DNA of 56,681 bases. It comes from Richelia sp. SL_2_1 (GTDB lineage Bacteria; Cyanobacteriota; Cyanobacteriia; Cyanobacteriales; Nostocaceae). Of the stretch, positions 1-56,681 are shown piece after piece. The first letter of the stretch is position 1; every line of letters begins with the position of its first letter. The stretch spans positions 1 to 56,681 of the forward strand of contig JAAUSO010000025.1 in assembly GCA_012033205.1 (NCBI GenBank), written 5' to 3'. The translations under genes were made by a program, and so were the position numbers. A model generated the notes under the pieces. The model had not been told where the DNA came from. It saw only the letters and a list, made by a program, of their open reading frames with translations, and searched no databases.

Positions 1-118
1 GGGCATTGGGCAGTTGTACAGTGGACAGTTGTACAGTGGACAGTTGACAGTTGACAGTGGCAGTTGACAGTGGGCAGTGGACAGTTGACAGTGGGCAGTG
101 GACAGTGGGCAGTTATTT
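1..118. repeat. Degenerate short tandem repeats (GACAGTG/CAGTTGA type)
   Basis: About fifteen imperfect units of the types CAGTTGACAGTGG and CAGTGGGCAGTGGACAGT follow one another from the window edge. They belong to the same class of short tandem repeats that recurs between many genes here. They run in frame into the upstream part of the next open frame and would add a spurious repetitive N-terminus if the first ATG were used. Confidence 0.85.
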
Positions 119-155
119 AATATACAAATATTTATCAGATATTAACTACCCTAAA

Positions 156-518
156 ATGTCTACTCCACTGAAAGATAAGTCCTTTAACTTTGCAGTCCGA
201 ATCATTAACCTGAATAAATATTTATCTTCAACTAAAAAAGAATATGTATTGTCAAAACAAATACTTCGGTCTGGAACAGCTATTGGTGCATTAGTCAGAG
301 AAGCGGAAGAAGCCGAAAGTAAGCCCGATTTTATTCATAAACTAGCTATCGCCCTCAAAGAAGCCAACGAAAGCGAATACTGGATATTGCTACTCCGTGA
401 AACAGATTATCTCACCTCAAAAGAAAGCGAGTCAATATTAAATGACCTAAAAGAACTCCTAAAATTACTAACGAGCATCATCAAAACAACCAAACAAAAG
501 CTCAACCCAAAACTTTAA
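156..518 (+). CDS. Four helix bundle protein (23S rRNA IVS protein family)
   Basis: Small all-helical protein of 120 residues of the four helix bundle family (TIGR02436/S23-like), whose members are encoded in 23S rRNA intervening sequences of spirochaetes and as free-standing genes in many bacteria; their biochemical role is unknown. Visible hallmarks are an N-terminal K-F-A-x-R-I-like helix (FNFAVRIINL), the central S-G-T-A-I-G-A motif near residues 43-50 with the following REAEEAES, and E-A-N-E-S-E-Y-W near residue 75. An in-frame ATG exists 35 codons upstream, but those codons are tandem repeats, so the ATG at 156 is the better start. No partner gene is apparent: the next gene is convergent. 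Confidence 0.8.
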   Translation: MSTPLKDKSFNFAVRIINLNKYLSSTKKEYVLSKQILRSGTAIGALVREAEEAESKPDFIHKLAIALKEANESEYWILLLRETDYLTSKESESILNDLKELLKLLTSIIKTTKQKLNPKL

Positions 519-527
519 CCTTTTCGA

Positions 528-571
528 TCTGTCAACTGTCAACTGTCAACTGTCAACTGTCAACTGTCAAT
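528..571. repeat. Heptamer tandem repeat AACTGTC, six units
   Basis: Six consecutive copies of the 7-mer AACTGTC (last one degenerate) lie between two convergent genes. The TGA stop of the minus-strand protease gene (567-569) is read from the last repeat unit, so the repeat has grown up to, or into, the 3' end of the gene. Confidence 0.9.
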
Positions 572-1649
572 TGACTCCCACTTCTTTCCAAGCATTAATT
601 ACGGCTTTTTGTTCGCTGCTTGCTTCTCCGTAAAGTTCTCCTGCTACTTTAATCGTTACTTCTGCGGCTTGTTTAAAGTTTGCTTTTGAACGCAGTCTTT
701 CGCATAAACTAATGTACCAAATTTTTCCTGCTTTCTCCCAAGCATAACCTCCTATTTCTGTTGCTGCTAAATAAAAGGCACGGTTGGGTATACCCGAATT
801 TATATGCACTCCACCGTTGTCTTTGGCACCAGTATAGAGGTCTTTCATATGTGCTGGTTGGGGGTCTTTACCGAGTACTGGGTCGTCGTAAGCTGTACCT
901 GGCGCTTTCATTGAGCGAATTCCTTGACCTTTGACTTTTTCGGTAAATAATCCTACACCAATTAACCAGTCTGCTTTATCGGCGGTTTGATTTTTGATTC
1001 GCTGTTTAACTAAGGAACCAAATACATCAGAAAACGATTCGTTGAGCGCACCGGATTCGCCGAAATAGATTAAATCCGCTTCATACTGGGTAATACCGTG
1101 GGTTAATTCATGTCCGATGACATCAACCGACTTGGTAAAACGGTTAAATAGTTCCCCATCACCGTCACCGTAAACCATTTGAGTGCCGTTCCAAAAGGCA
1201 TTTTCATATTTTTCACCGTAATGTACAGTAGAATCCAAACGCAAGCCTTTGTCATCAATAGAATTGCGATCGCAAATTTCTTGGAAAAAGTCGTAAGTGG
1301 CACCAGCCGCCTCATAGGCTTCGTTTACAGCTTCGTCTTCTGTAGGAGCATCACCTTCACTGCGTACTAATTCTCCTGGGAGGTTTTCAGTATTTTTCGC
1401 ATCATATATAGTACGGCGTTTCTCACCAGCTTGGGGAGTTAATTCGATACCGCCCAAATTAATCCGTCTTCCTCGAATTTGCGCTGAAAGGTTCAAAGTC
1501 TCAAAAGCCCATTCCCGCTGGGTTGGCGTACCGTTAACCGCCATCTGTTCCAACATATGAGGTGGGACAATACAACAAATCGGGCATCTGTAATCAAGTG
1601 AATGTTTATACCCGAATCCATCTAATTTTTTGCGCTTTTTTCGAGCCAT
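567..1649 (-). CDS. Neutral metalloprotease, M4 (thermolysin/protealysin-like)
   Basis: Zinc metallopeptidase of family M4, 360 residues from the ATG at 1649. The zinc motif HELTH is at about residues 180-184 and the third zinc ligand lies in GALNESFSD about 20 residues on (Glu 204). The catalytic-His region GGVHINSGIPNRAFY is also present, so all active-site elements are intact. The short N-terminal segment with the motif CCIVPPHMLE and no signal peptide resembles the compact propeptide of protealysin-type members rather than the long thermolysin propeptide; such enzymes are often cytoplasmic or leave by an unusual route. A TTG ten codons upstream could also start translation, but the ATG giving MARKKRKK is preferred. 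The gene stands alone and its stop codon lies in a heptamer repeat. Confidence 0.9.
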   Translation of the reverse strand: MARKKRKKLDGFGYKHSLDYRCPICCIVPPHMLEQMAVNGTPTQREWAFETLNLSAQIRGRRINLGGIELTPQAGEKRRTIYDAKNTENLPGELVRSEGDAPTEDEAVNEAYEAAGATYDFFQEICDRNSIDDKGLRLDSTVHYGEKYENAFWNGTQMVYGDGDGELFNRFTKSVDVIGHELTHGITQYEADLIYFGESGALNESFSDVFGSLVKQRIKNQTADKADWLIGVGLFTEKVKGQGIRSMKAPGTAYDDPVLGKDPQPAHMKDLYTGAKDNGGVHINSGIPNRAFYLAATEIGGYAWEKAGKIWYISLCERLRSKANFKQAAEVTIKVAGELYGEASSEQKAVINAWKEVGVN

Positions 1650-1952
1650 ATTGTTCTTAATTGTTAAGTACTTGTGCAAAATAAATTAAACATTTCGTTG
1701 GGAAGAGCGAAGAGCGAAGAGTCAGGGCTTATATAACTCACGAGTAATTATGTAAATAATGCAAGCCTAACTACTTAATTATTGATTTACGGATACAAGC
1801 CGATGATTTTAGTAGCCTGTATCAATTACTTAAATTCAGGAATTTAACTGATAACTGATAACTGATAAGTAAGCAAACCCTCTTACCTTTTGCCTTTTGC
1901 CTCTTGCCTTGTCTCAATGATAATTTTCGCTGATCTATTTAACTGATAACTG

Positions 1953-2714
1953 TTAAACAATTCCTCCAAAAACCGCCAATCCATAATATTTCCAAGGAAC
2001 GGCTATAGTATTAAATCCAGCATTTGCGAGCATTTGCAATTGTACATCTAAGGTTGCTAATTGATCTTGACTAGAATAACCGTAACTAGCAACGCAATCT
2101 ACAGAATTGCTATTTCTTGCTAAGCGAGAACGAACTTCTTGTATAGTAGTTCCTTGTTTTTCAGTCCATTCTTCCCTTGCAGCGTTGTAAATTTCTGCTA
2201 ATGTTGGTGATTCTGGTAAAATCGGGTCTGCATTCCAAAAACAACCACCGCTCTTAAGACTTTTAGCAATGTGTTGAAATAACTTTGCTTTCATCTCGTC
2301 ACTAAGATGATGAATTGCCAGTGATGAGACACAAGCATCAAATTCCGTACCAATATCAAATTTTTCGGGATTATTTGTCCATTCTCCAAAATCAGCTTCT
2401 ATACCATTCCATCGCTGATAACCAGCTTCAGACATTTTGGTTCGAGCAAATTCAATCATCCTGGGGGAATAATCCACAGCGATAATTTGAGCATCCGGAC
2501 AACGATTGAGTATTTTCAGACTAAGTTCACCCGTACCGCAACCCAATTCTAGAATCCGACGAGAGCTAACAGGAACACAGCAAGCAACGGCTGCGAGCAT
2601 TTCGTCATAGTTTGGTAACAGTTGGCGAATACCACGATCGAAATCAGTAGTTTGAGCGAAAACTTCACCAGGAAATACTTGAGCCATGGAAATTTTACCC
2701 TGATAACGCACCAT
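1953..2714 (-). CDS. Class I SAM-dependent methyltransferase
   Basis: Methyltransferase of about 253 residues. Motif I (ILELGCGTGELS, about residues 54-65) is the SAM-binding glycine loop; IIAVDYSPRMIEFA gives the acidic residue of motif II that would hold the ribose hydroxyls, and FDACVSSLAIHHL corresponds to motif IV/post-motif. The substrate cannot be deduced; the family includes trans-aconitate, quinone and small-molecule methyltransferases. An ATG at 2714 is chosen; an ATG at 2687 (MAQVF) preceded by AGGG is an alternative start giving 244 residues. The gene is isolated and minus-strand, with the next minus-strand gene about 440 bp upstream. Confidence 0.85.
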   Translation of the reverse strand: MVRYQGKISMAQVFPGEVFAQTTDFDRGIRQLLPNYDEMLAAVACCVPVSSRRILELGCGTGELSLKILNRCPDAQIIAVDYSPRMIEFARTKMSEAGYQRWNGIEADFGEWTNNPEKFDIGTEFDACVSSLAIHHLSDEMKAKLFQHIAKSLKSGGCFWNADPILPESPTLAEIYNAAREEWTEKQGTTIQEVRSRLARNSNSVDCVASYGYSSQDQLATLDVQLQMLANAGFNTIAVPWKYYGLAVFGGIV

Positions 2715-3150
2715 CAATAATTATCATGCATAAATTTTATAACATTATGGCGATCGCGTAGTGCAAGGGAAGCTATCACCATCATATTTTTTTAATTTTT
2801 TGGAAATTAATCTGATTTAAATATGATTTAAACCAAGACTGATCAAATAAAAGTTCTAACTAACACACCATTTTGGTGGAATTTATTTAACATGGTTATA
2901 GACCTCACGAGTTTTGTGTGGTTGTGTGTTGTAAAACTTAGTTGTAATTTTGCCCTGGGGATTAAACCCCTGGCATTTTTTTTGGCTGGTTTGGGATACG
3001 AGTCTATTGCGATCGCCAAGTCATACTATTAGCAAAGCTTATCTATGAAGACTTTCAATTGATTTTTGTCAAGTTTCAATCAAAAGCAGTCGGGGATTTA
3101 AACGTTCAACATAACCATAGATCAGATTTGTTAAATATCAAAATCTAGAT
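2715..3150. other. Intergenic region with a possible small RNA
   Basis: No protein-coding frame is convincing. The region holds a HIP1 site on each side (near 2750 and 3009), a small hairpin CACC-ATTTT-GGTG near 2866-2878, and a hairpin followed by eight T at 2952-2984. Together these could bound a plus-strand transcript of about 120-130 nt. Confidence 0.4.
2952..2984 (+). terminator. Rho-independent-type hairpin plus T-tract
   Basis: The arms GCCCTGGGG and CCCCTGGC surround the loop ATTAAA; the four inner G-C pairs are solid and two outer C-G pairs follow a T/T mismatch. The hairpin is followed at once by A and then eight T. No plus-strand ORF lies upstream, so it could end a small RNA. Confidence 0.45.
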
Positions 3151-4206
3151 TCAAATTCCCTTAAATCCAACTTCATTTTCAACTTTTTGTAATTTTTGTG
3201 GTGAATTAATCACATCATCGGAACTTTGACGAAATGATTTTTTTAAGAAACTTAATTGACTAAAAATGATTCCGATTAAAATGACGAAACCACCGATATA
3301 TTGAGCTAAAGTCGGTATTTTTCCTAATATTAAATATGCCGCAATTACAGCGGCAATCGGTGTAAAAGAGCCAATTAACGAAGCTTGGGGTACGCTAGTT
3401 GCTCGCAATCCTGCAATCCAACAGGACTGACCAACTACTACTATTAATGGTCCGTAAATCAACATCCATTTCCATAAAAACGGCGAAAATACATCCATAA
3501 AATGATTCTGTCCGTATAGTAATAAAGCTGTGAAGAAAAATATTATTGTACCCAAAGCGGTGCGATAAATAGTGAAAATTCCCAAGGGAACTTTCGCAAG
3601 TTTGAGTTTACTGATAATAGTGGAAATAGCTAAAGTAACAGAGGCAATTGCAGTTAGAATTTCCCCGGTACCAAAACTCAATAAATTTTGCATTTTTGCC
3701 ATTTCTTCTAAATTAGCTGGTAAAGAAATTGTCAAAAATACACCAAAAAAAGAGATTACCGCTCCAATTATTTGCCAAAAATTTACTCGCTCTCGCAATA
3801 ACCATACAGATAAAGCTAAAGTTAAAGGTGGTTCCAATCGACCAATTAAAACAACATTATTAACATCTGTAATGGCTAGGGCTTGAAAAATCAATCCTGG
3901 TGCTAATGCACCTCCGAGAATTGAAGAAATAGTCAGATAAAACCATGTGTTTTTGGTAATTTGCTGCAATCTACTCAGTGTAAACTGTCGTCCATAAATT
4001 ATTAATAATACGAATAAAGCGCAAAGATTGCCAACAAATAAAACATTACAGAAAGAAACAGGATTATTGCCATTAACGTACCTTTGCGCCCCAATTTCGG
4101 TCAGTTTACGGGTGACGGAATTTGCAGCACCAAAGATAATAATGGCAAACCAAAGATAAAATTGACCCGAAAAATTAGGAATAATTAAAAAACGTGATAT
4201 TCGCAT
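3151..4206 (-). CDS. EamA/DMT-family transporter
   Basis: Integral membrane protein of 351 residues with about ten hydrophobic segments, built as two EamA repeats (about residues 15-160 and 185-320). Typical repeat features are visible: ALAPGLIFQALAITDVNNVV in the first half and ATSVPQASLIGSFTPIAAV in the second, each followed by a helix rich in small residues. Members of the drug/metabolite transporter superfamily export or import amino acids, nucleotides or other small metabolites; the substrate cannot be inferred here. The C-terminus (about residues 325-351) is a polar cytoplasmic tail. The ATG at 4206 is well placed. No operon partner: the neighbours lie more than 250 bp away. Confidence 0.85.
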   Translation of the reverse strand: MRISRFLIIPNFSGQFYLWFAIIIFGAANSVTRKLTEIGAQRYVNGNNPVSFCNVLFVGNLCALFVLLIIYGRQFTLSRLQQITKNTWFYLTISSILGGALAPGLIFQALAITDVNNVVLIGRLEPPLTLALSVWLLRERVNFWQIIGAVISFFGVFLTISLPANLEEMAKMQNLLSFGTGEILTAIASVTLAISTIISKLKLAKVPLGIFTIYRTALGTIIFFFTALLLYGQNHFMDVFSPFLWKWMLIYGPLIVVVGQSCWIAGLRATSVPQASLIGSFTPIAAVIAAYLILGKIPTLAQYIGGFVILIGIIFSQLSFLKKSFRQSSDDVINSPQKLQKVENEVGFKGI

Positions 4207-4336
4207 TTAATTTGAGTGATTACAAGTTACCATCACCTATTTTAATTGCGTATTCCCCTGAATTATACAAGGCTTAATATTACATTGCAGTTGGTAAAGT
4301 TGATAAATACATTAATATTTATTCTTCCTGGAGGTG

Positions 4337-4399
4337 AGAAGTCGGGTTTTTACAACTTTTATCTTTTTTATCGATATTTCCGGAAAAAACCCGACTTCT
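4337..4399. repeat. Interspersed hairpin element, AGAAGTCGGGTTTTT arms
   Basis: The left arm AGAAGTCGGGTTTTT (4337-4351) and the right arm AAAAACCCGACTTCT (4385-4399) are perfect 15-bp inverted repeats around a 33-nt AT-rich loop. The same arms recur at 43245-43476 (three tandem copies) and 55063-55224, defining a repeat family. It lies between two co-oriented minus-strand genes. Confidence 0.9.
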
Positions 4400-4461
4400 T
4401 GAATTAATGGGGTAGTTTTTGATTTTTTACCCCATTTTTTCGTTTTCAAATATTAAAAGTA

Positions 4462-4842
4462 TTACTTAACTTCCTGTGGAAGAAATTTATTAATTTTACC
4501 TTTTTTAACTGCAACCACTACATCATAAGTAGAACAATAAGAAAAAGTAACGTTATTTTTCTTGTTGAAAAGATTAACAACCATACCCGCACCACCTGAT
4601 TGAATCCCGATGGGTTCTAAATCTCCAAAGAAAAAACGACGCATTGCATCAGCGCTACCAAATTGTCCTTTGTTTTTGGCAATCATATCAATGTGTTGTT
4701 GGGGTGTCATTCCAGTTACATCTTTCATTTCCTGAGCGGATGCTGCTTTCAACCCCGGATTAATCACCTTTGTCGGAACATCCCAAACAAAAAACATACC
4801 CGCTAAAGTCAAGACTGTGAAAAATGAAGTTGGTTTTATCAT
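4462..4842 (-). CDS. Small exported hypothetical protein
   Basis: Protein of 126 residues that I do not recognise. The first 20 residues are hydrophobic after a Lys (FFTVLTLAGMFFVWDV) and are followed by AASAQ, so a signal peptide cleaved near residue 36 or an N-terminal anchor is likely, placing the protein in the periplasm or thylakoid lumen. The mature part is about 90 residues with a glycine-rich stretch (GIQSGGAGMVVNLF) and a single Cys in FSYCSTYDVVVAVKKGKI. An AGGAG Shine-Dalgarno lies eight bases before the ATG at 4842, which supports the start. It is transcribed alone; the Crp/Fnr-type regulator upstream points the same way but is 180 bp distant. Confidence 0.6.
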   Translation of the reverse strand: MIKPTSFFTVLTLAGMFFVWDVPTKVINPGLKAASAQEMKDVTGMTPQQHIDMIAKNKGQFGSADAMRRFFFGDLEPIGIQSGGAGMVVNLFNKKNNVTFSYCSTYDVVVAVKKGKINKFLPQEVK

Positions 4843-5021
4843 TGTTACTCCTAATTACTCTTGAATATCTGAAATTAATTCTCAATACCTTGATTGCTGC
4901 AACATTAGTAACAGGAAATATAGCCTCTTAGACTCACAAACCGACATGATTGGAATCAATTTTCGAGAACAAGTTTAGGTACAGAAATATTTGTTCATCA
5001 AAACATTAATTTATGTGAAAA

Positions 5022-5621
5022 TTAATAACGAAATATGATTTTTCGCTTGAGACGTGTCAAAATACCCTCATTTTGTAATTGGGAGAGTACACGGGATAAT
5101 GCTTCTGGAGTGATACCTATATCGCTAGCAACATCTTTTAAGGGTTGTTCTAAATCAAGAGTTTTTTGGTCTGGAGGAGTCATGACTTGCAGATAATGGA
5201 GAAAACGATCGCGTGCTGAACGAATTCCTCGTAATTCCAATAGTAATTTTGTCTGGTGCAATCGTCGCGCTAATTGTTCGGTAAAATTTCTCGATAAATT
5301 AGCATCTGAGTTTAAAGCATCTAAAAATAACTGTTTTGGGAAAGAAATTACCCGCGTCAAGTTTTTGGCGATGGCGCTACAAACATATGTTTCGTTAAAT
5401 AATGCAACTTCTGCAAAATATTCTCCTGGTTTGACTGGATAATGATTAACAGTTGTACCATCATCTATATAGTGAATTAACTTGATGCAACCATAATCAA
5501 CAACAAAAACAGCATTGGCAACTTCATTTTGATAAAAAAGTATTTCACCATCAGCTAAATTATGATGAGTCATTGCAGCGAGTAGGTTTTTTGGCAAATC
5601 TTTAGTTTGAAAGCTACTCAT
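5022..5621 (-). CDS. Crp/Fnr family transcriptional regulator
   Basis: 199-residue regulator with an N-terminal cyclic-nucleotide-binding-like beta-roll (about residues 15-115, including GEYFAEVALFNE, the phosphate-cassette-like segment) and a C-terminal winged helix with the recognition element ITPEALSRVLSQLQNEGIL (about 170-188). The beta-roll segment lacks the R-S canonical for cAMP binding, and there is no N-terminal Cys cluster for an iron-sulfur cluster, so the effector is not evident. The gene is divergent from gluconokinase with 231 bp between the starts, and control of that promoter or of its own gene is plausible but inferred only. ATG at 5621. Confidence 0.85.
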   Translation of the reverse strand: MSSFQTKDLPKNLLAAMTHHNLADGEILFYQNEVANAVFVVDYGCIKLIHYIDDGTTVNHYPVKPGEYFAEVALFNETYVCSAIAKNLTRVISFPKQLFLDALNSDANLSRNFTEQLARRLHQTKLLLELRGIRSARDRFLHYLQVMTPPDQKTLDLEQPLKDVASDIGITPEALSRVLSQLQNEGILTRLKRKIIFRY

Positions 5622-5852
5622 GGTGATGTAATTTTATTAATAAAAGCAAGATGTTTGAATTCCACATTTAAAGTTTTTGGTTTTGACTTTAACGACAATT
5701 TAAAGCTTTTTCTGATTAGTTAAATGAATTTAAGTTGAGAATCAGTTTAGAATTTATGTTAATAAGGCTGGAAAATCTTCTAAATTAAGATTGTGGAAAA
5801 CGAAAATTAATTATATTTTGAAAAAGAAAGAAAAATATAAAGATAAAGATAG

Positions 5853-6332
5853 ATGATTATTTTGGTAATGGGTGTTTCGGGTTCGGGAAAAACTACCGTT
5901 GGGAAGAAACTTGCCGAATCTTTAGGTTGGGAATTCCGCGATGCTGACGATTTCCATTCCCAGGAAAATGTTGAGAAAATGCTGCACGGTATCGCCTTGG
6001 ATGATGCGGATAGATTACCTTGGCTGCAAAAAATTCAAGATGTAATCAAAGAGTATTTATCAGTAAATAAAAATTTAGTTTTAAGCTGTTCGGCTTTGAA
6101 GGAAAATTACCGTGAGATGCTTTTGGTAAATCAAAATTTTGTCAAATTAGTTTATCTCAAAGGTTCTTTTGAATTAATTCAAAACCGCTTACAAGAACGT
6201 CTGAATCATTTTATGAGCGAAAAACTTCTTAAAAGTCAATTTGATATCCTTGAAGAACCAACAGACGTAATTGTAGTAGATATTTCAGAACCTCTTGAAG
6301 CTATTGTGGAAGAGATTAGAAAAAATTTGTGA
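5853..6332 (+). CDS. gntK: Gluconokinase
   Basis: ATP-dependent kinase that converts D-gluconate to 6-phosphogluconate, feeding the oxidative pentose phosphate route. The 159 residues begin with the P-loop GVSGSGKTT (7-15), followed by the family signature RDADDFHSQENVEKM and GIALDDADRLPWL, which bind gluconate. SCSALKENYRE and LKGSFELIQNRLQERLNHFM then match GntK-type kinases, and the segment SQFDILEEP is the classic lid-region end. Length fits the family (160-175). The gene is followed directly by a 9-bp minisatellite and then, convergent, by a sugar kinase of the PfkB family. Confidence 0.92.
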   Translation: MIILVMGVSGSGKTTVGKKLAESLGWEFRDADDFHSQENVEKMLHGIALDDADRLPWLQKIQDVIKEYLSVNKNLVLSCSALKENYREMLLVNQNFVKLVYLKGSFELIQNRLQERLNHFMSEKLLKSQFDILEEPTDVIVVDISEPLEAIVEEIRKNL

Positions 6333-6370
6333 TGAGCAAGCCGATGAGAACAAGTAAACAATTTTAAATA

Positions 6371-6460
6371 ATTCAAATAATTCAAATAATTCAAATAATT
6401 CAAATAATTCAAATAATTCAAATAATTCAAATAATTCAAATAATTCAAATAATTCAAATA
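6371..6460. repeat. Nine-base minisatellite, ten perfect copies
   Basis: Ten head-to-tail copies of ATTCAAATA without a mismatch occupy 90 bp between the convergent gluconokinase and fructokinase genes. A period that is a multiple of three gives long repetitive reading frames on both strands (Leu-Asn-Tyr on the minus strand), which are not genes. The copy number is probably variable between strains. Confidence 0.95.
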
Positions 6461-6464
6461 ATAA

Positions 6465-6485
6465 AGACGTTGCATTGCAACGTCT
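6465..6485. repeat. GAGACGT-type palindrome (core TGCA-T-TGCA)
   Basis: AGACGTTGCA-T-TGCAACGTCT is a perfect 21-bp inverted repeat followed by CTACA. It is a member of the palindrome family seen at eight other places in this window, and lies directly after the minisatellite, downstream of both convergent genes. Confidence 0.85.
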
Positions 6486-6507
6486 CTACATGATGAAATT
6501 AAAAAAA

Positions 6508-7484
6508 CTAAATTTGATGTTCTTTGAGAAAACTTTCTATTTGCGAAGCTGTGGGTTGGGAAGCGATGGCACCTGGTTTAAGTGTAGTTAAAGCTCCCGC
6601 AGCACAAGCATAAGCGATAATTTTTTGGCAATCTCTGGGTTGTTTAAATTTTGTACACCATAATCTAACAATTGATGAACAAAGCCTGCGACAAAACTAT
6701 CCCCTGCACCAGTTGTGTCAACTACGGGTACAGAAAAAGCGGGGAATTTATCTTCGTTTTCACCCAAACAATAAGCACAGCCTTTGTCTCCATCTGTGAC
6801 TAATACCCCTTCCACAGAATTGAGACGATAAGTAATTGCCCCAGCATCATGAGTATCAAATAATAATTCTGCCTCTTCCTTAGCGAGTTTGAGAAAATCG
6901 ACTTTTTTAATTAATTCGCGAATTTGAACGGGAGCAGCATCAGGATTAGTCCAGAATACCGAGCGCCAGTTAACATCGAGCAAAATCTTCACATCGTATT
7001 GGGAAGCTAATTCCAAAGCGCGGTGAACTGCTGCACCACTATCGGGATAAGCTAATTCTAAAGTTCCTAAAACCAAAAAATCAGCCCCGGCAAATAATTT
7101 TTCCGGTAATTCCCCAGCCTTGAGACGAGTGTCAGCAAATTCGGTGGTGTCATAATCCTTGAATCCGGCAAAAACGCGATCGCCATTTTGTTTCCGCACT
7201 ACTAAAACTTGACGAGTCGGTGCTTGGGGATGACGCTGTACCCCGGTTGTATCTACACCAATTTCCTCTAAAAGCGCTTGTAAGTTGTTTCCAGCTTCGT
7301 CTTCACCGACTACACCGATAAATGCTGAGGGTGTTCCTAACTTTACTAAACCACAAGCAACATTAGCAGGCGCACCTCCCGGATAAGCAGTCCACGACTC
7401 CACCTCAGAAGGCGATCGCCCTAACTGGTCAGCAAGCATATCGTATAATATTTCACCCAAACATAAAACACGGGGATTGCTCAT
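6508..7484 (-). pseudogene. PfkB-family fructokinase, frameshifted near the C-terminus
   Basis: Ribokinase-family sugar kinase, most like bacterial fructokinases: N-terminal LCLGEILYDML, the sugar-binding YPGGAPANVACGLVKLG (35-50) and the catalytic/anion-hole motif TTGAGDSFVAGF (257-268, catalytic Asp 262). The open frame from ATG 7484 closes at 6588 after 298 residues with an unrelated tail. Inserting one A into the coding run at 6621-6626 (T6 on the plus strand) restores a normal end (IIAYACAAGALTTLKPGAIA...), including the conserved A-A-G-A-L-T-T adenine-site segment, to a stop at 6508 and 325 residues. So the gene is either damaged or mis-sequenced by one base. It would phosphorylate fructose with ATP. 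It stands alone, convergent with gluconokinase. Confidence 0.85.
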
Positions 7485-7826
7485 TTCATTTGATTTTTAA
7501 AGTTAAATTCTGCCTAAAACCTACAATAATATTTACCATTCATTTGGCAATCGTTCATACAATTAAACAGCAAAATTCATTCATAATTGTGTTCTATTGC
7601 TCTTGTCCCAAATGTTTTTAAGGGCGATCGCGTTATTTTTATTTATTATATGTAGTTAAAATAAATACTTATATAAAATACTGTATCGCGGTCTACCTAA
7701 AACATAAAGAAAATATAGACAATCGTATTGCATTAAACACTTGAAACGCCTACCTTTCATACAATCTTCTACAATGGGAAAGAGCAATTAAGTACATTTA
7801 CCACTAATCGGGAGGATGAATTTAAA
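7485..7826. other. Divergent intergenic region upstream of fructokinase and LuxR-type gene
   Basis: AT-rich, with one HIP1 site near 7623 and no coding frame. It must hold the promoters for both divergent genes. A clear GGGAGG Shine-Dalgarno lies near 7810, before the LuxR-type gene. No operator-like palindrome stands out. Confidence 0.4.
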
Positions 7827-8090
7827 ATGGCTGGTGGCGAGTCTCAGACCCCTGTTAGTCTGTCAGACCGAGAACTGCAAATTATCGACTTAGTGGCCAC
7901 TGGCTTAACTAACCAACAAATTGCAGTCAAACTAGAAATAAGTAAGCGTACTGTTGATAACCATATCAGCAATGTTCTTACAAAAACCGGAACTGAAAAC
8001 CGAGTAGCTCTTGTCCGTTGGGCTTTGCACTGGGGTAAGGTCTGTTTAAATGATGTTAATTGCTGTCCTATTCCTCCTCGGAAAGATTAA
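7827..8090 (+). CDS. Small LuxR/NarL-type HTH protein
   Basis: 87-residue stand-alone DNA-binding protein made up almost only of the GerE/LuxR helix-turn-helix domain (about residues 10-70): LSDRELQIIDLVATGLTNQQIA, then ISKRTVDNHISNVLTKTG, the recognition helix. There is no receiver or ligand domain, so activity is not controlled by phosphorylation of the same chain; such short GerE proteins are common in filamentous cyanobacteria. The C-terminal 20 residues contain two adjacent Cys (NCCPIPP). A GGGAGG ribosome-binding site supports the ATG at 7827. Its transcript may run into the long stem-loop and terminator downstream. Confidence 0.85.
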   Translation: MAGGESQTPVSLSDRELQIIDLVATGLTNQQIAVKLEISKRTVDNHISNVLTKTGTENRVALVRWALHWGKVCLNDVNCCPIPPRKD

Positions 8091-8121
8091 ACAGCATTAC
8101 AAACGGTTATTTGTCAGTCTT

Positions 8122-8241
8122 GATTGATTGCTGCTAGTTGTTCTCCTCACGCTTCACTTATTTATGGTTGTTTTTTCCTTGACGCGCAGTAATTACAGGG
8201 TATTGGTCTACTACGCGCTCTATTGCTAGCAGCAATCAATC
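8122..8241. repeat. Long inverted repeat, 16-bp perfect arms
   Basis: GATTGATTGCTGCTAG (8122-8137) is perfectly complementary to CTAGCAGCAATCAATC (8226-8241), enclosing 88 nt. The right arm abuts the terminator hairpin at 8242. Placed about 30 nt after the LuxR-type stop, it could fold as a structured 3' UTR or a processed small RNA. Confidence 0.7.
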
Positions 8242-8282
8242 CCCGTCCGACTAGCAACGGACGGGTACACTTTCATTTTTTT
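8242..8282 (+). terminator. Strong hairpin before T-rich tract
   Basis: CCCGTCCG (8242-8249) pairs perfectly with CGGACGGG (8258-8265) around an 8-nt loop. T-rich sequence starts about ten bases later. Likely the transcription terminator of the LuxR-type gene or of an RNA that includes the inverted repeat before it. Confidence 0.6.
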
Positions 8283-8563
8283 ATTTATTTATTTATTTAT
8301 TTATGCTTAAAGCCGTTCAAGTTAATCGCTATTAAAAAACTCAAATTTTTGATAACTAAGTAGTCAAGTCTTCATTATTTATATAATTACCACTCAGTTA
8401 TAAAACTATTCCCAATTCCCAATTCCCTCTTCCCTATCTAAATTTAAAATTTCTTGAAAATAAATTTAATAATCAACAAAAATTAGTAATAATTCCTTTT
8501 GCTGCTTGCTACATTGATAGTGGAATACATTTTGCCCGCTTCAGGTGGGGGAGCAATGTTGGG

Positions 8564-9214
8564 ATGAATACTTCAACTTTTGCCAAAGATAGCGACAATT
8601 CCTTTGATTTTTTGAATTTGGATTTAATTTCACCCTCTCCCACACAAGATGAGGATTTACTCGCTCGGTTATCCTTTATTCCTGGGCTAAAAGAAATTTT
8701 GATGTTGCGTCAGGTTCACGCTTTAGAACACGCTACGGTATGGATTTTAAGCGAATCCTATTCAGCATTAACTCCCCAAGTCAGCCGTGAAAATATTGGT
8801 ATCGATAATCAGCTTCACACTGGCTTATCTACAGAATCGGGATTTTTTCTTTATGGTGAAGTCAACATCAGCAATTTGCGACGGGCTGTAAATATTGCTC
8901 TCCAAAGACTCACCACTGGAGAATGGGATTTAGCCGTACATCCTCGCTGCGGTACAAATGCATCAGTCGCAATGTTATTAACAGCAGGATTAGCTATGGG
9001 AATGCATTTATTATTACCACGAGGACCAATTGAACAATTAATTGGTTTGGGTTTAGCCACAACAACCGCAACTGAACTAACTCCCGATGTCGGTGCTTTT
9101 TTTCAACGTTATATTACCACTGCAATTCCTTTTAACCTCGGAATTGAAAATATTACCCAGCAATATGATGCAATGGGACGTAAAGCTTATTTTGTCAAAG
9201 TTAAGTGGAAATAG
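8564..9214 (+). CDS. DUF6391-like membrane protein
   Basis: 216-residue protein resembling the cyanobacterial DUF6391 family, of unknown function. The conserved-looking block is GLKEILMLRQVHALEHATVW (about residues 42-61), with a HALEHA motif that might bind metal or cofactor, then AVHPRCGTNASVA (about 125-137). After this come one or two hydrophobic helices (MLLTAGLAMGMHLLLP and a Gly/Leu/Ala-rich stretch). The N-terminal 35 residues are polar and probably disordered. ATG at 8564 follows a G-rich region. The gene is monocistronic by spacing: tandem repeats follow immediately after the stop. Confidence 0.65.
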   Translation: MNTSTFAKDSDNSFDFLNLDLISPSPTQDEDLLARLSFIPGLKEILMLRQVHALEHATVWILSESYSALTPQVSRENIGIDNQLHTGLSTESGFFLYGEVNISNLRRAVNIALQRLTTGEWDLAVHPRCGTNASVAMLLTAGLAMGMHLLLPRGPIEQLIGLGLATTTATELTPDVGAFFQRYITTAIPFNLGIENITQQYDAMGRKAYFVKVKWK

Positions 9215-9334
9215 AGGTTAGAGGTTAAAGGTTAGAGGTTAAAGGTTAGAGGTTAAAGGTTAAAGGTCAAAGGTTAAAGGTTAGAGGTTAAAGGTTAAAA
9301 TTCATAACTCATAACTCATAACTCATAACTCCTC
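9212..9334. repeat. Heptamer repeats (AGGTTAA/AGGTTAG, then ATAACTC)
   Basis: About twelve units of GGTTAAA/GGTTAGA start right at the stop codon of the preceding gene and are followed by five units of ATAACTC. Same class as the other heptamer arrays in the window. Confidence 0.9.
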
Positions 9335-9490
9335 ACTTGTCCCCTTGTCTCCTTGTCTCCTATCTCAAGTAGTATTCATGACTACAAAAAATAACCATTT
9401 TAATGATGTTTTTTAAATCGAAGGAAAGATGAAGCTAACTCTTCTGTTGGTGACACTAGGGGAGGAATTTAATTAGGAAAAAACATCATT

Positions 9491-10063
9491 ATGGCAGCGA
9501 CATTTACTGACACTCAACGTCAAGCGATCGCAATGAAGTTAGCAGACATGAAAGTGCTGCAAAACCAGATGATTGCTAGCGAACAGAAGTTAATCTCGGC
9601 TATCAGCGATGGGGAAATTACAAAGCGTCTCCAAGATATGCTCAAGGATGACCAAGAAAGTTTAGGAACTATTGAAGCGGCGATCGCTAAATTTGGTACT
9701 TCATCTGAACCTCAAGAGAAAGTAAAGAGTTTTGCTCAAACCATTGACAAAATGATGGGTGGTAGGGAATTACAACTTTATGAAAAAGCATTGCAGCATG
9801 AAGGAATGAAGCATCAGTTAGTCATGACTGGTATGCTGGTACACAAGTGCGCTCAAGCTGCTGGTGGAGATTGGCAAGAAGCAATTGACCCCATCAACAA
9901 AGTTAATTTCAAAAATCGCGCTCACCAAGAACAATTAAAAGCAATTATTTACGCTTTGGGTACTCGCGAATTAGTTGGTAAAGAACCCGATACCAGCGTT
10001 TGGGCTGCTGTTGAAGATGGAATTGCTGCTGCTAAAGGTTTGTTTAGCGGTCTTACTAGTTAG
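9491..10063 (+). CDS. Hypothetical helical-bundle protein (hemerythrin/ferritin-like appearance)
   Basis: 190-residue, almost entirely helical protein without signal peptide or membrane segments. Several His and Glu residues are spaced as in helical metal-binding bundles: YEKALQHEGMKHQLV (about 97-111), LVHKCAQA (about 117-124) and RAHQEQLKAIIYALGTREL (about 143-161). This suggests, without proof, a hemerythrin-like or ferritin-like fold. I do not recognise a named family with certainty. A strong AGGGGAGG-like Shine-Dalgarno region lies near 9460 and a second purine stretch directly before the ATG. The gene is monocistronic; palindromic repeats follow it. Confidence 0.6.
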   Translation: MAATFTDTQRQAIAMKLADMKVLQNQMIASEQKLISAISDGEITKRLQDMLKDDQESLGTIEAAIAKFGTSSEPQEKVKSFAQTIDKMMGGRELQLYEKALQHEGMKHQLVMTGMLVHKCAQAAGGDWQEAIDPINKVNFKNRAHQEQLKAIIYALGTRELVGKEPDTSVWAAVEDGIAAAKGLFSGLTS

Positions 10064-10097
10064 TGTTAGTGTATTTCAATCATGAGGATCGATTGTA

Positions 10098-10119
10098 GAG
10101 ACGTTATACATAACGTCTC
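10098..10119. repeat. GAGACGT-type palindrome (core TATACATA)
   Basis: GAGACGTTAT-AC-ATAACGTCTC, perfect 10-bp arms, preceded by TGTA. In this copy the TGTA side lies to the left, so the element is in the opposite orientation to most others. Confidence 0.9.
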
Positions 10120-10184
10120 CCAAGTCTAGGGAAAAACCAACCTACGTACCTAGCACATTTTTGATGGTTACTTCCAAATCCAGG

Positions 10185-10207
10185 GAGACGTAGCAGTGCT
10201 ACGTCTC
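10185..10207. repeat. GAGACGT-type palindrome (core TAGCAGTGCTA)
   Basis: GAGACGTAGCA-G-TGCTACGTCTC with perfect 11-bp arms, followed by TACATTATTTA. It lies 66 bp from the previous palindrome, with its TACA end on the other side, so the two face each other head to head. Confidence 0.9.
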
Positions 10208-10237
10208 TACATTATTTATTTTTTACTCAACAAATTA

Positions 10238-11986
10238 CTATGATTTCAATTGAAATTCATCAAATTTAACTACTTTATCCCCAGGTTTAGTAGTATCAAA
10301 ATAATAACTACTAATTTCTCCGTTCCCTGTATCTAAAATACTAAATACGGTAATTTCATTACTTGCAATATAAGGTATCGGTTTACCATTTTCACCAGTT
10401 AATGGTTTAATTGATGGTATTATTGGTTCTAAACCATTTGGGTCACCGACTTCAATATATTTCTCTTTCAATCCTTGGGGAATATTACGTTTTTTATCTC
10501 CTAAAAAACCACCGTAAGTATTACCAACATTTGATGATTCTAAAAAGTTTATTCCCGATTCACTACGAAAACGATTCCATAAATGGGAATGTCCGTAAAA
10601 TACTAATTGCACATTATTTTCTTCTAATAAAGGTACAACATCCCGAATTAAATAATCTTCTTCAAGAGGATATTCGTAACTAATAGCTGTTATTTTACCG
10701 TTATCATTTTTTTCAATTGTTTGTACTGGATTTGTATAAGCCGGAACAATATTATCTCCTAAAGAATGAACCGGATGATGTAACATGACTATTTTGTATT
10801 TTGCTTGTTGAAATTCCTCACTATTAAGTTCTTCAACTAACCAATTATATTGAGCGCTACCTTTATCGATTGGTTCAAAAATATGTTGTCCGTAACCCCA
10901 ATTTTCTGGATTATTAAAATCAGCTGCTCTTTCGCGATATTTACCTTTGGCATCCGGTTCTAAACTCGGAACTCGCCAAATATTTGTAGCATAAAGTGAC
11001 ACTAATCTTACATCACCAAAAGTTGTTGCATAATACTTTTCTCCCCCAGTTTTACTTTCAGGTAAACTGAAAATTTCTTCATAGGTATCACTATTAAAAG
11101 AATTAGCCGACAAAGATGATTCACCATAAAAATTTTTAGCAACAGCACGGGGAATTGTATCGTTATATTCACCACCCAAACTATCACTCTTTCCTCTTCT
11201 TCCCATCACTTCATGATTACCGAGGGCGGTAAAAATAGGAGCATTTTGAATAATTTCACCGCCAATATAAGTTGTTTTCACTCCATTAGTATCTATTTCA
11301 TAATTAGCTCTACCTTGTAAAGCCGGGAAAAATGCTGCACCACGATTATCATCAAACCATTCACTGGCTCTATCTGGTATGTTAACTAAATCCCCAGCCA
11401 TGAATACTCCATCAATATCGCCGACTGTTTCTTTTACTTTTTGTAAATTTACCGCTGTCATTGGTTTAAGCTGATGATCGGAAGTTAAGAGAATTTTTAA
11501 CGGTTTACCCGGTTGAGGTGCAGATGTCAGTTGATAAACTTTACTCATTGCATCCCCCCCATTTTCAGGTTTACTAATTACTTGATAATCGACTTTTGTA
11601 CCCGCAGTTAAACCTGTAATCTCTGCTTCATGTCTCCAAATATCGCGGTTAACTGGTTGTTGATACACTTGTTTATCTTTAGTTTGATTTCCAACTTTGG
11701 ATTGTTGATCTTCCCTAGTATGACTTAATTTAATGGTTGTAGCTTCGCTAGTTTGTTTGAGATTTTCACCATAAGCAACGGTATTTTTCTCTCCAGGAAA
11801 CTCGGTAAACCACACTACTTTGACGGAATTTTCGGTTGGTAATTGTAAAAAAGGCTCTGTTAACAGCGATGAAGCTTCAGCAACGGGTTGTGAATCGGGT
11901 AAGCAACCGTATATTAAAGTTAGGCACAAAACACATAGAAATACAGATGCTAATGGTATCGGATGGTTTCTGAAACGTTTAAACAT
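10238..11986 (-). CDS. Lipoprotein metallophosphoesterase (purple-acid-phosphatase-like)
   Basis: 582-residue calcineurin-like phosphoesterase with an N-terminal signal ending in the lipobox LIYGC (Cys 28), so it is probably anchored in the periplasm or outer face. Residues about 40-155 form a fibronectin-like purple acid phosphatase N-domain. The metal motifs follow in order: SDHQ (169-172), GD (198-199), GNHE (256-259), HH (403-404) and GHSH (465-468), giving a complete dinuclear site. The first motif reads D-H rather than D-x-H, so its metal ligands would be arranged slightly differently. Natural substrates may be phosphomonoesters or diesters; a role in phosphate scavenging is inference. 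ATG at 11986. Two palindromic repeats lie just beyond its stop. Confidence 0.88.
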   Translation of the reverse strand: MFKRFRNHPIPLASVFLCVLCLTLIYGCLPDSQPVAEASSLLTEPFLQLPTENSVKVVWFTEFPGEKNTVAYGENLKQTSEATTIKLSHTREDQQSKVGNQTKDKQVYQQPVNRDIWRHEAEITGLTAGTKVDYQVISKPENGGDAMSKVYQLTSAPQPGKPLKILLTSDHQLKPMTAVNLQKVKETVGDIDGVFMAGDLVNIPDRASEWFDDNRGAAFFPALQGRANYEIDTNGVKTTYIGGEIIQNAPIFTALGNHEVMGRRGKSDSLGGEYNDTIPRAVAKNFYGESSLSANSFNSDTYEEIFSLPESKTGGEKYYATTFGDVRLVSLYATNIWRVPSLEPDAKGKYRERAADFNNPENWGYGQHIFEPIDKGSAQYNWLVEELNSEEFQQAKYKIVMLHHPVHSLGDNIVPAYTNPVQTIEKNDNGKITAISYEYPLEEDYLIRDVVPLLEENNVQLVFYGHSHLWNRFRSESGINFLESSNVGNTYGGFLGDKKRNIPQGLKEKYIEVGDPNGLEPIIPSIKPLTGENGKPIPYIASNEITVFSILDTGNGEISSYYFDTTKPGDKVVKFDEFQLKS

Positions 11987-12474
11987 GATTAATTTCTATT
12001 TATTTATCTTTATTTCTGTAGAAACAATCAACTGATAATTGTTTCTCACAAATGTAGTCTATACGACAAAAATTATTTTGAAATTCTTATCGCAATTATT
12101 CAAAGTCGCTGCAATGTTGTTTTATGTGTAGCAAAAAATACTCAGTTTTTGCAAAAGCTAATTTCTGATATTCGTAGTTTAGTTTGATTCGTTTGAAGTT
12201 TGCGATCGCAACAACAAATCAAATCGGAGGCTTTCAGAGTCTAAATATAAATATAAATAAAATATAAATGTCTTGTTTAATACTTGTGCTTTCCATTGAT
12301 TTAACTATGATGTTTAGTATTCGGAGGGCTAAACTAGTTCGCAACTCCCAGTATTGGAGTTAATCAGAGGACAGTAGAGGGTAGAAGTTAGAGAAGATTA
12401 AAGCTGAATATTTGCTCGTTGTATCAATCTGATATTTAACCGTTGTAAAACTAAAGTATTAAGGATATAAATCT
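11987..12474. other. Divergent intergenic region
   Basis: It separates two divergent genes and so must hold both promoters. It contains one HIP1 site near 12203, an ATAAATATAAAT run near 12245-12270, and no credible coding frame or strong hairpin. Confidence 0.4.
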
Positions 12475-14322
12475 ATGAACGGAAGTATTAATAAGGTAGA
12501 GTGGGTACAGCAATTAGCTGGAACATTTGCTGATTCCGGCTTTGGTATTGCTGCTGATGAGTCAGGTAACAGTTACATCACGGGATTATTCCAACTTAAC
12601 GCCAGCTTTGGTAGCACAACCCTTAGCACCATTCTTAATGATGGTTTTGTTGCCAAGCTAGACAGGAATGGTAACGTCTTATGGGCAGAGAGTTTTAACA
12701 GTACATCTAAATCTAAATCTATTAGTTGGGGCTTCGGTATTGACAGCGATAAAGTCGGCAACACTTACACTACAGGATTTTTCTCCGGCAATGTAGAATT
12801 TGGCAATAACAGCCTTACTAGTGTGGGTGATTCTGATGTTTTCGTCACCAAGCTTGATAGTAACGGTAATGTCATCTGGGCAGAGCAGTTGGAAAATACA
12901 GCTCTAGGGGTAGACATTGGCATTGGTGTTAGCAGCGATGATTTGGGTAATGCTTATGTCATAGGAATCAAAGATGCTGATACAGAGACTGACATATTCG
13001 ATATATCTGAAGACTCATCTTCTGTTGAAGGTGAAGGATTCATATCCAAACTTGACAGTAGTGGTAACTTAGTTTGGACTCAAAATTTTGATAGTACATC
13101 ATTGAGTTCAGGCACGGATGTTGCTACTGATAAAGTAGGTAATAGTTATGTTATTGGAACCTTTTTGAGTGATGTAACTCTGGGAAATCAGACTCTCTTG
13201 AGTTCTGGAAATACAGACATTTTCCTAACTAAACTCGATATTGATGGGAATATAGAGTGGAGTCAAAACTTAGGTGGTACCTTGTCTGATACAGGTAATA
13301 GTATTAGCTTGGATTCAGCAGGTAATATTTACGTTACAGGAAGCTTTGAAGATACAGTCAGCTTCGGCGATACTACCCTTACTAGCAATGGTGAAAGCGA
13401 TGCCTTTATCGCCAAGCTTGATAATAATGGCAACATAGTCTGGGCGCAAAGTTTTGGAGGTACACTATTAGACTTTGGAAATAAGCTTAGCGTTGATGAT
13501 AAAGACAATATTTACTTCACGGGAAGCTTTGAAGATACAGTTAGCTTTGGTGACACCACCTTTACCAGCAGCAGTGAAAACGATAGCTTTATCCTCAAAC
13601 TCGATACTGACGGTAATATCTTACAAGCTGAGCAATTGGGTTACTCATTGCTAGATATAGCTGCTAGTAATGCAGGAAATATATATGGCACTGGAGCATT
13701 TGAAAATACTGTAACCTTTGGTGACACTACCCTTACTAGTCAAGGATTGATAGATGGTTTTGTTGTTAATCTTGCTTTAAATGAAACACCTGTAGCTAAT
13801 GATGAACCCAATGTCAATCCAAATCTCATCTTCCCTACAGATATCAATGGAACTACAGTTGAAGCGATTGACTTAACTGGTTTCGCTACCGATAAAGTCA
13901 CTGTCGATTACACCATCAGCAGAGAGGCTGACTTCAACAATCAAATTTACTTCTACAAAGTTGATGATATTACTGGTAGTGTTGGTGGTGTCGCAGTTGG
14001 AGAGAGCGGTTATTTACAAGCTGCTTTGAACAATCTGATTTCTCCTGTATTCTCTACTCAGGATGACAAGACAGAAAGCGGAAGCGTTGAGATTGAGGCT
14101 GGCTCTATAGTAGTTCCTCTAATTATTGCTGATGGTGATTTAACTCAAGCCCTCAACGGTACCGCAGAAGTTTACTTCTCATACTTGGGTGCTAATACTA
14201 ATAATGATAATTTCGACCACATTAAGTTGTTGGATAGCAACACTTTCGGTTTTGAAGATTTACCCAACGGTGGTGACAAAGATTTTAACGATATTGTAAT
14301 CAAGATTGACAGTATTGTTTAA
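12475..14322 (+). CDS. SBBP-repeat beta-propeller protein with C-terminal DUF4114
   Basis: 615-residue protein. Residues about 5-435 are built from roughly eight repeats of about 50 residues, each with D-x-x-G-N-x-Y-x-T-G then FG-x-T-x-L and D-x-F-(V/I)-(A/T)-K-L-D-x-x-G-N-(V/I)-x-W, the SBBP seven-bladed-propeller type. Residues about 450-615 match DUF4114, ending in the characteristic F-G-F-E-D-L-P-N-G-G-D-x-D-F-N-D-I-V. There is no N-terminal signal peptide; DUF4114 proteins of cyanobacteria are often large calcium-binding proteins exported by type I secretion with a C-terminal signal, so export by this route is inferred. Two adjacent repeats (about 285-330 and 335-380) are nearly identical, indicating a recent duplication. 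Probably a surface or matrix protein. Confidence 0.85.
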   Translation: MNGSINKVEWVQQLAGTFADSGFGIAADESGNSYITGLFQLNASFGSTTLSTILNDGFVAKLDRNGNVLWAESFNSTSKSKSISWGFGIDSDKVGNTYTTGFFSGNVEFGNNSLTSVGDSDVFVTKLDSNGNVIWAEQLENTALGVDIGIGVSSDDLGNAYVIGIKDADTETDIFDISEDSSSVEGEGFISKLDSSGNLVWTQNFDSTSLSSGTDVATDKVGNSYVIGTFLSDVTLGNQTLLSSGNTDIFLTKLDIDGNIEWSQNLGGTLSDTGNSISLDSAGNIYVTGSFEDTVSFGDTTLTSNGESDAFIAKLDNNGNIVWAQSFGGTLLDFGNKLSVDDKDNIYFTGSFEDTVSFGDTTFTSSSENDSFILKLDTDGNILQAEQLGYSLLDIAASNAGNIYGTGAFENTVTFGDTTLTSQGLIDGFVVNLALNETPVANDEPNVNPNLIFPTDINGTTVEAIDLTGFATDKVTVDYTISREADFNNQIYFYKVDDITGSVGGVAVGESGYLQAALNNLISPVFSTQDDKTESGSVEIEAGSIVVPLIIADGDLTQALNGTAEVYFSYLGANTNNDNFDHIKLLDSNTFGFEDLPNGGDKDFNDIVIKIDSIV

Positions 14323-14355
14323 TTGGCATTGCTAACTTCAACTGAAATTTTTGTA

Positions 14356-14378
14356 GAGACGTAGCACTGCTACGTCTC
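14356..14378. repeat. GAGACGT-type palindrome (core TAGCACTGCTA)
   Basis: GAGACGTAGCA-C-TGCTACGTCTC with perfect 11-bp arms, preceded by TTGTA, 33 bp after the stop of the DUF4114 gene. Same core as 10185 apart from the central base, in opposite orientation. Confidence 0.9.
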
Positions 14379-14479
14379 CATCAATATGAAATCATCACTT
14401 CACTATTCGATGATGCTATTTTTGTATTGATCGTGCGTTTGATTAATTTTGAATGGTTCGTTTTCCCAGGAAATTTCGG

Positions 14480-14501
14480 GAGACGTTATATATAACGTCT
14501 C
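14480..14501. repeat. GAGACGT-type palindrome (core TATATATA)
   Basis: GAGACGTTATATATAACGTCTC, a perfect 22-bp palindrome followed by TACAA. With the copy at 14356 it forms a head-to-head pair between convergent genes, the same arrangement as at 10098/10185. Confidence 0.9.
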
Positions 14502-14532
14502 TACAACCTATCAGAATTAATGCAATCAACTG

Positions 14533-15414
14533 CTAATTATTTCCAATTTCTAATACCATTCGCGGAATCAATAAACCTTCTTTCAATTCACCAATTCCGA
14601 GAAAAAGCCTTTGTTCATTATAAACTCTTGCTATTTCCGATACTTGCTCATCTACGCAAATTTTCTGTCCCTGACACCATCTCCGCGCTTCTGTTTCAGC
14701 TAAAATTTTTTCATTAAGATGCTCTAAAGGTGCATCGGCGGCTAGTGGTTGAAAAATTCCGGCTTCTAACTTTGCTTCTAACTCAGTAAAATTAACACTA
14801 TCTACTAAGTTAAAACCGCTACTGACGGTACGTTGTAAAGCTGCCAGAGTTCCCCCCGTTTCCAATATCATACCCAAATCACGGGCGATCGCCCTAATAT
14901 AAGTTCCTCCACCGCAAACTATATTTACATCTAATTCAGGGAATTCACTTACTCGCCAATCTAAAATATCAATACTAAATACTTCTACATTTCGTACTGG
15001 TACTTGAATTTTCTCACCTTTGCGGGCTAAATCATAAAGTCGTTTACCATCAACTTGAATCGCGCTGTAATTTGGAGGAATTTGCTCAATTTTACCTTGA
15101 AACTGCAATAAAGCGGTTTTTACGGCTGTTAAATTTAAGTCAGATGCAGACTTTTGACTAATAACTTCCCCTTGTAAATCATCAGTCGTTGTTTGTACTC
15201 CCAAGCGAATCGTAGCCTTATAAGCTTTATCAGTAGGAAGAAATTGTAACAAGCGAGTTGCTTTACCAATAGCGATAGGTAAAACACCCGTAGCAGCTGG
15301 ATCTAAAGTTCCCGCGTGTCCGATTTTTTTGATACGCAAGAGTTTGCGTGTTTTCGCTACGCAATCGTGAGAAGTCCAATCAAAGGGTTTATCGAGATTT
15401 AAGAAACCAAACAC
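14533..15414 (-). CDS. truB: tRNA pseudouridine(55) synthase TruB
   Basis: Isomerises U55 in the T-loop of tRNAs to pseudouridine. 293 residues: N-terminal GFLNLDKPFDWTSHDCV, catalytic Asp 38 in AGTLDPAATGVLP, then the second-domain motif GKATRLLQFLP and the conserved Y-x-A-x-x-x-x-G-x-x-T-x-T-D-D-x-x-G. The C-terminal part fits the shorter TruB class without a full PUA domain. The start is GTG (15412-15414): a TAA lies in frame three codons upstream, so no ATG start is available. Heptamer repeats begin five bases upstream of the start codon, where a Shine-Dalgarno would be expected, so the ribosome-binding site is poor or repeat-derived. Confidence 0.93.
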   Translation of the reverse strand: MFGFLNLDKPFDWTSHDCVAKTRKLLRIKKIGHAGTLDPAATGVLPIAIGKATRLLQFLPTDKAYKATIRLGVQTTTDDLQGEVISQKSASDLNLTAVKTALLQFQGKIEQIPPNYSAIQVDGKRLYDLARKGEKIQVPVRNVEVFSIDILDWRVSEFPELDVNIVCGGGTYIRAIARDLGMILETGGTLAALQRTVSSGFNLVDSVNFTELEAKLEAGIFQPLAADAPLEHLNEKILAETEARRWCQGQKICVDEQVSEIARVYNEQRLFLGIGELKEGLLIPRMVLEIGNN

Positions 15415-15418
15415 GGGT

Positions 15419-15463
15419 ATGAGTTAAGAGTTAGGAGTTAGGAGTTAGGAGTTAGGAGTTAAA
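15419..15463. repeat. Heptamer repeat GAGTTAG, six units
   Basis: Units of GAGTTA(A/G) directly upstream of the GTG start of truB, on the complementary strand of the larger array at 15731. They occupy the expected 5' leader of truB. Confidence 0.9.
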
Positions 15464-15730
15464 AATTCTCAACTTAGAATTTTAATAGTGTATTTATAGA
15501 CAAGATATCAGATAAAAGCCATTATCCGTAAATATTTATCAATCAATTCCCGTGGTACTGACTCCTCACTCTACCCCTGTTAAGGTGAACGATTGTACTA
15601 AGGATTTTTAAGGGTTTCAGCACTACACCTATAAAAAATAGAAGGCAAAAAATAATATTTGCATTCAATATTTAGGTTTTAGCATCGGGGGTGGAACGTA
15701 AAAACAAGGCTTTTAGCTAGTACATTGTTG
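15464..15730. other. Spacer between two heptamer arrays
   Basis: Non-coding stretch between chlP and truB, both minus-strand. No ORF; it would hold the truB promoter if truB is not cotranscribed with chlP. Confidence 0.35.
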
Positions 15731-15863
15731 GTACTCCTAACTCCTAACTCCTAACTCCTAACTCTTAACTCCTAACTCCTAACTCCTAACTCTTAACTCC
15801 TAACTCTTAACTCCTAACTCTTAACTCCTAACTCCTAACTCTTAACTCTTAACTCCTAACTCC
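15731..15863. repeat. Heptamer repeat (T)AACTCC(T), about 18 units
   Basis: The longest array in the window: about 18 units of ACTCCTA with interspersed ACTCTTA variants. It ends five bases before the stop codon of chlP. Its units are the reverse complement of those at 15419, so the two arrays face each other and could pair across about 270 nt. Confidence 0.93.
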
Positions 15864-15867
15864 TTTC

Positions 15868-17088
15868 CTAGGGTGCCAGAGCGTTACCGCGAATTAAACT
15901 ACCAATAGTTTTGGCAGTAATTTTCATTTGAGTGATGGGATTGGCTGGAACAACTGTCTTGTAGAGATAGCTGTCAAAAGTCAACCGTTGAACATCGAGA
16001 TCGCTACACATTTCTACAAATGCTTCGCGGGTAGCGTCGGAACGGTAGAATACATTTTGCAAGATATCGAGTACTTTGTAGGTAAGACCGTACTTTTTGT
16101 CCCAACGCTTCAAATAAATTTTTAAATCGCCTTCACTAGGAATAGACTGTCCGCTGTTAGAAACTTCGACAATGGTTTCAGCACACATCCGTCCGGATTT
16201 AGCCGCAAAGTAAATTCCTTCTCCAGAAGACTTGGTGACGTAACCTGCTGCATCACCTACTAATGCAATCCTTCCGACTACACGACGGGGGCGGGGATGT
16301 TCGGGGATAGGATGCGCTTCAACCTTAATGATTTTACCACCAGCGAGTTTTTTCGCAGCACGAGCGCGTATACCAGCTTGTAACTGCTTAATACTAGCTT
16401 TGTTGATCTGCATCGTACCTGTACCCACAGCTACGTGATCGTATTTGGGGAAAACCCAAGCGTAGAAATCGGTAGAGACATCATCCCCGACATACATTTC
16501 CGCCAAATCGTTGTAGTATGCCATTTTGTCTTCTGGAAGACGGATGCGCTCTTGAAACGCGATCGCGTAGTTATAATCCCCAGCATCCATTTCTTTAGCA
16601 ATGCGGGAATTTGCACCATCAGCGCCGATAATTAAATCTACTTTCAGAGTTTTAGAAATACCCTGCGCTCCACCTTCTGTATGGTCAAGGTAATGAATAG
16701 TATAAGGGTCTGTATTATTTTTGGGAAAATCTAATTTATGAACCGTAGCATTAATTAAATGAGCGCCTAATTTAGCGGCTCGATTTCGCATGAAGCCATC
16801 TAAAACTTCACGACGACACATTCCAATATATTCATCTTGCTTTACTAAATTGATATCAACCTCACGATTCGAGGGAGAAATCATTTTCATTTTCCGCACT
16901 CGGCGATCGATAATATCAGCCGGTAGATCAAACTCATCTACCATACACAGCGGTATAGCACCGCCGCAAGGCTTAGCATTATCTAACTTCCGCTCAAATA
17001 AATAGGTTTCAATCCCTGCCTTCGCTAAAGTTTCGGCAGCAGACGAACCCGCAGGACCAGAGCCAACAACAGCAACCCTAAGTGTCAA
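15868..17088 (-). CDS. chlP: Geranylgeranyl diphosphate/chlorophyll reductase ChlP
   Basis: Flavoprotein that reduces the geranylgeranyl group to phytyl for chlorophyll a and tocopherol synthesis, NADPH-dependent and thylakoid-associated. 406 residues: Rossmann FAD motif VAVVGSGPAGSSAAETLAKA at the N-terminus, acidic end of the second strand in YLFERKL, the family block KPCGGAIPLCM, and a GRIALVGDAAGYVTKSSGEG FAD motif near residue 270. Length and sequence match cyanobacterial ChlP throughout. The start is TTG at 17088, supported by the Shine-Dalgarno GGGAGAAG about four bases before it; no better ATG exists. No neighbouring gene appears cotranscribed from a close start. Confidence 0.95.
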   Translation of the reverse strand: MTLRVAVVGSGPAGSSAAETLAKAGIETYLFERKLDNAKPCGGAIPLCMVDEFDLPADIIDRRVRKMKMISPSNREVDINLVKQDEYIGMCRREVLDGFMRNRAAKLGAHLINATVHKLDFPKNNTDPYTIHYLDHTEGGAQGISKTLKVDLIIGADGANSRIAKEMDAGDYNYAIAFQERIRLPEDKMAYYNDLAEMYVGDDVSTDFYAWVFPKYDHVAVGTGTMQINKASIKQLQAGIRARAAKKLAGGKIIKVEAHPIPEHPRPRRVVGRIALVGDAAGYVTKSSGEGIYFAAKSGRMCAETIVEVSNSGQSIPSEGDLKIYLKRWDKKYGLTYKVLDILQNVFYRSDATREAFVEMCSDLDVQRLTFDSYLYKTVVPANPITQMKITAKTIGSLIRGNALAP

Positions 17089-17860
17089 AGGTCTTCTCCC
17101 ATACTTGACTTACTTCGATGAATCCTACCACGGAGTTTTGACCGATTTTCTATTTTCCCCTTAGTTTTTAATTGAAATGCAACATTCCTTAATGTTTCGA
17201 TACTTTTTGATAGAATATTGCCAAAATATTAACCAACTATTATAGCAATTCTTACTAGCAGGATGCCCTAAATTCCATCAAAAACCAGATTTGTTCACAA
17301 AATAAAAAACTCTTATCAAACTTATTATGATAAATTATGAATAATTTTATGATTACTAAATTTAAATGTTATGAGGCGTTAAACATTGAGAAATCATTCG
17401 ACTATAAATAAAATACATATGATATTCATCTAAACTAAAAATAGATAATTAAAGAACACATCCTCTGGAGTGTATGAGTAAAAACTAAAATTTTACTTAC
17501 TCTCAGTGTTAATCAAGGATAAATACATATCTGAAAGTTATCCTGGCGACACTGTAAATGCGATGAAGAATAGAAATGCTACTAGATAAAACGCCTGCTT
17601 AGTACTTAAAATAACGATGTGAAAGCTGCCGGTTAAACGGACGCATTATCAAAGTAATTAGATGTAATTAGATTTTTATATCTAAGTCATAGTTTTGTAA
17701 TTGAACTCTCTATTTTTTATCTATAAGCAAGGGTAGAATCAATAATTCTGAGAGCAAAATCAAAGTTATAATTATTAGCAAGATATTTGTTATCAGTATT
17801 TTATTGAATGCGATTTAGTTTGATTGAGATATAATAGGTCAAAACTTTTTTGGTGGGGAT
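17089..17860. other. 772-bp divergent intergenic region
   Basis: AT-rich spacer between divergent chlP and the hypothetical gene at 17861. No ORF, tRNA or known riboswitch is recognisable. A weak hairpin AGTAAAA/TTTTACT lies near 17477-17495. The size leaves room for regulatory RNA or a lost gene, but nothing specific supports one. Confidence 0.4.
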
Positions 17861-18586
17861 TTGGAAGCTGTGCGCGATGATTTAAAAGGCTTAGCCATTA
17901 CTCAAAAAGAACTGCAAAAGTTGACGAATTTGCCTGTTCGCGATGAATTAATCGTTATTTTTCGCCCGCTAAAATTTACAATTAGGCAGTTTCTTCAAAG
18001 AGTCAAAGGTCCGGAAGGAGCAACTGCAATTTTTATCGGATTATCTATAATACTTAGTTGTTATATTGTATTCTATTTATTGATCAAGATGTTTGCCCAT
18101 TGGTTACCACTTCCATCTTGGTTGTTATTCATTCAAGTTTGTGTTATTGGCGGTGCTGTTACACAATTATTATTGTATTTTCTTTGGAAAAAAAGAATTT
18201 CAGTTGTGAAAGAAAATTTGACATATTCTTTAAACACTCTTTTGCATGAAGTTGATAGATTTAATGCCGTAGTCAAAGCAATAAATATTAATGATAGAAT
18301 TGAAGAGGCAGGTAATCAAGAAGTTTGTATCAAAGAAAGAAAACGAGTTCTCGAAGCCCTAAAATACACAAGAGCGGATTTAGTTCGTGCTTTGAAAACC
18401 GAAAGAATTTTGAGAGAAAATAGGAATTTTATTGTCAATAATTCCGAATTACTTGCGAACAATTTGGCAACATTAACTCAAATGCAAGTCAGCGAACAAG
18501 CTTCCGAGCATGGTAGGTTGCTTAATGAAGCATTAGAGATTGCCTTAGATGTACAGCAGGAAATGAAAAGATTGCAGAGTCAGTAA
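17861..18586 (+). CDS. Conserved cyanobacterial-type membrane protein with coiled coil
   Basis: 241-residue protein of no family I can name. Residues about 1-50 are amphipathic and cytosolic, two hydrophobic helices follow (about 54-78 and 86-110, with LLYFLWKK closing the second), and the last 130 residues are charged, helical and probably coiled-coil (RIEEAGNQEV, LKTERILRENRN, LDVQQEMKRLQSQ). A role as a membrane-anchored scaffold is possible. The first start is TTG at 17861, with GGTGGGGA just before it; a GTG at 17870 is an alternative. The gene precedes the DUF1350 gene by 153 bp in the same direction. Confidence 0.6.
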   Translation: MEAVRDDLKGLAITQKELQKLTNLPVRDELIVIFRPLKFTIRQFLQRVKGPEGATAIFIGLSIILSCYIVFYLLIKMFAHWLPLPSWLLFIQVCVIGGAVTQLLLYFLWKKRISVVKENLTYSLNTLLHEVDRFNAVVKAININDRIEEAGNQEVCIKERKRVLEALKYTRADLVRALKTERILRENRNFIVNNSELLANNLATLTQMQVSEQASEHGRLLNEALEIALDVQQEMKRLQSQ

Positions 18587-18739
18587 TCGCAAAAATAGGT
18601 CTTAGACTTAATCATAGATGGGTAAACAGGTTTTACCTAGAGTAAAATCTAAAATATAAACAAATAAATATATTTATATATAAATATATAAATAATAAAA
18701 TATATAAATTAAACATCTTTCCTCTTTCTTGGTAAAAGC

Positions 18740-19507
18740 ATGAACTGGAAACAAATCGCCGGTAGCTGGGTAATTATACCTATGCGTCCTATCGGTATCG
18801 TTCATTTTTTAGGTGGTGCATTTGTAGCTACCGCACCTCATGTAACTTATCGTTTATTACTCGAATATCTTGCAGAAAAAGGGTTTGCCGTTGTTGCCAC
18901 CCCATTTGTGAATACTTTAGACCATAGCGCGATCGCCCAACAAGTTTTGCTAAATTTTGAACGGGTATTAGTACGGTTGGAAGAAAGAGAACCGGCTTTT
19001 CGAGGCTATCTTCCGATTTATGGATTAGGACACAGTATGGGATGCAAGCTACATTTACTGATAGGTAGCGCCAATCAAGTCAAACGTGCCGGCAATATTT
19101 TGATCTCATTTAATAACTACGCTGCACGGGATGCGATTCCTTTAGTAGACCAATTTAACACTGCCGTTAACGTGGAGTTTACACCTTCACCCACCGAAAC
19201 TTACAGGCAGATTAAAGAAAACTACAATATCCGGCGTAATTTATTAATAAAATTTAATAATGATAATCTTGACCAATCAGCAGCTTTAACAAAATTGTTA
19301 CAGAATCGTTTTGGGGATATGGTAGTAACCCAGACTCTAGCGGGGAACCACCTGACACCTTTAGGTCAAGATGTGAAATGGCAAGCCGGTAAAGAATTTA
19401 ATCCCTTAGATGCTTTCGGACAGTGGTTTAGGCAAGAAGTATACCGGGATTTAAATCGGCTAAATCAGAGCTTAATATTATGGCTAAATCCCCTATCGCC
19501 ACTATAA
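18740..19507 (+). CDS. DUF1350 alpha/beta-hydrolase-like protein
   Basis: 255-residue member of DUF1350, a family shared by cyanobacteria and plastids with an alpha/beta-hydrolase fold. Diagnostic pieces are the N-terminal WVIIPMRPIGIVHFLGGAF, where the LGG could form the oxyanion hole, and the nucleophile elbow GHSMGCKLH (about residues 97-105, Ser at the centre). LISFNNYAARDAIPL and a late GNHLTPLGQD, likely carrying the catalytic His, follow. The lipid or ester substrate is unknown. It starts at ATG 18740 after a very AT-rich spacer. Confidence 0.88.
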   Translation: MNWKQIAGSWVIIPMRPIGIVHFLGGAFVATAPHVTYRLLLEYLAEKGFAVVATPFVNTLDHSAIAQQVLLNFERVLVRLEEREPAFRGYLPIYGLGHSMGCKLHLLIGSANQVKRAGNILISFNNYAARDAIPLVDQFNTAVNVEFTPSPTETYRQIKENYNIRRNLLIKFNNDNLDQSAALTKLLQNRFGDMVVTQTLAGNHLTPLGQDVKWQAGKEFNPLDAFGQWFRQEVYRDLNRLNQSLILWLNPLSPL

Positions 19508-19643
19508 TCAGAAAATGGTATGTATAGATTTTAGTGGCACTACCTGTAATAAATAAGGCATAAAATATCATTATTATTGCTTACAGGTGGAGACGTATTT
19601 ATTTTTTATTTTCTATTTTTTATAACTAAGCGGCTACAAAAAT

Positions 19644-20771
19644 ATGTTTCAAATATTAGTAATCGATGATGACCCAGCCGTTCAAATTTTACTCAAAAGA
19701 ATGCTGGAAAAGCAAGGTTATAAAGTAGTCGCAGTCAGCAACGGTGAGGACGGAATTGCACAAGCTGTAGTTTCTCGTCCAGCATTGATTATTTGTGATT
19801 GGTTAATGCCGGGATTAAGTGGAATTGATGTTTGTCGTTATATTAAGAAAGACCCGGATTTATCTACGACATTTTTTATCCTTTTAACATCCTTGGATTC
19901 TGTAGCCGATCGCGTTAAAGGTTTAGATGCTGGTGCTGATGATTTTATCACCAAACCGATAGAACAAAATGAAATGCAAGCGCGAGTCAGGGCTGGTTTA
20001 CGTTTGCATCAAATGAGTCGGGATTTAAAGGCGCAAAAACAAATTTTAGAAGCAGAATTATCGGAAGCTGCGGATTACGTGCGTTCTCTTTTGCCTACAC
20101 CGATGATTCAACCTCTGAATATAAATTATACTTTTCTTCCTTCTCAACAACTTGGTGGTGACTGTTTTGATTATTATTGGTTGGATGATGATTATTTAGC
20201 TATTTATCTACTTGATACTGCTGGACATGGATTGAAAGCAACTTTACCTTCTATTTCCGTATTAAATTTATTGCGTTCCCGCGCCCTCAAAGACTTAAAT
20301 TATTATCAACCCAGAGAAGTATTAAATGCTTTAAATAATACTTTTCAAATGAATTATCAAAATGATAAATACTTTACTATTTGGTATGGAGTGTATCATC
20401 AAATTAAGCGTGAATTAGTTTATTCAAGTGCCGGTCATCCACCTGCTATTTTATTATCTAGCAATCAGAATAATGTGCAATTATTAAAAACCCCTGGAAT
20501 GCCGATTGGGATGTTTCCAGAGGTTAAGTATACTGATGGTTTTTGCAAAATTGAAAAAGACAGCACCTTATATATTTATAGTGATGGTGCTTACGAAATC
20601 ACTTTAATTGACGGTCAACTTATGGGACTTGAGAGTTTTATTCAAAAGGTGACACGCTTTTATCATCTTTCTAGCAGTCCTCTGGAAAATATTCTCAACT
20701 ACCTTGTCGATTTGAATTCCAAAAAAACTTTTGATGATGATTTATCTATACTCCAAATATGCTTTAATTAG
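19644..20771 (+). CDS. Response regulator with PP2C (SpoIIE/RsbU-type) phosphatase output
   Basis: 375-residue two-domain signalling protein. The receiver (1-120) has the acidic pocket DDD (8-10), phospho-acceptor Asp 52 in CDWLMPG, Thr/Ser switch LTS (81-83) and Lys 104 in TKP, all intact. A short coiled linker (120-145) joins it to a PP2C-type serine phosphatase (150-375) with metal ligands in GGDCFDYY (Asp 173), LDTAGHG (Asp 191) and FDDDLSIL near the end. Such proteins dephosphorylate STAS-domain anti-sigma antagonists when the receiver is phosphorylated. The adjacent convergent gene encodes exactly such a STAS protein, and the two genes overlap by four bases at their stops. Confidence 0.92.
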   Translation: MFQILVIDDDPAVQILLKRMLEKQGYKVVAVSNGEDGIAQAVVSRPALIICDWLMPGLSGIDVCRYIKKDPDLSTTFFILLTSLDSVADRVKGLDAGADDFITKPIEQNEMQARVRAGLRLHQMSRDLKAQKQILEAELSEAADYVRSLLPTPMIQPLNINYTFLPSQQLGGDCFDYYWLDDDYLAIYLLDTAGHGLKATLPSISVLNLLRSRALKDLNYYQPREVLNALNNTFQMNYQNDKYFTIWYGVYHQIKRELVYSSAGHPPAILLSSNQNNVQLLKTPGMPIGMFPEVKYTDGFCKIEKDSTLYIYSDGAYEITLIDGQLMGLESFIQKVTRFYHLSSSPLENILNYLVDLNSKKTFDDDLSILQICFN

Positions 20772-21097
20772 GCAATTTTAGGAAGTACAGCTTTATAAAA
20801 TTCATCTTGATTAGAAAAAATTTCAAAAACTTTATCCATTCCAGTCAGTTCAAATAATATTTTGATTTGCTCGTTAATCGAACAAATTACCAGCTTTGTT
20901 TCTGCGGATCTTAAGGTTTTAAATGCTAATACTAAAGCACCTAAACCGGAACTATCCATAAAAGTAATATCTTTTAAATCCACCAGTACAATTTTTGGTC
21001 TATTTTCTAGTGTTTTAACAATTTCTTCGCGAAAATATTGTGATTTAGTTGCATCTAAAACACCGCTGGGCTGAACAACTTTAATATGCTCTGTCAT
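20768..21097 (-). CDS. STAS-domain anti-sigma factor antagonist
   Basis: 109-residue single STAS domain of the SpoIIAA/RsbV type. The phosphorylation loop is FMDSSGLGAL (about residues 47-56), with the phosphorylatable serine at 49/50, followed by the typical CSINEQIKILFELTGMDKVFEIF. In partner switching the unphosphorylated form binds an anti-sigma kinase or another target, and a PP2C phosphatase reactivates it. The PP2C protein encoded convergently next door is the likely partner; no HPK-type anti-sigma kinase gene is seen within the window. ATG at 21097. Confidence 0.92.
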   Translation of the reverse strand: MTEHIKVVQPSGVLDATKSQYFREEIVKTLENRPKIVLVDLKDITFMDSSGLGALVLAFKTLRSAETKLVICSINEQIKILFELTGMDKVFEIFSNQDEFYKAVLPKIA

Positions 21098-21293
21098 AGT
21101 TTCTAAGTATTTTTACTAGGGCAAAAAATGTTTACTATCCTCATCCATTTTAATCATAATTCATTTAATGACAACTTGCCAAATACACCTGCGACATTAA
21201 CAGTTATTAATTAAAAGATTAAATTCATCAACAATTAGGAGAAAATGTAGAAAATTTATTCTGATGCCGCATCATTAATCAGTATCTAGATGT

Positions 21294-24123
21294 TTATTCT
21301 TGATGGATGGGAATTGTAATCACAAACTCACTTTCTTAAAGTACTACTCCCTTCCCGCCCTAAAATTAGCTTTCACCCTTCGGGGTGCGGTTGATCTCTC
21401 TTCATCTCTTTCCTCCGTGTTCTCTGCGGTTTATTTTAGGTAATCTTTGAGCAGAAAAGTATTATCTAACCCTTGATAAATATCAAGTTTTTTCATTTGA
21501 GCTTCATCCATAGGGGAAAAGTTACGCAAAGATGTCACAATTTCTCGGATACGCTGCGCTCCTATTTTCATGGAATCCAGCAGTTTAGGTAAATCATCAT
21601 AGATAAATTCTAAATCGATTTCTTTCGCAAATGCTTGTATTCCTGATGCTGCTTGGGGATAATATTGTTGATAAAGTTGAACTATTTTTAAGAGATTTTG
21701 AATGTAATTATTGGCATAATCGATATTGTCATAGATAATGTTTACGGGATTATTAATTTCGTGAGCTACTCCTGCAACTAAATTACCCAATGAGGACATT
21801 TTTTCGCTTTGTCCTAACTGTATTTGAGCATTTTGTAGTTCGTTTAAAGCAATTTTCAACTCTTGCGTTTGCTGTTTTAACTGTGTCTCTGCCTGTTTAC
21901 GTTCGCTAATATTAAATGATGTTCCGACAATTCGATAAATTTTACCTTCTATGTTTCTTAAAGGATTAATTGTAGTTAACCAGCAATTTTCTTCACCTTG
22001 GAAAACTAGATTTTCTTCATAGGTTATCGGTATACCAACTTCCAAGCATCTGATATATTGTTGACGTATTTTCGCTCCTTGAACATCGCCAAATACTTCT
22101 TCGGGAAATTTACTAATTGCGTTGGAAGCACTTATCCCCGTTGCTTTTTCTGTTGCTAAATTCCAATCAGCATAAACCAATTCACCGTTATCTAAAACAT
22201 TAACAACAAAAATTAGTTGTTCGACTCCTTGATAAATACTGCGGAGAAACTGTTCTTGTTCTTGCAAAGTTGTTTCTGATTGTTCCCTTTCGGTAATATC
22301 AAGCACCATGGATGCAACACCAATTACTTCACTATTTACAGCTACTAAAGGATTGTTATACCATTCACAAATAATAGTTTTACCATCCAGAGTAATATTT
22401 TCAGTGACGACTCGGCTTCCACCACGCTGTGACAGTAATGCAGTTTTAAAATGATCTATTTGTTCTTGAGCAGTTGGGGAAACTATAAACTCTAGGTAAT
22501 TACCAATAGCTTGCTCTTTTGTGTATCCAAAAATATTTTCTGCACCACGGTTCCATTCTTTTACCGCAAAATTTTTATCCCATTCAATTACTGCTAAAGG
22601 TGTTTGTTCAATCAACAATGCTAATCTTTGACGAGAAGCTAAAAGTTCAGATTGGACTAAATGACGTTCCCCAATTTCTTTTTGTAATGCTTGATTGGTT
22701 TGCATTAACTGCTGAGTTCTTTCTTCTACTCGTTTTTCCAAGTCTGTATAAGCTCTTTTCAAGGCTCTTTCTGCTTGTTTTAAACGAGTTACATCTGTTA
22801 CTACCCCATCCCAAATAATCGAACCATCCGCTTGTTTTTCCGGGCGTGATGCCGCTTGTATCCATTTTACTTTTCCAGAAGTTAAAATAATTCTTCCTTC
22901 CCATTGCCAAGGTTGCAAACTTTGAGCAGAATTAGCAATGGATTTTTCAAAATCCTCTCGTTCATCTCGATGAACACTGGAAATGAACAAACTAGCATCA
23001 GCGATAACATTTTGTGGAAAAAGTTCATATATTTCAAAACAACCAGAACTAACATAAGGAAAGCTAAATTGACCATCAGCACCCAGTTTAAATTGATATA
23101 ACATACCAGGAACATTTGCAGATAGCTTTTGCAGCTTTTCTTCACTCAATAAAAACTGATTTTCTATCGCTTCTCGCTGTTTAATTTCTTTTTGTAAATG
23201 AGTGACTACCTGAGTTAGTTCGGAAGTGCGCTGATGTACTCTAATTTCTAATTCTTCATATAATTGCTGTAAAGTAACTTCTATTTCTTTGCGTTCGGTA
23301 ATATCTTGTAAGGTTCCTAAAACATGAGTTACTTTTCCTTGAGCATCGCAAATGGGAATTGTGTTAATCTCCAACCAACATTGTCTACCATCTGCTTGCA
23401 GTTGTGGTTGAACAATACTTTCAGATTTTTTAGATTCAATAGCACGACTATCATTAAGCCGAAACCAATTAGTTTCTTCTTCTTTCCAAGGTAAATCAAA
23501 ATCAGTTTTACCTTTAATTAATAGTGGTTCTCCAACTCCTGCAATGTCCGCAAAAAACTATTACAACCTTGATAAACTGAATCACAATCTTTCCAAAAAA
23601 CTGCTTGCGGTATATGATTTAAAATTTGTTCTAATAAATGTTTAGAAGAACGCAATCGTGCTTCTATCTGAAAATGTTGCGTGATTTGTTGGGTTAGTTC
23701 TCGAATAGTCACAACTAGAAATTTCTGACCTTCTTGATTCTTAAATACGCATTTCTTAATGGAAACAAAACGTTTTTCACCATCATTACTTGTAATACAT
23801 TCATCAGATTCATTTTGGTTAGATGTAGTAAAAATAAATTCATCTTTTTCCCAAGACTCATCTGCTTCTTTTTTCTTGAATAAATCAAAATCGGATTTAC
23901 CAATAATTTCTTCTCTATTACGTCCGATAAAGTTACAATAGGCATCATTCACCAACACCCAACAGTGTTGACGATCTTTCACAAAAATTGGATCGGAAGT
24001 ACCGTTAATTACCTCAAGCAAAAAATCAGCAGAAAAATTTTCTTCTACCTGCATTTGACAATCTTCTTCGACTGTTAATTCCCTTTCAAGGGACGATTCA
24101 TTTGTTTGTTTATCTTTATTCAT
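21294..24123 (-). pseudogene. Multi-PAS sensor histidine kinase, frameshifted and lacking the ATPase domain
   Basis: Remnant of a large hybrid-less sensor kinase. From ATG 24123 (upstream GGATTTTGGGG) there is one PAS domain, then a second PAS interrupted by a frameshift: one extra T in the run at 23552-23557 joins it to the 647-residue frame starting near 23374. Three more PAS domains follow, then the HisKA helix with the phospho-acceptor His in VAGVAHEINNPVNII (His codon at 21761). The frame stops at 21431 just where the HATPase domain should begin. The last residues of a normal kinase, EFVITIPIHQE plus stop, are still readable at 21294-21329, so about 100 codons of ATP-binding domain were lost and replaced by a short repeat-like segment. 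Autophosphorylation is impossible as it stands. Confidence 0.88.
21359..21440. mobile_element. 82-bp MITE-like segment in the kinase remnant
   Basis: CCTAAAAT (21359-21366) and ATTTTAGG (21433-21440) are perfect 8-bp inverted ends. Inside lies a tight hairpin CACCC-TTCG-GGGTG (21374-21387) and a CTCCGTGTTCTCTGCGG stretch of the kind found dispersed in many cyanobacterial genomes. It sits exactly between the last HisKA-proximal codons and the surviving C-terminal codons of the kinase gene. No target duplication is visible, so the label is tentative. Confidence 0.4.
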
Positions 24124-24294
24124 CCCCAAAATCCTTTTTAGTAAAAGTTCTAGCCTCCCGCAGATGCAATAGTTCGATTTAATACACAGTATTTAATTCA
24201 CTCATAAATCGTCCCTCACCCCCTATGCACTCAATTATTATTCCCGGAATTGATTCTCTTCCAACATCAAACGTCAGGAATTTTAAATTAGGAG

Positions 24295-24356
24295 TTGTAG
24301 AGACGGGGCGTATTGCTACGTCTGTACCGGAGTTAGGAGTTAGGAGTGAGGAGTTA
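24295..24356. repeat. Degenerate GAGACG palindrome plus heptamer repeats
   Basis: TGTAGAGACGGGGCG followed by GCTACGTCTGTA looks like a decayed copy of the GAGACGT palindrome family. It is followed by four units of GGAGTTA/GGAGTGA. Confidence 0.6.
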
Positions 24357-24409
24357 ATAATTATCGTCCCCTTGTCCCCCCATCTCCCCATCCCCCATCC
24401 CCTATTTTC

Positions 24410-25063
24410 TCAAACCGGACTTACCTTTGCTCGATACAATAACTTCTCTCCTTGACGGTAGCCAGTATAACGTACCTTGACTTTTTGGCTTAGTTGTGAA
24501 TTCCCTTCTATCAACTGGTGAATTTCTGGTTCATAAGGTAATTCTGCACCTACCGTAGCAACAGCCTCGATTCCCCATTCTTGCAAAAGTCTGGTAATTG
24601 GTTTTTCGATCAAGGGAATTATATTTACTGCTGGTAATTGTGGATTTTCTCTAGCTTTTTGTGCTGCTGTGGGAAATTGAATTAACAATGATTCAAGAAT
24701 TTGTAAACTCGATTGTTGAAATTGAGTAAATAATAATTCTTTTTGATTTTCTAATTGTTTTTCTAAGCGTTCGTATTCTTTTTTTAAATCTGCTATTTGT
24801 TGTAAAGATTGCTGTTTTGATACTTGTTCTTTAACTACATCTGTCTGATAATTTTGACTGGAAAAATTAATTCTTAATTCATTTAAATCTATTTGTAATG
24901 CTTGCGATATTTTTACCAAAGTATCTAGACGCATTTGCTGGATTTTCCCTTGACGCAAACATTGTATTTGATATTTAGAAACTCCAGCAGCTTCACTCAA
25001 TTTTTTAAAGCTATCAATTTCTTTGTGCTGCATCAATTCCAATAATTTATTACTAAAATCCAT
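24410..25063 (-). CDS. XRE-type HTH protein with coiled coil and GrpE-like C-terminus
   Basis: 217-residue protein with three parts. Residues 1-62 form an XRE/Cro helix-turn-helix (SFKKLSEAAGVSKYQIQCLR, then LDTLVKISQALQIDLNEL). Residues about 75-125 are a heptad-rich coiled coil (LKKEYERLEKQLENQKELL). Residues about 150-217 resemble the beta-domain of GrpE, the DnaK nucleotide exchange factor: LLQEWGIEAVATVGAELPYEPEIHQ, then V-R-Y-T-G-Y-R-x-G-E-K-L-L-Y-R-A-K-V, parallel to the GrpE pattern P-F-D-P-x-x-H ... R-G-Y-x-x-x-x-R-V-L-R-P-A-x-V. A DNA-binding GrpE-like protein could connect chaperone state and transcription, but function is inferred. ATG at 25063. Confidence 0.75.
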   Translation of the reverse strand: MDFSNKLLELMQHKEIDSFKKLSEAAGVSKYQIQCLRQGKIQQMRLDTLVKISQALQIDLNELRINFSSQNYQTDVVKEQVSKQQSLQQIADLKKEYERLEKQLENQKELLFTQFQQSSLQILESLLIQFPTAAQKARENPQLPAVNIIPLIEKPITRLLQEWGIEAVATVGAELPYEPEIHQLIEGNSQLSQKVKVRYTGYRQGEKLLYRAKVSPV

Positions 25064-25092
25064 TTGATTTTAAATTATTAATATCATGAAAA

Positions 25093-25230
25093 ATCAGGTC
25101 AAAGGTTTAAGGTCAAAGGTCAAAGGTCAAAGGTTTAAGGTTATATCTTTAGTACTTAGTTATGTCACCAATTACCAATTACCCATTACCAATTACCCAT
25201 TACCAATTACCAATTACCAATTACCTATTA
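25093..25230. repeat. Heptamer repeats (AGGTCAA/AGGTTTA, then ACCAATT/ACCCATT)
   Basis: Two blocks: about seven units of AGGTCAA/AGGTTTA at 25097-25142, and about nine units of ACCAATT/ACCCATT at 25168-25228, between the divergently read HTH-GrpE gene start and the SDR gene end. Confidence 0.9.
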
Positions 25231-25251
25231 AAAAACTTTACTTCCCTTTAA

Positions 25252-26022
25252 CTAAACCTTTCTATTTACCATTGTTGCACTCGCTTGGTCAACGGGTACT
25301 AACAAAATTTCGCTGAGGTTAACATGAGCAGGACGGGTAACACAAAATAATATTACATCAGCGATATCATCTGGGGTGAGGGGGGTTAATCCTTGATATA
25401 CTTTTTGAGCGCGATCGTCATCTCCATGAAAACGCACTTGGCTAAATTCAGTTTCCACTAAGCCAGGATCAACGGAACTTACACGAATGGGAGTTCCCAA
25501 CAAATCTTGTTTCAAACCTTGAGAAATTGCCCTAACAGCGGCTTTGGTGGCACAATAGACATTACCACCGGGATAAGTTTGATGTCCAGCAATCGAACCA
25601 ATATTAACTATATGACCACAATTGCGATCGACCATTCCCGGAACTACACAACGGGTAAGATAAAGCAAACCTTTGACGTTGGTATCAATCATTTCTTCCC
25701 AATCTTGGAAGCTACCTTCATGAAGCTTGTCTAAACCGCGACTAAGACCAGCATTATTGATTAGAATATCAATGTTCGACCATTGAACGGGTAAGTTAGA
25801 TATAGCAGATTCTACAGCATTGCGATCGCGAACATCGAGTTCCAATAAATGAAAATCTTCCGATGATAATTGCAAAGTTTCCACAAGTTGCTGCAAACGT
25901 TCCAAGCGTCGCGCAGCTAAAATCAATTTTGCACCAGCATCTGCAAAATATTTGACGCAAGATGCACCAATACCGCTACTTGCACCAGTTATTAATACAA
26001 TTTGATTTTTAATTGAAGCCAT
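25252..26022 (-). CDS. Short-chain dehydrogenase/reductase (YdfG-like)
   Basis: 256-residue classical SDR. The cofactor motif is TGASSGIG (12-19), preceded by IVLI, with the basic pair AARR (37-40) after the second strand favouring NADP(H). NNAG is at 89-92, catalytic Ser 143, Tyr 156 and Lys 160 in YCATK. Overall pattern (VDPGLVETEFS, DIADVILFCVTRP) is that of YdfG-type 3-hydroxy acid/serine dehydrogenases. The substrate is a guess. ATG at 26022; heptamer repeats flank both ends of the gene. Confidence 0.88.
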   Translation of the reverse strand: MASIKNQIVLITGASSGIGASCVKYFADAGAKLILAARRLERLQQLVETLQLSSEDFHLLELDVRDRNAVESAISNLPVQWSNIDILINNAGLSRGLDKLHEGSFQDWEEMIDTNVKGLLYLTRCVVPGMVDRNCGHIVNIGSIAGHQTYPGGNVYCATKAAVRAISQGLKQDLLGTPIRVSSVDPGLVETEFSQVRFHGDDDRAQKVYQGLTPLTPDDIADVILFCVTRPAHVNLSEILLVPVDQASATMVNRKV

Positions 26023-26028
26023 AAAATA

Positions 26029-26063
26029 GGAGTTAGGAGTTAAGAGTGAGGAGTGAGGAGTTA
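26029..26063. repeat. Heptamer repeat GGAGTTA/GGAGTGA
   Basis: About four units right upstream of the SDR start codon, in the position of its leader. Confidence 0.8.
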
Positions 26064-26211
26064 AAAATAGCGGATACTTATAAAGCCTACCTGTATGAGC
26101 TACACAAATTTTAGCTTACGAAAGTGGGCTTTGTTCTTATAGCACCAGATGAATAGTCTGAGAGCTAATTAATTTGACCAAATAATATTTTATAACTGCC
26201 AACTCCCGTAC

Positions 26212-26232
26212 AGACGTAGCAATGCTACGTCT
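26212..26232. repeat. GAGACGT-type palindrome (core TAGCAATGCTA)
   Basis: AGACGTAGCA-A-TGCTACGTCT, perfect 10-bp arms, followed by CTACAAC; same core as the copies at 10185 and 14356 apart from the central base. Confidence 0.9.
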
Positions 26233-26264
26233 CTACAACAACTCCGGTGGTACTAACTCCTAAC

Positions 26265-27074
26265 TTATTTCTCTACCACTGGTACACGCTGAGTAATCAT
26301 AGTCATACCGTTTCCTCGTACCAATACAGCAGAAATCCATTGATTACCAGGTTTTGCTGGTGCGCGCCCAACTTTAAATATTCCCCCAGCGGTAAGCAAT
26401 TCCAAGTCTACAGGTGTAGGTTTGAGATATTTTCCTGGTTCAACAGCTTCATTTAAAGCCGTACCCAAGAGAAAATCATCACCTAAAGGCTCATTGACAA
26501 TTGCATCAAAATAATAGTTCTCCCCGACTTTTAATTGCTCGGGTAAATTAATATCTACCTTGGGAGGGTTGACACCATTCGTAAGTTGAGTACGTTCTGA
26601 TAAAATATCTTGACGGATAATTTTACCATTAACGATACGCTGACGCGATTTAATAGTGGCATTCATGCCTAACTTATTGTTTGCAGAAGGTAAACCAACT
26701 ATATTTGTGACTGTATCGGCAATGATACTATTACCTTGGGTACTCCAAGATTGCAGTTTAGTAGTATATTTCAAGCTAGGATACCGCTTCCACAAAGAAG
26801 TTAAGGATTTTTCCATACTCGAACGGTTTAATCCGTCTCCATGAACAAAATTAGGGCTGTAAAAATTCATTACACCCTTAACATCAGCGCGGTTTGCAGA
26901 TGCATCAATTTGCGTTAAAAGATTTTTGACTTGGGGAGGAGCATTTTCTGGTACATTGGCTTGAGCGGATTTCCAACCAGTAGATAAACCAAGAGTGAGG
27001 ATAAATAAAATTACCCAACGGCTACCAGTAACTCTTGATTTTCGTGCGGGTATTAAGGTATTAAAGTTAGACAT
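26265..27074 (-). CDS. Exported NTF2-like domain protein
   Basis: 269-residue protein with an N-terminal signal peptide (hydrophobic WVILFILTLGLSTGW about residues 21-35, then SAQANV), so periplasmic or lumenal. Residues about 50-165 look like an NTF2/SnoaL-type cone fold (LLTQIDASANRADVKGVMNFYSPNFVHGDG, then LTSLWKRYPSLKYTTKLQSW and IKSRQRIVNGKI). The last 100 residues appear to be a separate beta-rich domain with VGRAPAKPGNQWISAVLVRG. The ligand is unknown. ATG at 27074; divergent from murG with 165 bp between starts. Confidence 0.75.
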   Translation of the reverse strand: MSNFNTLIPARKSRVTGSRWVILFILTLGLSTGWKSAQANVPENAPPQVKNLLTQIDASANRADVKGVMNFYSPNFVHGDGLNRSSMEKSLTSLWKRYPSLKYTTKLQSWSTQGNSIIADTVTNIVGLPSANNKLGMNATIKSRQRIVNGKIIRQDILSERTQLTNGVNPPKVDINLPEQLKVGENYYFDAIVNEPLGDDFLLGTALNEAVEPGKYLKPTPVDLELLTAGGIFKVGRAPAKPGNQWISAVLVRGNGMTMITQRVPVVEK

Positions 27075-27239
27075 TAGTGATTGTGTTGTAGGTAATTTAA
27101 CTACGGTATTGATTCGCTAATTTAATGTATAACTCATGTCATAACTCCCCTTTACAGGTGAAATTCCGGATGAGTTGACAAAAAACCAGGAAATTGATTT
27201 ATTAAATTTTAAGCTAGGCGCTAACAGGGTAAAGGGTTA

Positions 27240-28313
27240 ATGGCTCACACTCCTATACGATTACTTATAGCAGCCAGCGGAACTGGCGGACATTTATTTC
27301 CAGCTATCGCACTTGCGGAACAATTGCCAGATTATCAAATTGAATGGCTGGGTGTTCCTAACAGGTTAGAAACAACTCTGGTTCCCAAACAGTATAAATT
27401 GAATACCATTGAAGTTGAAGGGTTCCAAAAAGGTTTTGGGGTTTCTTCACTACTCACCTTGGGTAAACTGTGTGGTTCAATTTTACAAGTTAGAAAAATT
27501 CTCCAGCAAGGCAAGTTTGACGGAGTTTTCACAACCGGAGGCTATATTTCTGGCCCTGCGGTGATTGCAGCTCGTTCTTTGGGTTTACCCGTAATTCTTC
27601 ATGAATCTAACGCAATACCCGGTAAAGTGACTCGTTTTTTTGGTCTTTGGTGTAATGCGGTAGCGGTTGGGTTTGAAGCTGCGACGAAATATTTGCCCAA
27701 AAACAAAACTATCTATACTAGTACTCCAGTACGTTCTATATTTTTAGATCCGGGAATTGCAGCATCATTAGATTTACCAATTCCTGAAGATGTACCTGTG
27801 ATTGTAGTTTTCGGTGGCTCTCAAGGGGCAGTTTCGGTAAACAAATTAGTCCGTGAAAGCGCTCCGGCATGGTTTGATGTCGGTGCTTATGTAGTGCATT
27901 TAACGGGTGATAATGACCCAGAAGCGGATAATTTAAAACATTCCCAATATATTTCGATGCCATTTTACAATAATATGGCAGCGCTGTTACAAAGAGCTAA
28001 TTTAGCTATTAGTCGCTCTGGTGCTGGAAGTGTCACAGAATTAGCTGTATGTGGTACTCCAGCGATTTTGATTCCTTATCCTTATGCAGCAGAAGACCAT
28101 CAAACCTACAACGCTCAAGTATATACAACAGCGGGAGCGGGAATATTATTTCAACAGAAAGAATTAACCACACAGAAGTTGCAAAATCAAGTGTTGGAAT
28201 TATTACAATCTCCTGAAAAATTGCAGCAAATGAGCGCAAAAGCCAAAACTGTTGCAGTTCCCGAAAGTGCTGAGAAATTAGCACAATTAGTAAGGGAAGT
28301 TGTGGAAAGGTAG
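27240..28313 (+). CDS. murG: UDP-N-acetylglucosamine transferase MurG
   Basis: Glycosyltransferase that adds GlcNAc to lipid I to make lipid II on the cytoplasmic face of the membrane. 357 residues: glycine-rich acceptor-side motif AASGTGGHLFPAIALAE (11-27), second G-loop TTGGYISGPAVIAA (about 98-111), HESNAIPGKVTR, the UDP-GlcNAc-domain loop VFGGSQGAVSVN (about 191-202), and SRSGAGSVTELAVCGTPAILIPYP with the conserved Glu. All family hallmarks are present and the length is normal. It starts at ATG 27240 and is followed by a terminator-like hairpin. The flippase gene murJ is 6 kb away. Confidence 0.95.
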   Translation: MAHTPIRLLIAASGTGGHLFPAIALAEQLPDYQIEWLGVPNRLETTLVPKQYKLNTIEVEGFQKGFGVSSLLTLGKLCGSILQVRKILQQGKFDGVFTTGGYISGPAVIAARSLGLPVILHESNAIPGKVTRFFGLWCNAVAVGFEAATKYLPKNKTIYTSTPVRSIFLDPGIAASLDLPIPEDVPVIVVFGGSQGAVSVNKLVRESAPAWFDVGAYVVHLTGDNDPEADNLKHSQYISMPFYNNMAALLQRANLAISRSGAGSVTELAVCGTPAILIPYPYAAEDHQTYNAQVYTTAGAGILFQQKELTTQKLQNQVLELLQSPEKLQQMSAKAKTVAVPESAEKLAQLVREVVER

Positions 28314-28348
28314 AGAGTGAATTTTAAATTAAATTAAAGTCTATTTAT

Positions 28349-28380
28349 GGGGTAGGCTAATAGCTTGCCCTATATTTTTA
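28349..28380 (+). terminator. Terminator-like hairpin after murG
   Basis: GGGGTAGGC (28349-28357) pairs with GCTTGCCCT (28363-28371) over nine positions, three of them G-T, around the loop TAATA, followed by an AT-rich, T-rich tail. It lies 36 bp past the murG stop. Confidence 0.5.
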
Positions 28381-28419
28381 TAATTTTTATCAGCTAAAAA
28401 CCATCCTTGTCATATATTA

Positions 28420-28440
28420 GGGCGGGCAAGGATGCCCACC
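28420..28440. repeat. GGGCGGGCA hairpin
   Basis: GGGCGGGCA-AGG-ATGCCCACCC-type inverted repeat, of a kind often dispersed in cyanobacterial genomes, 100 bp upstream of the small membrane protein gene. One G-A position is mismatched. Confidence 0.5.
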
Positions 28441-28515
28441 CCACAAGAATTAGCTAGAACGCTTATTGCAAGGAAATAACTGATCAATCTCAATTAAAAC
28501 AAACATTGAATCAAA

Positions 28516-28770
28516 ATGACTTCAAACAAACCTATCAACGTATGGCAATATAAACCTTGGTGGTGTCAGCCTTGGTCTATATTACTCACAGGATCAACGT
28601 TAATTAGTGGAAGCTGGTTATTATTTCACAGAGTTTGGTTAACTATTTTAATATCTATTCCTTTATTAATTTGGATGGGATTTTTTTTATTGATATATCC
28701 CAAAGTTTTTATGAAAATGATTAGGGAAGAGGGAAGAGGGAATAGGGAAGAGGTAATAGGTAATAGGTAA
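28516..28770 (+). CDS. Small two-helix membrane protein (DUF6737-like)
   Basis: 84-residue protein with the N-terminal block NVWQYKPWWCQPWSILLTG and two hydrophobic helices (about residues 21-37 and 41-62), resembling the small cyanobacterial family DUF6737 of unknown function. The last 14 residues (EEGRGNREEVIGNR) are encoded by the heptamer repeats GGGAAGA/GGTAATA, so the natural C-terminus has been overwritten or extended by repeat expansion and the stop codon TAG is itself part of a repeat unit. ATG at 28516. The next gene is convergent. Confidence 0.65.
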   Translation: MTSNKPINVWQYKPWWCQPWSILLTGSTLISGSWLLFHRVWLTILISIPLLIWMGFFLLIYPKVFMKMIREEGRGNREEVIGNR

Positions 28771-28840
28771 TAGATGGGGAGATGCTAACTCCTAACTCCT
28801 AACTTCTAACTCCTAACTCCTAACTCCTAACTCCTAACTT
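28724..28840. repeat. Heptamer repeats reaching into the DUF6737-like gene
   Basis: Units of GGGAAGA/GGGAATA/GGTAATA (about 28724-28770) form the end of the coding region; about seven units of CTAACTC/CTAACTT follow at 28787-28838 and stop six bases before the stop codon of the convergent gene. Confidence 0.9.
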
Positions 28841-28843
28841 AAT

Positions 28844-29907
28844 TTACTGTTTATTTTCTAAAGAACGATAAGCAAAACGCATCGATTGCAACATTCGTTC
28901 TCGCTTTTTGCGAGCAATTGCTTGTAAATCAATGGTTTTATCGGTTTCGTCAACAATTTCACCAGTGATTACTTCCAATACATCTTCTAAAGTAATTACA
29001 CCAGAAACATTCCCGTATTCATCTACTACTACCGCTAAATGTTCCCGTGCTTCTAAGAAGTTTCTCAGCAATCTATCAGCACGAATTGTTTCCGGTACAA
29101 ACCTGACTTTTCGTGTCAAAGTTGCAACTTTTTGAGTATTCCTTCCTTCAACCATTGCTGTCAGCAAATTCTGTTTTAAAGCAACACCAATTACTTCATC
29201 AATTGTCTCGTTAATCACAATTATTCGTGTATGCTGTGAAGCGATAATATCAGTTTTAACTTCAGCAAGAGTCAAATTACCGCGTAAATATGTCAGAATT
29301 GTTCGGGGTGTCATTAAGTCTGCTGCTGTCAGTTCATTTAACTGAAACACCCGTTGAATCATCTGCGCTTCATCCGGTTCAATTATTCCTTCTTGGTGAG
29401 CAATATCCGCTAACAACATAATTTCTGCTTTATTAGTTGTTGGTTGCTTTTTACCTCTAGTAAAAGGTGCCGTAATATTTTCTAGCACCCAAACTAAAGG
29501 TGTAAATATAAAAGTTAATGCAGCGATAGGAATAGCTACCAGTAATGCAATTGGCTCTGCAAAACGTTCGCCAATAGTTTTGGGGACAATTTCTGCAAAA
29601 TGATAATTAGGAATGTCAACACTCCAGAAAATACCCCTAACCAAGTATCTCCTAATACTGTTCTAGCAATATTACCTGTAATAATACTACCAACAATATT
29701 AAAAATATTATTCATGATTACAATAGTCGCGATCGGTCGATTCATGTTTTCGCGAATCGCCAATAGTGCTATTGCTGAAGGATTTTTAGACTGTGCTAAC
29801 TGTCTAATTTTTAGCGTCGAAACTGAGAATAAAGCCGCTTCCATTCCAGAGCAGAGGGCTGAACCTGAAATTACAAAAATAACAACGATTAGGAGCTGTA
29901 ACATCAT
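28844..29907 (-). pseudogene. CNNM/CorC-type transporter with CBS pair, frameshifted
   Basis: Membrane protein of the CNNM (DUF21)-CBS family, implicated in magnesium or other cation transport. The first frame (29907 down to about 29600) holds the DUF21 helices (LLIVVIFVISGSALCSGMEA, FSVSTLKIRQLA, NRPIATIVIMNNIFNIVG). The second frame continues with EIVPKTIGERFAEPIAL, the last helices and a CBS pair (about 29330-28930). Adding one T to the coding T4 run at 29597-29600 joins them exactly (LIII-FAEIVPK) into 354 residues. Thus only one base separates it from an intact gene. CorC/HlyC C-terminal domain is absent, as in many short members. Confidence 0.85.
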
Positions 29908-30066
29908 ATTTCCCAGCTATGGGAAGAATAGTTGAGGTTAATGTGTGTTAAACGAAGAACTACAAGGGATGTTGTAGCTAATACAACCTCACCTATCTTA
30001 AACCCACGCAAGCAAGATATGGCGTTCAAAAAAATACGTGCCAGTATATAATCATTGACAAGCATT

Positions 30067-30657
30067 TCAATTCACCACCTGACTACCGTGACTACGTGGG
30101 TTTTCATTGCTACCCGTTGCGGCTTCGGTTGTAGAAAATTGCGAAACTCGACCATTAGCTTGAATATAAGGTAAAGGAGAACCCGCAATCAAGGCTTCTA
30201 GGTTACTTCCCATTATTGTACGGGGTTGGTCGCCTATAGTTTCTGCTTTGGTTTGAGCATTTTTATCTAAAAACACAAAATGCGGAATCCCATCTACTCG
30301 ATATTGCAGCATTTCTGGTAGCCACTTACTGTTATCCACATTCAGCATCACAAAATTTATTTTATCGGCATATTCTATTTCCAGTGTGGCAATATCGGGT
30401 GCCATCTTTTGGCAGACAGTACACCAATTAGCGTAAAATTCTATTAAAGTTGGTTTTCCATTGTTCATCGCAACTTCCAAGGGTGTGGAATTTTGATCTA
30501 ACTCACTTAGAGAAATCGAGCTATTTTCGCTTTGCAGTCCTAAAAACAACGCTACTGAGAGAACTACAGCTACCATCACAATCAAAAAATTTCGGAGTCG
30601 CACTCCAAAACTCGATTCTGGCTTCGACTGGGAATCTAAGGACGAATCCTTACTCAT
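30067..30657 (-). CDS. txlA: Membrane-anchored thioredoxin-like protein (TxlA/HCF164 type)
   Basis: 196-residue thiol-disulfide protein with an N-terminal membrane anchor (about residues 22-41, LRNFLIVMVAVVLSVALFLG) and a thioredoxin domain facing the lumen or periplasm. The active site is WCTVC (Cys 79 and Cys 82) in FYANWCTVCQKMAPDI, and the cis-Pro lies in VDGIPHFVFLD. This matches TxlA of cyanobacteria and HCF164 of chloroplasts, which pass reducing power into the lumen for cytochrome maturation. The start is the ATG at 30657; a TTG two codons upstream is less likely. C-terminal 30 residues are polar and variable. Confidence 0.88.
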   Translation of the reverse strand: MSKDSSLDSQSKPESSFGVRLRNFLIVMVAVVLSVALFLGLQSENSSISLSELDQNSTPLEVAMNNGKPTLIEFYANWCTVCQKMAPDIATLEIEYADKINFVMLNVDNSKWLPEMLQYRVDGIPHFVFLDKNAQTKAETIGDQPRTIMGSNLEALIAGSPLPYIQANGRVSQFSTTEAATGSNENPRSHGSQVVN

Positions 30658-30754
30658 AATCAAGGTTTATAAAAACTTAACAAATCATTTCATCCACCAG
30701 TTTAACGCTCTACTTCCATTTATTAGACTTGTTTCAAAAATAAAAACATTAGAC

Positions 30755-30852
30755 GGGAATAGGGAATAGGCAATAGGTAATGGGGAATGGGAAATGGGCA
30801 AAAAGAAGAATTTCGGTAAAAGCTTAATCTAAAATCTAAAATCTAAAATCCA
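30755..30852. repeat. Heptamer repeats GGGAATA/GGTAATG and AATCTAA
   Basis: Units of GGGAATA, GGCAATA, GGTAATG, GGGAATG and then three units of AATCTAA fill the divergent gap just upstream of the ferredoxin start codon, in the place of a conventional ribosome-binding site. Confidence 0.8.
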
Positions 30853-30854
30853 AA

Positions 30855-31259
30855 ATGAAAAAACGAGTTACCATTACCTTTCCCAAACGTACAGTTCAAA
30901 TGCCTGTTACCTACCGATTGGCGAAGGATTTTAATGTTGCTGCCAATATTATCCGCGCTGCTGTTGCCCCCAATCAAATTGGTAAACTAGTTGTGGAATT
31001 ATCTGGAGATATTGACCAATTGGATGCAGCGATAGAATGGATGCGAAACCAGAGTATCACTGTTTCCCACAGTTTAGGAGAAATTGTCATTGATGAACAA
31101 GCCTGTGTTCATTGCGGATTGTGTACTGGGGTTTGTCCGACACAAGCACTTACTCTTAATCCCCAAAGCTTTAAGCTCTACTTTACTCGTTCTCGCTGCA
31201 TTGTTTGTGAACAGTGTATTCCTACTTGTCCAGTGAATGCGATTTCTACCAATTTATAA
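30855..31259 (+). CDS. NIL-domain 2x[4Fe-4S] ferredoxin
   Basis: 134-residue protein: an N-terminal NIL domain (about residues 1-75), the small alpha/beta module otherwise found at the end of methionine ABC-transporter ATPases where it senses amino acid, fused to a bacterial-type double-cluster ferredoxin. Cluster ligands are Cys 84, 87, 90 and 94, then Cys 115, 118, 121 and 125, both C-x2-C-x2-C-x3-C-P. Proteins of this layout occur throughout cyanobacteria and methanogens, with proposed roles in sulfur or homocysteine metabolism. ATG at 30855; monocistronic by spacing. Confidence 0.92.
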   Translation: MKKRVTITFPKRTVQMPVTYRLAKDFNVAANIIRAAVAPNQIGKLVVELSGDIDQLDAAIEWMRNQSITVSHSLGEIVIDEQACVHCGLCTGVCPTQALTLNPQSFKLYFTRSRCIVCEQCIPTCPVNAISTNL

Positions 31260-31645
31260 TTGATAATTAGCTCGGTGTTGAAATGTAAAAAAATACTCAG
31301 TCAGCTTTATGGTTGGGAGCATCCCAACTTTCTCAAAACCAAACAAAAGCTTTTGTTAAATCTCAGCGCCACTTTGCGTAATCCTCTGCGCTACTTTGCG
31401 TTTAATTTGCCTAATAAAGCAAAATCAAACATTTGACATACTCAGAATCAGAATAGTATTTAAATACATCACTCAATAAAAGTTTAATATCAATAATTTA
31501 ATTATTCCATTAACAATATTATAAAATAATCTTTCTTAAGACTGATATTAAATAAAAAAATATCAAGGATGTTACATATACTCAAAACCGATGCTAGGAT
31601 TCAATAATCTTCCAAGAACACACTAGTATTATCGTTTGAATTGTT
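31260..31645. other. Gap between ferredoxin and CHAD genes
   Basis: Contains a dispersed-repeat-like stretch near 31359-31406 with CACTTTGCGT-type units repeated (GCGCCACTTTGCGTAATC and GCGCTACTTTGCGTTTAATT), akin to the CTGCGG segment in the broken kinase. Otherwise AT-rich with no ORF. Confidence 0.45.
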
Positions 31646-32593
31646 ATGACATTAGCGACAAAACCTACAGTACAAACTTTAGCTGACTACACTTACAGTG
31701 CCATTGAAAAACACTTTAAGAAAACTTGGAAATGGGAAAAATCCGTAAAAAATGACCAAGATGTGGAAGCTTTACACCAAATGCGAGTTGGTATGCGTCG
31801 TTTACGTACTACTGTAACTAGGTTTAATTCTATCGTCAATTTCCCTAAATCGGCGAACGATAAAAACATTGGCAAAATTGCCCGCTGTCTTGGTTCGTTA
31901 AGAGATTTGGATGTGTTAAAAGAAACTTTCAAAACGACATATCAACCGCAATTACCCAAAAAAGAAAAGGTAATTTTAGATGATGTTATTGACACATTGG
32001 ATAAACAACGTGCAGATGCAGCAATCGATGTTAAGACATTATTTAAAAGCGAACGTTACAAGTCGTTGAAAACCGGATTAAAAGAGTGGTTGGAGAAGCC
32101 AAGTTATCAACTATTAGCGAATTTAACACTCGAACAAGCTTTACCGGATTTACTTTTACCGGAAGTTAGTTGCTTTTTTCTACATCCGGGTTGGTTAATT
32201 GGAACTCAAGTAGAAGACAATAGAGTTGTGATTTCTAGAAATTTTGATGAGAAACAAGTAGATAAACAATTGTTAACAAAAGGAGAAGACCTACACGATT
32301 TACGTAAATCTGGGAAAAAGCTGCGCTATCAGATGGAATTGTTTACCGATTTATATGGTCAAGGATATGCAAATCATCTAGAACAAGTCAAAAATATTCA
32401 AGAAGTTTTGGGTTCTATGCAAGATAGCGCTGTTTTGGATGAATGGTTACAAGATGTGTTAGAATCAAAAATTAGTAAGGAACTTCCGACTCTAGCAAGT
32501 TTACTCACCAAAATCGTTACGATTTATGGCAACAATGGCAATGTTTACAGGAAGAATATCTTAAACTTGAGACAAGACTTGAATTTCATTTAA
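31646..32593 (+). CDS. CHAD domain-containing protein
   Basis: 315-residue all-helical CHAD domain protein (conserved histidine alpha-helical domain), a family that binds inorganic polyphosphate through conserved basic residues. The diagnostic N-terminal motif is VEALHQMRVGMRRLRTTVTRF (about residues 42-62). The matching second-half motif is DLHDLRKSGKKLRYQMELF near residue 217, followed by a LEQVKNIQEVLGSMQD helix. No fused CYTH triphosphatase domain is present. A link to polyphosphate granules is inferred from the family. ATG at 31646; no near neighbour in the same direction. Confidence 0.9.
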   Translation: MTLATKPTVQTLADYTYSAIEKHFKKTWKWEKSVKNDQDVEALHQMRVGMRRLRTTVTRFNSIVNFPKSANDKNIGKIARCLGSLRDLDVLKETFKTTYQPQLPKKEKVILDDVIDTLDKQRADAAIDVKTLFKSERYKSLKTGLKEWLEKPSYQLLANLTLEQALPDLLLPEVSCFFLHPGWLIGTQVEDNRVVISRNFDEKQVDKQLLTKGEDLHDLRKSGKKLRYQMELFTDLYGQGYANHLEQVKNIQEVLGSMQDSAVLDEWLQDVLESKISKELPTLASLLTKIVTIYGNNGNVYRKNILNLRQDLNFI

Positions 32594-32753
32594 TAATTCT
32601 TAACCCTGATATGAAACGGGAATGGGGAGATAGGGAAGCAGCAGCACAAACTGAAGAAAAAGTTTTGATCGAGAATAATTGATTCGCTCTACGTGATCTG
32701 ACAGTTATCGGCGTGGATTTCCATCACGGTTCACTTTAATGAAATAAAAGTCA

Positions 32754-32790
32754 TTAAAACCCCCTCCTAGTCATGGAACGGGGTTTTTAA
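32754..32790 (-). terminator. Bidirectional-type terminator after tRNA-His
   Basis: TTAAAACCCC and GGGGTTTTTAA are complementary apart from one unpaired T, around a 15-nt loop. The hairpin lies 27 bp beyond the 3' end of the minus-strand tRNA and could also end transcription from the plus-strand CHAD gene. Confidence 0.7.
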
Positions 32791-32816
32791 GTGTTATTGA
32801 TTGAGCTTGCAAAAAG

Positions 32817-32890
32817 GGCGACCGATGGGGTTCGAACCCACGAATGGAGGTACCACAAACCTCTGCCTTAACCACTTGGCTACGATCGCC
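32817..32890 (-). tRNA. trnH: tRNA-His (anticodon GTG)
   Basis: Read on the minus strand the 74 nt fold as a complete cloverleaf. The acceptor stem has eight pairs, including the extra G(-1):C73 pair that is the identity element of histidine tRNA. The D-arm is AGCC...GGC and the anticodon stem GAGGT/ACCTC holds loop TTGTGGT, giving anticodon GTG. The T-arm is GTGGG-TTCGAAC-CCCAT. CCA is not encoded. A terminator hairpin follows downstream. Confidence 0.97.
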
Positions 32891-33018
32891 ATGTTCATTT
32901 TTTTATCTTCTTAGATACTATAACAAATTTAGAATGAATTGATCAAGCATTTTTTTGGAACGGACTCAGATAATCTAGAGTCTAATAGTCAAATAGTTAA
33001 TAATTATATCAGGAGAGA

Positions 33019-33399
33019 ATGAAAATTGTAAGTATTGTTACATATGCCGGAGTCGCTGCACTAATCGCATTAGGTGTAGTAATGGCAAGTACAAATCCAT
33101 CACGAACCGAGTATGAAGAATACGCTGCTCAGCGGTTAAATGAGTATATAAAAGAAGAAGGCTGTAGTAAAACTCCGAAGCTATTAGATAATTTAATCAA
33201 ATTCAACTGTGCAAAGTTGATCGATTCATTGAATCCACAAATTAAGCAGATAATTAATGCATCTACCCAACAACGTGATTATTTACTATTTAGCGTTTAC
33301 GAGACAGATTTACAAATAAACTCTCTTATACCTTCATACAAATTCGAGACTATAGGGGCTTTAGATAATTTCTTTACTTATAAAGCGGAAAAACAATAA
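33019..33399 (+). CDS. DUF4359 family protein
   Basis: 126-residue protein of the cyanobacterial DUF4359 family, function unknown. An N-terminal hydrophobic helix (VSIVTYAGVAALIALGVVMA, residues 4-23) followed directly by STNPSRTEYEEYAAQRL is characteristic: a membrane-anchored protein with an extracytoplasmic helical domain. Two Cys residues (KEEGCSK and KFNCAKL, about residues 49 and 64) could form a disulfide. The Shine-Dalgarno CAGGAGAG directly before ATG 33019 supports the start. Confidence 0.85.
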   Translation: MKIVSIVTYAGVAALIALGVVMASTNPSRTEYEEYAAQRLNEYIKEEGCSKTPKLLDNLIKFNCAKLIDSLNPQIKQIINASTQQRDYLLFSVYETDLQINSLIPSYKFETIGALDNFFTYKAEKQ

Positions 33400-33444
33400 T
33401 TGTAAATCCTGGTTAATTTGTAGATGTGGAAACATTATCCACAG

Positions 33445-33466
33445 GAGACGTAAAATTTTACGTCTC
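33445..33466. repeat. GAGACGT-type palindrome (core TAAAATTTTA)
   Basis: GAGACGTAAAATTTTACGTCTC, a perfect 22-bp palindrome followed by TACATTATTTA. It overlaps the 3' end of the minus-strand PLP-enzyme gene, whose stop codon at 33458 is in the palindrome. Confidence 0.93.
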
Positions 33467-34396
33467 TACATTATTTAATCGCAATAGTTCCCCAAACCGT
33501 TGATTAAATCCAGCAATCCCCTGCAAACCACCCGTGTGGATTACCACAATTGTACTACCATTTTGAAATCTACCTTTTTTGATTTCATTCCATACCCCAT
33601 AAAATAGTTTTCCAGTATAAATAGGGTCAATTGGGATACGAAATTTTTCGTAAAAATCGTTAATAAAATTTATTAATTGATGATTCCATTTTGTATAACC
33701 ACCAAAATCATAATCACTGATTAACTGCCAATTATCGTACTTTTTTCCCACAGATTCCCATATCAAACGATTAATTTCATCCTTAATAAAATCACCCTTG
33801 AGTGCCGGGAAAACTTTTAAAACAGACATTCGGGCTAAACCCGTGACTAAACCCGCAGCAGTACCACCAGTACCGCAACTCACACAAAAATAATCTGGTA
33901 ATTTGCCGTCTAGTTGTTCCCTTACCTCTGTAACTATTTCGGCACAACCTTTAACCGCTAAAGCATTGCTTCCACCTTCAGGTATTACATAACATTCTCC
34001 TAACTCCAGTTGTAACCGTGCTGCTAATTCTGCTTTCTCTGCTCGATATGCTTGTCTATCAACAGATATCAACCGCATCCCCTGTTGTTGAGCTAAAAAT
34101 AAAGTTGGATTTAACGGTTTGATTAATTCTCCTCGAATCACACCAAACGTCTCAAAACCAAACATTTTACCAGCTGCTGCCGTTGCTGCAATATGATTAG
34201 AATAAGCACCACCAAAAGTGAGTAAGCGTGTTTGTTGTTGCTCTTGTGCTGTTTGCAGATTGTATTTTAATTTCCGCCATTTATTACCAGAAACTTGTGG
34301 ATGAATTAAATCATCCCGTTTGATAAATAAACGTATTCCGTGCTTTACTAATAGTTCATCTTGAATCAATTGTAGTGGACTTGGTTGATTGAACAT
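33458..34396 (-). CDS. ACC deaminase/D-cysteine desulfhydrase-like PLP enzyme
   Basis: 312-residue fold-type II PLP enzyme. The Schiff-base lysine is probably Lys 39 in QVSGNKWRKLKYN. LTFGGAYSNHIAATAAAG (about 58-75) carries the Asn/His of the substrate site, IPEGGSNALAVKGCAEI is the family signature, and VSCGTGGTAAGLVTG (about 173-187) is the phosphate-binding loop. It would cleave ACC to alpha-ketobutyrate and ammonia, or D-cysteine to pyruvate, sulfide and ammonia; the two cannot be told apart here. The last five residues (NNVET) and the TAA stop are encoded by an interspersed palindrome, so the native C-terminus has been replaced. Confidence 0.88.
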   Translation of the reverse strand: MFNQPSPLQLIQDELLVKHGIRLFIKRDDLIHPQVSGNKWRKLKYNLQTAQEQQQTRLLTFGGAYSNHIAATAAAGKMFGFETFGVIRGELIKPLNPTLFLAQQQGMRLISVDRQAYRAEKAELAARLQLELGECYVIPEGGSNALAVKGCAEIVTEVREQLDGKLPDYFCVSCGTGGTAAGLVTGLARMSVLKVFPALKGDFIKDEINRLIWESVGKKYDNWQLISDYDFGGYTKWNHQLINFINDFYEKFRIPIDPIYTGKLFYGVWNEIKKGRFQNGSTIVVIHTGGLQGIAGFNQRFGELLRLNNVET

Positions 34397-34430
34397 GATT
34401 TTATCAACAGCATTTATTGCAGCACAAAGG

Positions 34431-34574
34431 TCAAAGGTTTAAGGTCAAAGGTTTAAGGTCAAAGGTTTAAGGTCAAAACTCCTAACTCTTAACTCATAAC
34501 TCTTAACTCTTAACTCCTAACTCCTAACTCCTAACTCCTAACTCCTAACTCCTAACTCCTAACTCCTAACTCTT
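34431..34574. repeat. Heptamer repeats reaching the murJ stop codon
   Basis: About six units of GGTCAAA/GGTTTAA, then about thirteen of ACTCCTA/ACTCTTA. The murJ stop (TAG on the minus strand, 34566-34568) and the preceding Ser codon lie within the units, so the array runs into the gene. Confidence 0.93.
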
Positions 34575-36191
34575 AAAAAACTTCTGTCGCAAACGACTAA
34601 CAAAAAGATTCACTTCCGGTAACTTCATCATCGAAGCAACAACCCCGAAAATTGCTAATCCCACAAAACCAGATATTGATAATTGTAAAAGCTCAATTAA
34701 CAAATTTCCCGAACTGAAAAACTGTTCCATAGCTTGAGAAGTTGCATAACTAGCAACACCAGCTACCACACTACCTGCGGCTAAACCTAATATTGGTAAA
34801 CCCCATTCCACAAGAGGTAAACCATTTAATTTAACGTTGAGTAGGAATAACAACATTAATATTGAACTGCAATTAACTCCAACTGTTGCTAATACTAAAC
34901 CCGGTGCGCCTAAATCAAAAACTCTAATAAATATAAAGTCTAATAAAGCATTGAGAAAAATGTTGATCATACTGATGCGAAATGGTGTATCTCCATCACC
35001 CAAAGCGTAAAATACTCGCACCAAAACATCTCGTCCTAAATAGACAAACATCCCGATACCGTTAACAATTAATAAAGAAGCAACCAAGGCTGAATTTTCG
35101 GCATTAAAAGCACCGCGTTGATAGACTATCTTCACAATTGGATTTGCTAAAGCCACCATTAAAGCACCCAAAGGTAGCATTGTAAAAGCTGAAAGCAACA
35201 ATCCTTGACGGATGCGTAATTTTAAATCTCCCCAATTTTGTGGATCTGCCAATCGAGCAAACATCGGTAATAAAGGAACCAGAATTACTCCAGAAATAAT
35301 TCCCAAAGGAGTTTGTACTAACAATCCAGCATTAGCTAAAGCCGGTGCAACCTCAGTACTAATAAATGAAGCGAAAAATAAATCGGTGTAAAGGTTAATT
35401 TGTAGCATCCCAGAAGAAAAAGTTGCAGGGCCCATAATTTTCAGGATTTCCTTTACTCCCGGTTGATTAAAATCGAATCTCAAGCGAATTCTACCCATAC
35501 CGGCTTTAGTTTGCGCTGCTAACTGCACAAACCACTGTAAAAGCGCTCCCCCTAAAGTTCCCCCTGCTAAGACAGTTCCCCCTAACATCGCGTATTCTGG
35601 GGTACTAATTTTAGTACCAACTTGTAGGTAAAGAATACCCACAGCAATCACAACCGCAACACTGGAAAACAACGGACTAATTGAAGGTAGCCAAAACACA
35701 TTAGCAGCATTCAGAACACCGAAACCAATACCAATTAAACCTGCTAAAACCGCCATTGGAGCCATTACTCGCAATTGACGAATCGCAATTTCTCGAACTA
35801 GTTCCTTTCCCGGCTCCTGTAATCCAGGTGCAAAAATATCAATACATAGAGGTGCAGCTAATACCAAAACAATTGAGACAGCAATCAGTATTCCACCAAT
35901 CAGCGTCATAATCGTTTCTACCAACGGTGCTGCCTCTTCCTTTTCACGTTTAGCTAAAACACTAACCACTGCACTGTAAAAAGGACCATTAATACCACCT
36001 AGTAATATCAGTAAAAACCCAGGTATCGTATAAGCGTATTGAAAACCCGCAAAAGCAGGACCCAAGCCAAAAGCAGCAGACATAACTAACTGTCGTACCA
36101 AACCAAAAACTTTGCTAATTAAAGTGGCAACGGCTACAATACCAGCAATACCAGCAAACGAACGAGACGGTTTATCCTGTTGTTTCGTCAC
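34566..36191 (-). CDS. murJ: Lipid II flippase MurJ
   Basis: Polytopic membrane protein of the MOP/MviN family that flips lipid II to the periplasmic side for peptidoglycan and septum synthesis. About 541 residues with roughly 14 hydrophobic helices; the N-terminal block AGIAGIVAVATLISKVFGLVRQ and YAYTIPGFLLILLGGINGPF match cyanobacterial MurJ. The first in-frame start is a TTG at 36215, but the GTG at 36191, giving (M)TKQQDKPSRSFAG, agrees better with how homologs begin and has GGGT upstream. The last codon and the stop are formed by a heptamer repeat. Confidence 0.9.
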   Translation of the reverse strand: MTKQQDKPSRSFAGIAGIVAVATLISKVFGLVRQLVMSAAFGLGPAFAGFQYAYTIPGFLLILLGGINGPFYSAVVSVLAKREKEEAAPLVETIMTLIGGILIAVSIVLVLAAPLCIDIFAPGLQEPGKELVREIAIRQLRVMAPMAVLAGLIGIGFGVLNAANVFWLPSISPLFSSVAVVIAVGILYLQVGTKISTPEYAMLGGTVLAGGTLGGALLQWFVQLAAQTKAGMGRIRLRFDFNQPGVKEILKIMGPATFSSGMLQINLYTDLFFASFISTEVAPALANAGLLVQTPLGIISGVILVPLLPMFARLADPQNWGDLKLRIRQGLLLSAFTMLPLGALMVALANPIVKIVYQRGAFNAENSALVASLLIVNGIGMFVYLGRDVLVRVFYALGDGDTPFRISMINIFLNALLDFIFIRVFDLGAPGLVLATVGVNCSSILMLLFLLNVKLNGLPLVEWGLPILGLAAGSVVAGVASYATSQAMEQFFSSGNLLIELLQLSISGFVGLAIFGVVASMMKLPEVNLFVSRLRQKFFKS

Positions 36192-36279
36192 AAATAGTAC
36201 CCGAATACTCTCCAAGGTCAGATATCTGAAAATATTTAACCTGAATTTGGGTTATATGTCAGGTAAATTTTGACAAATA

Positions 36280-36394
36280 AAGTTAAAGGTTAAAGGTTAA
36301 AGGTTAAAGGTTAAAGGTTAAAGGTCAAAGGTCAATTTTTAGTAATAACCATCAACCAACAACTATCAACTGTCCACTGTCAACTGTCAACTGT
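36280..36394. repeat. Heptamer repeats AAAGGTT and AACTGTC
   Basis: About six units of TTAAAGG/TCAAAGG (36280-36331), then about four units of AACTGTC/CACTGTC (36366-36394), between pentapeptide gene and murJ, both minus-strand. Confidence 0.9.
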
Positions 36395-36401
36395 CTCCCC
36401 A

Positions 36402-36884
36402 TCAACGACATCCAAGACTATACCGCGTGGAAACCCCGGTAACTGGATTTACTCCCGAAGCGCGATCGCACATCAATTTCACTTGATAGCGGTCAATAAT
36501 GGCATCGGTAAAATCGGCACCAGTAATATCCGCATCAAAAAAGCGACTGCGGCTCATGGTTGCTTCTGTAAAGTTAGCATTTCTCAAGTTAGCATTATCC
36601 ATTGTTACTTGGTCTACCAAGGCTCCTTTTAAATTCGCACCTTCTAAATTGGCTCTAAGTAAATTCCCTTTGGTAAACATCGCGTTTGTTAAATTGGCAC
36701 CTTGAAAATTTGTCTCTCGCATTTCAGCAGCAATAAAATTGACTCCTACTAAATCTTTATTGGAGAAATCACGGTTTTCTAAATTTGTACTGCTGTAATT
36801 AATTGTGTTTATTTGCGCGAAAGCAGGATGAGCATCAAGTAATACCCATAACCACGCTAAACACAAAACGAAAACTAAACCCAA
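36402..36884 (-). CDS. Exported pentapeptide-repeat protein
   Basis: About 160 residues with an N-terminal signal sequence ([22 protein letters not shown]) and about 12 pentapeptide repeats A(D/N)LXX between residues 35 and 130 ([20 protein letters not shown] and on), which form a right-handed quadrilateral beta-helix. A C-terminal tail with two Cys (KLMCDRAS and SLGCR) may make a disulfide in the lumen or periplasm. The open frame begins only with a TTG at 36884; residues further upstream (KKILLRLL) look natural but lack an ATG/GTG before a stop, and a low-complexity T/A tract lies right there. The true start may be damaged. Confidence 0.8.
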
Positions 36885-36900
36885 TAAACGTAAAAGAATT

Positions 36901-36962
36901 TTTTTCTATAATTTTAAAATTTTTTAAAATTTTTTAAATTTTTTAAAACTTTTAAAATTTTA
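36901..36962. repeat. Low-complexity TTAAAATTTTTTAAAA tract
   Basis: Five irregular units of TTTTTTAAAA/TTTTAAAA directly upstream of the pentapeptide gene, made only of A and T apart from two C. It covers the region where its start codon and promoter should be. Confidence 0.85.
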
Positions 36963-37049
36963 GGGAGTAGTTTGTTCGGGAGTAGAGAAATTATTGGCGT
37001 TGCTCAAAAGATGTATGAAAATAATTTTGCGTGATTTTGAAAACCTTGG

Positions 37050-37105
37050 GAGACGTGTTAGCAAAGCGTGACGCGATAGCGTCATAGGGCATTGTATCAC
37101 GTCTC
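37050..37105. repeat. GAGACGT-type palindrome with nested second hairpin
   Basis: Outer arms GAGACGTG (37050-37057) and CACGTCTC (37098-37105), followed by TACATTATTTA as in other copies. Inside is a second perfect hairpin TGACGC-GATA-GCGTCA (37069-37084). It appears to be a long-form member of the palindrome family. Confidence 0.85.
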
Positions 37106-37154
37106 TACATTATTTAAAATTCCGCCCTTGGATTCAGCAACGCTAAATTATTTT

Positions 37155-37189
37155 TAACTCCTAACTCCTCACTCAAAACTCCTAACTCC
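37155..37189. repeat. Heptamer repeat AACTCCT/AACTCAA
   Basis: About five units that end six bases before the stop codon of the LCP gene. Confidence 0.85.
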
Positions 37190-37194
37190 GTTCG

Positions 37195-38634
37195 CTACTT
37201 CCAATCTTTCCCAATACGAATTGTTAGGTCAGATTGTATATCGCCGGTGGCGGATATATCAATATGGTTGATGTTTAAAATTTGCTGTAATTCGGATGCT
37301 GCTTGTTTATTACCTTTTTGTACTATAATTTCAGATTTTGCTCGTTCGTCCGCCCAGTTGGATACTGCATAAACATTTGTAAAGCCCTGTTTTTTGAGAA
37401 TTTCCATGACTTTTTGAGTTTGTTCAAGGCGATTGCCAGTATTTTGAACGGCAATTTTTAAGCTGGTTATTGGCTTGTTAGTTTGCTTGAGGCTAGCTAG
37501 GTTGACTCCAGCGTAATTGGCAAGCAAGTCGGCTTGTCCGTTTAAATCCAGCCAGTAACTATCTGGATCTGCACTTAAGCGACTGAATATTCCTGGTAAC
37601 AAAGTCATTTGAAAATCGTTTTGCTCGACTTTTAAAGTGAAGTTGACTAATGCCATCATTTCTTCAAGCTTCAAGTTAGTGTCAAAATACTTTCGCGTTA
37701 ACCGAGTTAACTGTGGTAATCGAGGTAATACTTTGGGACTCCAAAGACGTTCGCGTAAAGCGAGTAACATTGTTTGCTGTCGTTGGACTCTTTCTAAATC
37801 CCCGCTATTTTGTTCTCGAAAGCGGACATATTGTTCTGCTTTTTCTCCATCGAGAGTTTGCCAACCACTGACCAAATTAATCGATAGTTTTTGAGCGGAG
37901 TCTTCGTACTGCATTGGTTTAGGTACAAAAACTTCTACTCCTCCTAACTGGTCAACTAATTGTCTGAGACCATCCGTAGAAATACGAATATAGCGATGAA
38001 TCGGAGCATTACTCAAACTACGACTTACCACCCGTGCAGCTAAAACTGGGCCATCAGAAGCATTCGCTTGGGATACCTTGTTTAAACCCCTTTCGGGAAT
38101 TGATATCATCGTACCTTTGGGGATCGAAAGTACCCGAATGGTTTTATCTTCAGGATTAACCCTTACCAACAACATGGTATCGCTATTTCCGGCGAAACTT
38201 TCCGGTGAACCTTCAACCGTACCGGGAACTGGTTCAACTCCCAAAACCAAAATATTCATCGGTTTTTTGAGTTGGTATTGGGAAATATTGCTCCATAAAT
38301 CCCCTGTTAATGGTGCGTCTTCAGCATCGAGTGTAGACCATCCCAACTCATCTTCAGTTTTATCTACTCCACTCCATAACGGAGTCCAAAGCGCCAAACT
38401 TGATACCAGTAATCCCGATAAAGTAACTCCCATTACAACTGTGAGAATCCAAAACAGCCATCTGGGCATTGTTAAACCCAGTCGATAATAAAGCTGACTA
38501 GGAATAGAACTTGTTTTTTTTCCGGATGCCGGCTCAACCTGAATTTGCAGATCATCAATAGGAGCTTGGTTTTGTAAACTTTGCTCGCGATCGTAAATCT
38601 CTTGATTGTCCCAGCTTTCTATTTGTTTAACCAC
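37195..38634 (-). CDS. LytR-CpsA-Psr (LCP) family glycopolymer ligase with LytR_C domain
   Basis: About 479 residues: cytoplasmic N-terminus, one membrane helix (about residues 64-86, LFWILTVVMGVTLSGLLV), the LCP domain (about 130-300) and a C-terminal LytR_C domain (about 390-478). LCP residues seen are PMNILVLGVEPVPGT, NSDTMLLVRVNPEDKTIRVLSIP with the pyrophosphate-binding Arg/Asp, and GEKAEQYVRFREQNSGDLERVQRQQ. Family members transfer polyprenyl-linked glycopolymers to peptidoglycan. GTG at 38634 is chosen because GGGGAG precedes it by six bases; the frame extends to a TTG at 38655. Divergent from the guanylyltransferase, with 186 bp between starts. Confidence 0.9.
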   Translation of the reverse strand: MVKQIESWDNQEIYDREQSLQNQAPIDDLQIQVEPASGKKTSSIPSQLYYRLGLTMPRWLFWILTVVMGVTLSGLLVSSLALWTPLWSGVDKTEDELGWSTLDAEDAPLTGDLWSNISQYQLKKPMNILVLGVEPVPGTVEGSPESFAGNSDTMLLVRVNPEDKTIRVLSIPKGTMISIPERGLNKVSQANASDGPVLAARVVSRSLSNAPIHRYIRISTDGLRQLVDQLGGVEVFVPKPMQYEDSAQKLSINLVSGWQTLDGEKAEQYVRFREQNSGDLERVQRQQTMLLALRERLWSPKVLPRLPQLTRLTRKYFDTNLKLEEMMALVNFTLKVEQNDFQMTLLPGIFSRLSADPDSYWLDLNGQADLLANYAGVNLASLKQTNKPITSLKIAVQNTGNRLEQTQKVMEILKKQGFTNVYAVSNWADERAKSEIIVQKGNKQAASELQQILNINHIDISATGDIQSDLTIRIGKDWK

Positions 38635-38655
38635 AATTAACTCCCCACTAACCAA

Positions 38656-38690
38656 TATCAGTTATCAGTTATCAGTTATCAGTTATCAGT
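38656..38690. repeat. Heptamer repeat ATCAGTT, five units
   Basis: Five exact head-to-tail ATCAGTT units between the divergent LCP and guanylyltransferase genes, in the promoter region of both. Confidence 0.93.
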
Positions 38691-38820
38691 CCTCAACAAC
38701 GGTGTATGTTGGGAGATCGGATAGGTAGCATCTCAATAGATAACTGTTGACTGAAAAATATTGCTACTTTAAAAGCCCACTGTACACTTGAAGTGTTGTA
38801 AATAGAGTAAGTAAGACAAC

Positions 38821-39885
38821 ATGACTAATCGTTTGTTTCCAGTAATTCTTGCAGGTGGTAAAGGCGAACGTTTTTGGCCCCTTTCTCGACGAATCCGACC
38901 GAAGCAATTTTTAAATCTTGATGGTACCTCACGTAGCTTAATGCAAGCCACTGCTGACCGTTTATTACCGTTAACTGATGGTTGGGATTCTTTATGGGTA
39001 GTAACCTCTAGTCTCATAGCAGAAGGTGTCAAAGAACAATTACCCGAATTACCCAGTGCCAACTTGCTTGTAGAGCCACAAGGAAGAGATACAGCAGCGG
39101 CGATTGCCTGGGCAAGTTTGGAAATTCAAAAACGTTACGGTGAAGACGCTATTATCGGTTTTTTCCCAGCAGACCATTGGATTGCAGACCAAGAAGCTTT
39201 TGCACGTACATTAAGTGCAGCAGCGGATTTAGCAGCACAAAATCCAGCGATTGTAACTTTGGGGATCAAACCAACATTTCCATCAACAGGTTACGGATAC
39301 ATAGAACAAGGTGAAAAATTTGGTAGCTTTAACAACTTGCCAGCCTATCACGTTAACCGCTTTACTGAAAAGCCTAACCGCGAAACAGCGGAAACTTTTT
39401 TACAAACGGGACGATTTAGTTGGAATAGCGGAATGTTTATTTTCCGAGCCGGTGTTGCCATTAAAGAACTGTATGCTCATGCTCCAGAAATTATCGAACC
39501 CATCGAAAAACATGGTCCCGATATTTATCCTCAATTGCCCAAATTGAGCGTAGACTATGCCTTAATGGAAAAAACCAATTTAGCTTATGTCTTACCAGTC
39601 GAATTTGGCTGGGACGATTTAGGAGATTGGAATGCCATTGAAAGGCTGCTCAAAAAAGAAACAGAGCCAAATGTAGAATTAGCTACTCATGTAGGATTAG
39701 ATACTAAGGGAGCTATTTTCTATGCTAGCAATCAAGATGATGTAATTGTTACCATTGGGCTTGAGGATGTAGTCGTCGTTCGCGACAAGAATGTCACTTT
39801 AATTGTCAAAAAAGAACGCACCCAAGAAATTAAGCAGGTACTCAAGACCCTAGAATCTGATTCCCGATTTACCGAATTACTTTAA
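38821..39885 (+). CDS. Mannose-1-phosphate guanylyltransferase
   Basis: Makes GDP-mannose from mannose 1-phosphate and GTP, supplying mannose and fucose for polysaccharides. 354 residues of the short (non-fused) type. Nucleotide-binding signature VILAGGKGERFWPLSRRIRP (8-27) followed by KQFLNLDG, PADHW (about 121-125) which carries the metal-binding Asp, and FTEKPNRETAE with the sugar-phosphate Lys. The phosphomannose-isomerase domain of bifunctional ManC is absent. ATG at 38821. Its divergent neighbour, an LCP ligase, attaches glycopolymers, so a joint role in envelope polysaccharide is plausible. Confidence 0.93.
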   Translation: MTNRLFPVILAGGKGERFWPLSRRIRPKQFLNLDGTSRSLMQATADRLLPLTDGWDSLWVVTSSLIAEGVKEQLPELPSANLLVEPQGRDTAAAIAWASLEIQKRYGEDAIIGFFPADHWIADQEAFARTLSAAADLAAQNPAIVTLGIKPTFPSTGYGYIEQGEKFGSFNNLPAYHVNRFTEKPNRETAETFLQTGRFSWNSGMFIFRAGVAIKELYAHAPEIIEPIEKHGPDIYPQLPKLSVDYALMEKTNLAYVLPVEFGWDDLGDWNAIERLLKKETEPNVELATHVGLDTKGAIFYASNQDDVIVTIGLEDVVVVRDKNVTLIVKKERTQEIKQVLKTLESDSRFTELL

Positions 39886-40244
39886 AGTAACTATAGCCTA
39901 GTAATTATTAACCGGGGCATTGGGGGCGAGGAAATATCAAAAAATCCATCATACCCAATCCCCCAAATTTCACAAAATAAACAATAAAGTCAAAATACAC
40001 CAAAAAAAATATATATAAATATAAAAAGTTAAAACCTCAAACCCTTGACAGAAGCATTAAAGCTATTTTTTCTAGTATAACTATTCAATCGGAAGATGAG
40101 GTTCGGGGGTTCAGGGGAGATAGATAATTCCCAATTACCCATTACCCATTACCAATTACCCATTACCCATTACCAATTACCCATTACCAATTCCCTATTC
40201 CCTATTCCCTATTCCCTATTCCCAATTCTGATTAATTATTAAAA
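39886..40244. other. Gap before the ABC1 kinase gene, with heptamer repeats
   Basis: The right part (about 40125-40228) is an array of about fourteen units ACCCATT/ACCAATT/CCCTATT ending 16 bp before the start codon. The left part has no ORF or clear structure. Confidence 0.7.
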
Positions 40245-41890
40245 ATGTTTCTAACTCAAACCGTTCCTCGTCAAAGAGAAATTATTGAAGTTTTATTCCG
40301 CAATGGCTGGGATTATATGCGACGGCTGATTACTGTTGGTAAAGCCGATGAACCCCAGTTACCTACTCCTGCTGTTTTAAAAAATATTTTGGTAGATTTG
40401 GGTCCTGTTTACATTAAACTCGGTCAATTACTTTCTACCCGTCCAGATTTGCTCAGCGCATCCTATATTGAAGAACTTTCAACTCTACAGGATAATGTAC
40501 CACCCGTACCTTGGGCAGATGTAGAGGTACTGATTCGCAAGCAGTTGAAAAATCCCCTAGAAGAAAGCTTTGCCACAATTAATCCTGTACCTGTAGCTGC
40601 TGGTTCCATTGCTCAAACACATAAAGCAACTCTTGTCAATGGTCACGAAGTTGCAATTAAGGTACAACGTCCCGGTATTGACCTGACTGTTGACCAAGAT
40701 ATTGCTTTAATTCAAGGTATTGCGGAATTAGTTGCTCGGACAGAATTTGGACAAGTTAATGATATTAAGGCGATCGCCGATGAATTTTGTACCGCATTAA
40801 AAGCGGAATTAGACTTTACGCGAGAAGCTGGTTTTACAGACCAATTACGGCGCAATTTATCCCAAAGTAAATGGTTTGACCCCAAAGAGATAGTAGTTGC
40901 TCAAATTTATTGGGAATTAACTACACCAAAATTAATGGTGATGGAATGGCTTGATGGTGTACCGATATTATCTGCGACTATAGGCAATGATAGTAATGGT
41001 GTGAGTGCGGCAGCAGAACGTAAAAGAGTTACCAGTCTATTATTTGCAGTGTTTTCTCAGCAATTATATGTTGATGGATTCTTTCATGCAGACCCCCATC
41101 CTGGCAATATATTTTATCTCAAAGATGGTCGTGTTGCTCTCCTCGACTGCGGAATGGTGGGAAGACTCGATCCCCGTACTCAGCAAATATTAATCGAAAT
41201 GTTGCTGGCAATTGTAGACTTAGATGCTCAAAGATGCGCTCAATTAACTTTACAGTTAGCAGGTTCATCCAAGCCGGTAGATATGTCGCGTTTGGAAAAT
41301 GATTATGACCGGATGCTGCGAAAATATTTTAATCTGAGTTTGGCTCAACTTAATTTCTCCGAAGTTGTTTACGAAACTTTTCAAGTTGCTCGCAACAACA
41401 ATATTCGCTTACCTAGCAATATGGGATTGTATGCCAAAACTATCGCTAATTTAGAAGGATTAGCACGAGCATTCAATCCAGAGATCAATTTTCTAGAAGA
41501 AATTAAACCATTTCTCACAGACTTATTTCGTCAACAGTTAGTAGGGGATTCACCAGTTCGTTCCCTTCTACGAACCGCATTGGATTTAAAAAGTCTTTCT
41601 TTGCAATTCCCTCGTCAAATAGAATATCTTTTAGAACGAGTAACAACAGAAACCTTACAATGGAATATAACTCTCAAAGGTTTAGATGGTTTACGACGTA
41701 CCACAGACGATGCAGCCAATCGATTATCCTTAGTATCCTAGTAGGTTCACTGATAATGGGTGCAGCAATTATTTCCACAAATGCTCAAACCGCTCAGCTA
41801 TCTTTAATCAGTAATATCTTATTTGCTGCTGCTAGTTTATTAGGACTATGGTTAATCTTTAGTATTTTGCGCTCCGGACGTTTACGTTAG
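40245..41890 (+). pseudogene. ABC1 (UbiB/AarF) atypical kinase, frameshifted at the C-terminal anchor
   Basis: Atypical kinase-like ATPase of the ABC1/UbiB family, linked to quinone synthesis and plastoglobule-type lipid metabolism. VAIKVQRPGI holds the ATP Lys, the A-rich loop is AAGSIAQTHKA (replacing the Gly loop), FFHADPHPGNIFY the catalytic loop and VALLDCGMVG the metal-binding Asp-Cys-Gly. The K-x-G-Q motif is in IKLGQLLSTRPDLL near residue 57. The frame ends at 41741 (498 residues), but one added T in the pair at 41730-41731 continues into NRLSFSILVGSLIMGA... and a C-terminal two-helix membrane anchor ending at 41890 (548 residues). Catalytic core is intact; only the anchor is lost. 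Confidence 0.88.
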
Positions 41891-41911
41891 CACCACAGAT
41901 GGGAAAATGGT

Positions 41912-42031
41912 AATAGGGGGATGGGGGGATGGGGAGATGGGGAGATGAAAGGAAAATCATTTATTATTAACTCCGCTGGTACTAACTCTTGACCTTTGAC
42001 CTTTGACCTTTGACCTTTAACCTTTAACCTG
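41912..42031. repeat. GGGGAGAT repeats and TTGACCT/TTAACCT heptamers
   Basis: Units of GGGGGAT/GGGGAGAT (41918-41947) and then six units of CTTTGAC/CTTTAAC (41989-42030) directly before the ABC ATPase gene. Confidence 0.85.
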
Positions 42032-42040
42032 ATTAAATCT

Positions 42041-43027
42041 ATGTCTATGATCATTGCTCAAGATTTGAGCAAAATTTATCCAGTTGCGATTAAAGAACCA
42101 GGTATTAAAGGTACAGTTTCTCATTTTTTTCGCCGCAAATACCGGGAAATTAAAGCTGTTAGTAATGTCTCTTTTGAAATTGCTCCCGGTGAGGTGGTGG
42201 GTTTTTTGGGAGCAAATGGTGCAGGGAAAACTACTACTCTCAAAATGCTCACGGGGTTAATTCATCCGAGTAGCGGTAATGTCAGAGTCGCGGGTTCAGT
42301 TCCATTTCGTCGCGAAGAAGCTTTTTTACAGCAAATTACTTTGGTCATGGGACAAAAACAGCAGTTATTATGGGATTTACCCGCTCTTGATTCTTTAAAA
42401 ATTAATGCTGCTGTATATAATATTTCTGATCGAGAATATCGGACACGAGTGGGAGAATTAACCGAAATGCTTTCACTTCAAGGTAAACTCACTCAACCAG
42501 TGCGGAAAATGTCTTTGGGTGAACGCATGAAGGCTGAATTATTAGCGGCTCTTTTACATCGTCCTCAAGTATTATTTTTGGATGAACCGACTTTAGGACT
42601 CGATGTCAATGCTCAGGTAAATGTGCGGGATTTTTTGCGCGAATACAATCAGCGCTATCAAGCAACGGTTTTGTTAACCAGTCATTACATGGCGGATATC
42701 ACCGCTTTATGTAAGCGAGTGCTGTTGATTCATCAAGGACAATTAATGTATGACGGTAGTTTAGATGGACTTTTAGAAAGGTTTGCACCTTATCGAGTTG
42801 TTAATATTGAATTAGCTCAACCTTTAGATACAGTTAAATTGGAGACATACGGCGAAATTAAGTTACATGACGGTAGAATGGTTAGTTTTATGATTCCTCA
42901 AGAAAAACTTACTAGTACGGTATCGCGTATTTTAACTGAGTTAGAAGTTGTTGATTTAACCGTTACTGAACCTCCTGTTGAAGAAGTCGTTGGTAAGGTA
43001 TTTCAAGCAGGAGCATTTGAAAGTTAA
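42041..43027 (+). CDS. ABC-2-type transporter ATP-binding protein (no permease nearby)
   Basis: 328-residue ABC ATPase. Walker A is GANGAGKTTT (57-66), signature MSLGERMK (157-164, a variant of LSGGQ typical for this ABC-2 exporter subfamily), Walker B VLFLDEP (177-183), D-loop LGLD and switch His in LTSHYM. The last 90 residues are a separate C-terminal domain. Members usually precede two ABC-2 permease genes in cyanobacteria, but here 918 bp of non-coding, repeat-rich DNA follow; the permease genes are missing or elsewhere. ATG at 42041; the codon-3 ATG is an alternative. Confidence 0.9.
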   Translation: MSMIIAQDLSKIYPVAIKEPGIKGTVSHFFRRKYREIKAVSNVSFEIAPGEVVGFLGANGAGKTTTLKMLTGLIHPSSGNVRVAGSVPFRREEAFLQQITLVMGQKQQLLWDLPALDSLKINAAVYNISDREYRTRVGELTEMLSLQGKLTQPVRKMSLGERMKAELLAALLHRPQVLFLDEPTLGLDVNAQVNVRDFLREYNQRYQATVLLTSHYMADITALCKRVLLIHQGQLMYDGSLDGLLERFAPYRVVNIELAQPLDTVKLETYGEIKLHDGRMVSFMIPQEKLTSTVSRILTELEVVDLTVTEPPVEEVVGKVFQAGAFES

Positions 43028-43244
43028 TTATATTATTATTCGCTGTTAACAATTTCCAGATCAACTTTAGTCGTATTTTTTTCATCGAGTAAATCAATAG
43101 GAATTACACAATTAAAGCTGTTTGCTATAATTTTGACAAAGCCAATTTATATAACACCGGGTTTTTCTCAATAAAAATACGGTTTTATGATTTTTGCAGT
43201 AAGATTAAATACTGAAAAATCTCAAGAATACATCAAGGAATCAT

Positions 43245-43476
43245 AGAAGTCGGGTTTTTCACAGCAATATCGATCACACCAAACAATTCTGGTAAAAACC
43301 CGACTTCTTATTCCACATCAAGGAATCACAGAAGTCGGGTTTTTGGAAGAATATTCATCACACCAGATAATTCTCCTAAATACCCGACTTCTTATTCCAG
43401 ATCAAAAATCATAGAAGTCGGGTTTTTGGCAGCAATATCCATCAGAGCAAATAATTCTGGTAAAAACCCGACTTCT
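43245..43476. repeat. Tandem array of three AGAAGTCGGGTTTTT hairpin elements
   Basis: Three head-to-tail units of about 84 bp: arms at 43245-43259/43294-43308, 43330-43344/43378-43392 and 43413-43427/43462-43476. Units 1 and 3 have perfect 15-bp arms; the right arm of unit 2 has one change. Loops of about 34 nt share the pattern CAATATC-x-ATCA-CACC-x-AATTCT, and spacers share TTCCACATCAAGGAATCA. Same family as 4337-4399 and 55063-55224. Confidence 0.93.
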
Positions 43477-43737
43477 TACCCTACATCAAAAAATCATCAT
43501 TAATATAATCTCGGTTTCTTCTCAGTTAAAATACTGATTCCGTTTTTTAAGTATTTTAAAATACCAAAAAAACATAAAAAAGCAACAAAACTACATATGA
43601 ACACGTTTTTTTTCTCAGTGCTTAGTTATTAGAATCACAAAAATAATTTTTAATGACAAAAATATCATTAATAATGCAAATGGTTTCATTTAACGAACGA
43701 AAATTCGTTGTTTTTGAGACGTGATGTAAGTCACTTT

Positions 43738-43766
43738 TTAAGTTAAAATAAAAATCTTGGTATAAT
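43738..43766 (+). promoter_or_regulatory. Possible promoter upstream of the DUF2993 gene
   Basis: TATAAT at 43761-43766 is a perfect -10 hexamer; TTAAGT 17 bp before it is a weak -35. It would give a leader of about 170 nt before the start codon at 43946, with the GACC/GGTC hairpin near its 5' end. Confidence 0.3.
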
Positions 43767-43945
43767 CTGTTTGGACCTATCGGTCGGTTTATTTAATTAA
43801 AGCTTTTTTAGCTTGCTTTAAGAAAAATGTCAATCAAATAACGGTTAAGCTAAAGTTAATCCTTGTTACCTATTTCTTAATATAGATTTATTTTTGAGAT
43901 AAAGGTTTAGAGTAACAAAGCATGAGATTAATGGATAAATCATAA

Positions 43946-44623
43946 ATGAGTGAATTAAATATAGATGTACAAACAGATTTACTGCAAGCAATTCAAGGAC
44001 ACGCGGATGGTGTTTCATTTGAAGCCAAAGGATTAAAATTACAAGATATTCGCCTTTCTGAAATAAAATTACAAACTGACGATATTGATATCAATCCGTT
44101 CAAAGTTTTGTTTGGTCAAATTGAATTAGAACATCCAATAAATGCAGAAACTAGAATGGTAATCAAAGAAGCTGATATCAATCAAGCTTTAAAACTAGAT
44201 TTAGTTCGCAACTTATTAGAAAAATTTTTGACATTTAATGCTGAAACATCAATTGTGAGTATGTATCCGCAAAATCTCCAACTTCGTTTACCAGGAGATA
44301 ACAAAATAGAAATTGAAGGAGAGATAGTTTTAGATTCGGGTTTAGAAAATAAACCTTTAAAATTGAAAGCTGACCTGCGGTTAGTATCTTTAGAAAAACC
44401 AATTATCCTTGATGCTTTTCAATGTAATACTCCAGACGGAATTGATTTAGAAGTAATGAATGCATTGATAGATAAAATAAATAAACTGCGGAAATCACCT
44501 GATTTTGAATTCAAAGATGCAGCATTACGTCTGACCTACGCTGAAGTGCAACAAGGTAGTATAATGTTGCAGGCGCAAACTAATCTTCAACAAATCCCCG
44601 ATAATATACCCATAAAGTCGTAA
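43946..44623 (+). CDS. DUF2993 (LmeA-like) domain protein
   Basis: 225-residue protein of the DUF2993 family, lipid-binding-like beta-rich proteins common in cyanobacteria and actinobacteria. Recognisable are the segments GVSFEAKGLKLQDIRLSEIKLQTDDI (about residues 22-47), then a repeat of acidic/hydrophobic strands with INAETRMVIKEADINQAL, the conserved helix of the family, and KADLRLVSLEKPIIL. There is no signal peptide. The start ATG at 43946 follows a poor ribosome-binding site; an out-of-frame ATG pair lies just upstream. The gene is 107 bp upstream of crtO, co-directional, so possibly cotranscribed. Confidence 0.8.
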   Translation: MSELNIDVQTDLLQAIQGHADGVSFEAKGLKLQDIRLSEIKLQTDDIDINPFKVLFGQIELEHPINAETRMVIKEADINQALKLDLVRNLLEKFLTFNAETSIVSMYPQNLQLRLPGDNKIEIEGEIVLDSGLENKPLKLKADLRLVSLEKPIILDAFQCNTPDGIDLEVMNALIDKINKLRKSPDFEFKDAALRLTYAEVQQGSIMLQAQTNLQQIPDNIPIKS

Positions 44624-44729
44624 TTTGAAATAGGCAGTTATATAACTGAAGTAGGATGTATATTTTTGGCTATTTTACTAATATAATCTAATCAATATAT
44701 TCCATATCTAGAATCTAGAACTATTAATC

Positions 44730-46424
44730 ATGCAACAGTACGATGTTGTAATTATCGGTGCGGGACACAACGGACTAGTTTGTGCTGCTTATTTATTGAA
44801 AGCTGGCTATAGCGTTGTTTTATTAGAAAAGCGTTCTGTACCTGGTGGTGCAGCCACAACAGAAGAAATATTACCAAAAGAAGCACCGGGATTTAAGTTT
44901 AACTTATGTGCGATCGACCATGAATTTATTCACCTTGGACCTGTAGTTGAAGAATTAGAATTAGAAAAATATGGGTTGGAATATTTATATTGCGACCCAG
45001 TTGTTTTTTGTCCTCATCCAGATGGGAAGTATTTCTTAGGGCATAAGTCTTTAGATAAAACTTGTGCGGAAATTGCTCGTTATTCTCAACGGGATGCTGT
45101 AAAATACAAAGAATTTACAGAATATTGGCAACGGGCTTTGGGTGCGATGATTCCGATGTTTAATGCACCACCAAAATCAATTTTAGATATTGCAGGGAAT
45201 TATGATATTACGAAGATAAAAGATTTATTTTCAGTCATAGGTTCGCCTTCCAAAACCTTAGACTTTATACGCAATATGTTAACCAGTGGAGAGGATATTC
45301 TTAATGAATGGTTTGATTCGGAATTTCTCAAAGCACCTTTAGCTAGACTTTGTGCCGAATTGGGTGCGCCACCTTCCCAAAAAACCCTGGCGATTGGGGC
45401 GATAATGATGGCAATGCGTCATAATCCGGGAATGGCTAGACCTCGTGGTGGCACTGGTGCATTAACCCAAGCTTTGGTGAATTTAGTCAAAAGTAAAGGT
45501 GGTGTTATTTTAACTGACCAACAGGTAGAAAAAGTGTTAATTGGTGATGGGAAAGCTGTAGGTGTTCGGGTTGCAGGTGGTAAAGAATATCGGGCAAAAG
45601 AAGGAGTAATTTCTAATATTGATGCCAAAAGATTATTTTTGCAAATGATAGATAAAAGCGATGCAGATGCAGCCGATCCAGATTTACATGAAAGGTTAGA
45701 ACGTCGTATTGTTAATAATAACGAAACCATCCTTAAAATTGACTTAGCATTAAACGAACCGCTACGTTTTGAACATCACGAACACAAAGATGAATATTTA
45801 GTTGGTTCTATTTTGATTGCCGATTCTGTGACTCATGTAGAACAAGCTCATAGTTTGTGTACCTTGGGACAAATTCCGGATGCTGACCCTTCAATGTATG
45901 TGGTAATGCCAAGTTTTCTTGACCCCAGTTTAGCTCCTCCAGGAAAGCATACTGTATGGATTGAATTTTTTGCTCCTTATCAAATAAAAGATGCTGAAGG
46001 TACTGGTTTAAATGGTACGGGATGGACTGATGAATTGAAAAACAAAGTAGCAGATAGAGTTGTAGATAAACTAGCAGATTACGCGCCAAACGTAAAAAGT
46101 GCAACTATTGCTCGTGCTGTAGAAAGTCCTGCGGAATTAGGTGAAAGATTAGGTGCTTATAAAGGGAATTACTATCACATTGATATGACATTAGACCAGA
46201 TGATTTTCTTCCGTCCTTTGCCCGAAATCGCTAATTATAAAACCCCAATTGATAATTTGTATTTAACAGGTGCGGGGACTCATCCAGGTGGTTCAATATC
46301 TGGAATGCCCGGACGTAATTGTGCTAGGGTGTTTTTACAGAAAAAGCAACCGATGCAGCAGAGTTTGAAGGATGCACGGGAATCGATTGTCTCTACCTTT
46401 GAGTCGCTGTTTAAAGGTAAGTAA
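44730..46424 (+). CDS. crtO: Beta-carotene ketolase CrtO
   Basis: Flavoprotein of the phytoene desaturase type that adds a 4-keto group to beta-carotene, giving echinenone (substrate of OCP) and canthaxanthin. 564 residues with FAD motif VIIGAGHNGLVCAAYLLKAG (7-26) and VVLLEKRSVPGGAATTEE immediately after. The long middle region IDHEFIHLGPVVEELELEKY and the C-terminal NLYLTGAGTHPGGSISGMPG flavin-binding motif match CrtO-type ketolases rather than CrtI/CrtP. Full length and no lesion. ATG at 44730; the only other gene in its direction nearby is the DUF2993 gene. Confidence 0.93.
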   Translation: MQQYDVVIIGAGHNGLVCAAYLLKAGYSVVLLEKRSVPGGAATTEEILPKEAPGFKFNLCAIDHEFIHLGPVVEELELEKYGLEYLYCDPVVFCPHPDGKYFLGHKSLDKTCAEIARYSQRDAVKYKEFTEYWQRALGAMIPMFNAPPKSILDIAGNYDITKIKDLFSVIGSPSKTLDFIRNMLTSGEDILNEWFDSEFLKAPLARLCAELGAPPSQKTLAIGAIMMAMRHNPGMARPRGGTGALTQALVNLVKSKGGVILTDQQVEKVLIGDGKAVGVRVAGGKEYRAKEGVISNIDAKRLFLQMIDKSDADAADPDLHERLERRIVNNNETILKIDLALNEPLRFEHHEHKDEYLVGSILIADSVTHVEQAHSLCTLGQIPDADPSMYVVMPSFLDPSLAPPGKHTVWIEFFAPYQIKDAEGTGLNGTGWTDELKNKVADRVVDKLADYAPNVKSATIARAVESPAELGERLGAYKGNYYHIDMTLDQMIFFRPLPEIANYKTPIDNLYLTGAGTHPGGSISGMPGRNCARVFLQKKQPMQQSLKDARESIVSTFESLFKGK

Positions 46425-46838
46425 TCAATCCCTTTTTAAACTGATTAACAAGTTGGCTGTGTTATGGCTTTAGCCGCATTTCTCACAAATAAGAAGCAAG
46501 TAGTAGTGAGTAGTGGGAAAATCAATCGGTGAGTCAACGTTTACCATTTACTTGTGAGAAATCCAGGTTTAGCCTAACGCACCAATTATTTTGAAGATAA
46601 GTAAATAAAATGTGAATTTAATCTCAATTAAATAGGACTTAGTAAGGACTTAGTAAAAAGTTATATTTTTAATTGTAGAGGAGTCCAAATTAATTTCCAA
46701 TAATCGCGATCAGCAGGCGCTCCGGAAGGGCGATCGCAATGGTTTTCCTCCTATTGATTAAATAACTTCATCCCGAATACAGATGACAAACCGTATACAA
46801 AACGGATGTAATAGATATAGCGTAGCCAATGCACCAAT
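46425..46838. other. Gap between crtO and the dehydrogenase gene
   Basis: Apart from the MITE-like element it contains a TAGTAGTGAGTAGTG run (46501-46515), an AGGACTTAGTA direct repeat (46631-46657), and a GC-rich segment with a HIP1 site near 46728 of a type dispersed in cyanobacteria. No ORF. Confidence 0.5.
46455..46583. mobile_element. MITE-like element, ATTTCTCACAA inverted repeat
   Basis: Inner perfect 11-bp arms ATTTCTCACAA (46478-46488) and TTGTGAGAAAT (46552-46562). The outer flanks GGCTGTGTTATGGCTTTAGCC on the left and the complement of GGTGCGTTAGGCTAAACCTGG on the right are imperfectly complementary too, giving terminal inverted repeats of about 32 bp on a 129-bp element. No coding capacity. 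Dispersed GGTGCGTTA-type repeats are typical of cyanobacteria. Confidence 0.55.
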
Positions 46839-47929
46839 ATGACACAACGAGTTTTAATTTTAGGAGGAAGAGGACGTATAGGTAGTAGTGTTGCTCAAGA
46901 TATCGCTAAACATACACAAGCGAATATTACCGTTACCGGACGTACAGCTATACAGTTGCGACACGACCATTCTGTAGAACACCTCGTCTTAGATTTAGCA
47001 GAAACTGAAAAACTATATGAAGTTATTTCTAATGCCGATATTGTAGTTCATTGTGCAGGTCCTTTCCACTACCGAGATACCGAGGTTTTGCAAATTTGTA
47101 TTGAACAAGGTGTTAACTATGTAGATGTTAGTGACCATCGTTCTTATACTAGTAAAGTATTAACGCTTCACGAACAAGCTGCTAAAAAAGGGATAACGGC
47201 GGTAATTAATACAGGTATTTTCCCTGGTATTTCTAACAGTATGGTACGTCAGTGCGTTGAACAATTCGATCAACCAGAAAAAATACATTTAAGTTATGTT
47301 GTAGCTGGTTCAGGTGGTGCTGGTGTGACGATGATGCGAACTACATTTTTAGGGTTGAGAAATCCTTTTGAAGCATGGATAAATGGGAAATGGGAAATAG
47401 TTAAACCTTACACTCAAAGAGAACCTATTACTTTTCCCCAACCCTACGGAAAACCGGGGTTTATTGGTTTGATATGCCCGAAACATTCACTTTACCTAAA
47501 TCTTTTCCCACAGTTAAAAGTGTAATTACTAAATTTGGTTCGATTCCCGATTTTTATAATCATTTAACTTGGATAACAGCAAATATATTTCCTAAATCAT
47601 GGATTCAAAATCGCGCTGGGATAGAATTTTTGGCTCATGTGAGTCATTCGATGACCGATATTACTAATAATATTAGTGGAATTGGTGTGGCAATTCGCTC
47701 GGAAGTTACGGGAATAAAAGATGGTAAAACAGCAATTTATTGTTCGACTTTAGCCCATGAAAATACGGCAATAGCAGCCGGTTATGGTACTGGTAGTATC
47801 GTTCAATTATTACTCGAAGGTAAATTGAAAAAGTCGGGAGTCTATCCGGTTGAAGAAGCATTATCAACTGATTTATTTGAAGAAATGATGCAATATAGGG
47901 AAATTAGATTTAGTAAAGAATGGTTATAA
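46839..47929 (+). pseudogene. Saccharopine dehydrogenase-like NAD(P) oxidoreductase, frameshifted
   Basis: Member of the saccharopine dehydrogenase/trans-acting enoyl-reductase-like family: Rossmann motif VLILGGRGRIGSSVAQDIA (4-22), DIVVHCAGPFHYRDTEVLQ, YVDVSDHRSYT and NTGIFPGISNSMVRQ. The first frame closes at 47525; the second, starting at 47474, carries the rest (ETFTLPKSFPTVKSVITKFG and the C-terminal substrate domain). One added T in the run 47460-47462 fuses them as GKPGFYWFDMPETF to a 363-residue protein. Substrate unknown; some cyanobacterial homologs are annotated as lysine- or carotenoid-related without proof. Location 400 bp after crtO. Confidence 0.85.
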
Positions 47930-48319
47930 GTACTTGTCACATCTTTTCGTATGGGAATTACTCTTTCACGCACAGGTATACCCAGGAAAAAAGAATGGAT
48001 AATAGTATAAAATTATCATTCATTTCGGCATGAAAATAATTTTATCTGATGTAAAAAATGATTATAAATAAGTAAATATAATCTTATACTCAAGATACTT
48101 CCAAATCTTAAAAAACTATGTAATATTATTATAAAGATTAAGTGAAATAATCTCTGAATACCAAATATAAACTAAAAAGATTTCCTGTTACATTTTTTTT
48201 ACAGTTGATGTAGACAGCAGGAAACAAATAGTTTTAAATACAGCCAGTATTAATTAGAGTTTTTATAAACTTGTACTTACCTCATTTATGTCATGAACTA
48301 ACTCTATGGGTGCTATCTT
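47930..48319. other. Gap upstream of the response regulator
   Basis: AT-rich, no ORF, no strong hairpin or repeat seen. It presumably holds the regulator promoter. Confidence 0.35.
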
Positions 48320-48817
48320 ATGGTTTTTTCAGGTTCTAATCTACAGAGGAATACAAATTCTATTTCCAGCTTGTTTTTAAAAAGTTTTAGTAATTATTGG
48401 AAAAAACATTTATCTTTGTTTTCTGAAAATTCCGTTGTTTTAATCGTTGATAATGATGCTGATAACTTATTGTTAGCTACACAAGTAGTGAAGTTATTGG
48501 GTTATTGCGTGATTACTGCTAAAGATGGTAAAAGTGCTTTAAGAATAATAGAAAAATACCAGCCGATGCTAGTATTGTTGGAAATAATGTTGCCCGAAAT
48601 CGACGGAATTGATGTTATCAGGAATTTACGAGAAAACAAGAATTTTGTCCCTGTGATTGCCGTTACAAGTTTATCTGGGGATGTATTCCGGGATGAAGCT
48701 TTGATGGCAGGTTGTAATAGATATGTTGAAAAACCTTTTCTAATCGATGATTTAGAAACTGCAATTAACCAAATGATTCATGTGGCTCCTTCTATTTTCA
48801 ACTATGCAAATGGATAA
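48320..48817 (+). CDS. Single-domain response regulator with Glu at the phospho-acceptor position
   Basis: 165-residue protein: a 35-residue N-terminal extension, then one receiver domain (about residues 37-158) and no output domain. The acidic pocket is present (VDNDADN, Asp 44 and Asp 46), as are the switch Thr (AVTSLSGD) and the Lys of EKPF. The phospho-acceptor position reads LVLLEIMLPEIDG, so Glu 88 stands where Asp is expected. A Glu there cannot accept phosphate in the usual way and can mimic the active state. The rest of the domain is well kept, which argues against decay. ATG at 48320; convergent with the antiporter gene. Confidence 0.88.
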   Translation: MVFSGSNLQRNTNSISSLFLKSFSNYWKKHLSLFSENSVVLIVDNDADNLLLATQVVKLLGYCVITAKDGKSALRIIEKYQPMLVLLEIMLPEIDGIDVIRNLRENKNFVPVIAVTSLSGDVFRDEALMAGCNRYVEKPFLIDDLETAINQMIHVAPSIFNYANG

Positions 48818-48844
48818 TAAATCTAGTTAATTTATTAAACCTTA

Positions 48845-50119
48845 TCAGGTACTAGTTTTGATTTTACTTGCAATATTTTTGTTATACCAATTCATTAATG
48901 GAGTTGCACTAATTCCATGTACAAGTACTGAAATAATAACAGTAGTGTAAGTTATCCAAGCAATTTGCTCGGCTAATTCTCCTTTCAAACCGTTATCAAA
49001 AGCATAAGCAAGATAGTATAAAGAACCTACTCCACGAATGCCAAACCAACCGAATAGCAGACGTTTTTGGGGATAAAAGTTTTGACGTTGCGGGTATACA
49101 AAACCTTTACCAATTGTGCTAATAAAAACTCCTATAGGTCTAATTATCAAAAATAGTAAAAGTATTACTATAATTGACTGGGACGCAAAATTTACCATTG
49201 GTTGATATAGTAAAATCGTTCCTAACAGTAAAATCGTTCCTATTTCTAAAAGTTTTTCAACTTGTTCGATAAATTCTAATTGCGCTGAGGGTTTTTCTGG
49301 GTTATGGTAGCTTTTCTGTATTATTAAACCAGCTACAAATACAGCTAAAAATCCATAGCCGTTGATAATTTCTGTCAAAGCATAAGTCAGCAAAATTGCA
49401 CTCAGAGCAACAAAATCTTCCATCAAATCATCAACAGGATGACGTTCTTTAACTTTTCTATCGAGCCATACAATAGCTTTGGCTACAATAAAACCCATAA
49501 TTATACCAGCACCAATTGCCCAAATTAAATCAACTCCTACCCAAGATTTAATCCAGTTATCCCAATTATCATCTTTTAAAGCATAAAGCCCAAAATAAAC
49601 AAAAGGAAAAGCTAAAGCATCGTTTAATCCCCCTTCACTAGTCAAACCAAAACGTAACTCATCATCATCATTTACATCTCTTAATTGAATTGCTGAGGCT
49701 AATACAGGGTCAGTTGGTGCTAAAATTGCTCCTAATAAAATAGCTCCACCCCAATCCATTCCCAAAAAAAACTTGCCGACAACAGCAATTGCAAAAATTG
49801 AAATCGGCATTAAAATTGCGATTAATCTAATTGTAATATCCCAAGCTGCTAATCTTAAAGGACGAGCAATTTTTAAACCACAACCATATACCGAAACAAT
49901 GACTACAAATTCCGTTAAACGTTTGAGCAATTCAGTATTGAATATACCATCGCGACGGAGTTGAAATAATCCAAAACCGTAAGGACCGATAATTATACCT
50001 ACTATCAGATAGATAATAGCATAGGAAAAAGGCGATCGCGCAATTAAACCAGAACCCAATGTTACAAATAATAAAAGTAAACCAATAACTAGTAAATCCA
50101 GAATATAAATATCTACCAT
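48845..50119 (-). CDS. Na+/H+ antiporter, CPA1 (NhaP-type)
   Basis: 424-residue cation:proton antiporter with about 12 hydrophobic helices. Key motifs: APTDPVLASAI (134-144) with Asp 137, and GLTSEGGLNDALAFPFV (158-174) with the N-D pair (166-167) characteristic of electroneutral CPA1 exchangers. RLLFGWFGIRGVGSLYYLAYA near residue 355 is the conserved late-helix motif (G-x-R-G). It exports sodium (or potassium) for protons at the plasma or thylakoid membrane. There is no long C-terminal regulatory tail. ATG at 50119. The IS607 element lies immediately upstream of the promoter region. Confidence 0.92.
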   Translation of the reverse strand: MVDIYILDLLVIGLLLLFVTLGSGLIARSPFSYAIIYLIVGIIIGPYGFGLFQLRRDGIFNTELLKRLTEFVVIVSVYGCGLKIARPLRLAAWDITIRLIAILMPISIFAIAVVGKFFLGMDWGGAILLGAILAPTDPVLASAIQLRDVNDDDELRFGLTSEGGLNDALAFPFVYFGLYALKDDNWDNWIKSWVGVDLIWAIGAGIIMGFIVAKAIVWLDRKVKERHPVDDLMEDFVALSAILLTYALTEIINGYGFLAVFVAGLIIQKSYHNPEKPSAQLEFIEQVEKLLEIGTILLLGTILLYQPMVNFASQSIIVILLLFLIIRPIGVFISTIGKGFVYPQRQNFYPQKRLLFGWFGIRGVGSLYYLAYAFDNGLKGELAEQIAWITYTTVIISVLVHGISATPLMNWYNKNIASKIKTST

Positions 50120-50199
50120 AGTTCTGAATTAATCCTGCTATTACGACATAATGATGCCAGTTTAAAACTAAAGTAAATAATTATGTATCATCTATAGGT

Positions 50200-50401
50200 A
50201 GATTTGGCAATCGCACTTCCTCTATCAATTGAGTGTGTTTAATACCGTTATATAAATCCTGCTCAAACCTAATCAATAGTTATCAAAGCTAATCAACGGG
50301 TTTGAGTTTCGTTTACTTCCTGCTTCAATCTGGAGAAGTCGGCTTCAACCAGTCCACAGGCTAACATCGTCTAACTGACGACTTTTGACACGCCAGTTGC
50401 T
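50200..50401 (-). ncRNA. Putative omega-RNA (reRNA) region and right end of the IS607 element
   Basis: TnpB nucleases use a guide RNA made from the 3' end of tnpB and the transposon right end. Just past the stop codon are two compact hairpins: AACTG/CAGTT with inner CG/CG (50373-50398) and GAAGTC/GGCTTC (50335-50346). Their spacing, GC content compared with surrounding DNA and position fit a scaffold RNA. The exact transposon end, and hence the guide start, cannot be fixed from one copy. Confidence 0.5.
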
Positions 50402-51502
50402 CTACTTGGGGAAACCCGCTTGTTCGCACTGGCTCAAATTAATTGCCGCGTTCAAATCACGGTCAATTTTGAAACCGCAATGACCACATTCAAACACTCG
50501 CTCATTCAATATGAGTGTTTCTTTTTTGGTTCCGCAATTGGAGCAGGTCTTGCTAGACGGGAACCATCGGTCAACCACAACTAGCTTTGAACCATATAGT
50601 CCACATTTGTAGGTCAACTGTCTACGGAACTCGTAAAATCCCATATCAGCAATCGCTTTAGCCAGTTTGTGATTAGCCAACATCCCAGATACATTGAGGT
50701 CTTCAATTACGACTGTGCCGTGGTTCTTGGCAAGACCCGTAGTGAGCTTGTGTAATGTGTCTTTGCGGATATTGGCTATTTTTCTATGCAACCTAGCTAT
50801 CTGCAATTGCGCTTTCTTCCAGTTAGCGGAACCAATGATTTTATGACGGTTCAACCATTGCATTCTGGACAACTTTGCTTCGTACTTTCTATAAGACTTT
50901 GCACCTAGGACAACTTCACCAGTGCTGAGAGTAGCAAGAGCTTTGACTCCTAGGTCAACTCCTACAACGTTTTTGTGTTCTGATTGCTGTTGTTCTACCT
51001 CAAATCGGAAACTGATAAACCATCTATCAGCTTGGCGGCTAATCGTGACTGATTTTGGCTTGACTTGCGGCAGTCGCTCATATGTTTTGAGAACACCAAT
51101 CACAGGCACTTGGATTTTGTTGTTGCCAAGTATTTTGACTGTGCCTTCCAATGTGAATGAATCATTACGTCCTTTTCTCTTGAACCTTGGAACTCCATTC
51201 GTCTTGTTGAAGCAGCGTTTCCAGGCTTCACGCAATGCCATTAATGCTTGCTGTGGAGTGCTTTTAGAGCATTCGTAATACCATTCGTTTTCAAATTTTA
51301 CCAATGCCACTAACCATTTGTGTAAGTCAATTGCAGTAGGAAACTTGATTTTGGAATCGGGATTAACTTTGTTATGGTCAAGTATTTGTTTGGTTAGCGC
51401 CAATCCCCAATTCCAAGCATGGCGAGCTACTCCGCAATGCTTAGCGAATGCTGTACGTTGCTGGTTATTTAGTTTCAACTCGGTCTTGAAACCTAACAAC
51501 AC
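50402..51502 (-). CDS. tnpB: TnpB RNA-guided endonuclease of IS607
   Basis: 366-residue TnpB, ancestor-type of Cas12. N-terminal OrfB_IS605 wedge region (LLGFKTELKLNNQQRTAFAK, GVARHAWNWGLA), then a RuvC-like nuclease with all three acidic residues: Asp 183 in VGVDLGVKAL, Glu 267 in VVIEDLNVSGM, and Asp 349 in DRDLNAAIN. The zinc finger is Cys 320, 323, 339 and 342. So it should be an active RNA-guided nuclease that helps retain the transposon. The start is GTG at 51502, which overlaps the tnpA stop by one base, with AAGGAGGTG upstream inside tnpA: translational coupling. Confidence 0.95.
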   Translation of the reverse strand: MLLGFKTELKLNNQQRTAFAKHCGVARHAWNWGLALTKQILDHNKVNPDSKIKFPTAIDLHKWLVALVKFENEWYYECSKSTPQQALMALREAWKRCFNKTNGVPRFKRKGRNDSFTLEGTVKILGNNKIQVPVIGVLKTYERLPQVKPKSVTISRQADRWFISFRFEVEQQQSEHKNVVGVDLGVKALATLSTGEVVLGAKSYRKYEAKLSRMQWLNRHKIIGSANWKKAQLQIARLHRKIANIRKDTLHKLTTGLAKNHGTVVIEDLNVSGMLANHKLAKAIADMGFYEFRRQLTYKCGLYGSKLVVVDRWFPSSKTCSNCGTKKETLILNERVFECGHCGFKIDRDLNAAINLSQCEQAGFPK

Positions 51503-52143
51503 TATGACACCTCCTTAACAACTTGAGTGATGCCATCAATTAATTTCTTATTTTTCTTGCTTCTAGAGCCGTAAAGACGTGCTGAGAATACAGTAATGAG
51601 TTCAATCATGTCTTGCACTAATTCCTGTTCAAAAGTAATCTCTTCACTAGTTTTGTTAATGATGACTACCTCTGCCTCGAACTCCTCACATATTGCAAAC
51701 ACTAACTCAGCACCGAATCTTAGTAACCTATCTTTGTGAGTCAGTACCAATCTTGCAACATCGCCTTGCATGATTCGTTTGAGCAACTTTTGAAGTCCTT
51801 TCTTTTGGTAGTTCAAACCACTTCCCAAGTCCTGAATAGTTTCAAACTGCCACCCATTTGCAGTACTAAATGCCTCTAACACCTGTGCTTGACGGACTAA
51901 ATCTTCTTTCTGGTCATGACTTGAAACTCTGGCGTAATTGATTGTTATGCGGTCGTCTATTTGCTTTAAATCTCGTGGTGTGATGCGTTTGATGTCTGCT
52001 AAATAAAATCTTCTTTGTCCTGAAGGTGAACGCTCTGAACGAATCTTTCCTGAGTCTGCCCACCTCCTTAAAGTTATGACTGAGATACCCAGTTCTTTAG
52101 CCGCATCTCCTATGCTGATTGTCATTTCTGGAATATTGGTCAT
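51502..52143 (-). CDS. tnpA: IS607 serine recombinase (transposase) TnpA
   Basis: 213-residue serine recombinase of IS607 elements. Residues about 9-52 form a MerR-like winged helix (ISIGDAAKELGISVITLRRWADSGKI), then the resolvase catalytic domain: INYARVSSHDQKEDLVRQ with nucleophile Ser 74, followed by IQDLGSGLNYQKKGLQKLL and LVLTHKDRLLRFG with the catalytic Arg residues. No large C-terminal recombinase domain, as expected for IS607. It inserts DNA without terminal inverted repeats or target duplication, at a short core. ATG at 52143; a 7-bp inverted repeat overlaps the start and could be its own binding site. Confidence 0.95.
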   Translation of the reverse strand: MTNIPEMTISIGDAAKELGISVITLRRWADSGKIRSERSPSGQRRFYLADIKRITPRDLKQIDDRITINYARVSSHDQKEDLVRQAQVLEAFSTANGWQFETIQDLGSGLNYQKKGLQKLLKRIMQGDVARLVLTHKDRLLRFGAELVFAICEEFEAEVVIINKTSEEITFEQELVQDMIELITVFSARLYGSRSKKNKKLIDGITQVVKEVS

Positions 52144-52168
52144 TGTAGTTATCTGTCAGTTACTACAA
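52143..52168. promoter_or_regulatory. Inverted repeat at the tnpA start (possible TnpA site)
   Basis: TTGTAGT (52143-52149) and ACTACAA (52162-52168) are perfect 7-bp inverted repeats with a 12-bp spacer, overlapping the first base of tnpA. Its place near the transposon left end suggests binding by the MerR-type domain of TnpA, for recombination and autoregulation. Confidence 0.45.
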
Positions 52169-52215
52169 CCCATTATCTACTCATTCCGGAAGAAATGACA
52201 AGAGGTGACAAGGAA

Positions 52216-53586
52216 TTAAGTTACAGTTTCAACCCCTCTCAACTTCACCCCCCGAATTGCAAAATCCAACAATTCCATGGGATGCATAATAGATATTTCC
52301 TTACCCTGCTGATGCAAATGCTTAGCAATCTGTAAACTACAACCTGGATTTGAGGAAGCAATCATATTTGCACCCGTATTCACTAGATTTCTAGCTTTTT
52401 GATCTCCCAACTCTTCTGCAACTTCTGGTTGCAACATATTGTAAACCCCAGCGCTACCGCAACACAAAGCAGCGTCGAGAGGTTCACGTAATTTGACTCC
52501 AGGAATTTGCCGTAACACTTGACGGGGTTGTACGCTAATTTTTTGTCCGTGTAATAAATGACAGGCATCTTGATAAACTATTGTTAGCGGTTCATCTTGT
52601 AAAGGTGATAATTTAGCAGTTAAACCTACCATCGCTAAAAATTCTTGACAATCTTTAACTTTATCAGCAAATTGCTTGGCTTTATCTCGATATTCTGCAT
52701 CATTCTCTAAAATATGACCGTATTCTTTCAAAGTATGACCGCAACCCGCAGCATTAATTATCACATAATCTACATTCATATCTGCAAAACTGTCAATCAT
52801 CTGTCTAGCCAAAGTTTGAGCTTGTGCAGTTTGTCCTTGATGTTCAGGAAGTGCTGCACAACAGCCTTGAGATTTAGGAATTACCACCTCACAACCATTT
52901 GCGGTTAATACTCGCACTGTGGCTTCATTTACGGCTGAGAAAAACAATCTTTGTACGCATCCTAAAATTACCCCTACCCGGTAACGTTTTGTCCCTTGGG
53001 CTGGAATTACGGTAGGATAATTATCTCGAAAAGATTTCCCAGTCACTTCTGGGAGAATAGATTCCATTGCTGCTAAACGAGGAGATATCTTTTTTAGTAA
53101 ACCAGTAGCACGAATTAATTTTGGTAATCCTAATTTTTGATAAATAAATAATGGAACGAGTAAAAAACGTAATCTTTGGGGATAGGGAAAGAGTGAAAAA
53201 ATCAATTTTCGAAATAATTTATCAGGTAAACTACGGGGATAATTACGAGCAATTTGGTGACGAGTCGCGCTAATTAATTTGTCATATTCCACTCCAGAAG
53301 GACAAGTTGTTACACAAGCTAAACATCCCAAACAAGAATCAAAATGTTCAGTAGTTGCTGTATTTAAAGCTATTTCTCCTTCATTAATAGCATCCATTAA
53401 ATAAATTCTTCCCCGTGGAGAATCCATTTCTTTACCGATTACTCTGTAACTCGGACAAGTAGAAAGACAAAATCCGCAATGGACACAAGTATCAATCAAT
53501 TTCGGTTCCGGTGGATGATTCTCATCAAAACCTGTTAAATTTTTTAAAGAAGCAATATTATTCTCGTTATTTTCGGAAATTTTCAT
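52216..53586 (-). CDS. glcF: Glycolate dehydrogenase iron-sulfur subunit GlcF
   Basis: Electron-transfer subunit of glycolate dehydrogenase, which oxidises glycolate to glyoxylate in cyanobacterial photorespiration. 456 residues: two [4Fe-4S] motifs, Cys 34, 37, 40, 44 and Cys 85, 88, 91, 95, then two CCG (cysteine-rich) domains (QGCCAALPEHQGQT and DAALCCGSAGVYN, with YQDACHLLHGQ). Intact and full length. It follows glcE by 105 bp of heptamer repeats in the same direction, so glcE-glcF is probably an operon. The stop codon is only about 70 bp from the IS607 recombinase start. ATG at 53586. Confidence 0.94.
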   Translation of the reverse strand: MKISENNENNIASLKNLTGFDENHPPEPKLIDTCVHCGFCLSTCPSYRVIGKEMDSPRGRIYLMDAINEGEIALNTATTEHFDSCLGCLACVTTCPSGVEYDKLISATRHQIARNYPRSLPDKLFRKLIFSLFPYPQRLRFLLVPLFIYQKLGLPKLIRATGLLKKISPRLAAMESILPEVTGKSFRDNYPTVIPAQGTKRYRVGVILGCVQRLFFSAVNEATVRVLTANGCEVVIPKSQGCCAALPEHQGQTAQAQTLARQMIDSFADMNVDYVIINAAGCGHTLKEYGHILENDAEYRDKAKQFADKVKDCQEFLAMVGLTAKLSPLQDEPLTIVYQDACHLLHGQKISVQPRQVLRQIPGVKLREPLDAALCCGSAGVYNMLQPEVAEELGDQKARNLVNTGANMIASSNPGCSLQIAKHLHQQGKEISIMHPMELLDFAIRGVKLRGVETVT

Positions 53587-53597
53587 AATATTAATAG

Positions 53598-53690
53598 GTT
53601 AAAGGTCAAAGGTCAAAGGTCAAAGGTCAAAGTTTAAAGGTCAAAAATTACTATTAACTGTCCACTGTCAACTGTCAACTGTCAACTATT
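53598..53690. repeat. Heptamer repeats AAAGGTC and AACTGTC between glcE and glcF
   Basis: Six units of AAAGGTC/AAAGTTT (53602-53644) and four units of CACTGTC/AACTGTC (53658-53688) fill the entire intercistronic gap, ending two bases before the glcE stop codon. Confidence 0.9.
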
Positions 53691-53691
53691 C

Positions 53692-54960
53692 TCAAATTCC
53701 TGCAAGAAATCGTCCGGGACTTAAAATATTTTGACTATCAAATTGTTTTTTAATTTCTCGCATTAATTCTAAGGCATTACCGTTATAACCCCAAACATCT
53801 AATTTTTGTTTAACTTCTAATGGTGCAGATAAAATTGAGAGAAAACCACTATTTTGTTCACATAATTTTCGTATTTCCAATACCTGACTTTCGTTTTCAA
53901 ACCGCAATATTCCCAAACCGCTAGCCATGTGAATCAAGCCTAAATCGACTTGACTTAGAATCGTGATCGCAGTGTTTGGTAATACTCCTATTTTGCAAGT
54001 AATTGCCGTTTCTGAGTCAGGTAAATGTATTTGTTCTGGTAATAAGAGCCATAAGCTTTGTTCTTCCGCGTCGGAATACACCGCAGTTGTTAATCCTAAT
54101 TTTTCACCTATTTGTAAAACTTGGTTTAATTGTTCTTTAACGCTTTCGGGAATACTCTCGAAACAGGCAATTAATCCTAATCCTTTACCTAATCCCAAAG
54201 TTGACACTAATTGAGAGGAAAGTAAATCGGCTTGAATGGGGGTTAAAGCAGAACCACGAAGAATATCGGCTGCTTGAGATATGGCTTCTCTATTACCCGT
54301 CAATACTACAGTTCCTGAAGCTGACTGCATGGGATATAATCTAAATGTAGCCTCAGTAATAATACTTAAAGTACCATAAGAACCTGTAAATAATTTCATC
54401 AAGTCATAACCGGCAACATTCTTAACTACTCTCCCTCCAGCTTTAGCGATTTGACCATCAGCACGGACAAAAGTTACACCTAACAATTGGTCTCTAACAC
54501 TACCATAACGCTGTCTTAGGGAACCAGTATCAGCAGTAGCGATGATACCTCCGATGGTTGCTAATTGTGGTGATGTGGGATTGAGGGCAAGAATTTGGTT
54601 ATGTTTGGCTAAAAGTGCTTTAATATCGGCAAATTTGACTCCAGATTCTACGGTAAGAGTCAAGTCTCCTACAGCATGATTGATAATTTTATTGAAATTT
54701 TTGGTACTAACAACAATATCAATATTTTCCGTTAAACCACCCCACTTAAGTTTACTACCGTTACCGCAAGGTAAAACGCGCCATTTGTTGCGGTAAGCTT
54801 CGCAAATGACTTGAGCCAGTTGTGATTGAGTTTGGGGATAAACGACGCAACCGGGGAGGATTTCCGGTGATGCAGGCTGATCATAAATTAAGTTTTCTTC
54901 TCCAACGATAGATGCAAGAGTAGAATGGTAGACGTTCAGCGTACCCTGTTCGCTAGACAT
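53692..54960 (-). CDS. glcE: Glycolate dehydrogenase FAD-binding subunit GlcE
   Basis: 422-residue FAD-linked oxidase domain protein (PCMH type). The flavin-binding part includes WRVLPCGNGSKLKWGG, VESGVKFADIKALLAKHNQ and TIGGIIATADTGSLRQRYGSVRDQLLGV, then GRVVKNVAGYDLMKLFTGSYGTLSIITEATF. This pattern, with the motif KNVAGYDL-x-KL, is typical for GlcE. With GlcD (not in the window) and GlcF it forms the glycolate dehydrogenase complex. ATG at 54960. First gene of a likely glcEF operon. Confidence 0.93.
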   Translation of the reverse strand: MSSEQGTLNVYHSTLASIVGEENLIYDQPASPEILPGCVVYPQTQSQLAQVICEAYRNKWRVLPCGNGSKLKWGGLTENIDIVVSTKNFNKIINHAVGDLTLTVESGVKFADIKALLAKHNQILALNPTSPQLATIGGIIATADTGSLRQRYGSVRDQLLGVTFVRADGQIAKAGGRVVKNVAGYDLMKLFTGSYGTLSIITEATFRLYPMQSASGTVVLTGNREAISQAADILRGSALTPIQADLLSSQLVSTLGLGKGLGLIACFESIPESVKEQLNQVLQIGEKLGLTTAVYSDAEEQSLWLLLPEQIHLPDSETAITCKIGVLPNTAITILSQVDLGLIHMASGLGILRFENESQVLEIRKLCEQNSGFLSILSAPLEVKQKLDVWGYNGNALELMREIKKQFDSQNILSPGRFLAGI

Positions 54961-55684
54961 CGGTTTAATTAGTATATTTTTGTAATTAGTATTTTAATAT
55001 TACTCCCAACCCGCCCTATAATCACCTATTCGTTTTCGATGGCACTAATAGATAATCAACATAAGTCGGGTTTTGAGAATAAATATCTGTAATATCAAAT
55101 AACACTTATAAAAATCAGAAGTCGGGTTTTTGGCACAAATAAGCTAAAAAGCTAGAAAAATATCAATTAAATGCGCGATAGCTTATCTGTAACATCAGAT
55201 AACAACTATAAAAACCCGACTTCTCAAAACTGCTTGTTTTGGAATCAACAATAAGTATTAACCACGATGTCAAAGACTCATTTTTAACTTAAGCTAGCAG
55301 TTGGAGACAGTATATATTTATCTCCCATCGCATCTGCAAATAGTCCTATTAGTTAATTTATCGGGGTAGCAATGTTAATCATCATGCAGAAGAATATCTT
55401 TAAATTTAATATCGTTCAACGATGGTGTTTCTATCAACATTTCTAGAAAGATAGTGAGATAGATTCAATACTTTCAAATTTTTAATTACCAGTCAGTATA
55501 TAGCAGTTAATTACACCCAGACAAATTGACGATAATCAGATGTATTAAGTATTATTGCTATATCAATGATATTTATGTAATTTTTGCATAAAAAAATAGA
55601 CTAATTTAAAAAAATAAATAGAAGAAGAATTAATCTATAAGAAGATTTGCTACAGCACTAATGTAGCTTTAATAAATTGTCGCT
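54961..55684. other. 724-bp divergent intergenic region
   Basis: Carries the compound hairpin element (55063-55224) and otherwise AT-rich sequence without ORFs. It separates glcE from the divergent CBS-GAF gene and so holds both promoters. Confidence 0.5.
55063..55224. repeat. Compound AGAAGTCGGGTTTTT hairpin element, one unit broken
   Basis: A complete pair of arms at 55117-55131 and 55210-55224 (perfect 15 bp, 78-nt loop). An extra left arm AAGTCGGGTTTT lies at 55063-55074 without its right partner. The two loops share ATCTGTAA-ATCA-ATAAC-CTATAAAAA, so two tandem units appear fused, the first having lost its right arm. Confidence 0.85.
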
Positions 55685-56681
55685 ATGTTTTTAGTCGCTG
55701 ATACTATTCAAGAGTTTAAGCTCGCAGTTTCTCCCGAAACTAGTTTGATAGAAATTATTGATTTAATAGAACAACTTAAAAGAGAAGATAAAGTACCACA
55801 GCAATTATTTGTTATAGAACATTCGCAATTGTTGGGGGTTTTTGCACTTGTTGATTTAATTTATTTAATTACTTCTAAAACAAATTTAGAAAAAGTTAAA
55901 GTTGCGGAAGTAATGAAGCCCGCAATTAGTTTAGAACCCGATTATGATTATCAACAAGCGCTATCGATAATGCGTGAACATAATATTAAATATTTACCAA
56001 TTATAAATAGAACAGGGGAATTGATAGAAATAGTTACTCCCGAAAGTATTGCAATAAAATTACAAAGACAACTTTTAACGACTAAAATACAGTTACAAGA
56101 ACAAACAATAAAATATGATGATTTGAAACAAGAATTTGATGCTTTAATCAATACTAATAAACTATTACAACATCAATTAGATAATAGTCTTATAGTTGAA
56201 GAAGAACTGAGTTTTCGAGTTGCTTTTGAAAAGCTAATTACTAAAATATCTACTAATTTTATTAATCTTGGTGCCAATGAGATAGATAACGGTATTAATC
56301 AAGCTTTGCAAGCTATAAGCACATTTATTAATATTGATCGTAGTTATGTATTTTTGTTAGCAGAGGATGGTGAAAAGGTAGATAATACTCATGAATGGTG
56401 TAGTCAAAGAATTCCATCGCGTATTGATAAGTTAAAAGATATTTACGTCGAAGATTTGAATTTCTTTATAGAAAAGCTTCAGTATGGTGAAATATTTCAG
56501 TTAACAGATATAGAGGAATTACAATTACAAGAACTAGTTAAAGAACAGATTTTTTCAACTCAAGATATTAAATCGTTGATTATTTACCAATTGCTTGTAG
56601 CGGTAACTTGATTGGTTTTTTAGGTTTTGAATCCTTGAATAAAATTATATGGACAAAAAACAGTATTATCTTACTCAAAAT
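55685..56681 (+). pseudogene. CBS-pair/GAF signalling protein, frameshifted and cut by the window edge
   Basis: Start of a large cytosolic sensor. A CBS pair (about residues 1-130, LFVIEHSQLLGVFALVDLIYL and VMKPAISLEP-DYDYQQALSIMREHNIKYLPI) is followed by a coiled coil (130-175) and a GAF domain (from about 185, with ALQAISTFINIDRSYVFLLA). The frame ends at 56611 with an unrelated tail. One added T in the run 56583-56585 restores a normal GAF continuation (LPIACSGNLIGFLGFESLNK) that runs off the window. The likely rest is kinase, cyclase or phosphatase, beyond the edge. ATG at 55685. Confidence 0.8.

Follow-up and report, generated by a model that had tools for sequence, protein, structure and literature searches.

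Palindromic REP hairpins in Richelia sp. SL_2_1, their likely divergent RAYT partner, and complementary changes of their centres

REPs are nearly perfectly palindromic despite sequence change, which is usually explained by selection and transposition. The window analysed here, a stretch of 56,681 nucleotides from the cyanobacterium Richelia sp. SL_2_1, contains palindromes with GAGACGT/ACGTCTC ends, the cores of which differ and yet stay self-complementary. What are these elements, what mobilises them, and how do both arms of a core come to change together?

REP hairpins in the window and across the genome

The palindromes are GTAG-tagged REPs, often paired like REPINs. The hairpins of the window, with their state in two genomes of the same genus (G001 and G002), are as follows.

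6464-6490, minus strand: REP hairpin AAGACGTTGCATTGCAACGTCTC with a TACA tail and core TTGCATTGCAA; folds; the orthologous places of G001 and G002 carry this hairpin too.
10094-10119, plus strand: REP hairpin with a TGTA tail on the left (GTAG foot, plus strand) and core TTATACATAA; exact palindrome, folds; identical in G002.
10185-10211, minus strand: REP hairpin with a TACA tail on the right and core TAGCAGTGCTA; exact palindrome, folds.
10094-10211, no strand assigned: two hairpins in inverted, REPIN-like arrangement, 65 nt apart and with their tails pointing outward, cores TTATA and TAGCA.
14352-14378, plus strand: REP hairpin with a TGTA tail on the left and core TAGCACTGCTA; exact palindrome, folds; identical in G001.
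14480-14505, minus strand: REP hairpin with a TACA tail on the right and core TTATATATAA; exact palindrome, folds; identical in G001.
14352-14505, no strand assigned: REPIN-like pair, the second of the window, with its inverted hairpins 101 nt apart.
24296-24327, plus strand: REP-like variant TGTAGAGACGGGGCGTATTGCTACGTCTGTAC with an imperfect stem, adjoining heptamer repeats; folds.
26208-26237, minus strand: double-footed REP GTACAGACGTAGCAATGCTACGTCTCTACA; folds.
33445-33470, minus strand: REP hairpin with a TACA tail and core TAAAATTTTA; exact palindrome; identical hairpin in G001 and G002.
37050-37109, minus strand: REP hairpin GAGACGTG...CACGTCTC with a TACA tail; folds.

Five exact GAGACGT..ACGTCTC palindromes occur in the window (10098, 10185, 14356, 14480 and 33445) where shuffling predicts 0, and the single arm GAGACGT is found 18 times against an expected 2.8. 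The folding z scores of the nine hairpins lie between -3.5 and -6.4 relative to shuffles; the sole Rfam match in the window at gathering scores was a tRNA. A preliminary description had grouped nine copies into one family. The palindromes are real and five are exact, but the copy at 24295 does not belong to the family, and the one at 37050 has another small hairpin-forming sequence in place of its loop (~37058-37097, about 40 nt); in a paralogue of the latter (L012) the flanks are similar and the core (GAGACGTGATATATCACGTCTC) is intact. One-base changes affect the first arm at 6464-6486 (AAGACGT) and 26211-26233 (CAGACGT). The inverted pairs 10098/10185 and 14356/14480 had been missed in that description. 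As a candidate mobile unit we rejected the genes between the two REPINs, which encode a phosphoesterase-like and an SBBP-repeat-like protein, with truB adjoining.

Described earlier as a decayed copy, the hairpin at 24295 is instead a separate variant, GAGACGGGGCGTATTGCTACGTCT, which this genome contains in 38 exact copies; among the 21 genomes searched, G002 has 64, G001 has 12, G007 has 2 and the other 17 have none. The window copy is present in G002 and absent at the orthologous place in G001. The SDR elements of Nostoc, which Elhai is said to have described in 2008, are reportedly dispersed repeats of 21-27 nt with compensatory changes, found nested and within heptamer repeats. By that description they resemble the hairpins here; they are not known to be linked to a RAYT.

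Other sites also differ between the genomes. The G001 interval orthologous to 10094-10211 holds other sequence without such a hairpin, and the orthologue of 10185 in G002 has core TAGCACTGCTA, that is, the same core with its centre complemented. The orthologous intervals of 26208-26237 in G001 and G002 are without such a hairpin.

Across the genome, GAGACGT-N(6-12)-ACGTCTC has 158 exact copies and its reversed control 0, and the pattern with TACA was found in 28 of 41 genomes. In 59 of 60 sampled copies TAC/GTA adjoins the stem on one side or both. Among the 47 single-tailed copies, for which TAC was the sorting criterion, the fourth tail base is A in 46 and the next base is T in just 29, so that of the TACA(TTATT) tail first described TAC(A) stands and TACATTATT does not. 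Opposite the tail, GG is common (33/47 copies have G at -1 and 22/47 at -2). Six of the seven hairpin pairs less than 400 nt apart are inverted with their tails outward, in REPIN-like fashion, and the seventh is double-footed; together with the foot, this bears out the earlier view of an element with orientation.

Core types in this genome are few and discrete rather than a continuum, and 222 of 225 core pairs (56 copies) are Watson-Crick, in agreement with the claim that the cores differ and stay palindromic. Pairing amounts to 78.5% over the 82 distinct cores of all sampled loci, which are related and not independent copies, against 42.7% when the halves are shuffled.

By description, these elements resemble the GTAG-12, -15 and -16 REPs in the available part of PMC3733652, which are likewise GTAG-footed short palindromes with many copies, head-to-head dimers and sub-families with complementary stem changes; GTAG REP families occur in Anabaena, Nostoc and Cyanothece (PMC3733652). 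REPINs are RAYT-tied inverted REP pairs with a spacer and compensatory changes across the pair, and N. punctiforme is named among their hosts (PMC3116915, in the portion available). Unlike those, the inverted pairs here have spacers of 65-185 nt and partner hairpins that often carry different cores.

A divergent RAYT as the candidate partner

The mobiliser is likely a divergent RAYT that belongs, by motif, to TnpA-REP subclass 2.4. The canonical RAYT of the genome (L034) was rejected in this role, given that its surroundings hold a different REP with GTAGGTTGGGTT..AACCCAAC hairpins, and for this reason we place the partner in the divergent class. Only L166 among the first 30 RAYT loci from relatives has the hairpin around the gene, while in L139 a single similar hairpin lies close to the end of the locus, and we therefore turned to divergent RAYTs. 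There, the hairpin lies at or around the gene in 9 of the 20 loci first fetched, that of this genome included, and was not found near the gene in 11. In this genome, cores TTGCA.TGCAA and TAGCA.TGCTA flank the divergent RAYT gene (L167) on both sides, and hairpins on both sides of the gene are common to G000, G001 and G002 (L167 in this genome, L168-L169 in the relatives). The cores of these flanks recur in 35 of 52 sampled copies elsewhere in the genome, a count that omits the four of 56 copies beside the RAYT; the cores of the other 17 do not occur beside the RAYT of this genome. Plasmid records gave three distant RAYT-like matches. G030 has 60-62 pattern matches, yet its one fetched A2-family RAYT locus is without such a hairpin.

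The encoded protein carries the motifs PNHVHG, WQ and YIINNP, and the HUH histidines, WQ and the YI..NP tyrosine are invariant in all 17 aligned RAYTs. The sole PDB match of the divergent RAYT is TnpA-REP 4er8 (E 4.9e-6, 33 profile positions); L167 scores 53.5 bits against NCBIfam NF047646 (REP_Tyr_transpos), below the curated cut-off of 80, and the divergent RAYT was not among the matches of a Pfam Y1_Tnp search of the genome. According to the available text of PMC6006769, subclass 2.4 (RAYT group 4) is abundant in cyanobacteria and has the motifs NHxH (NH[IFV]H), WQ and YIxNNP, 'double foot' REPs and, predominantly but not universally, an in-frame REP between the HuH and Tyr motifs, each tnpAREP being paired with its own REP family. 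REPs inside such RAYT genes are already published. The likeness here lies in the same motifs, the double-footed hairpins and the in-gene REP of related RAYTs; unlike the predominant form, this genus lacks the in-gene copy.

In related RAYTs the cores are different, and many of these genes contain the hairpin in frame. The REP between the HuH and Tyr motifs is found in 37 of 53 class members, the class border of 195 bits having been set at a gap seen in the score list, and is missing in L167-L169. Where a comparison could be made, the internal core equals a flanking core in 26 of 28 loci (shuffles: mean 5.0, maximum 14), or in 21 of 23 with one locus per 80%-identity cluster (mean 3.9, maximum 11); in the 5' interval searched, which began above the gene, hairpins less than ~60 nt from the start codon were missed, and flank counts are therefore low. 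The available part of PMC6006769 contains no such test of internal against flanking cores. Judged from sequence, the hairpins at 9 of 20 loci and the agreement of internal and flanking cores support the earlier suggestion of a RAYT.

Stems and centres at orthologous sites

New here are the conservation of the stems relative to their flanks and the mostly complementary changes of the centre at orthologous sites. Core stems changed in 6/338 against 187/3175 in the flanks, about three times less (19.9 expected, P 2e-4); the pairs behind the two counts are not quite the same, and the sampled copies had been chosen with intact arms, so that only the core comparison is fair. Centres are mostly unchanged (17 the same and 8 changed in one orthologue comparison). 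Where they changed, the new centre is the complement in 14 of 18 events (P 3.9e-5 if complements are taken to be as frequent as in the flanks, 0.30), a count that pools four data sets with alignments read by hand and flank identities that fall to 0.74-0.80 around some flips. Complements make up 7/9 of the changes among orthologues of this genus, 3/5 in the REPtron trio and 3/3 in the clean cases of Plectonema/Tolypothrix, and there is one flip of three centre bases (GGT to ACC) with unchanged neighbours. Left out of the count were L361 (mixed), L112:4746 (core switch), L383 (7 flank columns) and L119 in G001, a complement with one good flank only.

The filter applied to orthologues of this genus returned no clean empty sites for the hairpin, and it did return other insertions; at many orthologous places the genomes are set apart by larger rearrangements. 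The comparison of ends with empty sites proposed earlier thus gave no clean series, but one tidy difference, between L009 and L283, in which 41 nt between CT dinucleotides could have been either gained or lost.

Low stem change and complementary centres suggest template switching, in which arms would be homogenised and spacers inverted. As a somewhat doubtful alternative, the RNA or DNA hairpin may serve the host (in transcription end, mRNA 3' protection or as a protein site), with selection retaining ordinary compensatory mutations and no special copying. The stems are indeed conserved in place, the window copies lie between the listed ORFs of the main genes, save for a 9-base overlap of 33445-33470 with the 3' end of ORF 33458-34396, and most published REPs lie downstream of genes (PMC3733652, available part). 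However, selection on pairing predicts neither a complement bias at an unpaired centre nor the three-base flip, and a host function does not predict cores that match the local RAYT.

Replacement of whole hairpins by other members of the family, whether through gene conversion, recombination between copies or re-insertion, with cores changing as blocks, is unlikely. Such replacement would account for the orthologue of L112:4746, in which TAGCACTGCTA stands in place of TTGCAATGCAA with one flank kept, and for L013 and L117, where G002 has the 24295-type variant in place of TAGCAATGCTA. Random swaps, however, would bring in any centre base, whereas the 14 complements in 18 have P 0.0013 even at an assumed share of 0.40, and several flips (10185, L115 and L011) left the flanks intact as far as the foot of the hairpin.

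It is very improbable that the copies form the hairpin ends of a transposon, classical IS200/IS605 or other, and so are a MITE rather than REPs: REP transposases are related to IS200 transposases and seven double-footed copies lie in a longer repeated context, but the A2-type RAYT has a single match in the genome, and the 12 Y1_Tnp (IS200-like) loci, three of them short pieces at contig ends or frames, were rejected as autonomous partners as 1.6-3.4 kb around each contains no GTAGAGACG or GGGAGACG arm.

Probable roles of template switching and transposition in the upkeep of REPs

We consider it quite probable that these REPs, often paired as REPINs, spread as non-autonomous partners of the divergent RAYT, and that template switching probably matches their arms. 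By analogy with published RAYT biochemistry, the RAYT would recognise the single strand in its folded form, GTAG foot included, cut and rejoin it, and so spread hairpins that fold well. The core would be free to vary while both arms match, and each RAYT lineage may therefore have its own core, carried by the flanking copies and, in many lineages, by the in-gene copy.

Where a hairpin sits, a second process, template switching during replication, probably keeps the arms matched. It would rewrite one arm on the pattern of its partner, which yields a paired change at a single step, while switching from strand to strand would flip the centre. Arm homogenisation and spacer inversion at short inverted repeats are described for yeast genes in the available text of PMC8604942, which also cites an earlier finding of the same authors that proteobacterial short inverted repeats are more conserved than their surroundings. 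A limited literature search returned no paper that treats REPs and template switching together. The preliminary description had left the paired core changes to either hairpin selection or a copying process that rebuilds both arms; the pairing is confirmed, and the centre flips favour copying.

More tentatively, paired core changes could largely be made in place by template switching, with arms rewritten and centres flipped, and RAYT recognition may then filter for perfect palindromes, such that flanking, in-gene and genomic copies would turn over as a set when the core changes. Centre flips between close orthologues provide a countable signature of a copying mechanism, and the REPtrons of cyanobacteria, in which one hairpin occurs in linked copies (5', in-gene and 3'), are a natural test of how REPs and their transposases change together.

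Hairpins in the window and across genomes

Five of the palindromes listed in the preliminary description are exact GAGACGT..ACGTCTC copies, where shuffling of the window predicts none, and two further copies are present but have one arm base changed. The window hairpins fold with z of -3.5 to -6.4. A search of the full assembly (359 contigs, 7.55 Mb) for GAGACGT-N(6-12)-ACGTCTC gives 158 matches, against 0 for the reversed pattern. The pattern followed by TACA is present in 28 of the 41 genomes searched (own, genus, family and order), other families included. The copy at 24295, described earlier as decayed, is instead an exact multi-copy variant, an imperfect REP (window 24296-24327) with 64 copies in the close relative G002, 38 in this genome, 12 in the close relative G001, 2 in G007 and none in 17 other genomes searched; its copy number is uneven between genomes.

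Within a sample of 60 copies from this genome, a TAC/GTA flank lies on one side in 47, on both in 12 and on neither in 1. Of the 47 single-tailed copies, 46 have A as their fourth base, and the untailed side is often GG. On the tailed strand the foot reads TGTAG, i.e., the GTAG tag of a REP. Seven pairs are less than 400 nt apart; six are inverted with outward tails (spacers of 65-185 nt), and the seventh consists of two double-footed hairpins. Partners in REPIN-like pairs are often unlike in core (e.g., TTATA with TAGCA). Two such pairs lie in the window:

Window 10094-10211, REPIN-like inverted pair
Window 14352-14505, REPIN-like inverted pair

Seven double-footed copies (L001, L009, L111, L122, L131, L134 and L136) have TTATATATAA-type cores, one of them TTACATATAA, and have in common a longer flank (CTAGTAGTC..ACGTCG), forming a larger repeat. 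At 37050 the hairpin has had its loop replaced, and an intact paralogue is in L012. A second small hairpin-forming repeat, starting TTAGC..AGC, occupies REP hairpin loops; in L117 it is a clean insertion relative to G002, adjoining heptamer repeats.

Window 37058-37097, TTAGC..AGC repeat
L179, about 4839-4867, TTAGC..AGC repeat
L117, about 5529-5560, TTAGC..AGC repeat, a clean 32-nt difference to G002

Another repeat, of ~130 bases (window 15733-15864), recurs many times among the matches listed (88-97% identity); of the eight genus genomes searched, at least six contain it.

The cores vary while remaining self-complementary, as had been proposed. Watson-Crick pairs make up 222 of the 225 core pairs in the 56 exact copies of this genome (TAGCA.TGCTA 22, TTGCA.TGCAA 17, TTATA types 10, others 7). 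Among all loci analysed, 82 distinct cores pair at 78.5% (267/340), compared with a mean of 42.7% and a maximum of 52.1% for shuffled right halves, in a sample whose copies are related to each other and hence not independent. The same REP (GTAGAGACGTTCC-N3-GGAACGTCTC) was also found in metagenomic bins labelled Chloroflexota, Rubrobacter and KSB1 (GC 0.51-0.68; L352, L353, L358, L362, L363, L372, L376 and L378), reflecting either inter-phylum transfer or misplaced contigs.

A divergent RAYT and its linked cores

Pfam Y1_Tnp matches 12 loci in this genome, and neither a GTAGAGACG nor a GGGAGACG arm occurs in the surrounding DNA that was fetched. The canonical RAYT (L034; 195 bits to NF047646) was rejected as the mobiliser because it is surrounded by a different REP, GTAGGTTGGGTT..AACCCAAC. 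This gene with its own REP family lies at L034 900-2500, and the same or similar hairpins adjoin several other RAYTs in relatives. Of the 30 RAYT loci taken from this genome and its relatives, only L166 has a GAGACGT-type hairpin around the gene; L139 has a single similar hairpin near the locus end. The L166 RAYT belongs to a divergent group scoring under the NCBI cut-off. We fetched 20 loci with such scores, and nine, including L167 of this genome, have the GTAGAGAC hairpin at or around the RAYT gene; in the other 11 it is absent from these positions, and several of these loci have other REPs. Each side of L167 carries one TAGCA and one TTGCA hairpin, with the sample's two most frequent cores, in agreement with the RAYT-type partner suggested previously. 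With RAYT-adjacent copies left out, 52 copies comprise 20 TAGCA.TGCTA, 15 TTGCA.TGCAA and 17 others; these 17, whose cores match no RAYT of the genome, may be remnants of a RAYT that has been lost or is missing from the assembly.

All 17 aligned divergent proteins keep the HUH histidines, WQ and the YI..NP tyrosine unchanged; PMC6006769 describes these motifs for TnpA-REP subclass 2.4. The sole solved relative found is TnpA-REP 4er8, matching over 33 profile positions. The same paper already reports double-footed REPs, in-frame REPs inside subclass 2.4 genes and an own REP family for each tnpAREP, so that this part is already known.

At E <= 1e-12, a profile built from nine divergent RAYTs has matches in 205 out of 388 genomes from the order, and 84 distinct RAYT loci were analysed, 53 of them in a closer class. 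Within this class, the hairpin lies inside the gene, separating the HUH motif from the Tyr motif, in 37 loci; it is present in the flanks (as we defined them) in 39, and in both places in 28. The internal core equals a flanking core in 26 of the 28, whereas shuffling flanks between loci gives a mean of 5.0 and a maximum of 14 (10,000 shuffles). When each 80%-identity cluster contributes a single locus, the match is 21/23 (shuffles: mean 3.9, maximum 11). REPtron copies thus tend to change core together. Their cores include TTCCATGGAA, CGCCATGGCG, CGATTCATCG, TTGCATGCAA and AAGGCATGCCTT. L167 and its counterparts within the genus (L168 and L169) are without an internal copy.

Tandem half-hairpins occur beside the RAYT gene in L166 and in frame inside the gene in L170, L179, L186 and L208, where they lengthen the HUH-Tyr linker. 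Sister RAYTs (L177, L178, L180, L184 and L246) have other hairpins (GGGCAAGG..CCTTGCCC, GTAGGGGC..GCCCC), 5' of the gene and inside it, in the same linker.

Orthologous sites and changes at the hairpin centre

Forty-nine sites of this genome were anchored in G001 and G002 and the window copies were added; for 53 of 63 copies, one or both relatives have an orthologous region. Counting only hairpins that are present at equal length, core stems differ at 6/338 positions and arms at 5/432, compared with 187/3175 in flanks from a slightly different set of pairs. The flank rate predicts 19.9 core stem differences versus the 6 observed (P 2e-4); because arms were chosen intact in this genome, the core figure alone is a fair comparison. 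Replacement of hairpins by other copies also occurs, given that the L112:4746 orthologue has another core and that L013 and L117 have the 24295-type variant at the G002 orthologue. No transposition event was caught. A single 41-nt difference between L009 and L283, with CT at both junctions, would be consistent with cleavage at CT, which another TnpA-REP is reported to perform (PMC8266576), yet it may be a loss.

The centre base at orthologous sites is the same in 17 cases, the complement in 5 and another base in 3, one of which is the core switch at L112:4746. Two more complements, outside these filtered counts, have a good flank on each side (L110:2225 in G002 and L121:4498 in G001); one in L119, where just one flank is good, was left out. 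The tally for the genus orthologues is therefore 7 complements against 2 other changes. A further 3 complements and 2 others come from the REPtron trio L167-L169, and Plectonema radiosum versus Tolypothrix brevis has 3 complements and 0 others among clean changes. Between L228 and L230, GGT has become ACC, its exact reverse complement, with neighbours unchanged. Pooled with this last case, 14 of 18 centre changes are complements (P 3.9e-5 given 56/187 complements among flank differences; P 0.0013 for an assumed share of 0.4).

Two proposed processes

Template switching at inverted repeats rewrites one arm from the other and can invert the spacer, and proteobacterial short inverted repeats are more conserved than their surroundings, as PMC8604942 describes. 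Since both of these marks appear at the hairpins analysed here, we propose two processes. In the first, the RAYT would spread hairpins and, by inference from PMC8266576, would require them to fold well and to carry a GTAG foot. In the second, template switching would maintain hairpins in place. The REP/REPIN family with its RAYT is real and orderly, belongs to a known kind and has a good explanation. What merits further attention is the flipping of centres and the linked turnover of cores.
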